Origin: an uncultured Rhodospirillaceae bacterium
GTDB lineage: Bacteria > Pseudomonadota > Alphaproteobacteria > Reyranellales > Reyranellaceae
Reading direction: 5' to 3'
DNA length: 64,000 bases
Assembly (NCBI GenBank): GCA_945952105.1
Contig: CAMFGZ010000012.1
Location: forward strand, 1 to 64,000
Shown here one piece after another: positions 1 through 64,000 of this stretch. Made by a program: the position numbers and the translations under genes. The notes below the pieces were generated by a model. The model made no database searches and was not told the DNA's origin. It saw nothing but the letters and a program-made list of their open reading frames with translations. Position 1 is the stretch's first letter. Each line of letters opens with the position of its first letter.

Positions 1-938
1 ACGGGCGACTTCAGGGTGAAGTTCGCCGACATGACCTCGACGGTTCCGGCGATGCTCTTCGGGTTGATGCTGCCCAGGGGCTGGCCGGGAACGGTCGCGA
101 GCTCTCCCACGAGCTTCGTCTCGCCCTCGATGATCGCCGGCGCCAGTTCCTTCTGGTACTTGGCCATGATGGCGGCGGCTTCCGCCGGGTTGGCGAAGGC
201 ATCCTTCATGCCCTTGATCGTCGCCTTGACGAAGGCGCGCACCAGTTCGGGCTGCCTGGCGATCGTCTCCTCCGAGGCGATCAGTCCGTTGCCGTAGTAG
301 TCGAGGCCAGAATCCTTGTATGCGATACGCACCGTTTCCTTCGGTGCGATCGCCGCCGCGATCAGCGGCTCTCCCACCGAGAACTGGCCGATCGCATCAA
401 CCCGCCCGTTGGCGAGCAGCGAGGGCAGGGCGGAGCCTTCCGCGACGACCCACTTCACCTTTGCGGCGTCGATGCCCGCCGCCTTTGCGAAAGCCGGGAA
501 GAGCAGGCGGACCGAACTCGATGCGGTATCGGCGATGGTCTTGCCCTCGAGATCCTTGGGCGAGGCGATCCCCGCTCCCTTGACGCCGAAGATGGCCTGT
601 GGCGGCCGGGCATAGACGATCGAGACCAGTTTCACCGGGACGCCGTCGTTTCCCCGGGCCAGCACGAGCGAGCCCGCGTCGGCGAAGCCGATCGTCGCCA
701 GGCCGGCGGCGACCTTCTTGATCGCATCGGCCGAGCCCTGGCCGCGCAGGAAGGTCACGTCGAGGCCGGCGTCCTTGTAGTAGCCCTTCTCGCGCGCGAC
801 GTAGAAGTAGGCGTGCCGTCCGTTGAAGCCGAAGTCGGTGATGAAGTTCACGTCTGTCGCGCGAGCCGGTGCCGCGCTGGCCGCGGCCATGCCGGCGACG
901 AGGCCGAGTGCGGCGGCGAGACGTCCAAGCAGTTTCAT
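1..938 (-). CDS. NMT1/SsuA-like ABC transporter substrate-binding protein (C-terminus outside window)
   Basis: Periplasmic solute-binding protein of the NMT1/THI5/SsuA type, which delivers small organic substrates such as sulfonates, nitrate or thiamine precursors to an ABC importer. Translation from the ATG at 938 gives a signal peptide (MKLLGRLAAALGLVAGMAAA, probable cleavage after APARA). The family pattern follows: FYVAREKGYYKDAGLDV, then the QGSADAIKKVAAG and FADAGSLV segments, and DLEGKTIADTASSS near residue 130. GAGGA lies 8 bases before the ATG. The gene runs off the left edge after about 312 codons. It is divergent from the flavin monooxygenase gene at 1248 and shares with it an intergenic region carrying twin operators, so it probably imports the substrate of that pathway. 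The substrate is not known. The family call is firm. Confidence 0.85.
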   Translation of the reverse strand, partial: MKLLGRLAAALGLVAGMAAASAAPARATDVNFITDFGFNGRHAYFYVAREKGYYKDAGLDVTFLRGQGSADAIKKVAAGLATIGFADAGSLVLARGNDGVPVKLVSIVYARPPQAIFGVKGAGIASPKDLEGKTIADTASSSVRLLFPAFAKAAGIDAAKVKWVVAEGSALPSLLANGRVDAIGQFSVGEPLIAAAIAPKETVRIAYKDSGLDYYGNGLIASEETIARQPELVRAFVKATIKGMKDAFANPAEAAAIMAKYQKELAPAIIEGETKLVGELATVPGQPLGSINPKSIAGTVEVMSANFTLKSP

Positions 939-1026
939 AGATCAGATCCTCGATTTCGAACTGGGAAGGCCCCCGGCGGGCTGCGGCGCCATCGCCGCCA
1001 TTGAGCGTTCCGCCGTCCCTGCATAT

Positions 1027-1046
1027 TTCATTCCATATCGAATGAA
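1027..1046. promoter_or_regulatory. palindromic operator, copy 1
   Basis: Inverted repeat TTCATTC-N6-GAATGAA (centre between 1036 and 1037) in the 309-base divergent intergenic region 939-1247. The sequence around its centre, ATATCGAAT, recurs in the second copy at 1188-1206. Two matching palindromes between divergent genes are the usual layout for a local one-component regulator. No regulator gene is inside the window, so it may lie to the left. Its family cannot be told from the site alone. Confidence 0.55.
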
Positions 1047-1187
1047 AAGCGTGCGGCGCTCCAACAACCTCCCTTGGGTCCAATGCCCAACTCTTGGTCA
1101 AAATGCCCACCAAATAGCCTATTATTGGGCTTTCTCTGAATTGAAGAGATGTCGGTCAAGAGGCTTGGAATCATCCGCCGGCCTCTA

Positions 1188-1206
1188 TTCATTCGATATC
1201 GAATAA
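1188..1206. promoter_or_regulatory. palindromic operator, copy 2
   Basis: Second copy of the operator. It contains the perfect 14-base palindrome ATTCGATATCGAAT (1191-1204) inside TTCATTCGATATCGAATAA. It lies 161 bases from copy 1 and 42 bases before the ATG at 1248, where a bound protein could block or activate the monooxygenase promoter. Its presence argues against translation starting upstream at 1149 in the same frame. Confidence 0.55.
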
Positions 1207-1247
1207 TTTACGAAGGGTCTTCGGAACGCTTGATCGAGGTAAGGCGG

Positions 1248-2378
1248 ATGGATCGGCAGACGCGAATCGCAGTTGTTGGCGGGGGCCTGGCGGGCCTGAC
1301 GGTGGCGGCTCTGCTGCAGCGCGACGGATACCCGGTCGCCGTGTATGAGCAGACGCCGAACTTTTCGAGGATCGGTGCGGGCATCATCCTCGGGGCCAAT
1401 GTCGCCAAGGTCCTGCGATCGCTCGGCCTCGAAGCGAGCTTCGCGGAAACCGGCATTCGGCCCGATGCCTTCGTCAGTCGCGCCTGGGACAGCGGCGAAA
1501 CGCTCTACGAACTCGTCTTCGACGCCGCCTGCGAAGCGCGCTTCGGCGGTCCCTTCGTCAACATCCATCGCGCCGACCTGCATCGCATCCTGCAGACGCC
1601 GCTCGCGCCGGGAACGATCCGGTTCGGTCATCGGCTGGCGGGACTCGAGGAGACGCCGGGGGGGATCACGCTGACTTTCGACAACGGCGCCACCGCCGAG
1701 GTCGACATCGTGATCGGCGCCGACGGCATCCGCTCGCGGGTACGCGACGAGATCCTCGGGCATGAAGAGCCGCGCTTCATCGGACGCATTGCCCCCAGGG
1801 CGGTCTTCCCGGCCGAGCGTCTCGGCGACCTTGCGATCCGCGATTGCACCAAATGGTGGGGACCCGATCGCCACGTGCTCGTCTATTACATGACGGCGCG
1901 CCGCGACGAGGTCTATGTCATGGCGGCCATCCCGGCCGAGCGCTGGGACGGCGATGGAACGCCGATCCCCGGCACGCGCGACGACTTCGTCTCGGCGCTG
2001 GAAGGCTTCCATCCCGAGCTGCTGCGGGCGGCCGAGGCAGCGACCGACGTGTCCGTCTGGCCGATCATGGACCGGCCGCGCAATGACACGTGGCACAAGG
2101 GCCGCGTCGTGCTGATGGGTGACGCCTGCCACGCCGTGCGGCCGTTCATGGCGGCCGGTGGCTCGATGGCGATCGAGGACGCCGCCATTCTCCATCGTTG
2201 TATCGTCGAGGCCAGCGATACCGGGACGGCCTTCCGCCGCTACGCCGCAAACCGCATTCCGCGAGTGGCCGAGGTGCAGCGCATCTCGATTGCCAATACC
2301 TGGATGCACGGTCCGACGGAGGTCGACTGGTTCTTCGCCTACGATCCCTGCAATGCCCCGCTCGACGCCGCCACCTGA
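1248..2378 (+). CDS. FAD-dependent aromatic monooxygenase, NicC-like (6-hydroxynicotinate 3-monooxygenase family)
   Basis: Class A flavoprotein monooxygenase, 376 aa. It has the FAD-binding GxGxxG motif (VVGGGLAGL, residues 9-17), the DG motif (GADGIRSRVRD) and the GD motif (GDACHAVRPFMAAGG). From what I remember of Pseudomonas putida NicC, the region DCTKWWGPDRHVLVYY matches the NicC block that carries catalytic Cys202, His211 and Tyr215, all three present here. NicC His47 is replaced by Ile47 in the aligned GAGIILG segment, so the substrate may be a different hydroxylated pyridine or benzoate. The start at 1248 is chosen because GAGGTAAGG precedes it and an in-frame start at 1149 would place the operator inside the gene. 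The CE4 hydrolase gene follows 13 bases downstream, so the two are likely co-transcribed. Confidence 0.85.
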   Translation: MDRQTRIAVVGGGLAGLTVAALLQRDGYPVAVYEQTPNFSRIGAGIILGANVAKVLRSLGLEASFAETGIRPDAFVSRAWDSGETLYELVFDAACEARFGGPFVNIHRADLHRILQTPLAPGTIRFGHRLAGLEETPGGITLTFDNGATAEVDIVIGADGIRSRVRDEILGHEEPRFIGRIAPRAVFPAERLGDLAIRDCTKWWGPDRHVLVYYMTARRDEVYVMAAIPAERWDGDGTPIPGTRDDFVSALEGFHPELLRAAEAATDVSVWPIMDRPRNDTWHKGRVVLMGDACHAVRPFMAAGGSMAIEDAAILHRCIVEASDTGTAFRRYAANRIPRVAEVQRISIANTWMHGPTEVDWFFAYDPCNAPLDAAT

Positions 2379-2391
2379 TCCGGAGCCGCCA

Positions 2392-3342
2392 ATGTTCCTA
2401 TTCGACTCTGCCGCCCCCGACGCTATCCGCCCCGATCCGATGACGATCCGGGATCTCGTGGGCTATGGCGAGACGCCGCCCCATCCGCACTGGCCGGGCA
2501 ACGCCAGGATCGCGGTAAACTTCAATCTCAACGTCGAGGGCGGCGGTGAGTCGACGGTCGCCAACGGCGACACGGTGTCCGAAGGGATGCTGAACGACAT
2601 CGGCGTCGGCCCCAAGGTCGGTCGCCGGGTTCCCCTCGTCGAGTCGGTCTTCGAATACGGCAGCCGACGGGGGGCCTGGAGGCTCCTCGACATATTCGCC
2701 CGGTTCTCCGTGCCGGTGAGCGTGCTCGGGGTGGCCCGGGCGCTCGAGCAGAATCCGCAGCTGGCTCGGGCCTGCGTCGAACGGGGCCACGAGATGGTCA
2801 GCCACGGCTACCGTTGGATCGACTACGGCGAGGTTGACGAGGCAACCGAGCGCCAGCATGTCCGACAGGCGGTGGAGATTCTGACACGCCTCGCCGGCAG
2901 TCGTCCTCTCGGCTGGATGACAGGGCGCCCCGGCGAGAACACGCGCCGGCTCGTGGCCGAGGAGGGCGGCTTCCTCTATGACCGGGACTCACTTGCCGAC
3001 GAATTGCCCTACTGGGTGGAAAGCGTAAACGGGCCCCATCTGGTGATCCCTTACTCCTACGAGGCGAACGACAACCGCTTCGACGCGAATTCCGGCTTCT
3101 CGACCGCTCAGGATTTCTTCGAGTACATGCGCGACGCCTTCGACTTCCTCTACGAGGAGGGTGCTGCGGGGGCGCCGAAGTTGCTGTCGATCGGACTGCA
3201 CGACCGGCTGATCGGGCGGCCGGGCCGCGCGGGCGGCCTCGTCAAGTTCCTGCAGCACGCGACGGCCCGCGAGGGAGTCTGGTTCTGTCGCGGCATCGAC
3301 ATTGCACGCCATTGGCGGGCGCGGTTCCCGGCCCGTGCATAG
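2392..3342 (+). CDS. PuuE-like polysaccharide deacetylase-family (CE4) hydrolase
   Basis: A 316-residue CE4 NodB-fold protein of the PuuE (cofactor-independent allantoinase) branch, which hydrolyses cyclic or linear amides rather than chitin. Recognisable blocks are ARIAVNFNLNVEGGGE near the N-terminus, a long YGSRRGAWRLLDIFARFSVP segment, ERGHEMVSHGYRWIDY (His-rich metal block), GWMTGRPGENTRRLV, DRDSLADELPYWV and LLSIGLHDRLIGRPGR. Metal coordination by the His residues is known for the family and not proven here. It follows the flavin monooxygenase by 13 bases with only a weak ribosome site. Together they suggest ring hydroxylation followed by amide hydrolysis of an N-containing compound. 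True allantoinase activity is possible, but no other purine genes are nearby. Confidence 0.8.
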   Translation: MFLFDSAAPDAIRPDPMTIRDLVGYGETPPHPHWPGNARIAVNFNLNVEGGGESTVANGDTVSEGMLNDIGVGPKVGRRVPLVESVFEYGSRRGAWRLLDIFARFSVPVSVLGVARALEQNPQLARACVERGHEMVSHGYRWIDYGEVDEATERQHVRQAVEILTRLAGSRPLGWMTGRPGENTRRLVAEEGGFLYDRDSLADELPYWVESVNGPHLVIPYSYEANDNRFDANSGFSTAQDFFEYMRDAFDFLYEEGAAGAPKLLSIGLHDRLIGRPGRAGGLVKFLQHATAREGVWFCRGIDIARHWRARFPARA

Positions 3343-3458
3343 ATCGGCTTTTTTGCCGCGACCTTCCCCGTTATCCCCATCTTTCATCGGTTCGTCATCA
3401 TTGAGCCGACCGGGCCGCTCCCCCTATGGTCCGGCGGTCGAGAGCAAGGAGCAGGGAC

Positions 3459-3731
3459 ATGCCGGACGGCAGCGACATTTCCAAGAAGACCAAGGCCGGC
3501 CCGATCTCCGCAGACCGCCTGAAGAGCTTCGTCGAGCGTATCGAAAAGCTCGAGGAAGAGCGCAAGGCCATCGGCGGCGACATCAAGGACGTCTACAGCG
3601 AGGCCAAGGGCGTCGGCTACGACGTCAAGACCATGCGCAAGATCATCTCCCTGCGCTCCATGGACGCCGCCGACCGCGCCGAGCAGGAGACGCTGCTCGA
3701 TGTCTACAAGCACGCCCTCGGGATGGTCTGA
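3459..3731 (+). CDS. GapR-like DUF2312 (UPF0335) DNA-binding protein
   Basis: A 90-residue coiled-coil protein of the DUF2312/UPF0335 family, whose Caulobacter member GapR binds overtwisted AT-rich DNA ahead of replication and transcription. The conserved core is visible: ISADRLKSFVERIEKLEEER (helix 1), then DIKDVYSEAKGVGYDVKTMRKII, then a short helical hairpin ending ETLLDVYKHALGMV. Length is normal for the family. AAGGAG sits 7 bases before the ATG at 3459. It has no operon partner: it is separated by 116 bases from the preceding gene and 122 from the next. Confidence 0.92.
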   Translation: MPDGSDISKKTKAGPISADRLKSFVERIEKLEEERKAIGGDIKDVYSEAKGVGYDVKTMRKIISLRSMDAADRAEQETLLDVYKHALGMV

Positions 3732-3853
3732 TCGGGACACGTCGAGGCGGCTGAAAAGGGACTACGGAAATTTGATATCGCACGCCCCGGGCAGGCGTTA
3801 GGGTTCTCCACGGCACGAATGCTCCACCAAGGAGCCGGCCGCGGAGGAAGCCC

Positions 3854-4999
3854 ATGCGAAACACCGTCATCACTGGCGTTTGCCTTGCCTTGAGTCTCGG
3901 CGCCACGCAGGCGCACGCGCAGCTCGCCGTCTCCTCGAACGACCACAAGATCGTCCAGGAGAATGGCGTCAACCGAAACCTCCCCAACCCGTCGCCCGAC
4001 ACGGTCACGATCGTGGATCTCGGCGCGCTGCCGGTTAAGGTGGTGGGCACCGTTGCCAACGTTCCGGGAAGCGTCGTCGGTCCACCGCTCTCGGTCGCGA
4101 TCACGCCGGACGAATCGATCGCGCTGATCGCCTCCTCGTCGAAGATCGATCCCGCCGATCCCACCAAGCTCGTGCCGGACGATCGGGTGACCGTCATCGA
4201 TCTCAAGGATCGCAGAATCCTTGGAACCCTGAACACCGGGCCGGGCGCGGCCGGCATTTCCATCACAAAGGACGGCAAGCGCGCCTATGTCGCCAATCGC
4301 ATGGCCGGCTCGGTTTCGATCCTGTCGATCGACGGCAAGGACGTGAAGGTCGTGAAGACCGTGCCGCTGATGGACGCCAAGACGCTGCTCAGCCACATGG
4401 CGGTTTCGCCGGACGGCGCGACCGGCGTGGCGACGCGCAACGGTGACGCCAAGGTCGAGCTGATGAAGCTCGGTGGTGACAACATCACCTCGTCGGCCGT
4501 GCTCGACGTGGCGCCGCGGCCCTATGCGGTTTCGGTGACGCCCGACAGCAAGACCGCCGTCGTCGCCAGCCTCGGCGACCCCAAGGCCAACGGCATCCTC
4601 ACCGTGATCGATCTCGCCAGTGGCAAGATCGTCGGCACCGCCGACATCGGGCACGAGAACCTCGAGGGCATGATGATGTCGAGCGACGGCCGCTGGATCG
4701 CGGGCGTGGCGCATGCGGGTTCGACCCGGCCCAAGGATGCGCCGCAGTTCAAGCCCAACGGCGTGGTCGTGCTCTACAAGCTCGACGGGACCGGCCTCAC
4801 CAAGACCGGCGAGGCGCCGATCGGCGGTTGGTCGCAGGGCGCGTCCTTCTCGCGCGATGGTTCGATCATCGTCGTGCAGAACATGAACGAGAAGAACATG
4901 CAGGTGTTCAAGAACGACAACGGCAAGGTCTCCGACACCGGTCAGAAGATCGACACGGTCGGCGGCGCCGCAGCAGTGAGGAGTTCGACTGACCGATGA
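3854..4999 (+). CDS. secreted YVTN-type beta-propeller protein
   Basis: A 381-residue periplasmic protein. The N-terminal signal peptide ends near THAHA/Q. The remainder consists of WD40/YVTN-like blade repeats: TVTIVDLGALPVKVVGTV, RVTVIDLKDRRILGTLNTG, AGISITKDGKRAYVANRMAG, YAVSVTPDSKTAVVAS, LTVIDLASGKIVGT. Such propellers act as binding scaffolds or lactonase-like enzymes; no catalytic site can be assigned. GGAGGAAG precedes the start. Its stop overlaps the start of the Bug-family SBP gene (ATGA at 4996), so the two are translationally coupled. That partnership is unusual. Confidence 0.85.
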   Translation: MRNTVITGVCLALSLGATQAHAQLAVSSNDHKIVQENGVNRNLPNPSPDTVTIVDLGALPVKVVGTVANVPGSVVGPPLSVAITPDESIALIASSSKIDPADPTKLVPDDRVTVIDLKDRRILGTLNTGPGAAGISITKDGKRAYVANRMAGSVSILSIDGKDVKVVKTVPLMDAKTLLSHMAVSPDGATGVATRNGDAKVELMKLGGDNITSSAVLDVAPRPYAVSVTPDSKTAVVASLGDPKANGILTVIDLASGKIVGTADIGHENLEGMMMSSDGRWIAGVAHAGSTRPKDAPQFKPNGVVVLYKLDGTGLTKTGEAPIGGWSQGASFSRDGSIIVVQNMNEKNMQVFKNDNGKVSDTGQKIDTVGGAAAVRSSTDR

Positions 5000-5964
5000 T
5001 CGCAAGGCGTAGCGTACTTGTCCTTCCGCTCGCCGCCGCGGCGAGCGGCGTGCCGGCCCGGGCCCAGACCTTCCCGTCGCAGCCCGTCCATATCGTCGTG
5101 CCGTTTCCGCCCGGAGGCGGCACAGACTCGCTCGCGCGCGCCATTCAGGAGCCGATGCAGAAGGCGCTTGGTGGCACGGTGATCGTCGACAACAAGGGCG
5201 GCGGTGGCGGCAGTATCGCGCACGAGTTCGTGGCCAAGCAGCCTGCCGACGGCCACTGGATGGTGGTCGGCGCCAACAACCTGCCGCTCTACCCGCATAT
5301 CGTGGCCAAGCTGGGCTTCGACGCGAAGACGGCCTTCACGCCCATCGGCTTCATCGCCAAGCAGGAGTCCGTACTGGTTGGCAGCGTCGATGCACCGTGG
5401 CCAGATCTCAAGGCGATCATCGCCGCGGCCAAGGCGGCGCCCGGCTCGGTGCAGTATGGCACCGCCGGCCTCACGACACCGATGCACCTCTCGACCGAGC
5501 AGTTCGCGATGCTGAACGGCATCAAGCTGACGCACGTGCCGTTCCGCGGCACCGGCCCGCTGGTGACGGATCTTTTGGGCGGCCACATCAAGCTCGGCAT
5601 GTCGAGCATCACCAGCGTCGCGCAGCAGATCGGGTCCGGAAAGCTGAAGCCCTATGCGATGGCGTCGCTGGAACGCTCCGCGGTGGCGCCCAACATCCCG
5701 ACCTTCAAGGAACTGGGCGCCGGCGATGTCGACGGCACCATCGTCTACGCGCTGTTCGCGCCGGCCGGCACGCCGCCCGCGATCGTCGCCAAGCTGAACG
5801 AGGCGCTGAACGCGGCCGTGGCGACGCCCGACCAGAAAGAAGACCTTTCCAAGCGCGGCTTCGTCGCCATGGGCGGCACGCCGCAGCAACTCGGCGATTG
5901 GCTGAAGGTGCAGGAGCCCATCTGGGTGCCGGTACTGCAAGCGGCCGGTATCAAGCCGGAGTAA
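4996..5964 (+). CDS. Bug/TctC family tripartite tricarboxylate transporter substrate-binding protein
   Basis: A 322-residue periplasmic binding protein of the Bug (TctC) family, which captures carboxylated or small organic solutes for TTT transporters. After a signal peptide (RRSVLVLPLAAAASGVPARA) come the hallmark motifs: FPSQPVHIVVPFPPGGGTDSLAR (read in two parts, PxxPhhhhVPfPPGGxxDxxaR), a KGGGGGSIAHEFVAKQPADG loop, and VPFRGTGPLVTDLLGGHIKLG (the VPYkG-type motif near residue 180). No TctA/TctB membrane genes are in the window, which is common for orphan Bug proteins. The gene is coupled to the propeller gene by a 4-base overlap. Confidence 0.93.
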   Translation: MIARRSVLVLPLAAAASGVPARAQTFPSQPVHIVVPFPPGGGTDSLARAIQEPMQKALGGTVIVDNKGGGGGSIAHEFVAKQPADGHWMVVGANNLPLYPHIVAKLGFDAKTAFTPIGFIAKQESVLVGSVDAPWPDLKAIIAAAKAAPGSVQYGTAGLTTPMHLSTEQFAMLNGIKLTHVPFRGTGPLVTDLLGGHIKLGMSSITSVAQQIGSGKLKPYAMASLERSAVAPNIPTFKELGAGDVDGTIVYALFAPAGTPPAIVAKLNEALNAAVATPDQKEDLSKRGFVAMGGTPQQLGDWLKVQEPIWVPVLQAAGIKPE

Positions 5965-5974
5965 TCATCGGACC

Positions 5975-6022
5975 GCGGGCCTCCAGGCCCGCTCATGATC
6001 ATGAGCGCCACTGGAGTGGCGC
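5975..6022. repeat. array of three abutting palindromes, probable bidirectional terminator or REP-like element
   Basis: Three perfect palindromes lie end to end between converging genes: GCGGGCCT/AGGCCCGC (5975-5992, 2-base loop), TCATGATCATGA (5993-6004) and GCGCCACT/AGTGGCGC (6005-6022, 2-base loop). No T-tract follows on either strand. The position between the Bug gene and the converging DUF429 gene suits a bidirectional terminator. The tight, composite architecture is also like dispersed REP/BIME units. No second copy was seen in this window. Confidence 0.6.
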
Positions 6023-6043
6023 GCTCCGTCGTTACTACCGCGT

Positions 6044-6718
6044 CTAGAACCAGATGTTCATCGGCAGGCCGTAGCGGTCGCGCGCGTCGGCCGGACCGAG
6101 GCGCGTGGCCGTGCTGTTTGCGATCAGCGTTGCCGTGCGGCAGACGGCGATGGCGTCGAGGACGTCGTCGCGGGCGGCGCCAGAAACCGTTTGAGGGTTC
6201 CAGTCGAAGCCGTGCCGGGCAAGCAGGTCGAGGCGTTCGGCGAAGCCGTCCGGTTTGCGCTTCTTGGCGAGCACGGGCTTGCCGCCGTTCATGCGGGCAA
6301 AAGCGAGCTCGGGGTGCGCCTCGTAGACGATCGAGTGCAGGGCCTCGTTGCCGCGCATCAGCGCATCGACCTCTCGGATCTTGGGGAAAAGGTGAAAGGT
6401 CTGCTGGTTCAGTCCGATCCCCAGGCTTTTGCTGAGCGCATTGGCCTCGGCGTGCGTGGTGCAGTCGAGCGTGGGGCGGCAGGGCGTGGGGAAGACGGAG
6501 CTCGCCTTGCCCGGCAGCAGCTTGCGGGCCTCCACCTCGCAGGCGCGGGGCGGGCGCGGCACGTCGACCAAGCCGATCGGCATGTCGACGGCCAGAATCG
6601 AAAGACCCTCGCAGGCTTCCGCGAGGGTCTTCACGACTCTTATGTCGAGGGCGCCGTCAGTGTCGCGCCGGCAGATCACCCAGCCGGTGCGGCAACCGTC
6701 GGCGCCCGCGACGATCAA
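6044..6718 (-). CDS. DUF429 family protein (predicted RNase H-fold nuclease)
   Basis: About 224 residues. The start of the fold is IVAGADGCRTGWVICRRD (DUF429 hallmark GxDGxxxGW), followed by LAVDMPIGLVD, the ARKLLPGKASSVFPTPCR region and YEAHPELAFARMNGGKP. The C-terminal DDVLDAIAVCRTA contains an acidic D..DA motif like that of RNase H-fold nucleases. The most likely start is a TTG at 6718, eight bases after the icd stop codon, giving MIVAGADG, the usual family N-terminus. An ATG at 6772 would add 18 residues overlapping icd. Activity has not been shown for most members. It probably shares the icd transcript. Confidence 0.8.
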   Translation of the reverse strand: MIVAGADGCRTGWVICRRDTDGALDIRVVKTLAEACEGLSILAVDMPIGLVDVPRPPRACEVEARKLLPGKASSVFPTPCRPTLDCTTHAEANALSKSLGIGLNQQTFHLFPKIREVDALMRGNEALHSIVYEAHPELAFARMNGGKPVLAKKRKPDGFAERLDLLARHGFDWNPQTVSGAARDDVLDAIAVCRTATLIANSTATRLGPADARDRYGLPMNIWF

Positions 6719-6725
6719 TGCCGTT

Positions 6726-7943
6726 CTACCAGGTCGCCATCCGGGCCTTGAGGCCGCCGTCCAGCACTGCAAGGAACTCCTCGGTGGTCTGGTAGGGCTG
6801 GTGCATGCCGATGAGGAGTGCGAGGTCCTTGGTCATCTTGCCGCCTTCGACCGCCTCGACGCAGACCTTCTCGAGCGCGTCGGCGAACTTCACTACCTCG
6901 GGCGTGTCGTCGAACGTGCCGCGATACTTCAGCGCCTGCGTCCAGGCGAAGATCGAGGCGATCGGGTTGGTCGAGGTCGGCTTGCCCTGTTGATGCTCGC
7001 GATAGTGACGCGTCACCGTGCCGTGGGCGGCTTCGGCCTCGACGGTCCTGCCGTCGGGCGTCAGCAGCACCGAGGTCATGAGGCCGAGCGAGCCGAAGCC
7101 CTGGGCCACCGTGTCGGACTGGACGTCGCCGTCGTAGTTCTTGCAGGCCCAGACGAATTCGCCGTGCCACTTCAGCGCCGAGGCGACCATGTCGTCGATC
7201 AGGCGGTGCTGGTAATAGATCTTCTTGGCCTTGAACCTGTCGGCGAACTCCTTGTCGAAGACCTCCTGGAACAGGTCCTTGAAGCGGCCGTCGTAGCGCT
7301 TGAGGATCGTGTTCTTGGTCGACAGGAAGACCGGCCAGCCGCGCATCAGGCCGTAATTGAACGAGCTGCGCGCGAAGCCGATGATCGACTCGTCGAGATT
7401 GTACATCGTCATGGCGACGCCGCCGGCCGGGAAGTCGAATACGCTGTGCTCGATCACCTGGCCGTCCTCGCCCTCGAAGCGGACGGTGAGCTTGCCCTTG
7501 CCCGGCACCACGAAGTCGGTGGCGCGATACTGGTCGCCGAAGGCATGGCGGCCGATCACGATCGGATGCGTCCAGCCCGGTACGAGGCGGGGGACGTTCT
7601 TGCAGACGATGGGCTCGCGGAAGATCGTCCCGCCGATGATGTTGCGGATCGTGCCGTTGGGCGACCGCCACATCTCCTTGAGCTTGAACTCCTCGACGCG
7701 CGCCTCGTCCGGCGTGATGGTCGCGCACTTCACGGCGACGCCGTACTTCAGCGTGGCCTTGGCGGAGTCGACCGTGACCTGGTCGTTGGTCTTGTCGCGG
7801 TTCTCGATGCCGAGATCGTAGTACTTCAGGTCGATGTCGAGATAGGGAAGGATCAGCTTGTCCTTGATGAACGCCCAGATGATGCGGGTCATCTCGTCGC
7901 CGTCCATCTCGACGACCGGGTTCTTCACCTTGATCTTCGGCAT
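6726..7943 (-). CDS. icd: NADP-dependent isocitrate dehydrogenase
   Basis: A 405-residue isocitrate dehydrogenase of the homodimeric eukaryote-like subfamily, which oxidatively decarboxylates isocitrate to 2-oxoglutarate in the TCA cycle. N-terminal [20 protein letters not shown] is diagnostic. The substrate-binding segment [19 protein letters not shown], the catalytic [15 protein letters not shown] region (Lys, Tyr, Asp), the NADP-specifying block [12 protein letters not shown] and [19 protein letters not shown] are all intact. The ATG at 7943 is preferred to the GTG at 7946 because AAGGAA lies five bases before it. It stands alone upstream, with DUF429 close behind. Confidence 0.97.
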
Positions 7944-8043
7944 CACGCTTCCTTTCGCACCTCAAAAGCCGGTGCGGGCGCGTTCTACCGAAGCGGGGAA
8001 CGGCCGGCAACGCGGTTTGCCCGCGCATCGGCCGGCGAAATGT

Positions 8044-8637
8044 TCAGACCCGGTCCAGACGCTTCTCGAAGCCGGCCGACCGCGGCATCGCCCGGATCGC
8101 GGGCAGCACGTCCTTGAAGTCGGTCACGAAAGCGACATGGTCGAGATGGGACGGTTCGGCGAAGCCGCCGGCCACCACATTCTTGAGGAGGCCCTCCAGC
8201 GGCCGCCAGTAGCCGCCCTGGTCGATGATGACGATCGGCTTGCTGTGCAGGCCGAGGGTTCGCCAGGACAGGACTTCGAAGAATTCCTCCAGCGTGCCGA
8301 GGCCGCCGGGCAGCACCGCGAAAGCGTCGGAACGCTCGAACATCTTGAGCTTGCGCTCGTGCATGGTCTCCACGACCACGGTCTCGGTGAGCGCCGGATG
8401 GCCCGCCTCACGTTGCAGGAGGAAGTTCGGGATGATCCCGACGGCCTTGCCGCCACTGTCCAGGGCGGCATTGGCGACCAGGCCCATCAGGCCGACACCG
8501 CCACCGCCATAGACCAGCGTTATCCCCTCGGTGGCCAGCAGCCGGCCGAGGCCCACCGCGGTTTCCCGGGTCGCGGGATCGTTGCCGAAACGGGCGCCAC
8601 AGAAGACGCAAAGGGAAGAAGGAGTGGACTCAGGCAC
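8044..8637 (-). CDS. LOG family protein (nucleotide 5'-monophosphate phosphoribohydrolase)
   Basis: A 197-residue Rossmann-fold enzyme of the LOG/TIGR00730 family, which removes the ribose-5-phosphate from cytokinin nucleotides or other purine monophosphates in the cytosol. Key motifs are SLCVFCGARFGN at the start, YGGGGVGLMG, VETMHERKLKM and the catalytic PGGLGTLEEFFEV (PGGxGTxxE). Bacterial members were long mis-called lysine decarboxylases. It is divergent from the LysM gene (118-base gap to 8756). The physiological substrate in bacteria outside plant associations is unclear. Confidence 0.92.
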   Translation of the reverse strand: MPESTPSSLCVFCGARFGNDPATRETAVGLGRLLATEGITLVYGGGGVGLMGLVANAALDSGGKAVGIIPNFLLQREAGHPALTETVVVETMHERKLKMFERSDAFAVLPGGLGTLEEFFEVLSWRTLGLHSKPIVIIDQGGYWRPLEGLLKNVVAGGFAEPSHLDHVAFVTDFKDVLPAIRAMPRSAGFEKRLDRV

Positions 8638-8755
8638 GAAAGCTGCTTTTCTGGGACGATCCAGCGCGTTTCAGCGCGGGTGTGACATGGTATTGTTACG
8701 CAAAGGCTGGTCGCGACGCCAATGGGGATATGGTGGTCGCACCGTTGGGAGGGCG

Positions 8756-9823
8756 ATGTCACGAACTGTTTTCGGGCTGGTCGCTGTAGGCGCGGTGGTG
8801 ATCGCAATCGCGCTGGGGGTCGCATGGCGCGGGAAGATGACCGAGCAGGCAGCGATCGACCGCCCCGCCCAGCCTGTCGGCGGTGCCGCACCTGAAACCA
8901 TGACGCCGGCAGCCGCCCCGAAAGGATCGGCCCCTGCGAACCCTGCGGCGACGGCTGGAACCGCACGGACGACCGCGCCGCCGTCGGCAACGGGCGTTCC
9001 GACGTTCGACGTCGCCCGCATCGGGACGGACGGCCGGGCCGTGATCGCCGGCCGCGCGGCGCCCGGAGCCAAGATCGTCCTCCTCGATGGCGGCAAGGAG
9101 ATCGCAAAGGCAGAGTCCGACGCTCGGGGCGAATGGGTCGTCATCGTCCAGGATCCGCCGCTCGCCGTCGGCCAGCACGAGCTGCGCGTGGTCCAGCATA
9201 TCGAAGGCAAGGCGCCGCTCACCTCCGAGCAGGCCGTGGTCGCCGTCGTGCCCGAGCCGCCCGCCGCGAACGCGCCGGCGCAGCCGCGCGCCGAGACGCT
9301 GGTGATGATCTCGCCGCCGTCGGGCGCCGCGACCCTCGTTCAGCCACCGACGGCGGCGGGCGTACCGAAGTCGGCCGACCTCTCGCTGTCGACGGTCGAC
9401 TATGACGATCGCGGCCACGTGACCATGTCGGGCGTTGCCGCGCCCGGCACCGTCGTCAGAGCGTACGTGAACGACAAGATGGTTGCCGAAGGCGTGGCCG
9501 CCTCGGATGGTCGCTGGCGCCTGAAGCCGGCCGAGCCGATCGGGCAGGGCAAGCATCTCCTGAGGCTCGACCGCATCGCGCAGGACGGCAGGCCGGTGGC
9601 TCGTCTCGAACTGCCGTTCGAGCGCGTCGTCGTGGCGCCGGTCTCCAGCAGCGACGCACGGCGCCTGCACATCGTGAAGGGCGACAATCTGTGGAACATC
9701 GCCCAGGCCCACTATGGCGCCGGCTGGCACCACACCGTCATTTTCGCCGCAAACAAAGATCAGGTAAAAAATCCCGATCTGATATATCCGGGGCAAATTC
9801 TCAGCCTGCCCAAGGTCAACTGA
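8756..9823 (+). CDS. membrane-anchored LysM peptidoglycan-binding protein
   Basis: A 355-residue envelope protein. A single membrane segment (residues 5-22, FGLVAVGAVVIAIALGVAW) is followed by an Ala/Pro-rich linker. Two Ig-like repeats come next: FDVARIGTDGRAVIAGRAAPGAKIV and LSTVDYDDRGHVTMSGVAAPGTVVRAY, each with a GEWVV/GRWRL strand. A C-terminal LysM domain (about residues 302-354, LHIVKGDNLWNIAQAHYG to LIYPGQILSLP) binds glycan strands. The start at 8756 is chosen for the GGGAGGG ribosome site; an ATG at 8687 would add 23 basic residues. It precedes psd and pssA closely, so it may be transcribed with the phospholipid genes. Confidence 0.88.
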   Translation: MSRTVFGLVAVGAVVIAIALGVAWRGKMTEQAAIDRPAQPVGGAAPETMTPAAAPKGSAPANPAATAGTARTTAPPSATGVPTFDVARIGTDGRAVIAGRAAPGAKIVLLDGGKEIAKAESDARGEWVVIVQDPPLAVGQHELRVVQHIEGKAPLTSEQAVVAVVPEPPAANAPAQPRAETLVMISPPSGAATLVQPPTAAGVPKSADLSLSTVDYDDRGHVTMSGVAAPGTVVRAYVNDKMVAEGVAASDGRWRLKPAEPIGQGKHLLRLDRIAQDGRPVARLELPFERVVVAPVSSSDARRLHIVKGDNLWNIAQAHYGAGWHHTVIFAANKDQVKNPDLIYPGQILSLPKVN

Positions 9824-9850
9824 CCTTCGCAAACGGGGTGCGTCCGACTC

Positions 9851-10543
9851 ATGCTGGCAAATTTCCTGGTGCCGATCCTCTCGGACGGTTGGCGCTTCAT
9901 CGGTCTTTTTGCGGCCGCGACGTTCCTGGCGGCCCTGACCGGTGCGGCCTGGCTGTTCTGGCCGCTGATGATCGTGACCCTCTGGTCGATCTATTTCTTC
10001 CGCGATCCGCCGCGCGGTGTGCCCCAGGATGACGGGCTGCTGATCGCGCCGGCCGACGGGCTCGTGCAGATGGTGGTCGAGGCGATGCCGCCCCAGGAAC
10101 TGGGGCTGGGCGACAAGCCGCTGACGCGCGTGTCGATCTTCCTCAGCGTGTTCGACGTCCATATCAACCGCAGCCCCTGCGCTGGCACCATCGAGGTGGT
10201 CGCCTACCGGCCGGGCAAGTTCCTGAGCGCCAACGCCGACAAGGCGAGCGAGGAAAACGAGCGCACGGCCCTGGCCCTGCGTCGCGCCGACGGCCGGCTC
10301 ATCGGATGCGTCCAGATCGCGGGTTACGTCGCGCGCCGCATCGTCTGCTACGTGAAGCCGGGGCAGGCCGTGGTCGCGGGGGAACGATTCGGCCATATCC
10401 GCTTTGGTAGCCGTACGGACCTCTACCTGCCGGAGGGTGCGCGACTGCTGGTTTCGCCGGGCCAGCGCATGATCGGCGGCGAGACCGTGATGGCCGAACT
10501 CGATCCGGTGGTTCCCGGGCCGCGGACCGCCATCGAATTCTAG
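9851..10543 (+). CDS. psd: phosphatidylserine decarboxylase (small, pyruvoyl-dependent form)
   Basis: A 230-residue inner-membrane enzyme that makes phosphatidylethanolamine from phosphatidylserine. There are membrane segments near residues 13-50, then YFFRDPPRGVP and the conserved FLSVFDVHINRSP (His of the catalytic machinery). The autocleavage site is the RFGSRTDLYLP motif: Ser187 becomes the pyruvoyl group at the N-terminus of the alpha subunit. The short length and FGSR motif (not LGST) define the PSD-A class common in Alphaproteobacteria. It lies 27 bases after the LysM gene and 18 before pssA, so the two-step PE pathway is in one operon. Confidence 0.96.
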   Translation: MLANFLVPILSDGWRFIGLFAAATFLAALTGAAWLFWPLMIVTLWSIYFFRDPPRGVPQDDGLLIAPADGLVQMVVEAMPPQELGLGDKPLTRVSIFLSVFDVHINRSPCAGTIEVVAYRPGKFLSANADKASEENERTALALRRADGRLIGCVQIAGYVARRIVCYVKPGQAVVAGERFGHIRFGSRTDLYLPEGARLLVSPGQRMIGGETVMAELDPVVPGPRTAIEF

Positions 10544-10561
10544 CGTCCGGGGAGCAGGGAC

Positions 10562-11398
10562 ATGGATAGCGAGCGGCACTCACAGCGGAGCGGATTGCGC
10601 GGTTTCTCGATCAACCGCCTGATCCCCAACATCCTGACGCTCGCGGCGCTCTGCTCGGGCCTGACGGCCATCCGCTTCGGCCTGCAGGGGGAAATGCGCC
10701 TGGCCGTCATCGCGATCATCGTGGCCGCGATCTTCGATGCACTCGACGGCCGCGTCGCCCGCAGGCTCGGCGTGACCAGCCGGTTTGGTGCCGAACTCGA
10801 CTCCCTGTCGGATTTCCTCTGCTTCGGCGTGGCGCCGGCGATCGTCCTTTATCTGGCCTCGCTCACCCACGCAGGGGCGGTCGGGTGGGTCGTGACGCTG
10901 ATGTTCCCGATCTGCTCGGCCCTGCGCCTGGCGCGTTTCAACACGGCGTTGGAGGCGGACACGCCGCCGCCGGCCTGGACGGGCTCGTTCTTCACCGGCG
11001 TGCCGGCGCCCGCGGGTGCGCTGTTGGCGCTGATGCCGCTGATGCTGAGCTTCGAGATCGAGGCGGCCTGGCCCCGTCACGCGGTCGTCGTGGGCGTGGT
11101 GCTGGTGGCCGTTGGCGGACTCATGGTCAGCCGGCTTCCCACCTTCTCCTTCAAGAAGGGCAGGATTCCCCGTCATCTCGTCCTGCCGGCGCTGCTGGCG
11201 GCAGCCCTCGTGATGGGGGTGCTGGCCAGCGCCCCCTGGATCGCGCTCTCGCTGCTCGGTCTTGGCTACATGTGCCTCATTCCCTTCAGCGTTCTCTCCT
11301 ACCGCCGGCAGGCGGCGCAGGACCGCAAGGCGGCCGAATCGGCGGCAGCCGTCGTGCCGCTGCGCGCGGTCGACGGGGCGTCGACGCCGCGGGAGTAA
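10562..11398 (+). CDS. pssA: CDP-diacylglycerol-serine O-phosphatidyltransferase
   Basis: A 278-residue integral membrane protein of the CDP-alcohol phosphatidyltransferase family. It condenses CDP-diacylglycerol with serine to form the substrate of Psd, its upstream neighbour. The signature D-G-x2-A-R-x8-G-x3-D-x3-D is intact as DGRVARRLGVTSRFGAELDSLSD. About eight membrane segments follow, ending in a short cytosolic tail (RRQAAQDRKAAESAA). GGGGAGCAGGGAC precedes the ATG. Confidence 0.96.
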   Translation: MDSERHSQRSGLRGFSINRLIPNILTLAALCSGLTAIRFGLQGEMRLAVIAIIVAAIFDALDGRVARRLGVTSRFGAELDSLSDFLCFGVAPAIVLYLASLTHAGAVGWVVTLMFPICSALRLARFNTALEADTPPPAWTGSFFTGVPAPAGALLALMPLMLSFEIEAAWPRHAVVVGVVLVAVGGLMVSRLPTFSFKKGRIPRHLVLPALLAAALVMGVLASAPWIALSLLGLGYMCLIPFSVLSYRRQAAQDRKAAESAAAVVPLRAVDGASTPRE

Positions 11399-11525
11399 CT
11401 CTCCGGTAGGTCGTCACCAGAGTCAGAATCAGGAAAATCCGCAAGCGGGAGGCGACTCTCCGGCGGTCGTCTTCGCGCTTATGTTCCCTAAAAATTCCCT
11501 ATTGGAATCATATTCTTAGAAAAGT

Positions 11526-11579
11526 TGACACAAATTCGTCCAGTTTCAATTGACCTGATAAATCACATTAAGTACGGTT
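11526..11579 (+). promoter_or_regulatory. AT-rich region with sigma70-like promoter for the pilin gene
   Basis: The interval 11480-11600 is strikingly AT-rich for this genome. It holds TTGACA (11526-11531) and TTGACC (11551-11556), the latter followed after 17 bases by TACGGT (11574-11579) as a possible -10. The -10 match is poor, so a regulator is likely needed. The remainder of the 227-base gap between pssA and the pilin (11399-11625) carries only a short imperfect direct repeat (ACTCTCCGG...GTCGTC at 11398 and 11454). Confidence 0.4.
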
Positions 11580-11625
11580 GCTAAGTGATTCGATGACGAC
11601 TTCGGGATTGAGCTGGAGACTGGGA

Positions 11626-11790
11626 ATGCTTTCGATTTTCCGCCGCTTGATGAAGAACACCGATGGCGCCACCGCGGTCGAATACACCCTGATCACCTCG
11701 TTGATTGCCGTTGCCGCCATCGCGTCGATGCGTTCGGTGAGCGGCAAGGTGAGTCATGTGCTGGGCGCGGCCACCAACGCCCTCAACTAG
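11626..11790 (+). CDS. Flp/Fap-type pilin
   Basis: A 54-residue type IVb pilin precursor. A short basic leader (MLSIFRRLMKNTDG) is followed by the prepilin peptidase site G/ATAVEYTLI with the conserved Glu-Tyr pair of Flp pilins, and a hydrophobic helix (TSLIAVAAIASM). Polymerised Flp pilins make Tad adhesion pili, but no other tad/cpa genes are in the window apart from the peptidase just downstream. GGAG lies 7 bases before the ATG at 11626; an in-frame ATG at 11578 would add an implausible polar extension. Confidence 0.92.
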   Translation: MLSIFRRLMKNTDGATAVEYTLITSLIAVAAIASMRSVSGKVSHVLGAATNALN

Positions 11791-11806
11791 CCGGTAACTC
11801 CAAGCC

Positions 11807-12316
11807 TTGACGCAGCCTGGAGTGTTGCTCCAGTTCGGCTGCCTGATCGTCTTGGCGGTCCTCTTGCTGGCTGCCGCCTGGCTGGATTTGCGGACCCTGC
11901 GGATCGGTAACCGCTTTTCGCTCGCCATTGCTGCTCTCTTCGCGATCTGGTCCGCAATTGGCTTCCTGGACGGTTCATTCCCCCTTTACTCGCTGGGCCT
12001 GTCGCTGGCCTGCGCCGCTGGATTGTTCGTGCTGGGCACCATCGCCTTTGCCGCCGGGATGATCGGCGGAGGCGACGTGAAGATTCTCGCCGGCGTAGGC
12101 CTGTTCGCTGGTCCGGCTCTGGTGGCCGACCTGTTGCTGGTCACGGCGCTCGCGGGAGGATTGCTGGGATTGGCGGCCATGGCTGGCATACCGATGGGTG
12201 CGGTGCCTGCAAGGGGGGAGGCCACGCTCAGGAGTCGGATGCGGAGCCGCGTTCCCTACGGGCCGGCCATCGCGGCGGGTGGACTGTGGGTTGCAAGCCG
12301 GCTGGCGCTGGGTTGA
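11807..12316 (+). CDS. CpaA/TadV-type prepilin peptidase (A24)
   Basis: About 165-169 residues with six hydrophobic segments. It is an aspartic prepilin peptidase of family A24 that cleaves the Flp leader on the cytoplasmic side. The first catalytic Asp lies in AAWLDLRTLRIGNRFS and the second in MIGGGDVKILAG (GxGD motif). The start is uncertain: no ATG precedes the first helix, and TTG (11807) and GTG (11822) are candidates without clear ribosome sites, suggesting coupling to the pilin gene, which ends 16 bases earlier. Confidence 0.9.
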   Translation: MTQPGVLLQFGCLIVLAVLLLAAAWLDLRTLRIGNRFSLAIAALFAIWSAIGFLDGSFPLYSLGLSLACAAGLFVLGTIAFAAGMIGGGDVKILAGVGLFAGPALVADLLLVTALAGGLLGLAAMAGIPMGAVPARGEATLRSRMRSRVPYGPAIAAGGLWVASRLALG

Positions 12317-12342
12317 GATCGGTGTCGACGAAAGGAAATCCC

Positions 12343-12936
12343 ATGTCTCCGATCATGCCCAAGATCCTCCCGGCAGCCCTGTTCGCCGCGGCGCTTGCCT
12401 CTCCAGCAGGCGCGCAGGCTCCGGCGGCGCCTGTGCCGGTGCAACGCAGCAGCGTCGAGATCCCGGCGACCCAAGGCGTTCCGGAGTTTCGCGATCCCAA
12501 GACGGGGCAGATCTGGACGCCACTAAACGTCGGGCAGGGGCCGATCGGCAAGCCGACTCCGGCGGATCTCGCCTTCGATCCGCTGGCCCAGGCCGCGCGC
12601 ATCGAGGGGCGGGTGGTGCAGCGGCCCGCTTTCGTGCCGCTGGGCTGGTCGGTGCCGACGGCGGGGCCGGAAACGCCGTTCGTGACCCTCGACAATGCGA
12701 GCCTGCGCGCGGTTCCGGCCCGGCGGTGGCAGGTCGTACTTTATGTTAACAATAATAGCGCGGGCACGCTGGCGCCGATGATCGACTGCCGCTTCACCAA
12801 CGCCGGCAAGTTGGTCGAGGACACGCGGGTCCTGATGCCGGCAATTGCCGCCGGCGTGCGCGGCGGCGCCACGATCTACGGCCCGAAGACGGACCTGTTC
12901 GTCGATCGCGCGACCTGCCGTATCGTTTCGCCCTGA
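12343..12936 (+). CDS. secreted protein of unknown family (paralogue of the gene at 21977)
   Basis: A 197-residue exported protein with a signal peptide ending ASPAGAQA. The mature part opens with FRDPKTGQIWTPLNVGQ and contains VVQRPAFVPLG, AVPARRWQVVLYVNNNSAG, CRFTNAGKLVEDTRVL and IYGPKTDLFVDRATCRIVSP. Each of these blocks recurs in the protein encoded at 21977-22567, so they are paralogues. Two conserved cysteines (in IDCRF and ATCRI) could form a disulfide. The sequence reads like a beta-sandwich domain; no enzymatic motif is visible and I do not recognise the family. AAAGGAAA precedes the ATG. It follows the peptidase gene by 26 bases and may depend on the pilin promoter. Confidence 0.8.
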   Translation: MSPIMPKILPAALFAAALASPAGAQAPAAPVPVQRSSVEIPATQGVPEFRDPKTGQIWTPLNVGQGPIGKPTPADLAFDPLAQAARIEGRVVQRPAFVPLGWSVPTAGPETPFVTLDNASLRAVPARRWQVVLYVNNNSAGTLAPMIDCRFTNAGKLVEDTRVLMPAIAAGVRGGATIYGPKTDLFVDRATCRIVSP

Positions 12937-12939
12937 CCG

Positions 12940-13704
12940 CTATCCCTGGACCGAGTATCCGCCATCCACGGTGATGGCTGCGCCGGTCACATAGTCCGAA
13001 GCCGATGCGGCCAGGAAGACGGCGATGCCGGCGAAGTCCTCCGGCGTGCCCCAGCGGCCCGCCGGCGTGCGCTTCAGCACCGAATCGTGCAGCGCCGGAA
13101 CGTCGGTCCGCGCGCGCCGGGTGAGGGCGGTGTCGATCCACCCCGGCAGGATCGAGTTAACCTGGATATTGTCCTTTGCCCAGGCGGTGGCCATGGCCTT
13201 GGTCATCTGCACGATGCCGCCCTTGCTCGCGGCATAGGCCGTGGTGAACGAGGCACCGAAGATCGACATCATCGAGCCGATGTTGATCATCTTGCCGCCA
13301 CCACCTTTCTTCATCTCGGGATAGGCGGCATGACTGCACAGGAAGGCGCTGGTCAGGTTGCTGTCGAGCACCTGGTGCCATTCGGCAAGCGTGTATTCCT
13401 GCGGCTGCTTGCGAATGTTGATGCCGGCGTTATTGACCAGGATGTCGAGGCGTCCGTGGGCCTTCACCGCGTTGGCGACGAGCGCGCGGCACGAATCTTC
13501 CTGGAGAACGTCCACGGCGATCGCGCTGGCCTTGCCGCCGATCGCCTTCAGCTCGCCGACCGCGGCCTCATTCTTCTCGGCGTTTCGGCCGGCAACGATC
13601 ACCGTGGCGCCCGCGAGAGCCATGCCTTTTGCCATGCCGAGGCCGATGCCGCCGTTGCCCCCCGTGACGACCGCCACCCGCCCAGAAAGATCGAACAGTT
13701 TCAT
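12940..13704 (-). CDS. SDR family oxidoreductase (gluconate 5-dehydrogenase-like)
   Basis: A 254-residue classical short-chain dehydrogenase. It has the NAD(P)-binding TGGNGGIGLGMA (residues 15-26), NNAGI, and catalytic Ser (IGSMMS) and YAASK (Tyr-x3-Lys), with LPGWIDTALT and the C-terminal YVTGAAITVDGGYSVQG. This is the gluconate/2-deoxygluconate/3-oxoacyl-ACP reductase-like subgroup; the substrate cannot be told. It converges with the secreted protein gene, ending 3 bases from its stop. The 294 bases upstream to nepR hold the candidate small RNA at 13780-13873. Confidence 0.93.
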   Translation of the reverse strand: MKLFDLSGRVAVVTGGNGGIGLGMAKGMALAGATVIVAGRNAEKNEAAVGELKAIGGKASAIAVDVLQEDSCRALVANAVKAHGRLDILVNNAGINIRKQPQEYTLAEWHQVLDSNLTSAFLCSHAAYPEMKKGGGGKMINIGSMMSIFGASFTTAYAASKGGIVQMTKAMATAWAKDNIQVNSILPGWIDTALTRRARTDVPALHDSVLKRTPAGRWGTPEDFAGIAVFLAASASDYVTGAAITVDGGYSVQG

Positions 13705-13747
13705 CGCGTTGCCTCCCGTTTCGTCCGCGCTTCTATAGCGGACGGGA

Positions 13748-13773
13748 GGAACCGCCGACAGGCCAGGCCCGTT
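13748..13773 (+). promoter_or_regulatory. EcfG-type promoter of the candidate small RNA
   Basis: Exact match to the alphaproteobacterial general stress promoter: GGAAC (13748-13752), 17 bases, CGTT (13770-13773). It points away from the SDR gene, into an intergenic stretch that ends in an intrinsic terminator. Confidence 0.72.
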
Positions 13774-13779
13774 AAACCT

Positions 13780-13873
13780 TCAGCAAGTACGAGTTCGCAG
13801 GGTGTCGGCCGGGCTGACCGGCAGTCTGTGAACAAGGGTGGCGGTGGTCGCGAGACCGCCGCCATTTCCTTTT
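13780..13873 (+). ncRNA. candidate general-stress small RNA (about 94 nt)
   Basis: Begins about 7 bases after an exact EcfG promoter and ends at an intrinsic terminator. The predicted RNA has an outer stem GTTCGCAG (13793-13800) with CTGTGAAC (13826-13833). It encloses a GCCGG/CCGGC hairpin (13808-13812 with 13818-13822). The terminator hairpin is GGCGGTGGTC-GCGA-GACCGCCGCC (13840-13863, one G-U pair, GNRA-type loop) followed by ATTTCCTTTT. There is no convincing coding potential in this segment. By position and promoter it resembles GsrN, the Caulobacter stress sRNA, but I cannot claim homology. The exact 5' end is inferred. Confidence 0.62.
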
Positions 13874-13998
13874 AGGGAGTGCGATGATCGCCAAGCCGCG
13901 ACAGCTCAAAGAAACGAGCACGCGGACAGGCCACAGGGCTCGCTTCGTGCCGCTAAAGCACTCGACGACCCTAGAGGACGAGCTACATCTTCAACGAG

Positions 13999-14229
13999 CT
14001 ATTTTTTTGACGGCTCGTCAGGCGTAGATTGTTTTTTCGAGCTCTTCGTCGCGTCCTTGTCGATCAGATTGAGAAGATCGTCAGGCAGCGGTTCGCTCGC
14101 GATTTCATCGTACATCGCGTGCAACTGCTTGTGCAGCCACATATCGAAGGGGCGATCATTGCCCTTGCTCTTGGGGCGCGCCGTCTTTTCAGCGCGCCCG
14201 CCCTCGGGCTTATCGTCATTGGTCGCCAT
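13999..14229 (-). CDS. nepR: NepR anti-sigma factor
   Basis: A 76-residue anti-sigma factor that holds EcfG inactive until phosphorylated PhyR titrates it. The NepR signature is clear: RPFDMWLHKQLHAMYDEIAS followed by EPLPDDLLNLID, which forms the two helices that bracket the sigma factor. A disordered Lys-rich tail (KSSKKQSTPDEPSKK) follows. The start at 14229 has GGGGAG 7 bases before it; upstream in-frame starts lack support. It lies 117 bases downstream of an EcfG-like sigma gene on the same strand. That gap (14230-14346) shows no promoter match, so nepR is probably transcribed from upstream. Confidence 0.93.
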   Translation of the reverse strand: MATNDDKPEGGRAEKTARPKSKGNDRPFDMWLHKQLHAMYDEIASEPLPDDLLNLIDKDATKSSKKQSTPDEPSKK

Positions 14230-14346
14230 GCCACGCTCCCCGGGGGCGGAAACCCACTCCGCGGGATCCTGTCCGACCCATCCAACTCTCCCCATGGGAC
14301 CGCTCATGACTATTTCGCACTCAAACGCGGGTCTGAAAAGAGGACT

Positions 14347-14919
14347 TTAGCGGGTCGCGACGGTTGCTTCTTCATCGTGACGGTCGACCGACGAGCGCGT
14401 CGCGTCGGAGGGGCGATGCGTTTCACCCTCGAGTAGCAGACGCTCCAGAGTGTCACGCGCCCGCGAGATGCGGCTCTTCACCGTGCCCACGGAAACGCCG
14501 GTATGTTCGGCAATCGTCTCATAGGGGAGGCCTTCGAGAACCGCGAGCAGGAGAGCCTCGCGCTGCGCAGCCGCAAGCTTGCCAAAGGCCGACATGAACT
14601 CACGCATGACCAATCCGCTGTCCTGATGGGGGGGATGAGACAGAGTCTCGGCGATGGCAGTGTCGACGGGCACCGTCGGCCGGCGGCGACGCAGGCCGGA
14701 GATGAATTCGTTACGCTGAATGCGGAACAGCCATGCGGCGAGGTTAGTGCCCGGCTGGAAGCTGTTGCGTCCAGTCAGGGCCTTGATGACGGTGTCATGC
14801 ACGAGATCGTCCGCCTGGTCGCGATCGCGGGTCAGCGACAGGGCATAGATGCGCAGGCGGGGCAGGATCGTCTTCAACTGCTCGTGGAAGTCGCCGGCGT
14901 CCTGGGTCTGCGTCGTCAT
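14347..14919 (-). CDS. EcfG-like ECF sigma factor (copy 1)
   Basis: A 190-residue group IV sigma factor without anti-sigma or accessory domains. Sigma region 2 (LPRLRIYALSLTRDRDQADDLVHDTVIKAL, quoted here only as a region, residues about 18-50) includes the RDRDQADDLVHDT core-binding helix, and NLAAWLFRIQRNEFISGLRR recognises the -10. Region 4 has GLPYETIAEHTGVSVGTVKSRISRAR, the -35 helix-turn-helix. GGGAGA lies 6-7 bases before the ATG at 14919. Adjacency to nepR marks it as a general stress sigma factor. No EcfG promoter with correct spacing was found in the 121-base upstream gap (14920-15040). Confidence 0.9.
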   Translation of the reverse strand: MTTQTQDAGDFHEQLKTILPRLRIYALSLTRDRDQADDLVHDTVIKALTGRNSFQPGTNLAAWLFRIQRNEFISGLRRRRPTVPVDTAIAETLSHPPHQDSGLVMREFMSAFGKLAAAQREALLLAVLEGLPYETIAEHTGVSVGTVKSRISRARDTLERLLLEGETHRPSDATRSSVDRHDEEATVATR

Positions 14920-15040
14920 GTAGGGTCTCCCGAAATGATGCGTCGTGTACTGAACGAATGTCGCAGCGACCGATTGGTTACACGACGACGACCAAATTTC
15001 GTAACTCATTGAAAAAAATGAAGAAATCCGGTGAAAAACC

Positions 15041-15505
15041 CTACTGGAGCTTTTCTGAAAGGAACTTGCGGGCTCGTGAAACCCGCGCCTTCAGCGTGCC
15101 GACGGAGCATCCGCACAAGCTTGCCGCTTCCTCGTAGGAAAAACCGCCCGCGCCGATCAGAACCAACGCTTCGCGCGATTGGGGATTGAGTTTCCACAGT
15201 TCCGAAGAGAGCTCCTTCAGGGCGAGCGTGGCTTCGGGATTGTCGACGGCCGGCAACGGGGCGGCGGCATCGTTGTCTATGGTGAGCGGGCGGCGGCGTT
15301 GGGTGCGAAGGTCCGAATAAAATCGGTTTCGCATGATGGTGAACAGCCAGCCCTTCAGGTTCGTGCCGGGCATGAACTGCTCTTGCTTGCTGAGCGCTGC
15401 AAGGATGGTGTTTTGCACCAGATCATCGGCCGCTTCCCGCTCGCGACACATGAAGCGCGCAAAAGCACGCAAATCAGGGAGAAGTGCGACGATCTCTTCC
15501 TTCAT
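15041..15505 (-). CDS. EcfG-like ECF sigma factor (copy 2)
   Basis: A 154-residue ECF sigma factor of the same group. Region 2 is visible as CREREAADDLVQNTILAAL and NLKGWLFTIMRNRFYSDLR. Region 4 is LNPQSREALVLIGAGGFSYEEAASLCGCSVGTLKARVSRAR, here named by its ends; the GFSYEEAASLCGC block is close to the classic EcfG form. The ATG at 15505 (AGGAT five bases upstream) is preferred over the GTG at 15508. Same strand as copy 1, 121 bases upstream. Having two EcfG paralogues beside nepR suggests division of labour or cross-regulation. Confidence 0.9.
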   Translation of the reverse strand: MKEEIVALLPDLRAFARFMCREREAADDLVQNTILAALSKQEQFMPGTNLKGWLFTIMRNRFYSDLRTQRRRPLTIDNDAAAPLPAVDNPEATLALKELSSELWKLNPQSREALVLIGAGGFSYEEAASLCGCSVGTLKARVSRARKFLSEKLQ

Positions 15506-15611
15506 CACTATCCTACTTGGGGATCATGCGCCTGGCGTGAAAGGGGAAATCGCACTGGCAACCACATCTAGGCGTTTTGTTGTGGGTTCGATACCTGGAA
15601 TCGGTTCGTGT

Positions 15612-15636
15612 GGAACCGCGGGCGCCTCCGGACGTT
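15612..15636 (+). promoter_or_regulatory. EcfG-type promoter for the membrane peptide and lipoprotein genes
   Basis: GGAAC (15612-15616), 16 bases, CGTT (15633-15636), 48 bases before the ATG at 15684. Both elements are exact. Confidence 0.65.
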
Positions 15637-15683
15637 GTGGTGCCGACGTTTAAACGATCCATCACGGGTCAAAAGAGGATCAC

Positions 15684-15767
15684 ATGGGACGCGCAGCTCT
15701 CCTTTGGTTTCTGGGGGTTCCGATCCCCGTTCTCCTGCTTATGTGGGTGCTGGGTTGGCTTCACTGA
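15684..15767 (+). CDS. 27-residue single-span membrane peptide
   Basis: A very short ORF translating to MGRAALLWFLGVPIPVLLLM followed by WVLGWLH. AAGAGG lies about 7 bases before the ATG, and an EcfG-type promoter lies 48 bases upstream. The product is almost entirely one hydrophobic helix with a Pro-kinked centre and Trp residues at the membrane border, typical of stress-induced alphaproteobacterial micropeptides. The lipoprotein gene follows 16 bases later and is probably on the same transcript. Function unknown. Confidence 0.65.
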   Translation: MGRAALLWFLGVPIPVLLLMWVLGWLH

Positions 15768-15783
15768 AGCGTGGGGGAAAGTC

Positions 15784-15999
15784 ATGAACAAGGTGTTGGT
15801 CTCTTCAGTGGTTCTTTCGCTGGCGTTTTTGACGGCAGCTTGCGGCAATCGACCTGTCGATCGCGCGCTTACCGGTGGTGCGATCGGGGCAGGCACCGGC
15901 GCTGTAGTCGGGTCGACCGTCGGCAATCCGGTGGCGGGTGCCGTCATCGGCGGTGCCGCGGGCGCCACGATCGGCGCGGTGACGGCGCCGGAGCGATAA
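15784..15999 (+). CDS. small lipoprotein with Gly-zipper domain
   Basis: A 71-residue lipoprotein. The signal peptide ends in the lipobox LTAAC, and the lipidated Cys is followed by GNRPVDRALTGG and a Gly/Ala repeat region (GAIGAGTGAVVGSTVGNPVA, GAVIGGAAGATIGAV). This is the YMGG/Gly-zipper type found in SlyB- and OmpA-linked proteins that insert into the outer membrane. GGGGGA precedes the ATG at 15784. It lies between EcfG-like sigma copy 2 and phyR and is probably co-expressed with the membrane peptide under stress. Function is unknown. Confidence 0.85.
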   Translation: MNKVLVSSVVLSLAFLTAACGNRPVDRALTGGAIGAGTGAVVGSTVGNPVAGAVIGGAAGATIGAVTAPER

Positions 16000-16025
16000 C
16001 CTACAAGATGGAGACGAGGCCATGC

Positions 16026-16048
16026 GGACGGGCGATTTGAGCCCGTCC
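16026..16048 (+). terminator. hairpin terminator after the lipoprotein gene
   Basis: Perfect 8-base stem GGACGGGC / GCCCGTCC with a 7-base loop, 26 bases after the stop codon. No strong T-run follows (GTACGTATTTGT), so termination may be partial. The remaining gap to phyR (to 16197) shows no promoter match I trust. Confidence 0.5.
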
Positions 16049-16197
16049 GTACGTATTTGTCGGGGTGGAGGCGCGCGGGCCGGCGCGTTCCTTGAGCGAG
16101 AGGCAAGTTGTCTCCGGGCGCACACGGCGTACTGTAGGCTGAACAGGCAGCGGGACGTGACGCCGGAAACGACTTTAGAGTGATGAGGGAGAACGAC

Positions 16198-17001
16198 GTG
16201 GCTGAAGAGCAGGTAGCTTCCAAGAAAGTGTCGGAAGCGATCACCAGGACGCTTCCGTTCCTGCGCCGGTACGCACGGGCCGTCACCGGCTCCCAGCAGC
16301 AGGGCGACGAATGGGTTCGTCTATGCGCCGAGGTGGCCGTTCAGCAGCCGGAACTAATCGCCGAGGCTGAAGACACGAAGGTCGGCGTGTTCGCGCTCTT
16401 CCACCGTCTTCGCCAGCCTTTCGGCGAGATCGAGGAAGCGGCCGCTGGCGGCGAGAGTGTTCGCGGTCGGCTGAAGGAATCGCTCACAGACATGGCGCCG
16501 ATGCAGCGCCAGGTGCTTCTCCTCACGGTCCTCGAAGGGTTCACCGTGAGCGACGCGGCACACATCCTGGGCGTTAGCGTCGACGAGGCGGAGCAGAGCC
16601 TCGAGGAAGCCCGTCGTGAACTGCAGCGGGTCGCTTCGGTCCGCATCCTCGTCATCGAGGACGAAGCCGTCATCGCGCTCGACGTCGCCGACATCGTGCG
16701 CAACGCCGGCCACGAGGTGGTCGGCATCGCCGCGACCGAGAAGACCGCCATCGAACTCGCCAAGAAGCATTCGCCGCATCTGGTGCTTGCGGACATCCAG
16801 CTTCGCGGCTCTGACAGCGGCATCTCGGCCGTGAACCAGATCATGAAGTCGATGTCCGTGCCGGTGATTTTCGTCACCGGATTTCCCGAGAGGCTTCTCA
16901 CCGGCAAGCAGGTGGAGCCGGCCTTCGTGATTTCGAAGCCTTTCGACCCCGACCTCCTCCGTGCGGCGATCGCCCAGGCGCTCGATACCGTATCGATCTG
17001 A
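16198..17001 (+). CDS. phyR: PhyR, anti-anti-sigma response regulator
   Basis: A 267-residue regulator that starts the general stress response. The N-terminal half mimics an ECF sigma factor (region 2-like LPFLRRYARAVTGSQQQGDEW; region 4-like QVLLLTVLEGFTVSDAAHILG) and binds NepR once the C-terminal receiver domain is phosphorylated. The receiver has acidic IEDEAV, phosphoacceptor Asp199 (LVLADIQLRG), the Thr of FVTGF and the Lys of ISKPF. A GTG start at 16198 with GAGGGAG 6 bases upstream is preferred to ATG 16183. The kinase gene starts 13 bases after the stop. Confidence 0.95.
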   Translation: MAEEQVASKKVSEAITRTLPFLRRYARAVTGSQQQGDEWVRLCAEVAVQQPELIAEAEDTKVGVFALFHRLRQPFGEIEEAAAGGESVRGRLKESLTDMAPMQRQVLLLTVLEGFTVSDAAHILGVSVDEAEQSLEEARRELQRVASVRILVIEDEAVIALDVADIVRNAGHEVVGIAATEKTAIELAKKHSPHLVLADIQLRGSDSGISAVNQIMKSMSVPVIFVTGFPERLLTGKQVEPAFVISKPFDPDLLRAAIAQALDTVSI

Positions 17002-17014
17002 GGCGAGACGGTTC

Positions 17015-18742
17015 GTGGCGCGATGGTCGCTTCGCTCCAAGCTCGTCACGCTCGTTGCGCTGGCCTTGCTGCCTGTCCTCGGGCTGGCGGCCTGGCAGGC
17101 TGAGAAGGAAGAAGCAGCCGGCATCGCCCGTAGGGGCGTTGCCCTGGGAGCGGTCGCCGACTTGTCGGTCGCGCGCTACGGCGGCCTGTTCGAGGCTTCG
17201 CAGAGGATGCTTTCGGCGGCGTGCGCCGACGAAGCCGTCGAGAGCAGCACCGGCGTCGATCCGCCGGCCGCGGCGGTCGGCCGTTGCGAGAGCTACCTGT
17301 CGAGGCTGCTTTCCTCCTACCCCGACCAGTATTCCACGGCGCTGGTGACGGATGAGCAGGGTGTCGCCCGCTGCGCCACGGTGCCGAACGCCATCGGAAT
17401 GAGCTTCGCCGACCGGGAGGTGTTCCAGAAAGTCCGGCCGGCTAAGGAAATCGTCGTCGGCGACACGATCGTGAGCCGCATCGCGCCCAAGCCCATCGTT
17501 CCCATCGCATTGCCGATCATTCGCGACGGCGCCTTCCGAGGCATGTGCGCCGTGGGCATCACGCTCAAGGCACTGGCCGAAACCGCGGTCCAGGTCGAGG
17601 GCGCTCCCGGTGTCGCCGTGGCCGTGGTCGACCGCTCCGGCTCGGCGATCGGCGGAGACGCCCAGTCGATGCGGCGGTTGCCGGTACCGGCCCGGCTTGC
17701 CGAAATCCTGACGGGAAGCCGCGTGGCCTTCTCGGATTTCGGCCAGGACGCCGCCTTCTACGAGTTTCGCGTCAGGCCCGTGGACGGCAGTGCGCTTTTC
17801 GTCGTGGCTTCGGCCCCGATTCCTGAGCGAGGGCTCCCATTGTCCAGCGCGTGGACCGGGTTCGGGCTTGTGGTGCTGTCGGCCCTCGTCGTCCTGCTTG
17901 TGATCTGGTTCGGCGCGGATCGCTGGTGCGTGCGGCCGCTGCGCTACATCCAGGATTTCGCCGACAAGGTGGCACGCGGCGAGAACATCGTGCTGGCGCC
18001 GCCGCGCCCGTGGTCGCCCGAAATGGCATCCGTCGGGGCGGGGGTGACAGCGATGGCGGAGGCCATCGCCAGCCGCGAGGCGAAGCTGCGGGCCAACGTC
18101 GAGCAGCGCGACCACATGCTCCGTGAAATACATCACAGGGTGAAGAACAATCTGCAGATGATATCGAGCCTGCTCAACCTTCAGGCCGGAGAGATCAGGT
18201 CGCCGCGCATCCGCCGCTTCTTCGGCGACGCGCAGAACCGCGTGCTCACCTTGTCGATCCTGCATCGCCATCTCTACGAGCGGTCGAGCTGGTCGCTGGT
18301 CGATTTCCAACAGTTCATCAGCGACCTGGTGCGGCAGATATCGGTCGGGCGCACGCCGGCGGGTCGGCAGGCTCCGCGCTACCATATCCGCGCGCCGATC
18401 ATGGCCGTGGGACCCGATACCGCAATCCCGATCGGTCTCATCGTCACCGAAGCCGTCAGCATCGCCCTCAGCCACGATTTCAGTCGGGCGCCGACGCCCG
18501 AGATTCGCATCGAGACCAGCGAGCGCGGCGAGGAAGTACAGCTCGTGATCGAGGACAATGGCGCCGCCCGGGACGACGTCGCGCAGGTGCCCGAGGGCAG
18601 GGGCGGATTCGCGCTGACTCTGATTCGCGGGCTGGCGATGCAGCTCGGCGGCGAGGTCACGATCGAGCGCAAGCCGGAAGGCGGCAACCGCGTCGTCGTC
18701 ACTTTCCCGACGCCGGCGGCGGACGATCCGGCAAATGCCTAG
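17015..18742 (+). CDS. HisKA_2/HWE-type sensor kinase with degenerate ATP-binding boxes (PhyK-like)
   Basis: A 575-residue membrane sensor. There is a membrane segment near residues 9-27, a periplasmic Cache-like domain to about 255, a second membrane segment (GFGLVVLSALVVLLVIWFG), a HAMP-like linker, and the phosphoacceptor REIHHRVKNNLQMISSLLNL with His374. The catalytic domain is odd. The N-box reads TEAVSIALSH, with Ile483 where the Mg-binding Asn is expected. The G1 box is DNGAARDD rather than DxGxG, and the G2 box is GGFALTLI. A position directly after phyR identifies it as the likely PhyR partner. It may act mainly as a phosphatase or need a partner kinase. A GTG start at 17015 is preferred, since no ATG lies near the first helix. 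Confidence 0.85.
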   Translation: MARWSLRSKLVTLVALALLPVLGLAAWQAEKEEAAGIARRGVALGAVADLSVARYGGLFEASQRMLSAACADEAVESSTGVDPPAAAVGRCESYLSRLLSSYPDQYSTALVTDEQGVARCATVPNAIGMSFADREVFQKVRPAKEIVVGDTIVSRIAPKPIVPIALPIIRDGAFRGMCAVGITLKALAETAVQVEGAPGVAVAVVDRSGSAIGGDAQSMRRLPVPARLAEILTGSRVAFSDFGQDAAFYEFRVRPVDGSALFVVASAPIPERGLPLSSAWTGFGLVVLSALVVLLVIWFGADRWCVRPLRYIQDFADKVARGENIVLAPPRPWSPEMASVGAGVTAMAEAIASREAKLRANVEQRDHMLREIHHRVKNNLQMISSLLNLQAGEIRSPRIRRFFGDAQNRVLTLSILHRHLYERSSWSLVDFQQFISDLVRQISVGRTPAGRQAPRYHIRAPIMAVGPDTAIPIGLIVTEAVSIALSHDFSRAPTPEIRIETSERGEEVQLVIEDNGAARDDVAQVPEGRGGFALTLIRGLAMQLGGEVTIERKPEGGNRVVVTFPTPAADDPANA

Positions 18743-21302
18743 CCTGCTGCGGTCGGCACGCTCGACCGGCGTGATCGCGGGCATCACGCTCGCCGTGCTG
18801 ATCGCGACCGGGCTGATGCTGGCCCTGACCCACTCCAAGTCCGCGGCACGCCAGCAGCGGCTCGTCGTCGCCAACTACGAGACGATGGCGCTGATGCGCG
18901 AAATGGTGATCGCCGTGCAGGACGCCGAGATCGGCATGCGCGGGTTCCTTCTCAGCGGCGACGTCACCAGCCTGGAACCCTACGAGCGGGCACGCCTGCG
19001 GATCGAATCCGGCATGCGGCTGCTCGAGGCCATGGTGGCCGGCGACCCCGACACGACACGCCAGTTCCAGGAGTTCCGGAGGGTCACAGCCCAGAAGTTC
19101 GATCAGCTCAACGCGACGGTCGGCGCCTATCAGCTCAATGGCCGCGAAGCGGCGCTCGCGCTCGACCGCACCGGTGCGGGCCGCGCGATGCTCGGGCAGG
19201 TCAGGCTGCTGGGCGATGCTCTGGTCGAGGGGCAGCGGCTCCTGCTGGCGAGACGCGTGACGGCCCTGCGGTCGGAGCAGGAGCAGGCGGACATTGCCGG
19301 CCTGCTGGTCATGGCCGGCGCGTTCGTCTGCCTGATCGCGGGCATCTACATCGTCGTGCGCAGTGCGACGCGGCTGGAGCGCAGCCAGTTTGCCCTGGCT
19401 GGCCGGTCGCAGCTCCTGCAGGCGACCCTCGAAAGCCTGCGTGATCCCATCTTCGTGATCGACGACGAGCGCACGGTGGTGGCGTGGAACGACGCTTTTG
19501 CCAGGCTCGCCCAGTGGGAGCCGGGAAAACAGGCGCCACCGACCCTGGAGCAGCTTCTGTCGGAGCGCTCACCCGCGACCAGGGCGCTGCTGCTGCCACT
19601 CGACCTCGGCGGCACGTCCTCGAAGGGTTCCGCGGTCCTCCGCGTCGCCCATGACGGGCGCGACTACGAGATCTATCGCGGTGAGATGTCGGGCGGTGGC
19701 GCGGTGGTGCGCTGCGTCGACATCACGGAGAAGCTGCATGACGAGGCGGCGCTTCGACAGGGCCAGAAGATGGAGGCCACCGGTCAGCTGACCGGCGGCA
19801 TGGCGCACGACTTCAACAATATCCTGCAGGTCATTCGTGCCAACCTTGACCTGCTGAAGGGCGAGGTCGGCGACAATGCGGCCATGGCCTCGCGCGTGCA
19901 GAGCGCCACGGCGGCCGCCGACCGCGGCGCCCGCCTGACACAGCAGCTCCTGGCCTTCGCACGCCGCCAGCCGTTGACGCCGCAGCCCACGAACGTGGCA
20001 CGTCTTGTCGGCGACCTCGCGGATCTGATGCGCCACTCGCTCGGCGAGCGCATCGCCATCGAGCTCAAGGTCGCCGACGCGCCGTGGAACGCCAAGGTCG
20101 ATGCCGGCCAGCTCGAGAACGCTATCCTCAACCTGTCAATCAATGCGCGCGACGCAATGCTCGACGGCGGCACTGTTCGGGTCGAGGTCTCGAACGCCAC
20201 GCTCGACCGCCGCTACGCCGCCCTCCATCCCGACGTGACGCCCGGGCCTTACGTGCTGGTCGACGTCAGCGATACCGGTACCGGCATGCCTCCCGAGGTC
20301 GCCGCGCAGGCCTTCGATCCGTTCTTCACGACCAAGGGCGATGGCAAAGGCACGGGCCTTGGTCTCAGCATGGTCTACGGCTTCGTGCGCCAGTCGAACG
20401 GTCATATCCGGATCGACAGTGCGATCGGGCAGGGGACCAGCGTCAAGCTCTACCTGCCGCGGACTGACGATCCGGTGATCGAAGAGGGAGCCGATGAAGG
20501 TACGGCGGTCAGCGGGAGCGAACGCATCCTCGTGGTCGAGGACAGCGACGATGTCCGGCGCGCGGTCGTCGACATGCTGACGGGCTGGGGGTACCGGGTC
20601 GAGGCGGCGGAGGATCCGGACGTTGCGGCGGCCCTTCTGCAGAAGGATTCGGCATTCGATCTGCTCTTCACGGACATCGTGATGCCCGGAACGATAACGG
20701 CCGTCGAACTCGCGCAACTGGCGCAACGCCTGAACCCGGGCATCGCCGTCCTGCTAACGTCCGGATTCGCCCGCGGGCTGATCCCCGATCACACCCGGTC
20801 CGGCTATCCCATGATCGCCAAGCCCTACAGCAGCGACGCTCTTTCGGCCAAGCTGCGCAGCGTCCTGGCCAACCGACGTCCCGTGGCGCCGCCATCGCCG
20901 GCGGAACCCGCGAGCTGGACCGGCGACCCTCCGCCGGGACCCGACCGGGCAAGACGGGTTCTGTTCGTCGAGGACGAGGTGGTCCTGCGCATGTCCACGA
21001 CCGACATGCTGGAGAGATTGGGATGTTCGGTGGCCGGGGTCGGCAGTGGCGAAGCGGCGCTGGACCTCCTTGCCCGGGGAGAGGGTTTCGATCTGCTCCT
21101 GACCGATGTCGGATTGCCGGGCATGAGCGGCGAAGAACTCGCAGCGAAAGTGCGGGAAAACTATCCGTCGCTCCCCGTGGTGATCGCGAGCGGCTACGGC
21201 CGCTCCGGCATGCAGGCAGAGCGTATGCAGTTCATTTCCAAACCGTATTCCTCCATCGATCTTCAGCAGGCCTTGGACCACGCCGTCCGAAGCGCGTCCT
21301 GA
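18735..21302 (+). CDS. CHASE3-PAS hybrid histidine kinase with two receiver domains
   Basis: An 855-residue hybrid kinase overlapping the preceding kinase gene by 8 bases. Order of domains: membrane helix (12-31), CHASE3 sensor (about 35-175; [13 protein letters not shown] is typical), membrane helix (about 188-208), PAS (about 222-330), HisKA with His358 ([12 protein letters not shown]), an HATPase with intact N-box ([10 protein letters not shown]) and G boxes ([14 protein letters not shown]), receiver 1 with Asp647 ([10 protein letters not shown]) and receiver 2 with Asp791 ([10 protein letters not shown]). Unlike its neighbour, it looks catalytically complete. Context suggests it supplies or drains phosphoryl groups in the PhyR pathway. 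Confidence 0.93.
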
Positions 21303-21344
21303 GACTTCTCCACCATGGACGTCGACGAATTGCGCGCGACCGCT

Positions 21345-21370
21345 GCAACCCCGCACGATTTTGCGGCGTT
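21345..21370 (+). promoter_or_regulatory. EcfG-like promoter for the 49-residue protein
   Basis: GCAAC (21345-21349), 17 bases, CGTT (21367-21370), 36 bases before the ATG at 21406. One base differs from the canonical -35 (GGAAC). The same GCAAC form recurs at five other sites in this window. Confidence 0.45.
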
Positions 21371-21405
21371 CATCTGGCGAGCGTGGGGCAATCGTGGAGG
21401 GGAAT

Positions 21406-21555
21406 ATGAAGTCCAAGCAGCTGCCCGAAACGTCGAACATGGTGACCCAGGACCAGGCCGATCACAGCCCTCTGGCGGGCGAACTCATGGACCTCTATGC
21501 GGCGATGCTGATCGTCATACCGGTAGCCTTCCTGCTGAAATCCTTTTGGGTCTGA
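21406..21555 (+). CDS. 49-residue single-span membrane protein
   Basis: A small ORF with an excellent ribosome site (GGAGGGG) before the ATG at 21406. The N-terminal 24 residues are polar (KSKQLPETSNMVTQDQADHS). A hydrophobic helix (MDLYAAMLIVIPVAFLLKSF) ends the protein. It lies between the hybrid kinase and the CsbD gene, each of which belongs to the stress island, and has its own EcfG-like promoter. No family recognised. Confidence 0.58.
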   Translation: MKSKQLPETSNMVTQDQADHSPLAGELMDLYAAMLIVIPVAFLLKSFWV

Positions 21556-21587
21556 CCGCGCTCGACTCCCGGTGACGGGCGACAGTC

Positions 21588-21612
21588 GCAACCTCGGCTG
21601 ACGAGCGCCGTT
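21588..21612 (+). promoter_or_regulatory. EcfG-like promoter for the CsbD gene
   Basis: GCAAC (21588-21592), 16 bases, CGTT (21609-21612), 29 bases before the ATG at 21641. CsbD-like proteins are stress-induced in many bacteria, which supports the assignment. Confidence 0.5.
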
Positions 21613-21640
21613 GATCGGTTCCAATCAGGAGGTCATTCAG

Positions 21641-21964
21641 ATGCGTTCAATCGCCATGCTCGCGGCCTGCGCGGGCCTCGCCGTCGTTTCCCTTCCGCTC
21701 GTTGCGTCTGCCCAAACCAAGGGGCAGACGACCACCACCCAGAGCGACGTCAAGACCATCTGGGAGAAGTTCAAGGGGAGCTGGGGCCAGACCAAGGGCG
21801 CTGTAAAGGAGCAGTGGGGAAAGCTGACCGATGACGACCTGCTCGCCATCGAGGGGCGCCGCGACCAGCTCGTCGGCAAGATCCAGACCCGCTACGGTAT
21901 TTCCAAGGAAGAGGCCGAGGCTCAGGTCGGCACGTGGGAGCAGCGTCGTTTCCGGGACATGTGA
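21641..21964 (+). CDS. exported CsbD-family stress protein
   Basis: A 107-residue protein with a cleavable signal peptide (ending PLVASA). The CsbD-like core is TIWEKFKGSWGQTKGAVKEQ, WGKLTDDDLLAIEGRRDQLV and GKIQTRYGISKEEAEAQV. Cytosolic CsbD is a general stress protein of Bacillus; signal-bearing versions are common in Alphaproteobacteria. The AGGAGGT ribosome site lies 8 bases before the ATG. The next gene starts 12 bases after its stop, so the two are likely one transcript ending at the terminator at 22591. Confidence 0.9.
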   Translation: MRSIAMLAACAGLAVVSLPLVASAQTKGQTTTTQSDVKTIWEKFKGSWGQTKGAVKEQWGKLTDDDLLAIEGRRDQLVGKIQTRYGISKEEAEAQVGTWEQRRFRDM

Positions 21965-21976
21965 GGAGTGCCCAGC

Positions 21977-22567
21977 ATGAAGCTCTCGCTCGCGCTGGCC
22001 GCGATGGCCGGCGTCATCACCCTCGCGGCCGCATCGGCTTTCGCCCAAGCGCCAGGCACGGTCGGCGCCGGTGTGTCGGCCAACGGCCTGACCCAATTCA
22101 AGGACGAGAAGACCGGCAAGGTCTGGACCCCTGAGAATGTGAGCAAGGACAATCAGACGCCGCAGCAGCAGGCGGCGATGCCGCAGACGTCCGCTGACAA
22201 GGCGTTCGATCCAAATAGCCAGGCCACCGGCACGCAGGTCGTCGTCCAGCGTCCCCGGGGCAGCCTGATGGGCACCGTGCCGATCACCGCCGGTCCGATG
22301 GTGCCGGTGGTGGTGATCGACAGTCCCTGGCTGCAGGCCGTGCCGCAGCAGAACTGGTTGTCCGTGCTCTACGTCACGAACAACAGCGCAAACGTCGTCG
22401 ACGTGGTCGTCGGCTGTACGTTCACGAACGGCGGCCGGCCCGTCCAGGACACGCGAGTCGTGCTTCAGCCGTCGGGACCGGGGGAGCGCTGGGGCTTTCC
22501 GGTCTACGGTCCGCCGGTGACCACGTTCGTCGATCGGGTCGCCTGCCGGGTTCTGTCCCCGGCCTGA
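21977..22567 (+). CDS. secreted protein of unknown family (paralogue of the gene at 12343)
   Basis: A 196-residue exported protein with a signal peptide ending ASAFAQA. Blocks shared with its paralogue: FKDEKTGKVWTPENVS, KAFDPNSQATG, VVVQRPRGSLMG, QAVPQQNWLSVLYVTNNSAN, CTFTNGGRPVQDTRVVL and VYGPPVTTFVDRVACRVLSP, with the same two cysteines. The strand-rich pattern suggests a beta-sandwich; no catalytic residues stand out. GAGGAG lies 8 bases before the ATG at 21977. Its position behind CsbD and an EcfG-like promoter suggests stress control, unlike the paralogue behind the pilin genes. Function unknown. Confidence 0.82.
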   Translation: MKLSLALAAMAGVITLAAASAFAQAPGTVGAGVSANGLTQFKDEKTGKVWTPENVSKDNQTPQQQAAMPQTSADKAFDPNSQATGTQVVVQRPRGSLMGTVPITAGPMVPVVVIDSPWLQAVPQQNWLSVLYVTNNSANVVDVVVGCTFTNGGRPVQDTRVVLQPSGPGERWGFPVYGPPVTTFVDRVACRVLSPA

Positions 22568-22590
22568 TCGTTCCAAATTCCGGCTATCGC

Positions 22591-22620
22591 GGGCCGGCCT
22601 TCCGAAAGGAGGGCTGGCCC
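22591..22620 (+). terminator. intrinsic terminator after the CsbD-paralogue operon
   Basis: A 13-base stem GGGCCGGCCTTCC / GGAGGGCTGGCCC with two G-U pairs and a GAAA tetraloop, followed by GTTTCGTTC. It lies 24 bases after the stop at 22567. This is one of the clearest terminators in the window. Confidence 0.75.
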
Positions 22621-22677
22621 GTTTCGTTCGGGCTGAAAGACGGCTACGGTGCGCCTCCGGGGTTTGAAGGGAATTGC

Positions 22678-24249
22678 ATGCGTAACACTGTACTGGGACG
22701 TCGGACGGCACTGGCGGGCGGTGTCGCCCTGGCGAGCGCCTCCTTGATTCGGCCGCGCGAGGCGCGGGCCGCCAAGGGCCTCACGGTCGTTCTCGAATCC
22801 GAGGTGACGATCCTCGATCCGCACGCGACCACCGCGGCGATCACCCGAACGTTCGGCACGCTCGTCTTCGACACGCTCTTCGCCATGAACAACAAGGGCG
22901 AAATCAAGCCTCAGATGATCGAGAGCTACGACAGCAGCCCAGACAAGCTCACCTGGACCTTCGTTCTGCGCGACGGCCTGAAGTGGCACGACGGCACGCC
23001 GGTAACGGCCGATGATTGCGTCGCCTCGCTGAAGCGCTGGGCGCCGCGCGATCCGCTGGGCCGGATGCTGATCGGCGACACCGACACGCTGGAAGCGACC
23101 AATCCCAAGACCTTCAGGCTCGTGCTGAAGCAGCCGTTCCCGCTGATCCTCGAGGTCCTGGGCAAGCCCAACGCACCGCTGCCGGTGATGATGCCGGCCC
23201 GGCTTGCCGCAACGCCGGGCGATCAGCGCATTCCCGAGCCGATCGGTTCGGGCCCGTTCCGTTTCATCAAGGACCAGTGGCGGCCGGGCAATGCCATGGT
23301 GCTGGAGCGCTTTGCCGGATACGTGCCGCGCAAGGAAGCGCCGGATTTCCTCACCGGCGGCAAGAACGTGAAGATCGACCAGCTCACCCTGCGCGTGATG
23401 CCAGACCAGTCGACCGGCGCAAATGCGTTGATCGCGGGCGAGATCGATTACATGCAGTACCTGCCGTTCGACATGCTGCCGGTGCTGGAGAAGGAAAAGT
23501 CGGTCAAGCTCCTCGGCCTGGGCGGCATCCACCAGTTCCAGGGGAATTTCCGCCTGAACCATGCCTTTCCGCCGTTCGACAACCCGGCGGTCCGCAAGGT
23601 CATGTGGAAGCTGGTCGATCCGAACGCGACGCTCCAGGCGATCGGCGTGCCCGACAAGTACCAGACCAAGGACTGTGCCTCGTTCTGGATGTGCGGCACG
23701 CCGCTTTCGACCGACGCCGGCGCGAGCGGCAACAAGTTCGACCTCGCGGTCGCGCGCGCCGAGCTGAAGGCTTCGGGCTACAAGGGCGAGCCGGTGATCA
23801 TCCTCGAAGTGGCCGGCTCGATCAGCCAGACCGCGTCGCGGGTGCTGGCGCAGAACATGAAGGATGTCGGCTTCACCGTGGAGCAGCAGCCGCGCGACTG
23901 GCCGACCGTGCTGGCGCGTCGCGGCAAGAAGGAAGGCTGGTCGATGTTCCCGGTCTACTCCAACGGCACCGACATGTTTTCGCCGCTCACGCATTTCTAC
24001 GTCGCGTCGACCTGCAACGAGTTTCCGGGCTGGTCCTGCGACAACCGCATTCCGGACCTGCTGAAGGCCTTCACGCGCGCCGCCACGCTGGAGGAGCGCA
24101 AGAAGATCGCCGCCGACATCCAGGCGATTTCCTACGAGCTCGTTCCCTCGATCATGTGGGGCCAGTTCACGATTCCGGCCGGCTACAGGTCGGATCTGAA
24201 GGGATTGATTCAGTCCTCCTACCCGATGTTCTGGGAGGTCGACCGGTAG
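22678..24249 (+). CDS. peptide/nickel-type ABC transporter substrate-binding protein (SBP_bac_5)
   Basis: A 523-residue periplasmic solute-binding protein of family 5 (DppA/OppA/NikA-like). It has a Tat-like leader (LGRRTALAGGVALAS) and a mature start ...AAKGLTVVLESEVTILDPHA. Family blocks are TWTFVLRDGLKWHDGTPVTA, PIGSGPFRFIKDQW, the long variable middle, and ALPFNDP-equivalent FPPFDNPAVRKVMWKLVD. No permease or ATPase genes are adjacent, so it is an orphan binding protein or serves a transporter elsewhere. It has a full-length fold with no break. The substrate cannot be deduced. Confidence 0.93.
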   Translation: MRNTVLGRRTALAGGVALASASLIRPREARAAKGLTVVLESEVTILDPHATTAAITRTFGTLVFDTLFAMNNKGEIKPQMIESYDSSPDKLTWTFVLRDGLKWHDGTPVTADDCVASLKRWAPRDPLGRMLIGDTDTLEATNPKTFRLVLKQPFPLILEVLGKPNAPLPVMMPARLAATPGDQRIPEPIGSGPFRFIKDQWRPGNAMVLERFAGYVPRKEAPDFLTGGKNVKIDQLTLRVMPDQSTGANALIAGEIDYMQYLPFDMLPVLEKEKSVKLLGLGGIHQFQGNFRLNHAFPPFDNPAVRKVMWKLVDPNATLQAIGVPDKYQTKDCASFWMCGTPLSTDAGASGNKFDLAVARAELKASGYKGEPVIILEVAGSISQTASRVLAQNMKDVGFTVEQQPRDWPTVLARRGKKEGWSMFPVYSNGTDMFSPLTHFYVASTCNEFPGWSCDNRIPDLLKAFTRAATLEERKKIAADIQAISYELVPSIMWGQFTIPAGYRSDLKGLIQSSYPMFWEVDR

Positions 24250-24275
24250 GCAACCCCGCCATGGGATCCGGCGTT
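24250..24275 (+). promoter_or_regulatory. EcfG-like promoter for the Cys-repeat lipoprotein
   Basis: GCAAC (24250-24254), 17 bases, CGTT (24272-24275), 38 bases before the ATG at 24313. Confidence 0.45.
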
Positions 24276-24312
24276 ACCCGGCGGGGCGCCGCAAGCGCTC
24301 GAGGGAGCCGAC

Positions 24313-24624
24313 ATGCCGGGTCGCATACTGGTTATTGCCGTTGCAGCGATGGCACTCGGAGCCTGTGCGACCGAAACGCGGTTCGTGGTCGCGGACGACG
24401 CCTGTACGGCCTACGGTTTTCGCGCCGGTACGGCGGAGTATGCGAACTGCCAGTCGCGCGAGCAGGCGGCACGCCGCCAGGGAAGGGTGGCGAATACCGC
24501 CTATTCTTCGGATCAAGTGATGGCACAGTCCCAGGAAGCGTGCCGCTCCTACGGCATCGTACCGCCGAGCGCGGGCTTCGACCAGTGTGTTCAACGGGAA
24601 TTCGCGGCGCGACGGCCGCTTTAA
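24313..24624 (+). CDS. lipoprotein with two tandem Cys-containing repeats
   Basis: A 103-residue lipoprotein (lipobox ALGAC). The mature part holds two ungapped 27-residue repeats: one from DACTAYGFRAGTAEYANCQ to REQAARR, the other from EACRSYGIVPPSAGFDQCVQ to REFAARR. They share the pattern (D/E)AC..YG......(A)...C..RE.AARR. Each repeat carries two cysteines 15 residues apart, which could form an internal disulfide. Similar small lipoproteins are common in Rhizobiales and Rhodospirillales without assigned roles. The GNAT gene follows 9 bases later, so they are probably co-transcribed. Confidence 0.8.
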   Translation: MPGRILVIAVAAMALGACATETRFVVADDACTAYGFRAGTAEYANCQSREQAARRQGRVANTAYSSDQVMAQSQEACRSYGIVPPSAGFDQCVQREFAARRPL

Positions 24625-24633
24625 GGGCCTGAC

Positions 24634-24903
24634 ATGACGGTTATCCATAACGCTGCCCAGAGTCGTTACGAACTGCAGGTGGATCACGGGCTCGCCCTTG
24701 CCGCTTATCGTCAGCAAGGCGACTCGCGCATCTTCACTCACACCGAGGTGCCGCCGGAGGACGAGGGAAAGGGGATCGGCGCCAGGGTCGTGAAGGCGGC
24801 GCTCGAGGATACGCGAAAGCAGGGTTTTAGGATCGTGCCTGCGTGCAGCTTCGTCGTGGCTTATGTGCGGCGACACCCCGAATTCGACGACAGCCGGTCC
24901 TGA
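24634..24903 (+). CDS. GNAT-like N-acetyltransferase of the COG2388/YidJ type
   Basis: An 89-residue minimal GNAT fold. The acetyl-CoA pyrophosphate loop is EGKGIGARVVKAAL, preceded by IFTHTEVPPEDEG. The C-terminal IVPACSFVVAYVRRHPEFDD matches the family's conserved hPxCxfhxxYhxxHPE block. Substrates of this mini-GNAT family are not known. It converges with the DUF2177 gene, the two stop codons abutting at 24903/24904. Confidence 0.88.
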   Translation: MTVIHNAAQSRYELQVDHGLALAAYRQQGDSRIFTHTEVPPEDEGKGIGARVVKAALEDTRKQGFRIVPACSFVVAYVRRHPEFDDSRS

Positions 24904-25299
24904 TCAGGGCCGGACCACGAAGAAGGTGACGAGTGTCGTTACAGCCGTTGCAGCGGCACCCCAAGCGAGATCGACTGCGCTCACGGCCATAGGCCATCCG
25001 CGTAACGTCGCCAGGTTGGTGATGTCGTAGGCCGCGTACACGCAGAAGCCGAAAAGGCCGCCGTAGAGCAGCGCACTGCTCCACGTTCCCGCGCTGACTG
25101 CTGGGGGCACCGCAAAAACCGCGATGCCGGCGGCGTGGATCAGGTAGAAGAGAATGGCCACGCTCCAGATCGGTTGATCGAGGAGCATATGGCCCAGTCG
25201 CGCCTTGTAGAACTCCCGGCTGACGACGCCCAGCCAGATGCCGTCCAGAATGGCCAGGACGACGAGCGCGACGATGTAGCTGAGCGCGAGAGTTTTCAT
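24904..25299 (-). CDS. DUF2177 family membrane protein
   Basis: A 131-residue four-span membrane protein. Family features are the N-terminal YIVALVVLAILDGIWLGVV, then YKARLGHML, IWSVAILFYLIHAAGIAVFA, and GGLFGFCVYAAYDITNLATL with the polar YDITN motif in a membrane helix. These proteins are widespread in Proteobacteria with no defined function. The 44-residue membrane protein gene lies 16 bases upstream on the same strand, so they likely form a two-gene unit. Confidence 0.9.
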   Translation of the reverse strand: MKTLALSYIVALVVLAILDGIWLGVVSREFYKARLGHMLLDQPIWSVAILFYLIHAAGIAVFAVPPAVSAGTWSSALLYGGLFGFCVYAAYDITNLATLRGWPMAVSAVDLAWGAAATAVTTLVTFFVVRP

Positions 25300-25315
25300 T
25301 CGTTCAATGAGCCTA

Positions 25316-25450
25316 TCAGTGCGGGATCAGCAGGTACCAGGCCAGCGCGAGCGCTGCGATGGCGCCCACCGACGATAGGGCAAGAACCAGGAAGACGCGA
25401 CCGGTGACGACACCGCTTCTCGCTTCGGTGGGGGTGAGTTCGGGCTGCAT
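25316..25450 (-). CDS. 44-residue single-span membrane protein
   Basis: The reverse strand encodes [20 protein letters not shown], followed by a hydrophobic helix [20 protein letters not shown] and LIPH. The ribosome site is strong (GGAGGT four bases before the ATG at 25450). It starts 61 bases from a GCAAC-N17-CGTT promoter on the same strand and precedes the DUF2177 gene. No family recognised; the product is likely an inner-membrane stress peptide. Confidence 0.62.
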
Positions 25451-25510
25451 GCTACCTCCGCTGTTTGGATTGTTGTCCAAGCGAGGCGCGATCGCCTCGA
25501 TCGCGAAACC

Positions 25511-25536
25511 AACGCCGCTTCGCCGGACAGGGTTGC
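25511..25536 (-). promoter_or_regulatory. EcfG-like promoter facing the 44-residue protein and DUF2177 genes
   Basis: Read on the reverse strand: GCAAC (25536-25532), 17 bases, CGTT (25514-25511). It lies back to back with the canonical forward EcfG promoter at 25542. Confidence 0.4.
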
Positions 25537-25541
25537 CCGCC

Positions 25542-25567
25542 GGAACCGTCCCTTGCCTCCTGGCGTT
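25542..25567 (+). promoter_or_regulatory. EcfG-type promoter for the DUF1328 gene
   Basis: Exact GGAAC (25542-25546), 17 bases, CGTT (25564-25567), 45 bases before the ATG at 25612. Confidence 0.68.
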
Positions 25568-25611
25568 ACCCGCGCAGGAACCTGCCCGCCGGGCAACAGA
25601 GGAGTGAGAAG

Positions 25612-25779
25612 ATGTTGTATTGGTCCCTGATGTTTCTTGTCATTGCACTGATCGCCGGCATCTTCGGCTTCGGCGGCATCGCTTCGACAGCCACCGGCAT
25701 CGCGCAGATCCTTTTCGTGATCGCGCTTGTCCTTTTCATCGTCAGCCTGTTCACAGGCTTCGCCCGCCGCAACCTTTAG
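25612..25779 (+). CDS. DUF1328 (UPF0391) small membrane protein
   Basis: A 55-residue, two-helix membrane protein of the DUF1328/YtjA family. It opens [20 protein letters not shown], followed by [20 protein letters not shown] and a short basic tail FARRNL; every part fits the family. GAGGAG precedes the ATG. These proteins are commonly induced in general stress and stationary phase. An exact EcfG promoter lies upstream. Its stop overlaps the end of the convergent ATP-grasp-like gene by four bases. Confidence 0.93.
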
Positions 25780-26678
25780 CCGGCGAAGTGCTCGCGCAGA
25801 AGGAAGCGGGCCTCGTTTCCTGCCGCGCGATTCCAGCAATTTACGATGGCCACCCGGAAGCCTCCGGGTGGCATTGCATGTCGTTCCGGTGCGACTTCCT
25901 CGTGAAAGGTGATCTGGACGCTCGATACGGCCGGTAGGTTTTCGATGCGTTTCACGAGCGACCGGGGAGGGTGCCGGTAACGCGGCCCATGCGGCAGGAA
26001 AAGCACCACGCTATATCCCGTGCGCCTGTCGGTATCATCGAACACCCATTCTTTCTTCTCGTAGAGGCGGACCAGTGCCTCGACCCAGCCAGCGCCGTAG
26101 AGGTCCGGCCACTGGTCGGCGAACCTCAGATGCACCTCGATGATGCGTCCGCCGATCGTTTCCAGGTTGATCATGCCGGTATAGCCCGCGAGATGCTTGC
26201 GGCACCAAACGCCGCCCCACGTTTCGACCGCCGGGTCGCCACGGTCGAGAATCTTCCAGTGATCGAACGTGCCATCGCCCGAGGCGACTCCGATGGCATG
26301 GCGCCACCATTTTGGTACGCCATCGACCAGTGCAACGTCGCTGCTGATGTGCTCGCCTTCGAGCAGGGTCATCCACATGTGACCGGGGGTGTATGCGACT
26401 TCGTACTCTCTCTTCGAATGCAACGTTCGGCTGCCGACGCCCATGCCTTTCAGGTTATAGATCGGCTTTGAAAAGACGGGATACACGCTCGGTGCAATCC
26501 CGTGGGGCGCAGCTTCCAGACCCTGCCGAGTCGCGACCTGCAGCTTGTCGTAGGCCCAGCGATGATCCGGGTTCCAAAGCCAGGCATCCGAGTCCTCAGT
26601 TGGTATGAAGATGCTGGCAGGGCATGCAGCGTTCTCGAAATATTGTTTGCGCCACGGGTCGATCTCGCAAATCGGCAC
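25776..26678 (-). CDS. ATP-grasp-like protein next to the ergothioneine genes
   Basis: A 300-residue protein with an ATP-grasp pattern that I infer from motifs. They are [20 protein letters not shown] (Lys plus Gly-rich loop), [20 protein letters not shown] (Glu and the D-x-h-h-x-DG strand) and [21 protein letters not shown]. In the last, Glu-Val-His replaces the usual Glu-x-Asn metal pair. A GTG start at 26678 follows GAGGGA. It is divergent from egtB with a 102-base gap. ATP-grasp ligases join carboxylates to amines or thiols, so it could modify ergothioneine or a precursor. It may instead be unrelated. The exact family is not recognised. Confidence 0.6.
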
Positions 26679-26736
26679 TTGCTTCCCTCACGCCTACGAG
26701 CGGACGCTGACAAGGTGGTCGCAAGGCGCCGCTCTT

Positions 26737-26762
26737 GCAACTGAGACGCGCGGCACCACGTT
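26737..26762 (+). promoter_or_regulatory. possible EcfG-like promoter for egtBD
   Basis: GCAAC (26737-26741), 17 bases, CGTT (26759-26762). The start codon is only 19 bases away, so the leader would begin almost at the GGAGG ribosome site (26772-26776). This makes it the least certain of the set. Confidence 0.3.
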
Positions 26763-26780
26763 ACGGCCTGCGGAGGTACC

Positions 26781-27965
26781 GTGCCCCATTTGCAGACGCG
26801 TTCCGTGCAGGCGCACGGTCTCGACGCCTTTCTTGCTGTTCGTCGTCGTACGGAAGAATTGGCTGCACCACTGTCCCCCGAGGACCAGACGGTGCAATCG
26901 ATGCCGGACGCCAGTCCGACGAAATGGCATCTCGCGCACACGACATGGTTCTTCGAAACCTTCGTCCTGCGCCCGCATGCGTCCGGCTATCAGCCCTTCG
27001 ACCCGGCGTTCGAGTATCTCTTCAATTCCTATTACGAGGCCGTGGGGCCGCGGCATCCTCGACCGCAACGCGGATTGATCACGCGGCCCGGTGTCGAGGA
27101 AGTGCTTTCGTATCGCCGGCATGTCACGGACGCGATGAAGGATTTTCTGAGCAGCGATCATAACGTGCAGGGGCTCGTGGAGCTTGGTCTGCACCACGAG
27201 CAACAGCATCAGGAACTGATCCTGATGGACATCAAGCATGCCCTGTCGATGAATCCGCTTCGGCCCGCGTATCGACCGGCGCGCATGCAGGCGTTGCAGT
27301 CACCGGAGTCGTTGGCCTGGCGTGAATTCGAGGGCGGGCTGGTCGAGACCGGCCATGACGGGCAGGGATTCGCCTTCGACAATGAGGGGCCGCGCCATCG
27401 TTCCTGGCTGGATGCTTTCGCTATCGCCATGCGTCCCGTGAATTGCGGCGAGTATCTCGCCTTCATCGAGGATGGCGGTTACCGGCGTGCGGAGTTCTGG
27501 CTGTCGGCCGGCTGGGACTGCGTGAACAGCCGGGGCTGGGAGGCGCCTCTCTACTGGGAGAAGAGGAACGGCGTCTGGCGCGTCTTCACCCTGTCGGGCC
27601 TCGAGCCGGTCGATCCCTCGCGCCCCGTTTGTCATGTGAGCGCTTTCGAGGCGGCGGCCTTCGCCAAGTGGTCGGGCAAGCGGCTGCCCCGCGAAGCCGA
27701 ATGGGAGGTCGCGTCGGAGGTCCTGCAAGGCAAGGGCGAAGTCTGGGAATGGACCGCCAGCCCATACGTGGCCTATCCGGGCTATCGGGAGCCGGCTGGC
27801 GCTGTCGGCGAGTACAACGGCAAGTTCATGGCGAGCCAGATGGTCCTGCGCGGCGGCTGCGGCGCGACGCCGGAAGACCATGTCCGTCCCACCTATCGCA
27901 ATTTCTTTCCGCCCGACGCGCGTTGGATGTTCGGTGGAATTCGCCTCGCGGAGGATCTTCGATGA
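26781..27965 (+). CDS. egtB: ergothioneine biosynthesis sulfoxide synthase
   Basis: A 394-residue non-heme iron enzyme that attaches a cysteine-derived sulfur to trimethylhistidine. The DinB-like N-terminal domain has [11 protein letters not shown] (His50, His53) and [10 protein letters not shown] (His139 and His143 of the HxxxH iron site). The C-terminal half is a formylglycine-generating-enzyme-like domain ending in [20 protein letters not shown] and [16 protein letters not shown]. The GTG start at 26781 has GGAGGT just upstream. No egtA or egtC is near, so it may use cysteine directly rather than gamma-glutamylcysteine (inference). It overlaps egtD by four bases. Confidence 0.95.
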
Positions 27966-28921
27966 ACGTGCCGCTTCTCGCCCTCGACGACGGCGCGCTT
28001 GCCGACCGTGACGATTTCCGCCGCGACGTGCTCGCGGGCCTCGGCGCTCTTCCGCGCGCGGTTCCCGCCAAGTATCTCTACGACGCCCGTGGCTCGGCGC
28101 TGTTCGACGCGATCTGCGAACTGCCGGAATACTATCCGACACGTACCGAGACGGCGATCTTGCGCGACTGCGCGGACGAGATCGCAAAGCTTGCCGGGCC
28201 GGGCTGCGCGCTCGTCGAATACGGCAGTGGCTCAAGCGTCAAGACCCGCATCCTGCTCGATGCGATGCCCGACCTTCACGCCTACGTGCCGATCGACATC
28301 TCGCGCCAGCATCTCGACGCGACGGCGGCCCGCCTGCGAAACGACTATGTCGGGCTGCGCGTCGATCCGGTGAGCGGCGACTATATGGCGCTCGACGCGC
28401 TGCCGGCGGGGATCAACGGTGCGCGGCGCATCGGCTTCTTCCCCGGCTCGACGATCGGCAATCTGACACCGGACGAGGCGATCCTGTTCCTGCGGCGCGC
28501 GCGCCGCCTGCTCCGTAGCAATGGCGCGCTGGTGCTGGGCGTCGATCTCAGGAAGGCCCCTCAGCGTCTGCATGACGCCTACAACGATGCGGCCGGCGTC
28601 ACGGCTCAGTTCACGCTTAACCTGCTGAGGCGCATGAACCGTGAACTCGATGCCAACTTCGACCTTTCGGCCTTCGCTCATGACGCGTTCTACAACGAGG
28701 CCGAAGGGCGCATCGAAATCTACCTCCGAAGCCTGCGCGACCAGACGGTGACGATCGCAGGCCGCCGCTTCGTCTTCGCCGCGGGTGAGCGCGTTCATAC
28801 CGAGTACTCGTACAAGTACGACAATGCCGGCATCGCCGAACTGGCGCGAAAGGGCGGGTTCTCCATCGCCCATACCTGGACCGATCCTGATCGCCTGTTC
28901 GCCGTGGTCTTTCTGAAGTAG
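27962..28921 (+). CDS. egtD: L-histidine N-alpha-methyltransferase
   Basis: A 319-residue SAM-dependent methyltransferase that trimethylates histidine to hercynine, the first step of ergothioneine synthesis. Motifs are [28 protein letters not shown] (EgtD hallmark, given by its ends), [18 protein letters not shown] for SAM binding, [20 protein letters not shown] and the C-terminal [13 protein letters not shown] overlap with egtB gives coupled translation. A strong hairpin follows at 28937. Confidence 0.96.
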
Positions 28922-28936
28922 TTCCCCCAAACAGGC

Positions 28937-28967
28937 AGCCCGCCCCTGACGGGGTCAGGAGCGGGCT
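28937..28967 (+). terminator. hairpin terminator after egtD
   Basis: AGCCCGC (28937-28943), C, CCTGAC, loop GGG, GTCAGG, A, GCGGGCT (28961-28967): 13 base pairs broken by one C/A mismatch, 16 bases after the stop. It lacks a T-tract. The rest of the gap (to 29099) contains CCAACGGCGGTTGG near 29040 and nothing else I can name. Confidence 0.55.
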
Positions 28968-29099
28968 TGGTGTAGGGCCGGACGGGGAGAGAGGCGCTGC
29001 TGAGCGGGGGCAGAGGCAACGCCAGTTATCCAGCCATACGGAACCAACGGCGGTTGGCCTGTGAAAGTTGCCGAACGCCCGAAAAAAAGAATCTACCCA

Positions 29100-29333
29100 C
29101 TAAGTCTTTGATTCTGCCGCAATAATTTCCGCGAGACGGGCCGTAAACTCGGCATGTACCGCCTCGTCGCGGATCTTCGGCAAAAATTCCCGCAGCATTT
29201 CCGCTCTCGCACCCGCCGGCGCTGCTTCGAGCTCCGTCTTGAACTGAGCAATCTCCGCCACTGTCGCGAAGCCCATGTAGGCATCGTCGGCCTCGTGGGC
29301 GAAGCAGGTGGGCGAAGCGGGGTCGTCGGGCAT
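29100..29333 (-). CDS. small helical protein of unknown function
   Basis: A 77-residue protein starting MPDDPASPTCFAHEADDAYM, with the remainder predicted as two or three charged helices (EIAQFKTELEAAPAGARAEM, LREFLPKIRDEAVHAEFTARL). The ATG at 29333 lies 7 bases after the stop of the amidohydrolase gene on the same strand, so it is probably the last gene of that operon. Its ribosome site is weak, suggesting coupling. No family recognised. Confidence 0.65.
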   Translation of the reverse strand: MPDDPASPTCFAHEADDAYMGFATVAEIAQFKTELEAAPAGARAEMLREFLPKIRDEAVHAEFTARLAEIIAAESKT

Positions 29334-29340
29334 GGTCGGC

Positions 29341-30468
29341 TTAGAGCGGGTGCCACCATTTGCCTGCAAGCACGACGCCTGTCGACAGGAGCCGCTGCTC
29401 GCCCACCAATTTCTCTCCGATCGAATCGGCGTAGTCGAACCTGCCACTCGCCCGGTCGATCACCGTGGCGTCGCCGACGTTGCCCACCTTCAGCGTGCCG
29501 ATCTCCGGCCGGTTGATCGCGGCGGCGGCATTCACGGTGGCGAGCCTGATCACGGTGGGAAGATCCACGCCGAGGCACAGGAACTTCGACATGGTCGTCA
29601 GCAGGTCGAAGGCCGGGCCCTCGATCGAGATCGCGTGCACGTCGGAGGAGATGACGTCGGGCAGGAAGCCGGCCGCCAGCATCTTGCGCGTCGTGCCGAA
29701 GCCGAACGAGCCGCCGCCATGGCCGATGTCGAAGATAACGCCGCGCTCGCGCGCCGCCAGGATCTCGTCGCGCACGTCGCCGCCCGGCTTGACGGGCGCG
29801 TTGGGGAAAGGGCGGAAGCAGTGGGTGAGGATGTCGCCCGGCCGCAGGCGGCTCACCACCTCGAGGCGCGATGGCGGCGGCGAGTCGAGATGCGCCATCA
29901 GCGGCAGGCCGGTCTCCTCGGCGACGTCGAGGGCGATGTCGAGCGGCATGATGCCGGAGTCGCCGCTCGCCGACTTGCCGACGCGCACCTTCACGCCGAG
30001 GATCAGGTCCTTGTGCTCGCGCGCGACACGAACGGCTTCGCGTGCATCGAGCAGCCGCATGTCGGCGGCTTCGCCCACCATCACCGTCTTGGAGAAGGCG
30101 AAGATGCCGGGGAAGGACACGTTGAGGAACGGCAGGATGCGGACTGGCGAGGTCTCGATCACATGCTTGCGGAAGCCATGGAAGTTGCCAGGGCCGGCGC
30201 TGCCGGCGTCGATGAAGGTCGTGACGCCGCCGGTGCGCGCGACCAGTTCGGCTTCGACGCCGAGCGAGGTGCCGCCCCAGTAGACGTGCGTGTGCAGGTC
30301 GATCAGGCCGGGCGAGACGATCTTGCCCGCGACGTCGCGTGTGTCCTTGCCTGACAGCCCGTCACCGATCGCGGCCACCTTGCCGCCGGCGAAGGCGATG
30401 TCGGTCGTCTTGTCGAGTCCCTGCGAGGGATCGATGACGCGGCCACCCTTGAGGACCAGATCGTTCAT
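29341..30468 (-). CDS. amidohydrolase/deacetylase family metallohydrolase
   Basis: A 375-residue cyclic amidohydrolase of the dihydroorotase-like superfamily. The N-terminal cap is LVLKGGRVIDPSQGLDK. The metal site opens with GLIDLHTHVYWGG (HxH), with a probable carbamylated Lys in LGVKVRVGKS, further His ligands in LMAHLDSPP and ILTHCFRPF, and the Asp in VISSDVHAI. A C-terminal VGNVGDATVIDRASGRF strand completes the cap. The branch includes enzymes annotated as deacetylases or dihydroorotase-like proteins; the substrate is unknown. The ATG at 30468 is preferred over longer starts reaching into the neighbour. Confidence 0.9.
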   Translation of the reverse strand: MNDLVLKGGRVIDPSQGLDKTTDIAFAGGKVAAIGDGLSGKDTRDVAGKIVSPGLIDLHTHVYWGGTSLGVEAELVARTGGVTTFIDAGSAGPGNFHGFRKHVIETSPVRILPFLNVSFPGIFAFSKTVMVGEAADMRLLDAREAVRVAREHKDLILGVKVRVGKSASGDSGIMPLDIALDVAEETGLPLMAHLDSPPPSRLEVVSRLRPGDILTHCFRPFPNAPVKPGGDVRDEILAARERGVIFDIGHGGGSFGFGTTRKMLAAGFLPDVISSDVHAISIEGPAFDLLTTMSKFLCLGVDLPTVIRLATVNAAAAINRPEIGTLKVGNVGDATVIDRASGRFDYADSIGEKLVGEQRLLSTGVVLAGKWWHPL

Positions 30469-30493
30469 TTCCGTTTCTTCCTTCCGACGCGTA

Positions 30494-31705
30494 TCACTTG
30501 CCCATCCTACTCCACTCGCGCCCCAATGCCCCAACTCGGGGCAGGGCAAGGCCTTCGAGGCCGAGCCACTCGGCCATTAGGCGCAGCTCCTCCCGCATCG
30601 GGGCAGCGACCTCGCTTGCCTCGATTCCCGGTTCGAGATGGGCAGCCGGCACCAGCAACCTGGAGTGGGCGCGGTCCGATTTCAGGTCGACTCGGCCAAC
30701 CAGCCGGTCGCCCAGCAGGAATGGCAGCACATAGTAGCCGTGCTTGCGCTTGGCGACGGGCGTGTAGATCTCGATGCGATAGAAGAAGTCGAAGATCCGC
30801 TCGGTGCGGTCGCGCTCCCAGATCAACGGGTCGAACGGCGCCAGCAGCGCCCGCGCCTCGATGTGCCGGGGCTGCCGCGCCTCGGGGTGCAGATAGGCCG
30901 GCGCTTTCCAGCCCTCGACGTCGACCGGGAGCAGGTCTCCCATCTCGACGAGTTCGGACAGTCGCGCTTTGGTATCCGTGACGGGCAGGCGGAAATAGTC
31001 ACGCAGGTCGAATTCGGTGGCGACGCCCAGCGCGCGGGCCGAGATTCGCAGGAGCTCGCGCTGGGCCTCCTCGGGGGACGGCGTGGGCAGGGCCTGGATA
31101 TCGACCGGCAGCACGCGCTGCGTGAGGTCGTAGACCCGCTCGAAGGTACCGCGCCGCGTCGCCGTGGTGACGATGCCGGCGTAGAACAGCCATTCGAGAG
31201 CGAGCTTGCCGTCGTTCCAACCCCACCACGGCCCACGCTTGGGCCCGCCGTCGGCCAATTCGGAGGCGGCGATGGGCCCGCGATCCTCGACCTCGCGACG
31301 AACCTCCTCGATGTAGGCGGCCTTCTCTCGGCGGAACTCCTGCAACTTGCCCTTGCTGGTGCCGGCGGCGGCGCGCTCCATGCGCCAGCGCAGCAGCGGC
31401 TGCGAGGCGAGCGGCAGCAGCGAGGCCTCGTGCGCCCAGAACTCGAAGAGCCCGCGGCGGCTCTGGCGGCCCCAGGCCAGCCCGTCGAGATGCGCGCTGT
31501 CATAGTTTCCCAGCCGGGAGAACAGCGGCAGGTAGTGAGCGCGCGCCAGCACGTTGACGGAGTCGATCTGGAGAAGGCCGAGCCGGTCGATGGAGCGCTT
31601 CACGTGGCCGAGATTGGAGGCGCCTTCGGGGCGCTGCTTACCGAAGCCTTGGGCCGCCAGCGCGATGCGCCGGGCGGCGGCCGCCGAAATTCTCTGACGC
31701 TTCAC
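30494..31705 (-). CDS. YcaQ/AlkZ-type DNA glycosylase (HTH_42 winged-helix protein)
   Basis: About 403 residues of the HTH_42 family. Studied members (E. coli YcaQ/AlkX, Streptomyces AlkZ) are DNA glycosylases that unhook interstrand crosslinks made by alkylating agents. The N-terminal ARRIALAAQGFG and the catalytic-region motif LGLLQIDSVNVLARAHYLP contain QID, the QxD form of YcaQ rather than the QxQ of AlkZ. Tandem winged-helix regions follow (LFEFWAHEASLLP; LLAPFDPLIWERDR). The start is GTG 31705 or TTG 31708, with no strong ribosome site. It is divergent from the VOC gene. Confidence 0.9.
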   Translation of the reverse strand: MKRQRISAAAARRIALAAQGFGKQRPEGASNLGHVKRSIDRLGLLQIDSVNVLARAHYLPLFSRLGNYDSAHLDGLAWGRQSRRGLFEFWAHEASLLPLASQPLLRWRMERAAAGTSKGKLQEFRREKAAYIEEVRREVEDRGPIAASELADGGPKRGPWWGWNDGKLALEWLFYAGIVTTATRRGTFERVYDLTQRVLPVDIQALPTPSPEEAQRELLRISARALGVATEFDLRDYFRLPVTDTKARLSELVEMGDLLPVDVEGWKAPAYLHPEARQPRHIEARALLAPFDPLIWERDRTERIFDFFYRIEIYTPVAKRKHGYYVLPFLLGDRLVGRVDLKSDRAHSRLLVPAAHLEPGIEASEVAAPMREELRLMAEWLGLEGLALPRVGALGREWSRMGK

Positions 31706-31757
31706 CAACGATGCCCCGTTTTGCCGGAGCGCAGAGTTGCCGATGCGGACCGCAGGC

Positions 31758-31782
31758 GCAACCGTCGTACCGTGCTGGCGTT
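31758..31782 (+). promoter_or_regulatory. EcfG-like promoter for the VOC gene
   Basis: GCAAC (31758-31762), 16 bases, CGTT (31779-31782), 37 bases before the ATG at 31819, within the 113-base divergent gap. Confidence 0.42.
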
Positions 31783-31818
31783 GCCTGCATCGTCCTCGCT
31801 GTATCGGAAGGAATCGTC

Positions 31819-32214
31819 ATGGAGACATATCGCGGGCGGCTGATCGATCATCTCCATCTCAAGGTGAAGGATCTCGATGCTTCGAAGAGATTCTACAAGG
31901 CCGCGATGGACGTGCTCGGGATCCCGCTCGTCGAGGGGGAAGGATACTTCTTTGCCGACGAGTTATGGGTCGATGTCGGGCCCGCCGTGGCGCATGTGCA
32001 CTTCGCGTTCCAGGCGAAGGATCGCGAGATGGTTGACCGATTCCATACCGCGGTCCTGGCCGCGGGCGGTCGCGACAACGGGCCGCCCGGCGAGCGGAAA
32101 TACCATCCCGGATACTACGCGGCGTTTGCCCTCGACCCCGACGGCAACAATGTCGAGGCGGTCCATCACGGCCCCCACGACCGCTCGTCCCAGAGCGTTC
32201 ACATCACCTGGTAG
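31819..32214 (+). CDS. VOC (glyoxalase/bleomycin-resistance) family protein
   Basis: A 131-residue vicinal-oxygen-chelate protein with paired beta-alpha-beta3 modules. RLIDHLHLKVKDLDASKRFY opens the first module (His ligand), VAHVHFAFQAKD the second, and FALDPDGNNVEAVHHG supplies the final Glu. This branch is often annotated as a putative lactoylglutathione lyase; the real substrate is unknown. GGAAGGAA lies 6 bases before the ATG. The 226-base gap after it (32215-32440) contains no gene or clear signal. Confidence 0.9.
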   Translation: METYRGRLIDHLHLKVKDLDASKRFYKAAMDVLGIPLVEGEGYFFADELWVDVGPAVAHVHFAFQAKDREMVDRFHTAVLAAGGRDNGPPGERKYHPGYYAAFALDPDGNNVEAVHHGPHDRSSQSVHITW

Positions 32215-32440
32215 AGAGGACTCATACCAGCTTCCCCATCAGGGGCGGGGCCGCCCGGGTAGCAGGAGGGGCCTGGCGAAACGCTCGCGCCGTCGACAAC
32301 ACATTGCCGTTCAAGAAGTCCGAGACTCGGGCAGCCGGTTCGTCGAAGCAGCTCTTTTGCACGCACCTTGTCCTCCCGAACAGCGTGCGCCCCTACGCCC
32401 GGACACTCGTGCATCCGAATGGGGAGAAGCGGTTCTGAAC

Positions 32441-33496
32441 TCAGTTCGGCTTGACCATTGCTTTCAGTGCCTGCTCGTCGATGAACTTGGCCAGCAGTTC
32501 GGCGCCGAGCGCGGACCAGTGGGCGCCGGTGGGCGAGAAGAGGTCGGCCTTGTTGCCCTTGTAGCTGTTGACGAGGTCCATGGAGTCGATCACCGGCACG
32601 CCCATCTCGCGGGCGACTTCAGCGCCTTCGCGCGAGTAACGCAGCAGCAGGCGATTCTGGCCGATCTCGTGGATGCCGCCCATGATTACGTAAAGCGGCT
32701 TGGCGTTGTTCCTCCGGATCAGCTCGATGAATTCGCGGAGGGTGCGGTTGAAGTTCTCCCGTATCTCCGGAACGATGGGATATTCCGGCACCGGTGCGGG
32801 ATTCGGCGGCGGGGCGAAGAGGTTCAGATACTCGAGGTACCGGACGATCAACGAGTTGCGCTTCAGCCAGCGCGACTGGTCGAGGTTGGTCGCGAAAAGC
32901 CCGTGCTTGCCCGCGTCGACGGCCTCCTTGAGGCTGATTCCTTCCTCCGCCAGATGGCCGGCATTGGCCTCCTCGTTGAGGCCGGAATAGATGATCACCA
33001 CGTCCGGTTTGAGCCGCGGCAGATCGCGCTTCGCCCGGGCCACTTCCTGGCCGATCGACCACACGATTGCGCCCGCATTGAGGACCTGCGATTTCGGTCC
33101 GGCATACTTGCGCAACTGCTCCTGCAGCCGGATCGGCCAGGCTTGGTCGGTTTCCAGGTTGAAGCAGAAGGTGGTTGAACCGCCGTAGGCGATGACACGG
33201 ATCGAATTCGGCGGCTTGGGCTCGAAGACGTCCTCCTTGTTGCGGAAGCCGTAATTGTTGGTCTCCGAATTCGAGTTATAGCCGTTGCTCGAATGGATCG
33301 CGCCCAGCTCGGCGTCGTAGGTCCAGAGGCCGTAGGTCTTGCCCGGCACGCCGTACTTGAAGTGCATGATCGCGTAGCCGGCGGCCTCGATCGCCAGCAC
33401 GGCGGCGACCGGAAAGCCGAAGACCAGGATGAGGGTGAAGAGGATCTTTTTCCAGAGCGGAAGGTTGGCCGCCGTCGTCTTCCCCGATTGCGTCAT
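32441..33496 (-). CDS. membrane-anchored SGNH/GDSL hydrolase
   Basis: A 351-residue protein with an N-terminal membrane anchor (residues 15-40) and a periplasmic SGNH hydrolase domain. Catalytic blocks: Ser107 in VIAYGGSTTF, Asn174 in YSGLNEEAN, and Asp318/His326 in DLFSPTGAHWSALG. The YNSNSETNNYGFRNKE segment before the Ser block is typical of the sugar- or lipid-esterase branch linked to cell-envelope glycans. It stands first in the reverse direction, 76 bases from the next gene, with its stop facing the VOC gene. Likely an esterase or acyltransferase acting on envelope polysaccharide (inference). Confidence 0.85.
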   Translation of the reverse strand: MTQSGKTTAANLPLWKKILFTLILVFGFPVAAVLAIEAAGYAIMHFKYGVPGKTYGLWTYDAELGAIHSSNGYNSNSETNNYGFRNKEDVFEPKPPNSIRVIAYGGSTTFCFNLETDQAWPIRLQEQLRKYAGPKSQVLNAGAIVWSIGQEVARAKRDLPRLKPDVVIIYSGLNEEANAGHLAEEGISLKEAVDAGKHGLFATNLDQSRWLKRNSLIVRYLEYLNLFAPPPNPAPVPEYPIVPEIRENFNRTLREFIELIRRNNAKPLYVIMGGIHEIGQNRLLLRYSREGAEVAREMGVPVIDSMDLVNSYKGNKADLFSPTGAHWSALGAELLAKFIDEQALKAMVKPN

Positions 33497-33572
33497 GCGC
33501 TTCGCCCCACGCTCCCCCGATGCGTGGCGACTATCGGTTAGCCGGCAGCGGCATTCAACAAGCTATGTCCGC

Positions 33573-33833
33573 CTATTTGCCCTCGAACCGCTTCAGGGCC
33601 TTCTCGACCGCCTCGGCCTGGCGATTGGACACATGTCCGTTGGCCTTGAATTCGAGAACGACCTTGCGGAGGAAGGGGCTGCGCTCGGTGTGAAGTTCCG
33701 CCCGCTTCATCAGGGCTTCGTGGATATGGGCGGGGCCGCGGTTGCGGGCGTCGCGGCGGGCGCGAAAAACCTTGACCGCGATGGCGACGACGAGTGCCGT
33801 GACGACGACGATTAGGACTTCCGTCAGCTGCAT
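33573..33833 (-). CDS. small membrane-anchored protein of unknown function
   Basis: An 86-residue protein: an N-terminal membrane helix (LTEVLIVVVTALVVAIAVKV), then a basic segment FRARRDARNRG and a helical C-terminal domain ending NGHVSNRQAEAVEKALKRFE. Its start overlaps the end of the aldo/keto reductase gene by 10 bases, so it is translated as part of that operon. No recognised family. Confidence 0.7.
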   Translation of the reverse strand: MQLTEVLIVVVTALVVAIAVKVFRARRDARNRGPAHIHEALMKRAELHTERSPFLRKVVLEFKANGHVSNRQAEAVEKALKRFEGK

Positions 33834-34657
33834 GATTTCCACGCTGTCACGTTGTCGGCGAGATGACCGGCTCCGAACATGGAGCAGACGAGCGCATCGC
33901 AGCGGCATGCGTCGCCGAGCGCCGGCAGGAGGGCGGCGAGACTCCTCAATGGCTTGTCGAGCTCCCCCTGCTGGCGCATGAAGCCGAAGGGGGAATGGGC
34001 GATGAACCGGACGCCGCGCCACTCCTGCGGCAGGGCCAGCAGCGTGTCGCTGACGGGCACCTGCACGATCGCATCGGCCAGCAGGTCCTTGCCGGCCAGA
34101 CGCTCGAGTCCCGAGATCAGATCGCCCTCCACCGAGAAGCCGAAGCGGCGGATGGTTCCGGCGCGCTGGAGTTCCCTGAACCACGCGCCGACTTCTTCGA
34201 GGCCCGGCCGCTCGGGCGAGAAATTGTGCAGCAGCAGATCGTCGACGTAGGACACGCCGAGTTCGCTGAGGCTCGTCTTGAGGCTGCCGGACAGGACGTC
34301 GATTTCGTAGGTGCGAACCGGCTGGAAGCTCCCGGAACTGGCGACGCGGCGCACCTGCGCCTTGAGGCCCGGCGCGAGGGCGAGCAGGGAACGAGCGGCC
34401 GACTTCGCCATGCCGAGCAGCGGTGTGTTGCGTACCGGCAGGATGCCGCATTTCGTGACGATGCGGATGTCCTCGCGGCGATGCTTGCCGAGGACCGCGC
34501 CAACGACGCCTTCGGCCTCGCCCCAGCCATAGGAACGCGCCGTGTCGAAGTGCCGGATGCCTGCGGCATGGGCTCGCTCGAGCGCGGCAGTGCCGGCGCG
34601 CCGCGAGACGCGTCCCATGATGGCGGCCGTTCCGAAGCCGAGCGCAGGGATGGTCAT
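33824..34657 (-). CDS. aldo/keto reductase family protein
   Basis: A 277-residue TIM-barrel oxidoreductase. The catalytic tetrad is in place: Asp38 and Tyr43 (HFDTARSYGWGEAEG), Lys69 (IVTKCG) and His144 (DLLLHNF). The barrel is shorter than the usual 310-330 residues, and the C-terminal NADPH-binding end (ALVCSMFGAGHLADNV) is compact. It overlaps the upstream 2OG-type oxygenase gene by four bases, implying that they act together. The substrate may be a sugar or lipid aldehyde. Confidence 0.88.
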   Translation of the reverse strand: MTIPALGFGTAAIMGRVSRRAGTAALERAHAAGIRHFDTARSYGWGEAEGVVGAVLGKHRREDIRIVTKCGILPVRNTPLLGMAKSAARSLLALAPGLKAQVRRVASSGSFQPVRTYEIDVLSGSLKTSLSELGVSYVDDLLLHNFSPERPGLEEVGAWFRELQRAGTIRRFGFSVEGDLISGLERLAGKDLLADAIVQVPVSDTLLALPQEWRGVRFIAHSPFGFMRQQGELDKPLRSLAALLPALGDACRCDALVCSMFGAGHLADNVTAWKSCS

Positions 34658-35547
34658 TGGTAGCGCAACTGCAGCATCAGCCGGTCTCCGGTCTCCGGCG
34701 GCAGGGCCTTGTGATAGCAGGAGGCGTCTTCGAGGAAGCCGAAGCCGGCCGGACCCTCGAGGGTACGCTCGAAATCTCGCCCATAAGCTTCAAGCGCTTC
34801 GGCATCGCTGAGGCGCGCGCTGCCCAGCAGATGGCCGAGACGCTTGCGCCGGCTGCTGCCTGCGATCAGCGCATGCGCGCCGTTCTTCGCCGTCGTGTCG
34901 AGGAGGTAGAAGTTGGCGTACATGAAGTTGAAGCCGTCGACGTCGTAGTGATAGTCGATGGTCTGCGAGGCTTCGCGCCGTTGCTCGGCGGAAAGCCGAT
35001 TGGCCAGGCTCCAGAACAGCCAGCTAGATACCTGCCGCGGGCGGTAGCCCAGGAACAGGGACGCTGCCTCGTAGAGGAAGGCATCGCCGGCGATGTCACG
35101 GACCGTCGGCAATTTCGACGAGTCCTGGATCGTGACGATCGCAAATTTCCCTCGCGCCTCCGAAAGCGTGGTGTAGGTGCCGACCGGCCTGTCGCCGACG
35201 TGAAGGGGCAGGCTTCTCGCCTGGCCCTGCAAGGTGGCCACGGCCGCGCCGTCGAGTTGCGGTCCGAGCGAATAGGCGTGCCGCCGCATCTCGCCGACCT
35301 GCTCGGCGGCTTTCCGCGAAGGGACGACATGGAGCGAGCGCACGACGTCGACCGTCGAATTGGCCGGCTTGTAGAGGTCGCCGATCCGGAGCGGTGTCGT
35401 CCGGACGACGACGTCCTTCAAGCTGTTGAGGGCGGAATAGGCGTCGCGCACCGTCGCGAACCGGCCCAACGCGTAATGGGGCTCGCGCGTCACCTTGCGA
35501 ACAAGGCGCTTGGCGCGCTCGAACTGTCGGGACACTGAGCCTGCCAT
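34654..35547 (-). CDS. probable 2-oxoglutarate/Fe(II) dioxygenase (phytanoyl-CoA hydroxylase-like)
   Basis: A 297-residue protein whose C-terminal half fits the double-stranded beta-helix oxygenases. It has the His200-x-Asp202 pair in TIDYHYDVDGFNFMYANFYL, a distal His279 in EDASCYHKALPP and Arg289 (GDRLML) to bind 2-oxoglutarate. Between them, GAHALIAGSSRRKRL corresponds to the nGxhxhxPGSH segment of PhyH enzymes. The N-terminal 150 residues do not match anything I recognise. The ATG at 35547 follows a weak ribosome site; an in-frame GTG at 35556 is an alternative. It is coupled to the aldo/keto reductase gene. Confidence 0.6.
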   Translation of the reverse strand: MAGSVSRQFERAKRLVRKVTREPHYALGRFATVRDAYSALNSLKDVVVRTTPLRIGDLYKPANSTVDVVRSLHVVPSRKAAEQVGEMRRHAYSLGPQLDGAAVATLQGQARSLPLHVGDRPVGTYTTLSEARGKFAIVTIQDSSKLPTVRDIAGDAFLYEAASLFLGYRPRQVSSWLFWSLANRLSAEQRREASQTIDYHYDVDGFNFMYANFYLLDTTAKNGAHALIAGSSRRKRLGHLLGSARLSDAEALEAYGRDFERTLEGPAGFGFLEDASCYHKALPPETGDRLMLQLRYQ

Positions 35548-35576
35548 GCCGCTCACGATGATCCGTGCGCCGGCCC

Positions 35577-36947
35577 TCAGGCGAGCGCCGTCTCCGCGCG
35601 TTGCGCCATCGCCAGCAGCGGACGGTCGTGCAGACGTGGCGCCACGATCTGCAATCCGACGGGCAGGCCGTCGCGGCCGGTGCCGCAGGGGATGGAGATG
35701 CCGGGGACCAGCGCGAGATTGAACAGCGGCGTGAAGGCGGCGTGCCCGCGCGGGCCCACTTCCTTGTTCTCGATCACCTTGGGATAGACCTGCTCCACCG
35801 GCCAGGAAACGCAGGCGGTCGTCGGCGTCAGCAGATAGTCGTACTCGGTGAAGAATTGCGCCACCGAGCGCGCGCAGGCGTCGGCGAATCGGAAGGCGGC
35901 GACGACGTCGGTGCCGGGCACAGAACGGCCGCGCTCGATCAGGCCGGTGACATTGTCGCCGAACAGGTCCCTGTCGGCGGCCTGGCGCTCGCCGTAGAGC
36001 AGGGCGGAAGCCGCACTGTTGACGGCCGCGAAGGCGGTCTCGCTGGTCTCCTCGGGCCAGGTCACGTCGGCTTCCTCGATGCGCCAGCCGGCGGCGCGCA
36101 GCTTGGCGACGGCCGATTCGAAGGCCGCCATCACATCGGGATCGACGGCGACGCCGAGGCCGAGGCGCGAACTCACCGCGATGCGCGGGCTGGCGGGCGG
36201 TGGCACGTCGAGCAACGCGACCGAATGCGGATCGCGGCGGTCGGGGCCGGCCATGACCTCGAAGGCGACCTTCGCATCGGCCACTTTGCGGCCCATCGGC
36301 GCCGTCACACCGTAGAGCGGACCGTAGGCGCCGCCGAAGCCGAAGGGCGAGGGGATCGCTCCGGCCGAGGTCTTGAGGCCGACGACCCCGCAATGCGAGG
36401 CGGGCCGTCGGCCCGAGCCGCCGCCGTCGGTGCCGAGCGCGATGGGGGAAAAGCCGGCGGCCAGCGCCGCGGCCGCGCCGCCGGAGGAACCGCCCGGCGT
36501 CAGCGCGGGATTCATCGGATGGCGCGACGGGCCATAGACCTTGTTCTCGGTGTGGCCCTTGGCGGCCATCTCGGGCGTATTCGTCATGCCGAGGAAGATG
36601 CCGCCGGCGGCCTTCAGGCGCTCGACGGCGACGGCGTCGCGCGTCGGCTTGAAATCCTTGTAGAGCAGCGAGCCGTTGGTGACGGTGCGGCCCTGCACCC
36701 AGGTCGTATCCTTGACCGTATAGGGCACGCCGAGGAGGGCGCCGTCGAAACCCTGCTTGCGGCGCGCATCGACGGCGTCCGCCGAGGCGCGGGCCTCGGC
36801 CGGGTCGAAGTCGACGATGGACGTGAGCTGCCTGTTCCGGGCCTCGACCCGGGCAATCGCCATCTCGGCCACGTCGCGGGCCTTCGCCTTGCCCGTCCGT
36901 ACCGCCTGTGCAATGGCGCCCGCACCCTGATCCAGCAACTCGGTCAT
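35577..36947 (-). CDS. amidase signature family hydrolase
   Basis: A 456-residue amidase. The Ser-cisSer-Lys triad is clear: Lys79 (VPYTVKD), Ser154 (TPGGSSGGAAAALAAG) and Ser178 (LGTDGGGSGRRPAS), with the family's 24-residue spacing. The substrate is unclear; the family ranges from Glu-tRNA amidotransferase to indoleacetamide and aryl-acylamide hydrolases. No gatC/gatB is near, so a catabolic role is more likely. The gene is divergent from the DUF2161 gene with only a 48-base gap. Confidence 0.94.
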   Translation of the reverse strand: MTELLDQGAGAIAQAVRTGKAKARDVAEMAIARVEARNRQLTSIVDFDPAEARASADAVDARRKQGFDGALLGVPYTVKDTTWVQGRTVTNGSLLYKDFKPTRDAVAVERLKAAGGIFLGMTNTPEMAAKGHTENKVYGPSRHPMNPALTPGGSSGGAAAALAAGFSPIALGTDGGGSGRRPASHCGVVGLKTSAGAIPSPFGFGGAYGPLYGVTAPMGRKVADAKVAFEVMAGPDRRDPHSVALLDVPPPASPRIAVSSRLGLGVAVDPDVMAAFESAVAKLRAAGWRIEEADVTWPEETSETAFAAVNSAASALLYGERQAADRDLFGDNVTGLIERGRSVPGTDVVAAFRFADACARSVAQFFTEYDYLLTPTTACVSWPVEQVYPKVIENKEVGPRGHAAFTPLFNLALVPGISIPCGTGRDGLPVGLQIVAPRLHDRPLLAMAQRAETALA

Positions 36948-36995
36948 CGGTTTTTCCTCATTTGCCCACTTCTTAGCATGATAGCGTGCGGCGCG

Positions 36996-37646
36996 ATGAC
37001 GTTGGAGAGCGACCTATACGCGCCGGTGAAGGCGCTGCTCGAAGGGCAGGGGTATGTCGTCAAGGGCGAGGTGCGCGGTTGCGACGTGGTGGCAGTGCGC
37101 GGCGCGGAGCCGCCCGTCGTCGTCGAACTGAAGCGGACCTTCGGGCTGGGGTTGGTCCTGCAGGGCGTCGACCGGCTGGCGCTCACCGATCTCGTCTATC
37201 TCGCAGTGGGCCAGTGGCCCAAGCAGATGAAGAACGTGAAGAAGCTCTGCCGCCGGCTGGGGCTCGGCTTCATCGTCGTTGCAAAGGACAAGGCCGATGT
37301 GGTGCTCGATCCCGTGCCCTATGTGCCGCGTCAGAACAAGCGCAAGGCGGGACGCATGCTGGGCGAGCACGCTCGCCGTGTCGGCGATCCCAATCTCGGC
37401 GGCCAGGCAATGCGCGCGCCGCTGATGACGGCCTACCGGCAGGAAGCGCTGCGCTGCGCCGAATTGCTGGCGGCGAACGGGCCGATGAAGGTGGCGGCGT
37501 TGCGCGCTGCCTGTGACGCACCCAAAGCGGCCCAGATCCTGCAACAGGATGTCTATGGTTGGTTCGAAAGAGTGGAGCGGGGTGTTTACGCCATCACGCC
37601 GAAGGGGCGCGAGGGGCTCGAGCGGTTCGACCGCAGGCCGTCCTGA
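36996..37646 (+). CDS. DUF2161 family PD-(D/E)XK nuclease-like protein
   Basis: A 216-residue protein. The N-terminal domain has the restriction-endonuclease core: Asp30 in GCDVVAVRG, then Glu44-x-Lys46 in VVVELKRTFGLG, matching D-x(n)-E-x-K. The C-terminal part (AAQILQQDVYGWFERVERGVY) resembles a winged helix. DUF2161 is annotated only as a putative PDDEXK phospholipase or nuclease. The ATG at 36996 is chosen by family start; an ATG at 36978 would add six residues. Its stop is directly followed by the phosphodiesterase start. Confidence 0.85.
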   Translation: MTLESDLYAPVKALLEGQGYVVKGEVRGCDVVAVRGAEPPVVVELKRTFGLGLVLQGVDRLALTDLVYLAVGQWPKQMKNVKKLCRRLGLGFIVVAKDKADVVLDPVPYVPRQNKRKAGRMLGEHARRVGDPNLGGQAMRAPLMTAYRQEALRCAELLAANGPMKVAALRAACDAPKAAQILQQDVYGWFERVERGVYAITPKGREGLERFDRRPS

Positions 37647-38444
37647 ATGCTGATCGCGCATCTGTCCGATCCGCACGTCCGGCCGGTCGGCGAGCTCTAC
37701 CAGGGCGTGGTCGATTCGAACGCACAGTTCGCGGCGGCGATCGCGCACGTGAACGCACTCGATCCGCGGCCTGATCTCATGCTGCTGAGCGGCGACCTGG
37801 TGGACCATGGTCACGCCGGCGAATATGCGATGCTCGCGCGATTGCTGGCGGATCTGAAGATGCCGGTGCTGGCCATTCCCGGCAATCACGACGAGCGCGA
37901 AGCCTTCAGGACGGCCTTCGCCGGCCGAAGCTGGCTGCCGGCGGGCGGACCGGTGAACTACGTGTTCGAAGATCGCGGACCGGTGCGCATCGTTGGCTTC
38001 GATGTGACCCTGCCCGGCCAGCACCATGGCATCGTCAGCGAGGAGGGCGCGGTCTGGCTCGATCATGTGCTGGCGGCGGAACCGACGCGGCCGACGATCG
38101 TCATGATGCACCAGCCGCCGTTCGATACCGGCATTCCCTACATGGATCCCTATTCGTGCCGAGAGGGGCAGCGGCTGGCGGCGGTGCTGGCGCGCCACCC
38201 GCAGGTCGAGCGCCTGCTGTGCGGGCACGTCCATCGCGTCATGCAGTTGCGCTTCGGAAGCACGACACTGTGCACCGCGCCGTCCACGACAACGGCCATC
38301 GCATTGCAGCTCCGGCCCGACGCCAGGCCGGCCTCGTATATCGAGCCGCCGGCGATGCTGCTGCATCATTGGCGGGAGGGAACGGGTCTCGTCACGCACT
38401 TCGTCCCGATCGGAACGTTCCCGGGGCCTTACCCCTTCGCCTGA
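37647..38444 (+). CDS. metallophosphodiesterase of the Icc/CpdA/GpdQ type
   Basis: A 265-residue calcineurin-fold phosphodiesterase. All metal-ligand blocks are present: HLSDPHVRP (DxH), LLSGDLVDHG (GDxxxxG), IPGNHDEREAF (GNHD), MMHQPPF and GHVHRVMQ (GHxH). Related enzymes hydrolyse cyclic nucleotides or glycerophosphodiesters; which applies here cannot be told. Start immediately abuts the upstream stop (TGA-ATG), so translation is coupled to the nuclease-like protein. It converges with the amidohydrolase gene and overlaps it by 16 bases. Confidence 0.93.
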   Translation: MLIAHLSDPHVRPVGELYQGVVDSNAQFAAAIAHVNALDPRPDLMLLSGDLVDHGHAGEYAMLARLLADLKMPVLAIPGNHDEREAFRTAFAGRSWLPAGGPVNYVFEDRGPVRIVGFDVTLPGQHHGIVSEEGAVWLDHVLAAEPTRPTIVMMHQPPFDTGIPYMDPYSCREGQRLAAVLARHPQVERLLCGHVHRVMQLRFGSTTLCTAPSTTTAIALQLRPDARPASYIEPPAMLLHHWREGTGLVTHFVPIGTFPGPYPFA

Positions 38445-39514
38445 GTTCGCCTGGCATTCAGTTTAAGGAGCTTCGCGGCATTGCCGCCGAGGATTGCCTG
38501 CTTGTCGGCGGCGGTGAGCTTCGCGCCAGACACGAACTCGATCGGCTCGTACATGCCCATGTCGAAAGGATAGTCGGTCCCCATCAGGATATGGTCGCTG
38601 CCATAGGTCTTCACGAGATATTCGAGCTGGCTTTCTTCGAACACGATCGTGTCGAAGTACATCTTCTTCAGATACCAGCTCGGCTTCTTCTTGATGCACA
38701 GGCGGCAGTCCGCGCGTGCGCCGTGGGCATGGTCCATGCGGCCGGCATAGGCGGGCAGGAAGCCGCCGCCATGCGCCACGCAGACCTTGAGCTTCGGATA
38801 GGCGTCGAGCACACCGCCGAAGATCAGGTGGCTGACGGCCATGGTCGAATCGAGCGGGTTGCCGATCACGTTGCTGAAATAGTGCTCGGAGAAACGGCGC
38901 CCATCGGGAAAGCCGTTGGGATGCAGGAAGACCAGCACGCCCAGCTCCTCGGCCCTGGCAAACACGGGCCGGAACCTCTCTTCCGAAAGATCGGCTCCCG
39001 CCACGTTGGTGCAGAGTTCGACGCCGCGCAGGCCGAGCGTCTTCACCGCGCGTTCCAACTCGGCGACGGCGAACTCGGGCGCCTGCATCGGCACGGTGCC
39101 GAGGCCAACGAGGCGGTCAGGATGCTTGGCCACGGTCGCGGCGATGTTGTCGTTGATAAGCCGGGCGGCATCACGGCCGAGTTCGGGCGGCGTCCAGTAG
39201 AAATACTGCGGCGGTGCGGGCGAGATCGCCTGTATGTCGACGCCCATCCTGTCCATGTCGGCGATACGCCGTTCGACCGAGGTGAGCATGGGACGGACGG
39301 TCTCGGTCTGCGCCTTCTGGACCGCGCGGGTGGCGTCGTTGGAGAAGCGGCCCATCGGTTCGTCCGGCGCGATGCCGGAGGCCGCGACCAGTGCGGCGGC
39401 CTCGGGCGACACGATATGGCAGTGGATGTCGATGATGGGGCCGGCGGTCTTGCGGGCGCCCCGTTTGGAAGCGGCAGCGAGACGACGGCGCCTCGGATCA
39501 CACGTATAGAGCAT
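38429..39514 (-). CDS. ACMSD-like amidohydrolase (decarboxylase superfamily)
   Basis: A 361-residue amidohydrolase_2 protein related to aminocarboxymuconate-semialdehyde decarboxylase and aromatic acid decarboxylases. Zn-binding residues: His31 and His33 (IIDIHCHIVS), a His in VFLHPNGFP, a His in CVAHGGGFLPAYAGR, and the Asp in ILMGTDYPFDMG. A 24-residue basic N-terminal extension could be a leader or an early start. GGAGGACC lies upstream of the ATG at 39514. It stands alone. Confidence 0.9.
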   Translation of the reverse strand: MLYTCDPRRRRLAAASKRGARKTAGPIIDIHCHIVSPEAAALVAASGIAPDEPMGRFSNDATRAVQKAQTETVRPMLTSVERRIADMDRMGVDIQAISPAPPQYFYWTPPELGRDAARLINDNIAATVAKHPDRLVGLGTVPMQAPEFAVAELERAVKTLGLRGVELCTNVAGADLSEERFRPVFARAEELGVLVFLHPNGFPDGRRFSEHYFSNVIGNPLDSTMAVSHLIFGGVLDAYPKLKVCVAHGGGFLPAYAGRMDHAHGARADCRLCIKKKPSWYLKKMYFDTIVFEESQLEYLVKTYGSDHILMGTDYPFDMGMYEPIEFVSGAKLTAADKQAILGGNAAKLLKLNARRTQAKG

Positions 39515-39612
39515 GGCGACGGTCCTCCGTTTCCCTCGTTGCGGAAACGATAAGCCCGCCGCCACACCCGTCAAATCGTCTTCGTCGGATCCAGCTCAGG
39601 AGATCTGCCGGC

Positions 39613-41235
39613 TCAGAAGATCTGAAGGAAGATCATGTAGAGGCTGGCCGAGAGCGCGATGGCGCAGGGCAGGGTGAGCACCCAGGCCATCAGCAGGTTG
39701 CGGACGGTGGCCCATTGCAAGCCCGATCCGTTGGCCGCCATCGTGCCGGCGACGCCCGACGACAGGACGTGCGTCGTCGAGACGGGCAGGCCGTAGATGT
39801 CGGCGGCCGCGATGGTGCCGGCGGCAACCAGCTCGGCCGACGCGCCCTGCGCGTAGGTGAGATGGCTCTTGCCGATCTTCTCTCCGACGGTCACGACGAT
39901 GCGCTTCCAGCCGATCATGGTGCCCAGGCCGAGGGCAATCGCCACGGCGACCTTCACCCAGGTCGGGATGAAGCGCGTCGCCATGTCGAGTTCCTTCTTG
40001 TAGGTGTGGAGGACCGCCACTTCGGGTTTGGTGAGCGAGTTCTCCTTGTCCTTCATCAGGAAGCGCAGTGCCTCCGATGCGAGGTACATGTCGTTACGCG
40101 TGTTGCTGACGGCATCGGCCGGGATCCTGTCGACCGAGCCGTATTTGGTCACCTGGTCGGCGATCTCCTTGACGAGGCTGGCGATGGAAACGTAGGTGCC
40201 TTCGTTCATCTTGCGCTGCGAGACGTAGGTCGTGACGGCGGGACGGGGGTTGCCCATCGCGTGGTAGCCGGCGGCCTGCTTCTCGATGACGACCGCCGCG
40301 GCGGCGGAAGCCGCCTGGAACGATTCCATCTGGCTCGGCGCGGGCGTACGGTTCAACGCATAGGCGGTGGGCACGGTGCCGATCAGGATCAGCATGATGA
40401 GGCCCATGCCCTTCTGGCCGTCGTTGGAGCCGTGCGCGAAGCTGACGCCCGTGCAGGTCAGGATCAGGATGCCGCGGATCCACCACGGCGGCGGCTGCAG
40501 GCCCTTGGGCTCGGCATAGAGCGCGGGATTGCGCACCATCACTTTCAGCGACAGCAGCACGAGGCCGGCGGCGCAGAAGCCGAACAGCGGCGAGAGCAGC
40601 AGCGCGTAACCGATTTCCGTTGCCTTGCTCCAGTCGACACCGGAGGTGCCGTCCATGCCGCGCGACAACGCATTGGCGATACCGACGCCGATGATCGAGC
40701 CGATCAGCGTATGCGAGCTCGACGCCGGAAGACCAAGCCACCAGGTGCCGAGATTCCAGATGATCGCGGCGATCAGCAGGGCGAAGACCATGGCGAAGCC
40801 GGCGCTGCTGCCGACCTGCAGGATCAGCTCGACCGGCAGAAGCGAAACGATGCCGAAGGCCACCGCGCCGGTGGAGGTCAGCACGCCCAGAAAGTTGAAA
40901 ACGCCCGACCAGACGACGGCCAACTCGGCCGGCAGAGAATGGGTATAGATGACGGTGGCGACTGCATTTGCCGTGTCATGGAAGCCGTTCACGAACTCGA
41001 AGCCGAGCGCGATGAGCAGTGCGACGAACAGCATCAGGTAGGGCAGGAATGTCGTGATCCTGGTGCCCGATGCCTGGACGTCGGAATAGACGCTGTAGAT
41101 CACGTAGAGAAAGCCGGCGGTCAGAAGGCCGACGAAGATGATCAGCGAGAGCGGGTTGAAACCCTTGTCGAGGTTCGGCCGCGAACCGCCGGCCGCCGGT
41201 TCTATCGGCGGCGCCTGCATGGCGATGTTTGTCAT
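39613..41235 (-). CDS. pit: PiT family inorganic phosphate transporter
   Basis: A 540-residue inner-membrane carrier that imports phosphate (as metal-phosphate) using the proton gradient. The two duplicated PiT signatures are EFVNGFHDTANAVATVIY (near residue 80) and FAHGSNDGQKGMGLIM (near residue 265). The halves are separated by a long cytosolic loop (about residues 300-435). ASSSHTLIGSIIGVG and PVSTTHVLSSGVAG are the two conserved membrane repeats. GGGGGA precedes the ATG. It is divergent from the transglutaminase gene across 113 bases. Confidence 0.96.
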   Translation of the reverse strand: MTNIAMQAPPIEPAAGGSRPNLDKGFNPLSLIIFVGLLTAGFLYVIYSVYSDVQASGTRITTFLPYLMLFVALLIALGFEFVNGFHDTANAVATVIYTHSLPAELAVVWSGVFNFLGVLTSTGAVAFGIVSLLPVELILQVGSSAGFAMVFALLIAAIIWNLGTWWLGLPASSSHTLIGSIIGVGIANALSRGMDGTSGVDWSKATEIGYALLLSPLFGFCAAGLVLLSLKVMVRNPALYAEPKGLQPPPWWIRGILILTCTGVSFAHGSNDGQKGMGLIMLILIGTVPTAYALNRTPAPSQMESFQAASAAAAVVIEKQAAGYHAMGNPRPAVTTYVSQRKMNEGTYVSIASLVKEIADQVTKYGSVDRIPADAVSNTRNDMYLASEALRFLMKDKENSLTKPEVAVLHTYKKELDMATRFIPTWVKVAVAIALGLGTMIGWKRIVVTVGEKIGKSHLTYAQGASAELVAAGTIAAADIYGLPVSTTHVLSSGVAGTMAANGSGLQWATVRNLLMAWVLTLPCAIALSASLYMIFLQIF

Positions 41236-41348
41236 GATTTTCCCCCTTGAGAAGTGGGAAGATCATCGTCGGGCGATTTGACGCCCGGATGACATTTGGA
41301 TTTACACGAGATGCAACCGAACCACTCTCCGGGCATTATAGCGCTCTG

Positions 41349-42338
41349 ATGCGAACCCTCGAAATCGTCCATCGTACCCGTTACGAATATTCCGAGCCCG
41401 TAACGCTCGGCGATCACCGGCTGATGTTCCGGCCGCGCGACAGCCACGACCTTCGCTTGCTTCACACCGGCCTCGTGATCGAGCCGGCGGCCCATGTGCG
41501 CTGGATCCACGATCCGTTCGGCAACTCCATCGCCATCGCATCGTTCGACGGGCCGACCCAGGTCCTGGAACTGGTCAGCACGATCCAGCTCGAGCATTTC
41601 GGCGTGCCGCCGGAACTGCCGCCGATCGAGGAGTTCGCCCGCACCCTGCCGTTCAGCTACGCCGCCGAGGAGGCACCGGACCTCGCCCGTTATGTCGAGC
41701 GCTCCTATCCCGACCCCAATTCGATCGTAGGGCCCTGGACCAAGCAGTTCCTGGAAGGCGAGGGCGGCAACGACACGTTCGCGCTGTTGAAGCGGCTCTG
41801 CATGGGCATCCAGCAGAAGCTGAAATACGCGATGCGGTTCGAGATCGGCACGCAGGTGCCGGCGGTGACGCTCGAATCGGGTGGCGGTACCTGCCGCGAC
41901 TTTGCGCTCCTCATGATCGAGTGCTGCCGCTCGCTCGGCCTCGCGGCACGGTTCATCACCGGCTACCTCTACGATCCGGCACTGGATGCCGCGCCTGGCG
42001 AGGCGACGACGCACGCCTATCCGCACGCCTGGATGGAGGTCTATCTTCCCGGTGCCGGCTGGGTGGAATTCGATCCGACCAACGGCATCATCGGCAGTGA
42101 ACGCCTCATCCGGGTGGCGGTGGGACGCGACCCCGAGCAGGCCATGCCGATCAAGGGCACTTTCACCGGTTCGCCGGAAGTCACGGTGAATGCGTCCGTC
42201 GATGTGCAGGTACACACCCTCTCTCCGGCGCCGCTGCCGGATCCGGCGGTTCCCCTGCAGCCCGATCCTGCGGCGCCGCTACCTGCTCAAGTGACGCAGG
42301 ATGCGCCTCCACCCACTGTCCAGCCGACCTCCGCGTAA
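41349..42338 (+). CDS. bacterial transglutaminase-like cysteine protease family protein
   Basis: A 329-residue protein. An N-terminal beta domain (MRTLEIVHRTRYEYSEPVTL, the Bact_transglu_N pattern) precedes a transglutaminase-like core with triad Cys182 (GGGTCRDFALLMI), His226 (HAYPHAWMEVY) and Asp242 (VEFDPTNG). The C-terminal tail is Pro-rich (PLPDPAVPLQPDP). Such cytosolic proteins are probably amidases or proteases rather than crosslinkers. It stands alone at the left edge of the polysaccharide cluster. Confidence 0.92.
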   Translation: MRTLEIVHRTRYEYSEPVTLGDHRLMFRPRDSHDLRLLHTGLVIEPAAHVRWIHDPFGNSIAIASFDGPTQVLELVSTIQLEHFGVPPELPPIEEFARTLPFSYAAEEAPDLARYVERSYPDPNSIVGPWTKQFLEGEGGNDTFALLKRLCMGIQQKLKYAMRFEIGTQVPAVTLESGGGTCRDFALLMIECCRSLGLAARFITGYLYDPALDAAPGEATTHAYPHAWMEVYLPGAGWVEFDPTNGIIGSERLIRVAVGRDPEQAMPIKGTFTGSPEVTVNASVDVQVHTLSPAPLPDPAVPLQPDPAAPLPAQVTQDAPPPTVQPTSA

Positions 42339-42437
42339 CCCCTTTGACATCGTGGGGCGACGGCGGTTGAGTGGCGGCAACGGCGGCATACGCCGATTGC
42401 AGTCGGGGGCGGGTTTCTGGGCATTTCAATCGATGGG

Positions 42438-43127
42438 ATGGTGCGGGGGCTGCTTGGCCTGGGCGGAGTCCTGCTCGTCTGGCTGGCATGGCCGGTCGCA
42501 AGGAGTGCGTGGCAGGCCCAGCAGGCCGACAAGGCCACGACCGCCCTGCGCCTCAACTACAGGATCACGCTCGACGAATTGTTGAACGCCATCGATGCGG
42601 TGGATCGGGCGGTCGAATCCGATCCGACTGCCGGCCGGCATCTGCAGCGTTCCGAGCTTCTTGTCGGCGCTGCGCTTTCGCCCAACTTCGCGCCGTCGCC
42701 CCAGCAGCGCTCCGAATGGCTGAAGCGCGCCCAGGAGGATCTCGACATCGGGCTGGGCCGGGATCCCGTGCGCGGTTTGCAGTGGGCCCGGCTATCCTCG
42801 GTCAGGTACGCGCTCGAGGGGCCGTCTCAACGGACGGTCGCGCCGCTTCTGATGTCCATCGACACCGCCCCGATGCTGCTGCCGCTGTGGCCTGCACGAC
42901 TGACTCTGATCCTGGAGAACTGGCAGGTCCTCACGGTCGCCCAGCGTGAGAAGATCGCGCTGTATGTGGCGCGAACCTGGCAGTTGTCGCCCCGGCGCGA
43001 CTGGTTTGCGGATGCGATCCGCAGTCCGATCGACGAGCTCTTCGTCCGTTACTTCGTGCGCAACGAACCGGGGGCGCAGGAAGAGCTTTCCCGCCTGCTG
43101 GCCGAGCGCCGGAAGCCGAAGCCATGA
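42438..43127 (+). CDS. membrane-anchored protein of unknown function, polysaccharide cluster
   Basis: A 229-residue protein with an N-terminal membrane helix (LLGLGGVLLVWLAWPVA) and a helical, periplasmic remainder (LDELLNAIDAVDRAV, DLDIGLGRDPVRGLQWARLS, LLAERRKPKP). The repeat-like helices hint at a TPR-type scaffold but no motif is clear. Its stop overlaps the start of the O-antigen ligase-like gene (ATGA at 43124), so it probably assists that membrane protein. The 99 bases before it show no promoter. Confidence 0.72.
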   Translation: MVRGLLGLGGVLLVWLAWPVARSAWQAQQADKATTALRLNYRITLDELLNAIDAVDRAVESDPTAGRHLQRSELLVGAALSPNFAPSPQQRSEWLKRAQEDLDIGLGRDPVRGLQWARLSSVRYALEGPSQRTVAPLLMSIDTAPMLLPLWPARLTLILENWQVLTVAQREKIALYVARTWQLSPRRDWFADAIRSPIDELFVRYFVRNEPGAQEELSRLLAERRKPKP

Positions 43128-44599
43128 CCGAATGGACGGAGAAGGGGCACGAGCCCGGCGTCGTCGTCCTGCACGATTGGCGCTGGTTTGCCCGCCGCGC
43201 GATCGACCGTGCGGTCGTGTTCATCTTCTTCGCGATGGTGGTGCTGGCCGCGCTGCCGATGGGCGCCAACCGCGACTGGGCGTGGGCGCCGCTCTGCGTC
43301 ATGCTCGGCCTGATCGCGATCCCCGTCGCGCTGGGCCTCGGTCCCCGTGGCGGTCACGCGATCGGCGCGGTCGAGCGGATTCCCCTCCTGGTCCTGATCG
43401 GCTGCTGGCTTTTCTTCGCGGCTTTCGCGATCTGGCAGACGACGACGTGGACGCCACTCACCGCCGATGCGTGGCTGTTCCAGCAGGCCGCGGCGATCCT
43501 GGGCAGCGCCCGCGCGCCCATTCCGGCGATCGCCGCCGACCTGGCGCGAAACTCCCTCCTGAAATGCGTGGCTTGCGCGCTTGTTTTCCTGATCGCGCGC
43601 GCCGTGTGCCGCGATCGCGACAATGCCCGATGGTTCCTCATGGCGCTGGTCATCAGCGGCGTGCTGGTCGTGGCCTATGGCATCGCCATGCAGATGGCGA
43701 CGAATTCCTGCTACCTCGGCAGCTATCTCCGCAAACAGTTCGAACTGACACCGACCGACCGCTGCCCCATGGGCGGCACGTTCGTGAACAGCAACTCCTT
43801 TGCCTGTTACATGGGAATGGCGATCCTTGCGGCGCTCGCTCTGGTGTTCAGCAAGCACGTCCCGCGAAACAGCATGAACCTGCCCCGAGGCTACGAAGAC
43901 GAGGACGAGGAGGTCGGTCTCATCGACTGGTTCACCGGTCCGCGGGTCGTGTTCCTCGCCTGTGCGCTGCTGATGCTGGGCGGAATGATGATGTCGGCCT
44001 CGCGTGCCGGGTTCGGGGCATCGGCGGCGGCACTGCTGGCGTTCGGCGTGTTGCTGATGCGTGGCCGCTGGCGATCGCGTCCCGATCTCGGCCGGGTTTT
44101 CCTGGCCGGGGTGGTGCTGTTCGTCGTGGTGGGGGTCATTGCAGGGAGTGCCCTGCTGTCCAAGTTCGCCGTCTCGGCCGACGATTCCTCGCGGCTGCGC
44201 ATCTGGTCGGCGGCGTTCCAGGCGATCGGTCTCTCGCCCTGGATGGGCTGGGGGCTGGGCAGCTTCGGCGATGTGTTCGCGCTCCTGCAACCGGCAAACA
44301 GCCTGCAGCCCAACGACATTGCTCATTCGACACCGCTCGAGACCGTCGTCGAACTGGGGGTTCTGGCGTCGCTCCCGGCGTTGGCAGTCGTCCTCCTGCC
44401 ATGGGCAGTCTGCTTCAGGGGAGCGCTCAGGCGCCGGCTGGCCAATCGTTACCTTCCCGCCGCGGCCTTTGCGATCACGGCCGTCCCTATCCTTCACTCG
44501 CTGATCGATTTCAGCCTGCAGATGCCCGCCATCGGTTTCGTGACCGCGGCGCTGCTGGGCATGGGCTGGGCGCAGGCCTTCAGCCGCAGCGAACGCTGA
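43124..44599 (+). CDS. O-antigen ligase/polymerase family membrane protein
   Basis: A 491-residue polytopic protein (about 11-12 helices) of the Wzy/WaaL family. Features are a large periplasmic loop (about residues 195-290) and the GTFVNSNSFACYMGM motif, in which NSNSFA is the family's N-x-N-x-F-A motif. Next come LLMLGGMMMSASRAGFGA and the catalytic-site pattern SSRLRIWSAAFQAIGLSPWMGWG. Its function is to polymerise or ligate lipid-linked glycan repeats in the periplasm. With an ABC exporter downstream, ligation to a lipid acceptor is more likely than Wzx-dependent polymerisation, but both remain possible. Confidence 0.88.
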   Translation: MTEWTEKGHEPGVVVLHDWRWFARRAIDRAVVFIFFAMVVLAALPMGANRDWAWAPLCVMLGLIAIPVALGLGPRGGHAIGAVERIPLLVLIGCWLFFAAFAIWQTTTWTPLTADAWLFQQAAAILGSARAPIPAIAADLARNSLLKCVACALVFLIARAVCRDRDNARWFLMALVISGVLVVAYGIAMQMATNSCYLGSYLRKQFELTPTDRCPMGGTFVNSNSFACYMGMAILAALALVFSKHVPRNSMNLPRGYEDEDEEVGLIDWFTGPRVVFLACALLMLGGMMMSASRAGFGASAAALLAFGVLLMRGRWRSRPDLGRVFLAGVVLFVVVGVIAGSALLSKFAVSADDSSRLRIWSAAFQAIGLSPWMGWGLGSFGDVFALLQPANSLQPNDIAHSTPLETVVELGVLASLPALAVVLLPWAVCFRGALRRRLANRYLPAAAFAITAVPILHSLIDFSLQMPAIGFVTAALLGMGWAQAFSRSER

Positions 44600-44743
44600 G
44601 GCAACGCCGCTTTACGCCCCGGCGGAGGCCATTATATGATCACCGAAAGTGCAACTACACGTTTCGATCCGCGGTCTGGATGACGGGCCAGGGGGTGCAC
44701 CGGGGGATATGGGGTGCGGAAAGCGATCGTCGCTGGAGTAGAC

Positions 44744-46027
44744 ATGCCGTCGGATGAGCAGCGGTCGGCCAGGATGCCGCGCATGCGTTCGGCGCCGCAA
44801 CGCTTCATCGAGACCTGGGTCGATGCGGTCCTGGGTTTTCTGTTCTGCGTCGTGCTGCCGATTCCGCTCTACGCCAACGACGAGCCCTTCAACGGCCCGT
44901 TCGATGCGTCGGAACTCACCATCGTGACCACCGCCGTCGCCTACGCGATCGTGTGGTACTGCGGGCGCCGGCTCGACGCTTTTCCCGGCGCGGGCCTCAA
45001 CGTCGCGCAGGTCGCGCCGGTGGCCATCATCACCTACGCGCTCATCGCCGCGATCCTGCTGCTCCTGCGCCTGGACTACTCGCGCGTGCAGCTGTTCGGC
45101 AGCGGACTTCTCACCATGCTCTGGATGGCCGTGATTGCCCAGATGCGCGGCCGATACCTCGTACGCAACTATGCGGTGACGCCTCACGCCACGATCGACA
45201 CCCTGCCGATGCTTCCGACCTGTCGCTGGCTCGATTTCGACGATGTGCGCCAGCGGCGCCTGCGCGTCGATGCCATCGTGGCCGACCTGAGCGGCGACCT
45301 CGGCGAGGGGCAGCTCGCGGCCCTGGCCGACGCGGCCATCGCGGGCGTGCCCGTGCTCGACCGGCGCTACGTCGTGGAGAACATGACCGGCAGGACGCCG
45401 CTCAGCGGCCTGTCGCCCAACGAATTCGGCTCGCTGTTGCCGTCGCGACAGTATCTCGTCGTCCGGCGTGCCCTCGAATGGGGGCTGACCGTTCTCTTGC
45501 TGCCGCTGCTGTTGCCCGTCCTGGCTGTCATCGCGCTGGTCGTCAGGCTCGACAGTCCCGGTCCGGTCTTCTTCCTGCAGACCCGCATAGGCCGCCGCGG
45601 CCAGGCGTTCCGCATGATCAAGTTCCGCACGATGTTCGTGGGCATACCCGGACCGAGCTTCACGACTTCGGCCGACCCCCGCATCACGCGCAGCGGCCAT
45701 TTCCTCAGGCGCTGCCGCCTCGACGAACTGCCCCAGCTGTTCAACATCCTGAAGGGCGACATGAGCTGGGTCGGGCCGCGTCCCGAGGCGGCCTCGCTGG
45801 AACAGGGCTATGTGCGCGACATCGAGCATTTCGCGTTGCGCAGCATCGTGCGACCAGGCATCACCGGCTGGGCCCAGATCAACCAGGGCTATGCCCACGA
45901 GGCCGACGCGATGCGTTCGAAGCTCGAATACGACCTCTACTATCTCAAGCACTGCTCGCTGTGGCTCGATCTGGTGATCGTGCTCAGGACCTTCGCCGTG
46001 GTGTTCCGCGGCACCGGCGCCCGCTAG
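44744..46027 (+). CDS. WcaJ/exopolysaccharide initiating sugar transferase
   Basis: A 427-residue polyprenyl-phosphate sugar-1-phosphate transferase. N-terminal membrane helices and a NAD-like middle domain (DAIVADLSGDLGEGQLAALAD) precede the catalytic bacterial transferase domain: ALEWGLTVLLLPLLLPVLAV, DSPGPVFFLQTRIGRRGQAF, FRMIKFRTMF, RRCRLDELPQLFNILKGDMS, WVGPRPE and LRSIVRPGITGWAQIN. It starts the glycan on undecaprenyl phosphate. The ATG at 44744 has GGAG five bases upstream; a GTG at 44714 with GGGGATATGGG is an alternative. The 144-base gap before it (44600-44743) may hold a promoter, with TTATAT near 44633. Confidence 0.93.
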   Translation: MPSDEQRSARMPRMRSAPQRFIETWVDAVLGFLFCVVLPIPLYANDEPFNGPFDASELTIVTTAVAYAIVWYCGRRLDAFPGAGLNVAQVAPVAIITYALIAAILLLLRLDYSRVQLFGSGLLTMLWMAVIAQMRGRYLVRNYAVTPHATIDTLPMLPTCRWLDFDDVRQRRLRVDAIVADLSGDLGEGQLAALADAAIAGVPVLDRRYVVENMTGRTPLSGLSPNEFGSLLPSRQYLVVRRALEWGLTVLLLPLLLPVLAVIALVVRLDSPGPVFFLQTRIGRRGQAFRMIKFRTMFVGIPGPSFTTSADPRITRSGHFLRRCRLDELPQLFNILKGDMSWVGPRPEAASLEQGYVRDIEHFALRSIVRPGITGWAQINQGYAHEADAMRSKLEYDLYYLKHCSLWLDLVIVLRTFAVVFRGTGAR

Positions 46028-46043
46028 ACTCCGGCGCGACATC

Positions 46044-47879
46044 ATGTGCGGCATAGCGGGTATCCACGCCTATCTCGACGTCGCGCCGCGGGTCGACCGG
46101 GGCGAACTCGTTCGCATGAACAAGCGCATGGTGGCGCGCGGCCCCGACGGAAGCGGCCTGTGGCTGAGCGACGACGGCCGCACGGGCTTCGGCCACCTGC
46201 GGCTCGCCATCATCGACCTGTCGGAGGGCGGTGCGCAGCCGATGCACGCCAGTGACGGCCGGCTCACCATCACCTTCAACGGCGAGATCTATAACTATCG
46301 CGAACTGAAGGCCGAGCTGCAGGCGAGGGGGCGCACCTTCCGCAGCGGATCGGACACCGAGGTCCTGCTGCAGCTCTATGCCGAGTACGGCGCGGCGATG
46401 GTCGGCCGGCTGCGTGGCATGTTCGCCTTCGGTATCTGGGACGCCGACGAGCGCACTTTGTTGCTGGCGCGCGATCCGCTGGGCATCAAGCCGCTCTACT
46501 GGGCCGACGACGGCTGGACCGTGCGCTTCGCCTCCCAGGCCAAGGCGCTGCTCGCGGGCGGCGCCGTCTCACGCGATCCCGATCCGGCCGGCATCGTGGG
46601 CTTCCACCTGTTCGGCAGCGTACCGGAGCCCTTCACCGTCTGGCGCGGCATCCAGTCCCTGCCGGCGGGAACGACACTGACGGTCGACGCGACCGGCCCG
46701 GGATTGCCGCAGCGCTACTACGACGTGGCGACGGCGCTTTCCCAACGCGCGAGCACCGGCGACACGGGGGCGGATTCGCGGGCCCGGTTGGCCGGAGCGG
46801 TTCGCGAGTCGGTGCGCTATCACCTCGAAGCCGATGTGCCGGTCGCGGTATTCCTGTCGGCAGGTATCGATTCGGGTGCGTTGCTGGGAACGATGGCGGG
46901 GCTCGGCGTGCGCGACATCACCGCCGTGACGCTGGGCTTCCAGGAATTCCAGGGACTGGCGCTCGACGAGGCGCCGCTCGCGGCGGAGGTCGCGGCGCGC
47001 TATGGGGCCCGTCATATCGTTCGCACCGTCGACCGCGCCGAATTCGAGCGCGATCTTCCGGCGTTGCTGGACGCGATGGATCTGCCGACCGTCGACGGCA
47101 TCAACACATGGTTCGTCGCCAAGGCCGCGCACGAGGCTGGTATCAAGGTCGCTCTGAGTGGTCTCGGCGCCGACGAATGTTTCGGCGGCTATCCGTCTTT
47201 CGTCGACGTGCCGCGCAGCGTTCACTGGCTGCGGCCGGTCTCCTGGGTTCCCGGCCTCGGCGCGCTGGCGCGACGGGCTTTGTCCGGCGCCATGTCCGCC
47301 GGTCTCAAGCTGCATCCGAAGGCGGCCGGCGTGCTGCAGTATGGCGGCGACTGGGCCGGCGCCTATCTCCTGCGCCGCAGCGTCTACATGCCGTGGGAAC
47401 TCGACGAGGTGCTCGATCCGACGCTGGTGGAAGAGGGACTGCGCCGGCTGGCGCCGCTCATCCGCATCGCCGCCGCGATCCGGACGGGCCAGCCGCTCGG
47501 CGATTTTGATCGCGTCGCCGCGCTCGAGACGTCGCTCTACATGCGCAACCAGCTCCTGCGCGATTCCGACTGGGCGGGCATGTCCCACGGGGTCGAGATC
47601 CGCGTTCCCTTCGTCGACCCGTTCTTCCTCGCCGCCCTGCCGCCCGGGCCCGTGCTGGCGGGCATGAATGCCAAGGACGCCATTGCCGAGGTCCCGCAAC
47701 CGCCCTTGCCCGACAGCGTCCGCCATCGCCGCAAGACCGGCTTCTCTACTCCGGTGGGCCGCTGGCTGCGCGAAGCGTCCGGTGTGCCTCCACAGCAGGG
47801 CATCGATCTCTCCGCCGCCTCGCGCGCCTGGGCGCTCGACGTCTGGCGCGCCGGCTGGGCCGGCCCGGCGGCGGTCTAA
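46044..47879 (+). CDS. asnB: asparagine synthase-type glutamine amidotransferase (AsnB family)
   Basis: A 611-residue two-domain enzyme. The N-terminal class II glutaminase begins with Cys2 (MCGIAGIHAY) and has RGPDGSG, NGEIYNYREL and SGSDTEVLL. The synthetase domain has the pyrophosphate loop VAVFLSAGIDSGALL, with Ala replacing the first Gly of the common SGGxDS, and LSGLGADECFGGYPSF. Members embedded in surface polysaccharide loci usually amidate sugar carboxylates such as uronic acids. It lies 16 bases after the sugar transferase and 8 bases before the next glycosyltransferase. Confidence 0.93.
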   Translation: MCGIAGIHAYLDVAPRVDRGELVRMNKRMVARGPDGSGLWLSDDGRTGFGHLRLAIIDLSEGGAQPMHASDGRLTITFNGEIYNYRELKAELQARGRTFRSGSDTEVLLQLYAEYGAAMVGRLRGMFAFGIWDADERTLLLARDPLGIKPLYWADDGWTVRFASQAKALLAGGAVSRDPDPAGIVGFHLFGSVPEPFTVWRGIQSLPAGTTLTVDATGPGLPQRYYDVATALSQRASTGDTGADSRARLAGAVRESVRYHLEADVPVAVFLSAGIDSGALLGTMAGLGVRDITAVTLGFQEFQGLALDEAPLAAEVAARYGARHIVRTVDRAEFERDLPALLDAMDLPTVDGINTWFVAKAAHEAGIKVALSGLGADECFGGYPSFVDVPRSVHWLRPVSWVPGLGALARRALSGAMSAGLKLHPKAAGVLQYGGDWAGAYLLRRSVYMPWELDEVLDPTLVEEGLRRLAPLIRIAAAIRTGQPLGDFDRVAALETSLYMRNQLLRDSDWAGMSHGVEIRVPFVDPFFLAALPPGPVLAGMNAKDAIAEVPQPPLPDSVRHRRKTGFSTPVGRWLREASGVPPQQGIDLSAASRAWALDVWRAGWAGPAAV

Positions 47880-47887
47880 AGGGCGCG

Positions 47888-48988
47888 ATGGCCTCTCGCA
47901 TCCTCGCCCTTGTGGGCGATTGCTACGGCGCGCGCGGCGGCATTGCGCGTTACAATCAGGATCTGTTCGACGCGCTGGCCGACGGCAGCGTCGAGATCCT
48001 GATCCTGCCGCGCCATGGCGATGCGAGCGGCATGGTTCTTCCGCCGGGCGTCCGCCAGAACCCGCCGATCTTCGGCCGGCTTCGCTTCTCTTTGGCCGCC
48101 ATTTCGGCGGCCTGGCGCTTCCGGCCCGTCGATACGGTGTTCTGCGGCCATGTCTTCATGGCGCCGCTCGGCTACCTCCTCGCGCGTTTTCTGGGCGCAC
48201 ATTACTGGATCCAGGCGCACGGCACCGACATCTGGAAGGATCGCCGCGGCCTCGTGCGCCGCCTGATCGGCCGTGCGGATCTGGTGAGCACCGTCAGCCG
48301 CGAGACGCGGCGCATCCTGCTGAACTGGGTCGACCTTGCGCCCGAGCGCGTGCGCGTCCTGCCCGACACGGTGCAGGATGTCTTTGTGCCGGGCCTGCCG
48401 TCCCTGGCCTTGCGCGACCGGCTGCAGCTTGGCGCCGGGCCGATCCTGCTGACCGTCGGGCGGCTGTCCGCAAGTGAACGCTATAAGGGACACGAGCCGG
48501 TCTTCTCGGTGCTGACGCGCCTGCGGAAGAAATTTCCTGATCTCGTCCATGTCGTCGCCGGTGACGGCGACGACCGCGCACGTCTCGAAAGGGTGGCTGC
48601 CGAGATCGCGCCCGGCGCGGTGCGCTTTCTGGGATTCGTGCCCGATGCCGACCTTCCCGACCTTTATCGTCTCGCCGATCTCTACGTGATGCCGAGCACG
48701 GAAGAGGGGTTCGGCATCGTCTATCTCGAAGCGGCGGCGTGCGGCCTGCGTGTCGTCGGCGGGAAGGGCGGCGGTACGGCCGATGCCGTTCCCGACGACA
48801 GGGTGGGCGTCATCGTCGATCCGGCCGACCGCGAGGCGCTCGCCATCGCAATCGAGGGGCAACTGCAAAAAGGCAAAGCCGATCCGACAGCCGTCGAACC
48901 CTATCGCCGGCCCCATTTTGTCGCCGCGGCCCGCGCACTCTACGCTCGCCTTTCGGCCCAGCCGCGTCGTATGACTTCGGCCCAATGA
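47888..48988 (+). CDS. family 4 glycosyltransferase
   Basis: A 366-residue GT-B enzyme. The N-terminal Rossmann fold opens ILALVGDCYGARGGIARYNQ. The C-terminal domain has PILLTVGRLSASERYKGHEP, VVAGDGDDRARLE, FLGFVPDADLPDLY and the nucleotide-sugar motif PSTEEGFGIVYLEAAACG (E-x7-E). Donor and linkage are unknown. It overlaps the Wzm gene by four bases. Confidence 0.92.
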   Translation: MASRILALVGDCYGARGGIARYNQDLFDALADGSVEILILPRHGDASGMVLPPGVRQNPPIFGRLRFSLAAISAAWRFRPVDTVFCGHVFMAPLGYLLARFLGAHYWIQAHGTDIWKDRRGLVRRLIGRADLVSTVSRETRRILLNWVDLAPERVRVLPDTVQDVFVPGLPSLALRDRLQLGAGPILLTVGRLSASERYKGHEPVFSVLTRLRKKFPDLVHVVAGDGDDRARLERVAAEIAPGAVRFLGFVPDADLPDLYRLADLYVMPSTEEGFGIVYLEAAACGLRVVGGKGGGTADAVPDDRVGVIVDPADREALAIAIEGQLQKGKADPTAVEPYRRPHFVAAARALYARLSAQPRRMTSAQ

Positions 48989-49827
48989 CTTCCAGCGATC
49001 GTCCTTCGCAGCGGCTCATCCTCGAGGCCGGACGTGCAGATCGCCAGTATTGGCGCGACCTGTGGCGATACCGCGAGCTGTTCTTCATCCTCGCCTGGCG
49101 CGACGTGGCGGTGCGTTACAAGCAGACGGTGATCGGCCTGGCCTGGGCCTTCGTGCGCCCCTTCATCACCATGGTCGTCTTCACGATCGTGTTCGGGAAG
49201 CTCGCCAGATTGCCGACCGAGGGTGACGCGCCCTATGCGGTTCTCGTCTTTGCGGGGCTTCTGCCCTGGACACTCGCTTCGTCGATCCTGAGCGATGCCG
49301 CCGGCAGCGTGCTGACGAACTCCCAACTGGTCAGCAAGGTCTATTTCCCGCGCATCATCATCCCGTTCGCGACGGTCATGGTCGGCCTCGTCGATTTTTG
49401 CGTGAGCCTCGTCATCCTGGCCGGGGTCATGCTGTGGTACGGCGTGATACCGGACTGGCACATCCTGATGCTGCCGTTCTTCGTGGCCCTGGCGGTGGCG
49501 GTGGCCATCGGCCCGGCGTTGTGGGCGGCGGCGGTGGTCGTCAAATACCGCGACTTCCGCTTCGTCATCCCCTTCGTCGTGCAGATCGGCCTCTACGTCT
49601 CGCCGGTCGGCTTCTCGGCCAAGGTCGTGCCGCCTGAATGGCAACTCCTCTACAGCATCAATCCGATGGTCGGCGTGATCGACGGCTTCCGCTGGGCCAT
49701 CCTGGGCGGCGACAGCCCGCTCTATCTGCCGGGCTTTGCCGTCAGCCTGCTCGTCACCGCCTTCATGCTCTGGCTTGGTATCCGTACCTTCCGCCGAACC
49801 GAGCGCGGCTTCGCGGACCTCATCTGA
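48985..49827 (+). CDS. ABC-2 type polysaccharide export permease (Wzm-like)
   Basis: A 280-residue inner-membrane permease with six helices. RELFFILAWRDVAVRYKQTV is the conserved cytosolic amphipathic helix, followed by IGLAWAFVRPFITMVVFTIV and a C-terminal YSINPMVGVIDGFRWAILGG, both typical of polysaccharide and teichoic-acid exporters. It pairs with the Wzt-like ATPase gene starting two bases after its stop. Together they move lipid-linked glycan across the inner membrane. Confidence 0.95.
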   Translation: MTSSDRPSQRLILEAGRADRQYWRDLWRYRELFFILAWRDVAVRYKQTVIGLAWAFVRPFITMVVFTIVFGKLARLPTEGDAPYAVLVFAGLLPWTLASSILSDAAGSVLTNSQLVSKVYFPRIIIPFATVMVGLVDFCVSLVILAGVMLWYGVIPDWHILMLPFFVALAVAVAIGPALWAAAVVVKYRDFRFVIPFVVQIGLYVSPVGFSAKVVPPEWQLLYSINPMVGVIDGFRWAILGGDSPLYLPGFAVSLLVTAFMLWLGIRTFRRTERGFADLI

Positions 49828-49829
49828 CC

Positions 49830-51119
49830 ATGCCGGACACCGTCATCCGTGCCGACAAGCTCGGCAAGAAGTTCATCATCGGCCACAAGGTCCAGTACGG
49901 CGGGATTCTCGGCGAGGCGCTGGTGCGCAGTGCGCGCGGCCTCGTACGGCGCGGCGCCGACATGCTCCGCGGACGCGCGGTCATCGAGGGCGACGAAGTC
50001 GAGGAATTCTGGGCGCTGCGCGACGTCGACTTCGAGATCAAGCGCGGCGAGGTCGTCAGCATCATCGGCCACAACGGCGCCGGCAAGACGACGCTGCTCA
50101 AGATCCTTTCGCGCATCCTGGAGCCGACCCTGGGACGGGTCGAGCTGAACGGCCGCGTCGCCAGCCTGCTCGAGGTCGGCACCGGCTTCCACCAGGAGCT
50201 GACGGGGCGCGAGAACATCTTCCTGAACGGCGCCATCCTCGGCATGACGCGCAAGGAAGTGCAGTCACGCTTTGACCAGATCGTCGATTTCTCCGGCGTG
50301 GAGAAGTTCATCGACACGCCGGTCAAGCGTTACTCGGTGGGCATGTACGCGCGCCTGGCCTTCTCCGTGGCGGCACATCTCGAAACCGAGATACTGTTCG
50401 TCGACGAGGTGCTTGCGGTCGGCGATTCGGAATTCCAGAAGCGCTGCCTCGACCGCATGTCGGCCGTCGCCAGCGAGGGCCGTACCGTCCTGTTCGTCAG
50501 CCACAATCTCGCGGCGGTGGCGGCGCTGACCAGGCGCGGTATCGTGCTGAAGGGGGGGCGGCTCCTGTTCGACGGGCCGATCGATGCCGCCATCGCCCAG
50601 TATTCCGCCTCGCTCAGCAAGGGCAAGGCCGACCGGGACTGGGGCAAGGGGCATCATTCGGCGATCGTTTCCGCCGACCTGCTCGATGCCGACGGAAGGC
50701 CAACCGAGACCTACGAACCGGGCACGCCGTTCAATCTGCAGGTCGAGGTCGAGACCACAGACATGCCCGGCCTCGGCCTGGAGCTGCAGCTCCGCGACGC
50801 CAACAATCTGCCGGTCGGCTTCTACTCATCCAGCATTTTCTCGCAGACCGCCTTGCCGAGCGAGCCCGGCCGCCACGTCTTCAGGCTGAGCCTGCAGCCG
50901 CTGTTCCTCGCGTCCGGGGACTACAGCTTCGATATCGCCACGAACTCGCTGACCATCGTCGTCGATCACGGCGTCTCGAACGCGATCACCTTCAATGTCG
51001 CGGCATCGAGCCCCGGTGGCATCGCCTACGACTTCAAGCAGAGCCTCGGTAACGGCGTCATTGCCATGCAGCTCTGCTCGCCGCTGCGCATCGAGCGCAA
51101 AGAGCCGGAGCCGGTCTGA
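49830..51119 (+). CDS. polysaccharide ABC exporter ATPase with Wzt C-terminal glycan-binding domain
   Basis: A 429-residue protein. The ABC domain has Walker A (GHNGAGKTT, near residue 80), signature YSVGMYARLAFS, Walker B (ILFVDEVL) and the switch His in FVSHN. The C-terminal region (about residues 270-400, SADLLDADGRPTETYEPGTP and FSLQVEVET-like strands) resembles the Wzt carbohydrate-binding domain. In Klebsiella and E. coli O9a types, that domain recognises the terminal modification of the chain before export. This would make the cluster's capping enzymes important. Confidence 0.93.
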   Translation: MPDTVIRADKLGKKFIIGHKVQYGGILGEALVRSARGLVRRGADMLRGRAVIEGDEVEEFWALRDVDFEIKRGEVVSIIGHNGAGKTTLLKILSRILEPTLGRVELNGRVASLLEVGTGFHQELTGRENIFLNGAILGMTRKEVQSRFDQIVDFSGVEKFIDTPVKRYSVGMYARLAFSVAAHLETEILFVDEVLAVGDSEFQKRCLDRMSAVASEGRTVLFVSHNLAAVAALTRRGIVLKGGRLLFDGPIDAAIAQYSASLSKGKADRDWGKGHHSAIVSADLLDADGRPTETYEPGTPFNLQVEVETTDMPGLGLELQLRDANNLPVGFYSSSIFSQTALPSEPGRHVFRLSLQPLFLASGDYSFDIATNSLTIVVDHGVSNAITFNVAASSPGGIAYDFKQSLGNGVIAMQLCSPLRIERKEPEPV

Positions 51120-51130
51120 CCGCCGGGCCC

Positions 51131-52372
51131 ATGCGACGCACGGTTTGCATCGTCAGCCCCGGCAATCTCGCGTCCAATCCGCGCGTGCTCAAGGAAGCGG
51201 ATGCGTTGCACGGCGCCGGATACGACGTGACCGCCATCGTCTGCGACTACAACGCCGCTCTGCGCGAAGCCGACGACGAGATCGAAGCGTCGGCCTCCTG
51301 GAAGGTGATCCGTGTGCCCCGCTCGGCCGACGAGGGCGTGACGGCACGGGCCGCCGCCTCGCTGGCCAAAGGATTGTCGGCGCTGGGAGCGGAGGTGCCG
51401 CTCGGCATTGCCGCGCGCAGCGCCCGCACGCCGGTCGCGGCGTTGCTGCGCCGGACGCGCGACGTGAAGGCCGATCTCTATATCGCGCACTATGTCGCCG
51501 CTCTTCCGGCCGCCGCTGCCGCCGCCCGGCGTCATGGCGCGCTGCTGGGCTTCGACGCCGAGGACTTCCATTCGGGAGAGAGCTCGGGAAGCGCCGACGA
51601 TGCCTTTCGCATGCGCATGATCGGGATCGTCGAGGGTGCGATCCTGCCGTCGTGCACCCACCTCACGGCGGCGGCGCCCTTGATCGGCAAGGCCTATGCG
51701 GCGCGCTACGGGATCGCCGCGCCCGTCACGGTCCTCAACGTCTTTCCCCTGTCGATGGCGCCGGCCGTGCCGCGGGTACGGGGCGCAAGGGAAGGGCTGC
51801 GCGCCTATTGGTTCTCGCAGACGATCGGGCCGGATCGCGGCCTGCAGGCCTTCATCAAGGCGATGGCGCAAACCGCCACGCACGTGACGCTCGACATCAG
51901 GGGCAGCAACCGCTGGGGCCATGGCGATGCGCTCCTGGCGCTGGCGGCATCGCTTGGCATCGGCGACCGGGTGAAGCTGCTACCGATGGCGGCTCCGGGC
52001 GAGATGGTGCGGCTGGCCGCCGACTACGACATCGGCCTGTCGCTGGAGACCGAGGTCAGCGAGAACCGCCAGATCTGCCTCACGAACAAGATTTTCACCT
52101 ACCTGCTGGCCGGAGTGCCGGTCATCATGAGCGACACGCCGGCGCAGAAGCTTCTGGCGGCCGATCTCTGGCGCGCGGCCCGGCTCTGCTCGCTGTCCGA
52201 CCCGGCAGGCCTCGCCCGGACGCTCGACACGCTTGCGTCGCCACCGATCCTCGCCGAGTCTGCGGAAACGGCGTGGCGTCTGGGGCGCGAGCGCTACAAC
52301 TGGGACAGGGAGCAGGACGTGCTGCTGCAATCGGTGGCCGCCGCCTTCGCGCGGCGGGAGACGGCGCGCTGA
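51131..52372 (+). CDS. family 4-like glycosyltransferase
   Basis: A 413-residue GT-B protein. The N-terminal VCIVSPGNLASNPRVLKEAD is the common SNPRV loop of GT4 enzymes. The donor domain includes LRAYWFSQTIGPDRGLQAFI, VTLDIRGSNRWG and DIGLSLETEVSENRQICLTN with KIFTYLLAGVPVI. The E-x7-E motif is degenerate, so activity is inferred. It ends in a one-base overlap with the next gene (TGATG). Confidence 0.82.
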   Translation: MRRTVCIVSPGNLASNPRVLKEADALHGAGYDVTAIVCDYNAALREADDEIEASASWKVIRVPRSADEGVTARAAASLAKGLSALGAEVPLGIAARSARTPVAALLRRTRDVKADLYIAHYVAALPAAAAAARRHGALLGFDAEDFHSGESSGSADDAFRMRMIGIVEGAILPSCTHLTAAAPLIGKAYAARYGIAAPVTVLNVFPLSMAPAVPRVRGAREGLRAYWFSQTIGPDRGLQAFIKAMAQTATHVTLDIRGSNRWGHGDALLALAASLGIGDRVKLLPMAAPGEMVRLAADYDIGLSLETEVSENRQICLTNKIFTYLLAGVPVIMSDTPAQKLLAADLWRAARLCSLSDPAGLARTLDTLASPPILAESAETAWRLGRERYNWDREQDVLLQSVAAAFARRETAR

Positions 52373-53424
52373 TGCGCCTGCTGCTGACCGCCGATCCGGA
52401 GATCGAAGTGCCGCCGCGCCTCTATGGCGGGATCGAACGCATCGTGGACGTCCTGGTCCGGCGCCTGCGCGCGTCAGGGCACACGGTCGGGCTGGTGGCG
52501 CGGCCGGGCTCCGAATGTCCGAACGACGCATTCTTTCCCTGGCCGGGGCTGAGTTCTCTGTCGCGGCGTGACACGGTGCGCAACACGCTCGCTTTGTCGC
52601 GGGCGGTGAAATCCTTCAAGCCTGACGTCGTGCACAGCTTCTCGCGCATCGCCTACCTGCTGCCGCATCTGCGCGGTCGCATCCCGCTGATCATGTCGTT
52701 CCAGCGCGAGCCGACCCATCGCACCGTCGGCATGGCGGTGCGGCTGGCCGCGCCGGGCCGCATCACCTTCACCGGTTGCAGCGAATACATCGCGCGCCGC
52801 GGCCGGCCGGCCGGCGGCGAGTGGCACGGCATTCCGAACTTCGCCGACACCGAAGGGCTGACGCTCGGTGCAACATCGGTGCCCGACGATGCGCCGCTGG
52901 TGTTCCTGAGCCGCGTCGAGGAGATCAAAGGCGCGCACTGGGCGATCGAGATCGCGCGCCGCACCGGCCGCAAGCTGATCATCGCCGGCAATCATTCCGA
53001 CCGCGACGATCCGGAGGGCCGTTTCTGGCGCGAGAAGATCGCACCGGAGATCGGCAAGGGAGGCGTCGAGTATGTCGGCCCGGTCGACGACGTTCAGAAG
53101 AACGCGCTGCTGGGGAAGGCGCGCGCCATGCTGGTGCCGATCCAGTGGGACGAGCCCTTCGGGATCGTGTTCGCCGAATCGCTGGCCTGCGGCGCGCCCG
53201 TGATATCGTGCCCGCGCGGCGCCCTGCCGGAGATCGTCCGGCCCGGTGTCGATGGCTTCCTGATCACGTCGATCGAGGAAGGCTGCGAGGCGGTGGAGCG
53301 CGTGGGTCCGCTGGATCGTGCCGAATGCCGCCGCCGGGCGGTCGATCACTTCTCCGCCGACGCCGTGGTGGCGCGCTACCTCGACCTCTACACCAAGGTG
53401 CGCGCCCGTCTGGCGCGGTCATGA
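52372..53424 (+). CDS. family 4 glycosyltransferase
   Basis: A 350-residue GT-B enzyme: N-terminal LLTADPEIEVPPRLYGGIER, acceptor-domain VVHSFSRIAYLLP, C-terminal PLVFLSRVEEIKGAHWAIEI, LIIAGNHSD, YVGPVDDVQKNALL and the E-x7-E motif PFGIVFAESLACG. Close to the trehalose/GumH-like GT4 group, but donor specificity is unknown. It overlaps the next gene by four bases. Confidence 0.92.
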   Translation: MRLLLTADPEIEVPPRLYGGIERIVDVLVRRLRASGHTVGLVARPGSECPNDAFFPWPGLSSLSRRDTVRNTLALSRAVKSFKPDVVHSFSRIAYLLPHLRGRIPLIMSFQREPTHRTVGMAVRLAAPGRITFTGCSEYIARRGRPAGGEWHGIPNFADTEGLTLGATSVPDDAPLVFLSRVEEIKGAHWAIEIARRTGRKLIIAGNHSDRDDPEGRFWREKIAPEIGKGGVEYVGPVDDVQKNALLGKARAMLVPIQWDEPFGIVFAESLACGAPVISCPRGALPEIVRPGVDGFLITSIEEGCEAVERVGPLDRAECRRRAVDHFSADAVVARYLDLYTKVRARLARS

Positions 53425-54713
53425 CACGAAGGGTTGCCCTGGTCAGCGGACATTTCCCGCCGAGCAATCTCGTGGGCGCGCAGCGGGCCCGCTTGTGGTC
53501 GCGATATCTTCCGGAGTTCGGCTGGGAACCGGTGGTGGTCACCGGCGATCCCGCCCAATACGAGGAGCGGCCCGATCCCGACCTCGAGCGGCTGGTGGCG
53601 CCGGGACTGAAGGTCGTGCACGCGAGGACGATGTCGACGCGACCGGTGCGGCTGGTCGGCGACATCGGCATCCGGTCTTTCCGCGGCTGTTACCGCGTGC
53701 TCGCGCAATTGGCGAAGGCGCGCGAAATCGACTTCGTCATGGTGACGATCCCGTCGAACTTCCTGGCCCCGGTCGGCCGGCTGATCCATCTGCGCCACGG
53801 CCTGCCGTTTGGCATCGACTATCAGGATCCCTGGGTGAATCGCTGGACCGGCAGCGAGAAACCCTTCAGCCGCGCCTGGGCCTCGAACAAGCTTGCCGAA
53901 CTGCTGGAGCCCTGGTCGGTGCGCGATGCCGCGCTCATCACCGGTATGGCGCCGGGCTATGTCGCCGGCATGCTGGAGCGCAATCCCGGCGTCGCCGCCA
54001 GGTCGGTGCTGGCCTACATGCCGATGGGTACCGCGCAGGAAGACTACGCCCTGGTCCGTGGCCTCGACCGCGCGCCTTTCCTGTTCGACCCGACGGACGG
54101 GCGCTTCCACATGATCTATGCCGGTGCGTTGCTGCCGGCGGGTTTCGGCGTGCTCGATGCCTTTCTTGCAGGGCTTCGCACCCTGCGGGAGCGGGCGCCC
54201 GAGGTCGCCGCCCGGCTTCGTGTCCATTTCGTCGGGACGGGCAGCTCGCCCGACGATCCGCGGGGCCATCGAGTGCTGCCGCGCGCGCAGGCGGCGGGCG
54301 TCGCGGAGATGGTCGACGAGCATCCGCATCGCATCGGCTACGTCGATACGCTCAACCACCTGATGCACAGCAGCGCCGTGCTGGTGCTGGGCTCGACCGA
54401 GCCGCACTACACGCCTTCGAAGGTCTTCCAGGCGATGCTGTCGGAACGGCCGGTCTTCGCGCTGCTGCATCGCGACAGCACGGCCGTCACGATGATCCGC
54501 TCGGCCCATGTCGGCGAGGTCCTGACCCTGACGGAAGGCGAACTTCCGTCCCCCGACGGCGTGGCAACGTCGCTACGGGCCTTAATCGAGCATCCCGCCT
54601 ACGACGCGGGGGCCGTGGATAGCAGCGTCTTCGAGGGCTATTCGGCGCGCGAGTCGACACGCCTGTTTGCCGACGCGCTGGACCGGGCATGTGCCACGGG
54701 TGCCGTGGCATGA
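53421..54713 (+). CDS. glycosyltransferase (GT-B, divergent family 4)
   Basis: A 430-residue protein. VALVSGHFPPSNLVGAQRAR and IDYQDPWVNRWTG place it among the WcaI-like group. The C-terminal half is FHMIYAGALLPAGFGVLDAF, LRVHFVGTG, RIGYVDTLNHLMHSSAVLVL and TPSKVFQAMLSERPVFALL. The donor Glu motif is not obvious, as in many GT4 relatives. ATGA overlaps on both sides tie it to its neighbours. Confidence 0.85.
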   Translation: MTRRVALVSGHFPPSNLVGAQRARLWSRYLPEFGWEPVVVTGDPAQYEERPDPDLERLVAPGLKVVHARTMSTRPVRLVGDIGIRSFRGCYRVLAQLAKAREIDFVMVTIPSNFLAPVGRLIHLRHGLPFGIDYQDPWVNRWTGSEKPFSRAWASNKLAELLEPWSVRDAALITGMAPGYVAGMLERNPGVAARSVLAYMPMGTAQEDYALVRGLDRAPFLFDPTDGRFHMIYAGALLPAGFGVLDAFLAGLRTLRERAPEVAARLRVHFVGTGSSPDDPRGHRVLPRAQAAGVAEMVDEHPHRIGYVDTLNHLMHSSAVLVLGSTEPHYTPSKVFQAMLSERPVFALLHRDSTAVTMIRSAHVGEVLTLTEGELPSPDGVATSLRALIEHPAYDAGAVDSSVFEGYSARESTRLFADALDRACATGAVA

Positions 54714-55879
54714 CGCGCCGCATCGGCTTCCTGGTCAGCCATCCCATCCAGTATTACGCGCCGATCTTCCGCGAACTCGCGCGGCGCTGCGATCTCACCG
54801 TGTTCTTCGCGCACCGGCAGGACGCGACCGGGCAGGGACAGGCCGGGTATGGCGTGTCCTTCGAGTGGGATGTCGACCTCCTCTCCGGATACGAGAGCCG
54901 GTTCCTGAGGAATGTGGCGCGCGTGCCGTCCACCCAGACCTTCGCCGGGTGCAACACGCCAGAGATTGCCGAAAGGATCCGGGAAGGCCGCTTCGACGCC
55001 TTCGTCGTGCCGGGCTGGTCGCTGCGCTCCTACTGGCAGGCGGTGCGCTCGTGCCGCCGCGCCGGCGTGCCGGTCATGGTCCGCGGCGATTCTCAACTCG
55101 CCGGTCAGCGCGGCGGTGCGGTCGGCAAGGTCAAGGGCGTGGTTTTCCCCCACATGCTGAAGCAGTTCGACGCCTGCCTCTATGTCGGCCGGCGCAATCG
55201 AGAGTACCTCGAACATTACGGCGTCCCCGCGAGGCGGCTCTTCTTTTCGCCGCACTGTGTCGACAACGACGCCTTCGAGAGGGCGAGCGACGCGGCGCGC
55301 GCTGCGGCTGGACGAGGGGGAGACGGCGGCCGGCGGCGTGTGCTGTTCGTCGGCCGCCTGGTCGACAGCAAGAGGCCGATGGACGTGGTCCAGTCGGTCG
55401 CAAGGCTGGTCGCGCAAGGCCGGCCGGTCGATCTCGTGATTGCGGGCGCAGGGGAACGCCAGGGCGAGATGGAAGAGGCTGCCCGCGCCGGTGGCGTCGA
55501 CGCGACGTTCCTGGGTTTCGTGAACCAGAGCAGGCTGCCGGCGGTTTACGCATCGTCCGACGTCGTCGTCCTGCCGTCGATCGCGATCGAGACCTGGGGG
55601 CTCGTCGTCAACGAGGCGATGGCTTGTGGTGTGCCCGCCGTGGTGTCCGATGCCGTGGGATGCTGGCCCGACCTGATCCAGCCGGGCGAGACGGGTGCCG
55701 TGGCCCCGCTCGGCGACGTGCCGGCGCTGGCCGCCGCCATCGCCTCGGTTCTCGCTTTCGATCCGGACGCCACGCGGCGGGCCCTGGCCGGGCGCATGGA
55801 TATCTACTCCCCGGCGCGGGCGGCCGAAGGAGTGCTCGAAGCCGCCGATGCGCTGGCCGGCGGGAGTGGGTTAAGGTGA
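54710..55879 (+). CDS. family 4 glycosyltransferase
   Basis: A 389-residue GT-B enzyme. The N-terminal IGFLVSHPIQYYAPIFRELA is typical of a GT4 subgroup in O-antigen loci. The donor domain has RVLFVGRLVDSKRPMDVVQS, LVIAGAGERQGEME, FLGFVNQSRLPAVYASSDVV and IETWGLVVNEAMACGVPAVV (E-x7-E). Start and stop overlap the adjacent genes. Confidence 0.93.
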   Translation: MTRRIGFLVSHPIQYYAPIFRELARRCDLTVFFAHRQDATGQGQAGYGVSFEWDVDLLSGYESRFLRNVARVPSTQTFAGCNTPEIAERIREGRFDAFVVPGWSLRSYWQAVRSCRRAGVPVMVRGDSQLAGQRGGAVGKVKGVVFPHMLKQFDACLYVGRRNREYLEHYGVPARRLFFSPHCVDNDAFERASDAARAAAGRGGDGGRRRVLFVGRLVDSKRPMDVVQSVARLVAQGRPVDLVIAGAGERQGEMEEAARAGGVDATFLGFVNQSRLPAVYASSDVVVLPSIAIETWGLVVNEAMACGVPAVVSDAVGCWPDLIQPGETGAVAPLGDVPALAAAIASVLAFDPDATRRALAGRMDIYSPARAAEGVLEAADALAGGSGLR

Positions 55880-56808
55880 CCCGCGTGACCGACATTTCCG
55901 TTGTCATTCCGACCTACAACCGCCTGTGGGCCCTGCCTCGGGCGGTGGAGTCTTGCCGGTCGGCCGGCGGCAATGTGGAGATCGTGGTCGTCGACGACGG
56001 AAGCACGGATGGAACCTGGGACTGGCTGCAGACACAGCGGGACATCGTGGCCATCCGGACCGACAACTGGGGCAAGGACTGGGCGGTCGAGACGGCCCTG
56101 GTCGTCGCGAAGGGCGAGTATGTGCGCTTCCTCGATTCAGACGACTGGCTCTGCGAGGACGCCAGCGCCGACCAATTGGCGCTGGCCCGGGAGACGGGCG
56201 CCGACCTCATCGTCGCGGGCTACGAGGACTATGACGACGAGAGCGGCGAGCGGCGCGTCAACGCGTGGGACGATTGCGACGACTTCATCGCCCAGCAACT
56301 CGGCGAAGGCTGGGCGTCGCACTATTCGGCCTTTCTGTTCCGTCGGGATTTGATCCGGGGGATTCCGCACCGGCAGGACTTCGCGCTGCGTGACGACCGG
56401 CTGTTCATCCTCGAGGTCGCGATGCGCCATCCGCGGCTTGCCGTCTATCGCGAGCCGGCCTTCGTGCACCGGCGCCATGCCGGCGACCGGCTGCAGCACA
56501 CGGCGGGCTTCAAGCGCGACCTGCGCTACTGGATGCACATCTCGATTTACCGGAAGGTGCTGGGGCTCCTCGAAGAGCGCGGCGAGCTGACCTCGCGCCG
56601 CAAGCAGGCGGCCATCCGCACGCTGTGGCCCAACGTGCGATCCTTCGCCAAAGCCTATCCGCGCGAGGCGGCGGAGGTCGTGGACTGGATCTACCGGCTC
56701 GATCCGCAGTTCGTGCCGCCGGTGCGGCCCGTGCTGGCCCTTGCCTACAGGCTGCTGGGGTTCGCCACGACCGAGCGTCTGTTGCGGCTGAGGTCGTTGC
56801 CGCAATGA
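55876..56808 (+). CDS. family 2 glycosyltransferase
   Basis: A 310-residue GT-A enzyme. The N-terminal ISVVIPTYNRLWALPRAVES, VVVDDGSTDGTWDW and the DxD-type FLDSDDWLCED are textbook. The middle has SAFLFRRDLIRG and a DDRLF block that may be the catalytic ED motif. GTG 55876 overlaps the previous stop; GTG 55885 is an alternative start. It is the only clear GT2 in the window. Confidence 0.93.
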   Translation: MTRVTDISVVIPTYNRLWALPRAVESCRSAGGNVEIVVVDDGSTDGTWDWLQTQRDIVAIRTDNWGKDWAVETALVVAKGEYVRFLDSDDWLCEDASADQLALARETGADLIVAGYEDYDDESGERRVNAWDDCDDFIAQQLGEGWASHYSAFLFRRDLIRGIPHRQDFALRDDRLFILEVAMRHPRLAVYREPAFVHRRHAGDRLQHTAGFKRDLRYWMHISIYRKVLGLLEERGELTSRRKQAAIRTLWPNVRSFAKAYPREAAEVVDWIYRLDPQFVPPVRPVLALAYRLLGFATTERLLRLRSLPQ

Positions 56809-58193
56809 CACTCGCTGGCGTCGCCGCGGAAGGACGGCCGGACAGGCGGTTGCGCGTCGTGCACTGCGTCGGCTTCTATTTTCCCGATTCGACGGGCGGC
56901 ACCGAGGTCTATGTCCGCGACCTGGTAACGGCCCTGTCGGCCCACGACATCGACAACACCATCATCGCCGCAACGGACGGTTCCTACGACCGCTATACGT
57001 GGAACGGCGTCGAGGTGGTTCGCTATCCCATCGATGCGCCGGAGATCCAGAAAGTCCGCGACAGGAGCGTGCGCAAGCGCCGGACCATGTTCCAGGAACT
57101 GGTGGAGGCGACGCGGCCCGATCTGTTCCATCTCCATTCCTGGACCAGCGGCGCGGGCCTGCGCCACCTTCGACAGGTCGCGCGCATGGACATTCCCAGC
57201 GTCGTGACGATGCACGTACCGTCGCCGATCTGCATGCGTGGCACGATGCTGCTGCATGACCGGCAGCCGTGCGATGGCCTGATCGACGACCGGCGCTGCG
57301 CCGAGTGCTGGGCGCTGGACCGCGGCCTGCCCAAGCCCGCGGCCTATCTCGTGTCTCGGCTGCCGCGTTGGGACGTGACGGACAGCTTTGTCTCGCGGCT
57401 CTCCCAGAGGGCCGCGACGTTGCTCTCGGCACGGGCGGCGGCCGCGACCAAGGCCCGGCAGCTTCGTTCCATGGCGACGCTCAGCGAGCGCATCGTGGCG
57501 CCCAGCGAATGGGTGCGTGCGGCGCTGGCCGAGAATGCCATCCCGCCGGAGAAGATGGTGGTGTCGGGGCAGTCCGCAAGCGCCGAATTCTCCGATCGCA
57601 AGCAGCGACCGCTCGAAGGGGCCGGCCGCCGCGAGATCGTGATCGGCTTCCTCGGCCGGCTCGAACGCTACAAGGGCGCGGACATGCTCGTGCGCGCGCT
57701 CGAACTGCTTCCGGCCGGCCTGCCGGTGCAGCTGCGGATCGCCGGCGTCGGCCAGGATGCACGCTTCGCCAAGCGCATGGAAAAAGCCGCGCAGAAGGAT
57801 TCGCGCATCCAGTTGATGGGCCTGGTCAAGCACGAGAAGGTGCCGGAATTCCTGGCCGACATCGACGTGCTCGCGGTGCCGTCGCGTTACATGGAAACCG
57901 GCCCGATCGTCGTGCAGGAGGCACGGGCGCTCGGTATCCCGGTGATGGGCGCCGATCTCGGCGGCATTTCCGAGCGCGTCCATCATGGTGTGGACGGTTG
58001 GCTGCTGCCGTTCGACGACCCCCGGCCCTGGGCGGAGGCGATCCGGGTCGCCGCCACCGACCGCGCCGAGGTGGCGCGCCTGTCGAGCAACATGCAGCGC
58101 ACGCGATCGATCGACGACGTGGCCGACGACATGGCCGTGCTCTATCGCGAGATCATGGCCGAACGCCGACGGCCTGCCGAGGACGGCCGATAG
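56805..58193 (+). CDS. family 4 glycosyltransferase with Cys-rich insert
   Basis: A 462-residue GT-B enzyme: FYFPDSTGGTEVYVRDLVTA, LFHLHSWTSGAGLRHLRQ, then an insert PICMRGTMLLHDRQPCDGLI and DDRRCAECWALDRG with a C...C...CxxC pattern. This pattern is seen in a subset of GT4 enzymes and may bind Zn. The donor domain has VIGFLGRLERYKGADMLVRA, LRIAGVGQD, LMGLVKHEKVPEFLADIDVL and YMETGPIVVQEARALGIPVM (E-x7-E). The next start overlaps its stop by one base (TAGTG). Confidence 0.92.
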   Translation: MTLAGVAAEGRPDRRLRVVHCVGFYFPDSTGGTEVYVRDLVTALSAHDIDNTIIAATDGSYDRYTWNGVEVVRYPIDAPEIQKVRDRSVRKRRTMFQELVEATRPDLFHLHSWTSGAGLRHLRQVARMDIPSVVTMHVPSPICMRGTMLLHDRQPCDGLIDDRRCAECWALDRGLPKPAAYLVSRLPRWDVTDSFVSRLSQRAATLLSARAAAATKARQLRSMATLSERIVAPSEWVRAALAENAIPPEKMVVSGQSASAEFSDRKQRPLEGAGRREIVIGFLGRLERYKGADMLVRALELLPAGLPVQLRIAGVGQDARFAKRMEKAAQKDSRIQLMGLVKHEKVPEFLADIDVLAVPSRYMETGPIVVQEARALGIPVMGADLGGISERVHHGVDGWLLPFDDPRPWAEAIRVAATDRAEVARLSSNMQRTRSIDDVADDMAVLYREIMAERRRPAEDGR

Positions 58194-59185
58194 TGCCGCT
58201 GCGCTCGCCTCTGAACCTCTTCTACGAGGAGCCGGACTCGGATCGATGGGCGCCGTTCGATCGCTATCCGCGCCGGCTCGTGCGCTGGGCGCTGCGCGGC
58301 CCCAAGCAACCCGGCGGCACGATGCGCGTCTATCTCAACCTCTGTGCCGGCCTCGACCGGCTGAACGTGCCGTATCGCATCAACGACTATCGCCACATCC
58401 GGGAGAATCCGCATGAGCTGGCCTGCGTGATCGGCCAGCCGCATGTTCTGGCGAAGCTGCCGCAGGAGACGCCCATCCTGTTCGGCACCTCCATCTACAA
58501 CCACCCCAGCGACGACCCCGAACTCCTGTGCCGTCGCAGGATTCGTCGCGTCCTGGTGCCGAGCCCGTGGGTCGAGAGGATGTTCTCGACGGTTTGGCCG
58601 GGAAGTATCAGCGTCTGGCCGTCCGGCATCGACACCGATCGCTGGTCGCCGTCCCGCCGCGCCAACAAAGACGTCGACGTGCTGATCTACGACAAGATCG
58701 TCCGGCATCGCAGCCGCTACATGCGCACCATCGTCGAGCCCATCCTCGTCGAGCTGCGGCGCCGGCGTCTCAGCGTGGAGGTGCTTCGCTACGGCTTCTA
58801 CCGCGAGGAGCGGCTGCACGATCTCAGCAGGCGCACGCGCGCGATGATCTACCTCAGCCATCACGAGACGCAGGGATTGGCCGCCCAGCAGATGCTTGCC
58901 TCCGACGTGCCGTTGTTCGCCTGGGACCATGGCGGGCTGTGGAAGGACCCGAAATACGCGCCGCACCTCGTGCGCTTCGGACCGGTGACGTCGGTGCCGT
59001 ACTGGGACGAGCGGTGCGGCATGAAGTTCAAGGGGAGCGGCGACCTGCTGCCGGGGTTCGACAGGTTCTGGTTCGGCGTCGAGGCGGGCCTCTACGCGCC
59101 GCGCGAGATGATCGCGGAGAAGTTCACGCTGGAAAGCCAGGCCATGGCCTATCTTGCGCTGGTCGACGCCTACGGTCCCGGCTGA
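58193..59185 (+). CDS. glycosyltransferase-like protein, unclassified
   Basis: A 330-residue protein with a GTG start that shares one base with the upstream stop. The first half (LNLFYEEPDSDRWAPFDRYP, ACVIGQPHVLAKLP) resembles the acceptor domain of GT-B enzymes. The second half has ISVWPSGIDTDRWSP and YLSHHETQGLAAQQMLASDV, which looks like a weakened E-x7-E donor motif, followed by PLFAWDHGGLW. I infer a divergent glycosyltransferase, the last gene of the forward cluster block. It converges with the GNAT gene 6 bases away. Confidence 0.72.
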   Translation: MPLRSPLNLFYEEPDSDRWAPFDRYPRRLVRWALRGPKQPGGTMRVYLNLCAGLDRLNVPYRINDYRHIRENPHELACVIGQPHVLAKLPQETPILFGTSIYNHPSDDPELLCRRRIRRVLVPSPWVERMFSTVWPGSISVWPSGIDTDRWSPSRRANKDVDVLIYDKIVRHRSRYMRTIVEPILVELRRRRLSVEVLRYGFYREERLHDLSRRTRAMIYLSHHETQGLAAQQMLASDVPLFAWDHGGLWKDPKYAPHLVRFGPVTSVPYWDERCGMKFKGSGDLLPGFDRFWFGVEAGLYAPREMIAEKFTLESQAMAYLALVDAYGPG

Positions 59186-59191
59186 CGATCC

Positions 59192-60304
59192 TCAGGCCCG
59201 ACCGCGTCCCAGGAGGCGCAGCAGGGCGCGCGGCAGGCCGAGTTCGACGAGGAAGCGCCGGGTCACGTCGCGCAGCCCGTAGGCAAAGGCCCTGAAGCTG
59301 GAATTGGCGTGGACGACGATGCGGACATTCACGTCGATCGTGTCGGTGTACCAGGTCTTGTAGCGACCCAGCGTGCGCATGAAGTCGAACAGGTTACGCG
59401 TCCGGGCATGGTGCTCGACGAGCGCGAAGAGCAGGGCAGCTCCGACGCGCTCATTCCGGAACGAACCGTCGCGCGCCGGCATGTAGTAGTAGGCCTTGCG
59501 GTCGTCTATGAAGCCGAAATGCCCCGCCGCGATCCGCCCGTCGGCGAGGACGAGCGAGAGATCGAGATGCGCGCGCATGCCCTCGCTGGCGACCAGCGCG
59601 TCGAAGAATTTTCCCTCCTTGTCGCGGCCGAGAGGACTGCCGGGCCAGGTGCGGACATGCAGGTCGCGGAAGGCGGGCCAAAGGGCGTCGAAGTCCTCGC
59701 ATCCGATCCGCAGGTCGAAGCCGCGGGCACGCAGCGTGTCGAGGCGGCTGCGCACGCGACGAAGGCGGTTCTTGTCCTCCGTGGCGTGACCGGGCCGCAG
59801 ATCGCGCACCGCCACGGGGGTGAGGATGTGGGTGCGCACGGTCCAGTCGTGGTGCGCCTGTGCGGCATTGACGATCTGGAACGTGGTGGGATCGCGACTG
59901 CAGAACTGCTGCAGATCGATCACGTCCCAGCGCTCGGACCGGGCCCCCAGAAAGGCGAGGATTTCGTCGACGGCACGACCGCGATGGATGCCCTTCCGCA
60001 CCAGGATGTTCTGGTAGTCCGCGAGACCGGCGACGATGGTTTCGACCACCTTCACCGCGATCCCGAGCGACCGCGTGCGCCGGAGACAGAGCGGCGCGAC
60101 GGCCGCGACCGCGCCGCCGGGCGCCTCGCGCGCCACGACGATGAAAAGCTCGTCGTCCGGCCGGCAATGGCGGAAGAACAGGAAGCTCCATTCCCAGCGA
60201 TAGAAGATCTCGGGAAATTCCATGCGGTCCACGAGTTCGTTCCAGTCCGGCCGAAGCCTCTCGAAGGCTTCGACGGTCGTCACCAGTTCCAGGGCCAGCG
60301 CCAT
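59192..60304 (-). CDS. GNAT (CelD/BcsL, acetyltransf_6) family protein
   Basis: A 370-residue double-GNAT protein of the CelD/BcsL type found in cellulose and exopolysaccharide loci. The N-terminal half starts WNELVDRMEFPEIFYRWEWS. The second GNAT half (LDLSLVLADGRIAAGHFGFI, AYYYMPARDGSF, VGAALLFALVEHHARTRNLF) includes the core strands. Probable function: transfer of an acyl or amino-acyl group to a sugar amine. It is the last of three same-strand genes embedded in the cluster, its start lying 2 bases after the methyltransferase stop. Confidence 0.88.
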   Translation of the reverse strand: MALALELVTTVEAFERLRPDWNELVDRMEFPEIFYRWEWSFLFFRHCRPDDELFIVVAREAPGGAVAAVAPLCLRRTRSLGIAVKVVETIVAGLADYQNILVRKGIHRGRAVDEILAFLGARSERWDVIDLQQFCSRDPTTFQIVNAAQAHHDWTVRTHILTPVAVRDLRPGHATEDKNRLRRVRSRLDTLRARGFDLRIGCEDFDALWPAFRDLHVRTWPGSPLGRDKEGKFFDALVASEGMRAHLDLSLVLADGRIAAGHFGFIDDRKAYYYMPARDGSFRNERVGAALLFALVEHHARTRNLFDFMRTLGRYKTWYTDTIDVNVRIVVHANSSFRAFAYGLRDVTRRFLVELGLPRALLRLLGRGRA

Positions 60305-60306
60305 CG

Positions 60307-61107
60307 TCAGATACGCTCCGGCTTGCGCGACGCGTAGTAGATCCAGGGATTTGGATCTTGCGCGAGGCGGGGATCGTCGCCGGGCACGAAATCGCGGCTC
60401 TCGTTGCCCGCGCAGACGATGTCGATCATGCCGAGCCGGCGCAGCTCCGCCACGCCGATGTCGGGCCGGACGTAGTAGAGCGCCGAGGACCGGAAGGAGT
60501 GCGTGCCGTCATGGACGCGACCCGCGGCCAGGGGCATGCGGTATTGCAGCAGGCCGTTCTTGCCCCAGAACACGCCCGACCATTTGAGCGAGCGCAACGT
60601 CTCGCGCAGGTTGCCATGGATGCGGAACCGGAAGCGGTCGATGATCGCGGGCAGGTAGTTGGCGTTGTGGCTCGAGAAGACCATCAGCCCGCCGGGCCGC
60701 AGGGCGCGCTTCATCTCGGTCAGGGCCATCGTGCGCTCGCGTGAGTCGAGATGGTCGATGCCGTTGTAGCTGAAGAGCACGAAATCGAAACTCTCGTCCG
60801 CGACCGATGCAAGACGGCGCGCGTCGGCAACGGCGAAGCTGAAGGCCGGGAATTCCGCCTTGCATCGCGCGATCATGCCAGCGGAATAGTCGACGCCGAG
60901 ATAGGACCTTGCGAGCGGCGCGAAATGGCGGGTGGTCCGGCCGCCGCCGACGCCGATGTCGAGCATGTCCATCGCGCCGAGCGACGGACGGAGTTGAGAC
61001 AGCAGGGTCTCTTCCGGCTTCTGCAGCCCGTCGGGGCGGGCATAGAGGGCGACGATGTCGGGCGACTCGTAGGTCGCATGAGTGAGATCCGACGCAAAGC
61101 CGCTCAT
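60307..61107 (-). CDS. class I SAM-dependent methyltransferase
   Basis: A 266-residue methyltransferase. Motif I is MDMLDIGVGGGRTTRHFAPL, motif II SYLGVDYSAGMIARCKAEF, and motif post-II FDFVLFSYNGIDHLDSRERT. The C-terminal WIYYASRKPERI is unusual. The start at 61107 overlaps the PIG-L stop (ATGA), preferred over the ATG at 61119. It may methylate a sugar hydroxyl or a glycan-linked lipid, possibly capping the chain read by the Wzt domain. Confidence 0.9.
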   Translation of the reverse strand: MSGFASDLTHATYESPDIVALYARPDGLQKPEETLLSQLRPSLGAMDMLDIGVGGGRTTRHFAPLARSYLGVDYSAGMIARCKAEFPAFSFAVADARRLASVADESFDFVLFSYNGIDHLDSRERTMALTEMKRALRPGGLMVFSSHNANYLPAIIDRFRFRIHGNLRETLRSLKWSGVFWGKNGLLQYRMPLAAGRVHDGTHSFRSSALYYVRPDIGVAELRRLGMIDIVCAGNESRDFVPGDDPRLAQDPNPWIYYASRKPERI

Positions 61108-62147
61108 GCCTTGCCCCATTCATGGTCCCAATCGGTGATCGTTCCCGGGCGGCCGATCGTGCCGAGCTGCACCGGAAGGACACGGTCGACCAATCGGGAG
61201 GGCAGGAGACGGCGGAGCATGAGCACGAGGCGCAGGTAGGAACGGTCGAAGTCGAACGGGCGGCGGCGGTGCTGGCCGCCGGGGCGCACGATGAGACGGT
61301 CGGGATAGCTGCGGGTCGCGATCAGAGATGGCGCATTCTGGCTCACGAAGGCGCCCAGCATGCGTTTCTTGTCGTCCAGTTCCGACGGGGCCATCCGGAG
61401 TTTCAGGATCGGGCGGCCATCGACGCCGTCCGGGGGGCCGTTATAGGAGACCAGCCCCAGCAACCAGCGGGCGCACAAGGCGAGGATGCGGTGCGGTGTG
61501 TGCAGCAGGGAAACGTAGGGGCTGTATTCGGGGGCCTCGTAGACGGTGAACCGGTCGGCCGGCGTGACGAGGCGATCGATCAGGGCCGCGATCATGTCGT
61601 GATGGACATGGCCACCCTCGAAAGCGGGCGTGACGATGACGGTCGGCTGGTACTCGTCGATGATGGCGCGAAGCGCCGCCGATGCGGCGTGAAGCTTCGC
61701 GGGATCGCGGCTCTCCAGCGGAGGCATCATATCCAGGAAGCGTAGGTCTGCTTCGCCGAGGCCTGCGATGCGCCAGGCGGCGCGTGCCTCCGCTTCCCGC
61801 CGTTCCGGCAGCGCCGGCGTTTCGTCGCGTGCCAGATAGACGATACGCGTGACACCGCCGAGACGGCTGTTGCGCAGGCCGAGCCCGCCGGCGGCGATGA
61901 CGCAGTCGTCTTCGTGCGGGGCGAGGATCAGCAGGCGGCCAGGCGCATCCCACGCCATCCAGCGTTCGGTCATCCGGATCCTCAGCAGGGCGAGTGTCGC
62001 GAGCATCAGGAGCAGCGTGTAGAAGAGCGCGAAAGGCAGGGCGATCCAGAACAGACCAGGGAGCCGGGTCGCCAGCCAGAGCAGGAGAGCGGCGGCGGCC
62101 AACAGTGCCACCACGATCGACGGCCGGAAGTCGATGCGGAGCTTCAT
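61104..62147 (-). CDS. PIG-L/LmbE family deacetylase with membrane anchor
   Basis: A 347-residue protein. Two N-terminal membrane helices (residues 10-27 and 31-55) precede the LmbE-like Zn-dependent N-deacetylase domain. The metal block is LILAPHEDDCVIAAGGLG (His78, Asp80, Asp81), and the distal His pair is in FEGGHVHHDMIAALID. It removes an N-acetyl group from a sugar, probably a lipid-linked intermediate. With the methyltransferase and GNAT it forms a deacetylation, methylation and reacylation set. It is divergent from the GT4 gene at 62218. Confidence 0.93.
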   Translation of the reverse strand: MKLRIDFRPSIVVALLAAAALLLWLATRLPGLFWIALPFALFYTLLLMLATLALLRIRMTERWMAWDAPGRLLILAPHEDDCVIAAGGLGLRNSRLGGVTRIVYLARDETPALPERREAEARAAWRIAGLGEADLRFLDMMPPLESRDPAKLHAASAALRAIIDEYQPTVIVTPAFEGGHVHHDMIAALIDRLVTPADRFTVYEAPEYSPYVSLLHTPHRILALCARWLLGLVSYNGPPDGVDGRPILKLRMAPSELDDKKRMLGAFVSQNAPSLIATRSYPDRLIVRPGGQHRRRPFDFDRSYLRLVLMLRRLLPSRLVDRVLPVQLGTIGRPGTITDWDHEWGKA

Positions 62148-62217
62148 TCGATCGCGGAGCCCATTCCTGCAACACCTATGCTATCAATTGCCCCGATACA
62201 TCAAGCCCTTGGGATCC

Positions 62218-63414
62218 GTGGACCAGCCGTTGCGTCTCCTTCATGTCGTTCCGACATATCTTCCGGCCACGCGATATGGCGGACCCATCCGGTCGGTCCA
62301 CGCGCTCTGCCGTGAACTCACCGCCGCGGGCCACGACGTTCAGGTCTTCACCACCAGCGTCGACGGTCCCGGCGACAGCGATGTGCCACACAACGTGCCG
62401 GTCGACGTCGAAGGCGTGAAGGTCACCTACTTCCCGAGTCGCGTACTGCGCCGCCTGTACTGGTCCCCGCCGATGGGACGCGCGCTCGGCCAAGTCACGG
62501 CGGGCTATGACGCCGTCCATCTCCATTCGGTGTTCCTGTGGCCGATTCTCGCTGGCGCCCGGGCGGCGCAACGCGCGGGCGTGCCTTACGTGATCTCGCC
62601 ACGAGGGATGCTGGTGCCCGAACTGATCCGTCGGAAAAGCCGCTGGGTGAAGGAAGCGTGGATTCGCTTGATCGACCGGCCCAATCTGGAACGGGCAGCC
62701 GCCGTGCACGCCACCTCGGAGATCGAGGCGCAGCATATTGCGAGCTTCGGCTGGCGCCTGCCGCCGATCGCCATGATCCCTCACGGCGTCGACGATCCGC
62801 CATCGCCAACGTCGAAGCCGCTGTCGCCCGATATCGCCGCGGCGGTGGCGGGCGGGCCGATGGTCCTCTCGTTCGGCCGGCTGAGCTGGGAGAAGGGCCT
62901 GGACCGGGGGATTGCCGCCCTTGCGGAAGCGCCCGGGGTGCGCGCCGTCATGGCGGGCGACGATGCCGGCGATCACGCCGCCTATCTTGCCTCGGAGGCT
63001 CAGCGTCATGGCGTCGCCGACCGGGTGACGATCATCGCCCGTCACGTTTCTGGCGCGGACAAGGAGGCGCTTTTCACCGCCGCGCGCCTCTTTGCGATGA
63101 CCTCGCTCTCGGAGAATTTCGGCATCGCCGCCTTCGAGGCGATGCGCCGCGGCGTGCCGGTCCTCGCCACGCCCGACGTCGGCATGTCGGAGATCGTGCG
63201 CCAGACTGAGGCCGGCATGGTCGTCGAGGCGACGCCGGTCGCCATCGCGGCCGGCCTGAGGATCATGTTCGCTGACCCGGATCTCTGTCGCCGCCAGGGC
63301 GAGGCCGGGCAGCGTCACGTCATCGATCACTACGGCTGGCCGGCCGTGGCGCGCCGGATGGCGGATCTCTACCGGTCGATCGCGGATGCCTCCCGTCGAG
63401 GAACGGCTCCATGA
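62218..63414 (+). CDS. family 4 glycosyltransferase
   Basis: A 398-residue GT-B enzyme: LLHVVPTYLPATRYGGPIRS, VHLHSVFLWPILAGARAAQR, ISPRGMLVPELIRRKSRWVK, then GPMVLSFGRLSWEKGLDRGI, VMAGDDAGDHAAYL, ARHVSGADKEALFTAARLFA and LSENFGIAAFEAMRRGVPVL (E-x7-E). The GTG at 62218 (GGGA upstream) is preferred; the ATG at 62134 would overlap the start of the divergent PIG-L gene. It overlaps the next gene by four bases. Confidence 0.93.
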   Translation: MDQPLRLLHVVPTYLPATRYGGPIRSVHALCRELTAAGHDVQVFTTSVDGPGDSDVPHNVPVDVEGVKVTYFPSRVLRRLYWSPPMGRALGQVTAGYDAVHLHSVFLWPILAGARAAQRAGVPYVISPRGMLVPELIRRKSRWVKEAWIRLIDRPNLERAAAVHATSEIEAQHIASFGWRLPPIAMIPHGVDDPPSPTSKPLSPDIAAAVAGGPMVLSFGRLSWEKGLDRGIAALAEAPGVRAVMAGDDAGDHAAYLASEAQRHGVADRVTIIARHVSGADKEALFTAARLFAMTSLSENFGIAAFEAMRRGVPVLATPDVGMSEIVRQTEAGMVVEATPVAIAAGLRIMFADPDLCRRQGEAGQRHVIDHYGWPAVARRMADLYRSIADASRRGTAP

Positions 63415-64000
63415 TGGAACTGCTGCAGCAGAGCCCCTTCGATCCGGCGAAGGAGCCGAAGATCGTCATCATCGCCGACTGGCTGCCACCGGATTTCGGC
63501 GCGGTCGGGCAATACATGCAGATGCGGGCACGGGCGCTTGCAGAGCAGGGGCACGATGTCACTCTGGTCGGCCTTTCGACGCTTCGGAGCTCGACGATCC
63601 AGAATTCGGAGGGCAGGGGACGGTTGACGGAGATCAGGCTCGCGGCGCGGCCCGTGCCTCGTGGCTCTCTGATCGGGCGCATGCTGTGGACGATCGCGAC
63701 CAATCTCCGCCTGATCTCCGCGGCTTTCGGTCCCTTACGCGCAGCGGATGGCATCCTGTTCACGGGGTCGCCGCCGTTCCTCATCCACCTGCTGGCACCG
63801 CTGAAGCCACTGTGGCGAGGCAGGCTCGTGTATCGGATCACGGATTTCCATCCCGAATGCCTCATCGCCGCGCGCGACCGTCCCTCGCGCGCCCTTGGCT
63901 TCCTCCTGGGATTGACCAACTTCTGGCGGCGAAGGGTCGACGGCTTCGAGGTGCTGGGCGAGGATCAACGCCGCCGCCTCACCGAGACCGGTATCCCGGC
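63411..64000 (+). CDS. WcaI-like glycosyltransferase (cut by window end)
   Basis: The first 196 residues of a GT-B enzyme. IVIIADWLPPDFGAVGQYMQ is typical of the WcaI/colanic-acid group, followed by LAEQGHDVTLVGLSTLRSST, ILFTGSPPFLIHLLAPLKPL and VYRITDFHPECLIAARDRPS. The donor domain lies beyond the window. ATG 63411 overlaps the upstream stop; a second ATG follows at once. Confidence 0.88.
   Translation, partial: MMELLQQSPFDPAKEPKIVIIADWLPPDFGAVGQYMQMRARALAEQGHDVTLVGLSTLRSSTIQNSEGRGRLTEIRLAARPVPRGSLIGRMLWTIATNLRLISAAFGPLRAADGILFTGSPPFLIHLLAPLKPLWRGRLVYRITDFHPECLIAARDRPSRALGFLLGLTNFWRRRVDGFEVLGEDQRRRLTETGIP

What the first reader, a model, noticed from the sequence alone, without database searches (positions are those of the whole stretch)
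13748..31782. Nine EcfG-type promoters clustered around the sigma factor locus
I found three GGAAC-N16/17-CGTT sites (13748, 15612, 25542) and six GCAAC-N16/17-CGTT sites (21345, 21588, 24250, reverse 25536, 26737, 31758). All nine are outside coding sequence, and most lie 29-48 bases before a start codon. With equal base frequencies about two such matches are expected by chance on both strands of 64 kb. The targets include CsbD, DUF1328 and small envelope proteins, known stress-type genes. The C at the second -35 position looks like an accepted variant in this organism.
Basis: partly seen in the sequence, partly recalled or inferred. Interest (0 to 1): 0.82.

Follow-up and report, generated by a model that had tools for sequence, protein, structure and literature searches.

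The report
Conserved stress-promoter cluster with small RNAs
The cluster of promoters beside the general-stress sigma genes of this Reyranella bacterium is real and conserved across the genus, GCAAC works in place of GGAAC (as already seen in Sphingopyxis), and two of the promoters appear to drive previously undescribed structured small RNAs.

Summary
All nine sites exist at the stated places. An exact scan adds two: 29071(-), which is real, and 41521(+), inside a gene. The window holds 11 matches against about 2 expected from the genome rate. The locus is a PhyR-NepR-EcfG general stress response (GSR) locus with two tandem ECF sigma genes. In 38 Reyranella loci, ten promoters keep their place while spacers diverge (39% identity). 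Base -34 is C or G (149/73), never A or T. Genome-wide, GCAACY sites are as intergenic as GGAACY (74% and 63%, against 13% for controls) and precede stress-type genes. GCAAC is not new: it is the second commonest GSR -35 box in Sphingopyxis granuli and is transcribed in vitro (PMC7083833). The Ala/Val-172 sigma paralog is not needed for it: a sister genus with one Ser-type EcfG uses both boxes. New here: sites 29071(-) and 13748(+) precede two covarying, terminator-ended RNA genes found in 44 and 31 of 48 Reyranella genomes, absent from Rfam. They resemble Caulobacter GsrN. Transcription is inferred, not shown.

The parts
13748..13773 (+). GGAACC-N-CGTT promoter, reads sRNA-B
   Evidence: syntenic site in 31 of 36 Reyranella loci
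13784..13871 (+). sRNA-B candidate: hairpin plus intrinsic terminator, next to nepR
   Evidence: fold z -4.8; 12 of 30 pairs with compensatory change; 31 of 48 genus genomes at E<=1e-4
13999..14307 (-). NepR anti-sigma factor
   Evidence: Pfam NepR 29.7 bits, cut-off 25.7
14347..14919 (-). ECF sigma 1 (EcfG-type), Ser at the sigmaE S172 position
15041..15508 (-). ECF sigma 2 (EcfG-type paralog), Ala at the S172 position
15612..15636 (+). GGAACC promoter of a 27-aa membrane ORF (15684-15767) and glycine-zipper lipoprotein (15784-15999)
   Evidence: 22 of 22 loci with a site have G at -34
16180..17001 (+). PhyR anti-anti-sigma response regulator
   Evidence: NF006623 301.8 bits, cut-off 240
17015..18742 (+). 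HisKA_2/HWE histidine kinase, PhyK-like
18735..21302 (+). hybrid histidine kinase
21345..21370 (+). GCAACC promoter of a small membrane protein (21406-21555)
   Evidence: 28 of 28 loci C at -34
21588..21612 (+). GCAACC promoter of CsbD protein (21641-21964)
   Evidence: 32 of 32 conserved; 25 C, 7 G
24250..24275 (+). GCAACC promoter of a 103-aa lipoprotein-like gene (24313-24624)
25511..25536 (-). GCAACC promoter of a 44-aa membrane protein (25450-25316)
   Evidence: 27 of 27 C at -34
25542..25567 (+). GGAACC promoter of DUF1328 protein (25612-25779)
   Evidence: 21 of 22 conserved; 17 G, 4 C
26737..26762 (+). GCAACT promoter of egtB-egtD (26781-28921)
   Evidence: 12 of 15 conserved, all C; domains
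29046..29071 (-).
   Evidence: 16 of 16 conserved, all C
28923..29045 (-). sRNA-A candidate: two nested helices with a C-rich loop, then an intrinsic terminator
   Evidence: fold z -3.5; 14 of 26 pairs with compensatory change; 44 of 48 genus genomes
31758..31782 (+). GCAACC promoter of a glyoxalase-family gene (31819-32214)
   Evidence: seen also in one close relative (L031, as GCAACG); weakest of the nine

Best explanation
This is the core general-stress-response (GSR) locus of a Reyranella species. Stress kinases phosphorylate PhyR, PhyR takes NepR away, and the freed EcfG-type sigma factors start transcription at G(G/C)AACY-N15/16-CGTT promoters clustered around the locus. G and C at -34 are both accepted, A and T are not. 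Two of these promoters drive short structured RNAs rather than proteins: sRNA-A beyond egtD and sRNA-B beside nepR, which probably act post-transcriptionally like Caulobacter GsrN. Shown: sites, conservation, base restriction, genome-wide intergenic bias, gene content, RNA covariation. Inferred: the partner switch, sigma binding, transcription, RNA function.
For: Exact sites and clustering. PhyR, NepR, HisKA_2/HWE kinase and two ECF sigmas in one locus. Ten promoters in synteny over 38 loci, 222 distinct sites, -34 = 149 C, 73 G, 0 A, 0 T, spacer identity 39%. Genome-wide intergenic bias of both boxes and none for wrong spacing or wrong -10; GWAACY not enriched. Targets: ribosome hibernation factor, topoisomerase IB, superoxide dismutase, encapsulated-ferritin-like protein, CsbD, trehalose-phosphatase, KaiC, PRC, CBS, MscS, phytochrome-HWE kinase. 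Same result in a sister genus with one Ser-type EcfG. RNA covariation against shuffled and slid controls and genus-wide distribution. The sRNA-A promoter is present upstream in two genomes not used for its model, G061 and G062 (L286, L285), and not found as an exact match in a third, G065 (L288).
Against: No transcript data. The EcfG names rest on synteny and ECF domains; the best NCBIfam models score below their cut-offs. No consensus site was found before the sigma genes in the own genome, although autoregulation is common. Gene calls outside the window are from a home-made caller. 31758 has little comparative support. One sRNA-A locus (L288) lacks an exact promoter match.
Confidence: 0.9

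Rival explanations
1. The two sigma paralogs divide the work: sigma 1 (Ser at position 172) reads GGAAC and sigma 2 (Ala/Val at 172, which cannot make the hydrogen bond to the -34 purine) reads GCAAC.
For: The position is Ser in all sigma 1 hits and Ala or Val in all sigma 2 hits. In the sigmaE structure S172 bonds the -34 purine (PMC6713349). Five promoters never swap G and C.
Against: G074 of a sister genus has one Ser-type EcfG and no sigma 2, yet 28 of 35 GCAACY sites are intergenic, like GGAACY (26 of 35). In Sphingopyxis a GCAAC promoter was used as a template for both EcfG paralogs in vitro (PMC7083833). Not excluded as a preference rather than a requirement.
Confidence: 0.15
2. G and C at -34 are fully equivalent and drift neutrally.
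For: Orthologous promoters swapped by clade: CsbD, DUF1328, the 13748-type site. The sister-genus egtB site is GGAACC while Reyranella has GCAAC.
Against: Five promoters are invariant over 12-28 loci; 11 G/C changes in 222 site-taxa at -34 against 364 in 1905 at spacer G/C positions. Spacers can also change through A or T, which explains perhaps a factor of two of the fourfold deficit.
Confidence: 0.3
3. The GCAAC sites are chance matches in a GC-rich genome.
For: The pattern is short; about two per 64 kb occur at the genome rate.
Against: Clustering, synteny, intergenic bias and base restriction.
Confidence: 0.01
4. sRNA-A and sRNA-B are only terminators or leader fragments, not independent RNAs.
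For: Both end in terminator-like hairpins near convergent genes (egtD, nepR), which a bidirectional terminator could explain.
Against: sRNA-A starts at a conserved promoter at a fixed short distance, and both RNAs have further upstream helices with compensatory changes, helices 1 and 2 of A1 and helix 1 of A2; sRNA-A has invariant C-rich unpaired stretches.
Confidence: 0.15

Closest known systems
EcfG general stress regulon of Sphingopyxis granuli TFA (PMC7083833)
   Same: Two EcfG paralogs; GGAAC and GCAAC are the two commonest -35 boxes; CGTT -10; egtB and egtD are in the regulon.
   Different: There the -10 varies widely and nepR-ecfG carries a GSR promoter; here no consensus site precedes the sigma genes. 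Evidence here is comparative, not experimental.
EcfG regulon of Sphingomonas melonis Fr1 (PMC6599016)
   Same: EcfG-dependent genes listed with GCAAC motifs, among them a TIGR03440 protein (from my own knowledge the EgtB family) and a general stress protein 26.
   Different: Consensus reported as GGAAC-N17-20-GTT; no cluster of this kind reported in the passages read.
GsrN, sigmaT-dependent sRNA of Caulobacter (PMC5869019)
   Same: EcfG-type promoter, about 100 nt, intrinsic terminator, exposed C-rich loop (sRNA-A); homologs usually lie near the GSR locus (sRNA-B, sRNA-A).
   Different: No sequence link tested; the authors' GsrN BLAST hits were limited to Caulobacteraceae. Function here unknown.

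Membership tests
PhyR-NepR-EcfG general stress system | PhyR with sigma-like domain plus receiver | tested here: met
   NF006623 above cut-off, Pfam PhyR_sigma2
PhyR-NepR-EcfG general stress system | NepR anti-sigma factor next to the sigma gene | tested here: met
   Pfam NepR above cut-off; NCBIfam NepR model below cut-off
PhyR-NepR-EcfG general stress system | ECF sigma of EcfG type | tested here: inconclusive
   ECF domains clear; best NCBIfam models below cut-off; assignment by synteny
PhyR-NepR-EcfG general stress system | GGAAC-N16/17-CGTT promoters before stress genes | tested here: met
   with GCAAC as equal alternative
PhyR-NepR-EcfG general stress system | EcfG promoter upstream of nepR/ecfG (autoregulation; common, not required) | tested here: not met
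   no consensus site before sigma 2 in the own genome
PhyR-NepR-EcfG general stress system | Sigma-dependent transcription of targets | not testable with these tools
   needs mutants and RNA
GsrN-like sRNA | EcfG-type promoter directly upstream | tested here: met
GsrN-like sRNA | Exposed C-rich loop in the 5' part | tested here: met
   sRNA-A: invariant CCCC...GCUC.GC loop and CUCCCC stretch; sRNA-B lacks it
GsrN-like sRNA | Sequence homology to GsrN | not tested
   no Rfam match; GsrN sequence not compared
GsrN-like sRNA | Post-transcriptional control of stress genes | not testable with these tools
   needs experiment

The most novel reading that the evidence does not exclude
Reyranella carries two genus-wide small RNA genes under EcfG control inside its stress locus, and its stress promoters fall into two maintained -35 classes (GG and GC) that set different outputs, partly through two sigma paralogs differing at the -34-contacting residue.
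Probability: 0.2. Interest if true: 0.75.

Novelty: new member of a known kind. Interest (0 to 1): 0.55.

Why it matters
It gives a deeply conserved, experimentally tractable set of general-stress promoters outside the usual model orders, shows by comparison alone that -34 accepts only G or C, and points to two stress-induced small RNA genes that no RNA family in Rfam covers. The promoter-by-promoter retention of GG or GC makes the question of what the second -35 base does directly testable.

Tried and rejected
Raw genome counts against reversed patterns were too blunt (GGAACY looks hardly enriched), so position relative to genes was used instead. The idea that sigma 2 is required for GCAAC was tested and rejected with G074. 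Searching for an EcfG site before the sigma genes gave only matches with one or more mismatches. The match at 41521 is inside a gene and was dropped. Rfam gave nothing in 11-34 kb. Reyranella genomes without the sigma locus as natural controls were indecisive: G009 and G018 lack both sigmas and sRNA-A, but G023 and G056 lack a detected sigma locus and still have sRNA-A.

Full report
Observation. The own genome (5.46 Mb, 77 contigs) has 77 GGAAC and 99 GCAAC matches, or 2.06 per 64 kb; the window has 11 (P about 7e-6). 41521 is inside a gene. The other ten are noncoding.

The locus. From left to right: NepR(-), ECF sigma 1(-), ECF sigma 2(-), a 27-aa ORF and a glycine-zipper lipoprotein(+), PhyR(+), a HisKA_2/HWE kinase(+), a hybrid kinase(+), small proteins, CsbD, DUF1328, egtB-egtD. 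This is the arrangement of the alphaproteobacterial general stress response. Genome records of the nearest loci name Reyranella.

Conservation. 42 of 48 Reyranella genomes at least 90% complete have sigma 1 and 42 have sigma 2. In syntenic stretches the same promoters stand before the same genes. Over 38 loci and ten promoters there are 222 distinct sites once shared ones are removed: 149 have C at -34, 73 have G, none A or T, although A and T were allowed in the search. Spacer identity is 39%. Five promoters never change: small protein 21345-type (28 C), 25536-type (27 C), egtB (12 C), 29071-type (16 C), 15612-type (22 G). Others switch by clade, for example CsbD (25 C, 7 G). On a tree of locus proteins, -34 shows 11 G/C steps in 222 site-taxa against 364 in 1905 for spacer G/C positions. 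Spacers can also pass through A or T, so part of this deficit is expected; I take it as suggestive of promoter-specific selection, not proof.

Genome-wide test. In 0.83 Mb around all G(G/C)AACY sites plus random stretches, 89% coding, 34 of 46 GCAACY and 24 of 38 GGAACY sites outside the window are intergenic. Wrong spacings and wrong -10 boxes together give 8 of 61 (tests). GWAACY shows no excess (16 against 20 for the reversed pattern in the own genome). Genes after the sites include a ribosome hibernation factor, topoisomerase IB, Fe/Mn superoxide dismutase, an encapsulated-ferritin-like protein, CsbD, trehalose-phosphatase, KaiC, PRC-barrel, CBS, MscS, pyridoxamine-oxidase-like proteins and a phytochrome-HWE kinase; the superoxide dismutase, a second CsbD, topoisomerase IB and a few others follow boxes with a purine at position 6.

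Which sigma reads GCAAC. In the E. coli sigmaE complex S172 and T169 contact the -34 purine (PMC6713349). The equivalent residue is Ser in all sigma 1 hits and Ala or Val in all sigma 2 hits, which suggested that sigma 2 reads GCAAC. The test: G074, of a sister genus, has a single Ser-type EcfG and no sigma 2, and there 28 of 35 GCAACY and 26 of 35 GGAACY sites are intergenic. So sigma 2 is not required. A quantitative preference remains possible.

Two RNA genes. Downstream of 29071(-) there is no protein gene; instead about 120 bases are conserved up to a strong terminator hairpin. Alignment and folding give a closing helix, an inner helix with a C-rich loop, an unpaired CUCUCCCC stretch and the terminator. 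Of 26 pairs, 14 show changes on both sides; 97.6% of cells pair, against 90.7% in shuffles and 37-48% in slid versions. A covariance model finds it in 44 of 48 Reyranella genomes, about 14 of which contributed to the model, with nothing convincing outside. Downstream of 13748(+) a second RNA, a long hairpin followed by a terminator, lies beside nepR; 12 of 30 pairs change on both sides and 31 of 48 genomes have it at E<=1e-4. In several relatives a small protein gene lies between that promoter and the RNA. Rfam has no match in this stretch.

Against what is known. GCAAC was reported as the second commonest -35 box of the Sphingopyxis granuli GSR, was chosen as an in vitro template for both EcfG paralogs, and egtB/egtD were placed in that regulon (PMC7083833). 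S. melonis lists GCAAC motifs, including one for a TIGR03440 gene (PMC6599016). So the promoter finding extends a known pattern to another order. EcfG-dependent small RNAs near the GSR locus are known from GsrN and its proposed counterparts (PMC5869019); the two RNAs here are new candidates of that kind, with sRNA-A the closer in features.

Limits. No RNA data exist in the tools; promoter function, start sites and RNA function are inferred. Gene calls outside the window are approximate. The 31758 site is supported mainly by position.

Noticed in passing
window 41521-41545(+): An eleventh exact GCAAC-N16-CGTT match, inside a coding ORF; most likely chance.
   Followed up: partly
L150:2-2407(-), promoter at L150:2472: A phytochrome with HWE kinase domain follows a GCAACC site, so a red-light sensor kinase may be both input and output of the stress system.
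   Followed up: no
L269, L270, L271 (G074 contig 5, about 10-72 kb): A second dense island of G(G/C)AACY sites, about 15 in 62 kb, away from the sigma locus in the sister genus.
   Followed up: no
window 25776-26678(-): A conserved 300-aa protein without Pfam match, divergent from egtB in the relatives examined, also beside egtB in G074.
   Followed up: no
L158:2854-2907: Overlapping GCAACR sites on both strands between a topoisomerase IB gene and a ROK-domain gene: one stretch reads as a promoter in both directions.
   Followed up: no
window 15041-15508(-) and 14347-14919(-): Tandem EcfG-type sigma paralogs with a fixed Ser versus Ala/Val difference at the -34-contacting position, kept across the genus.
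   Followed up: yes
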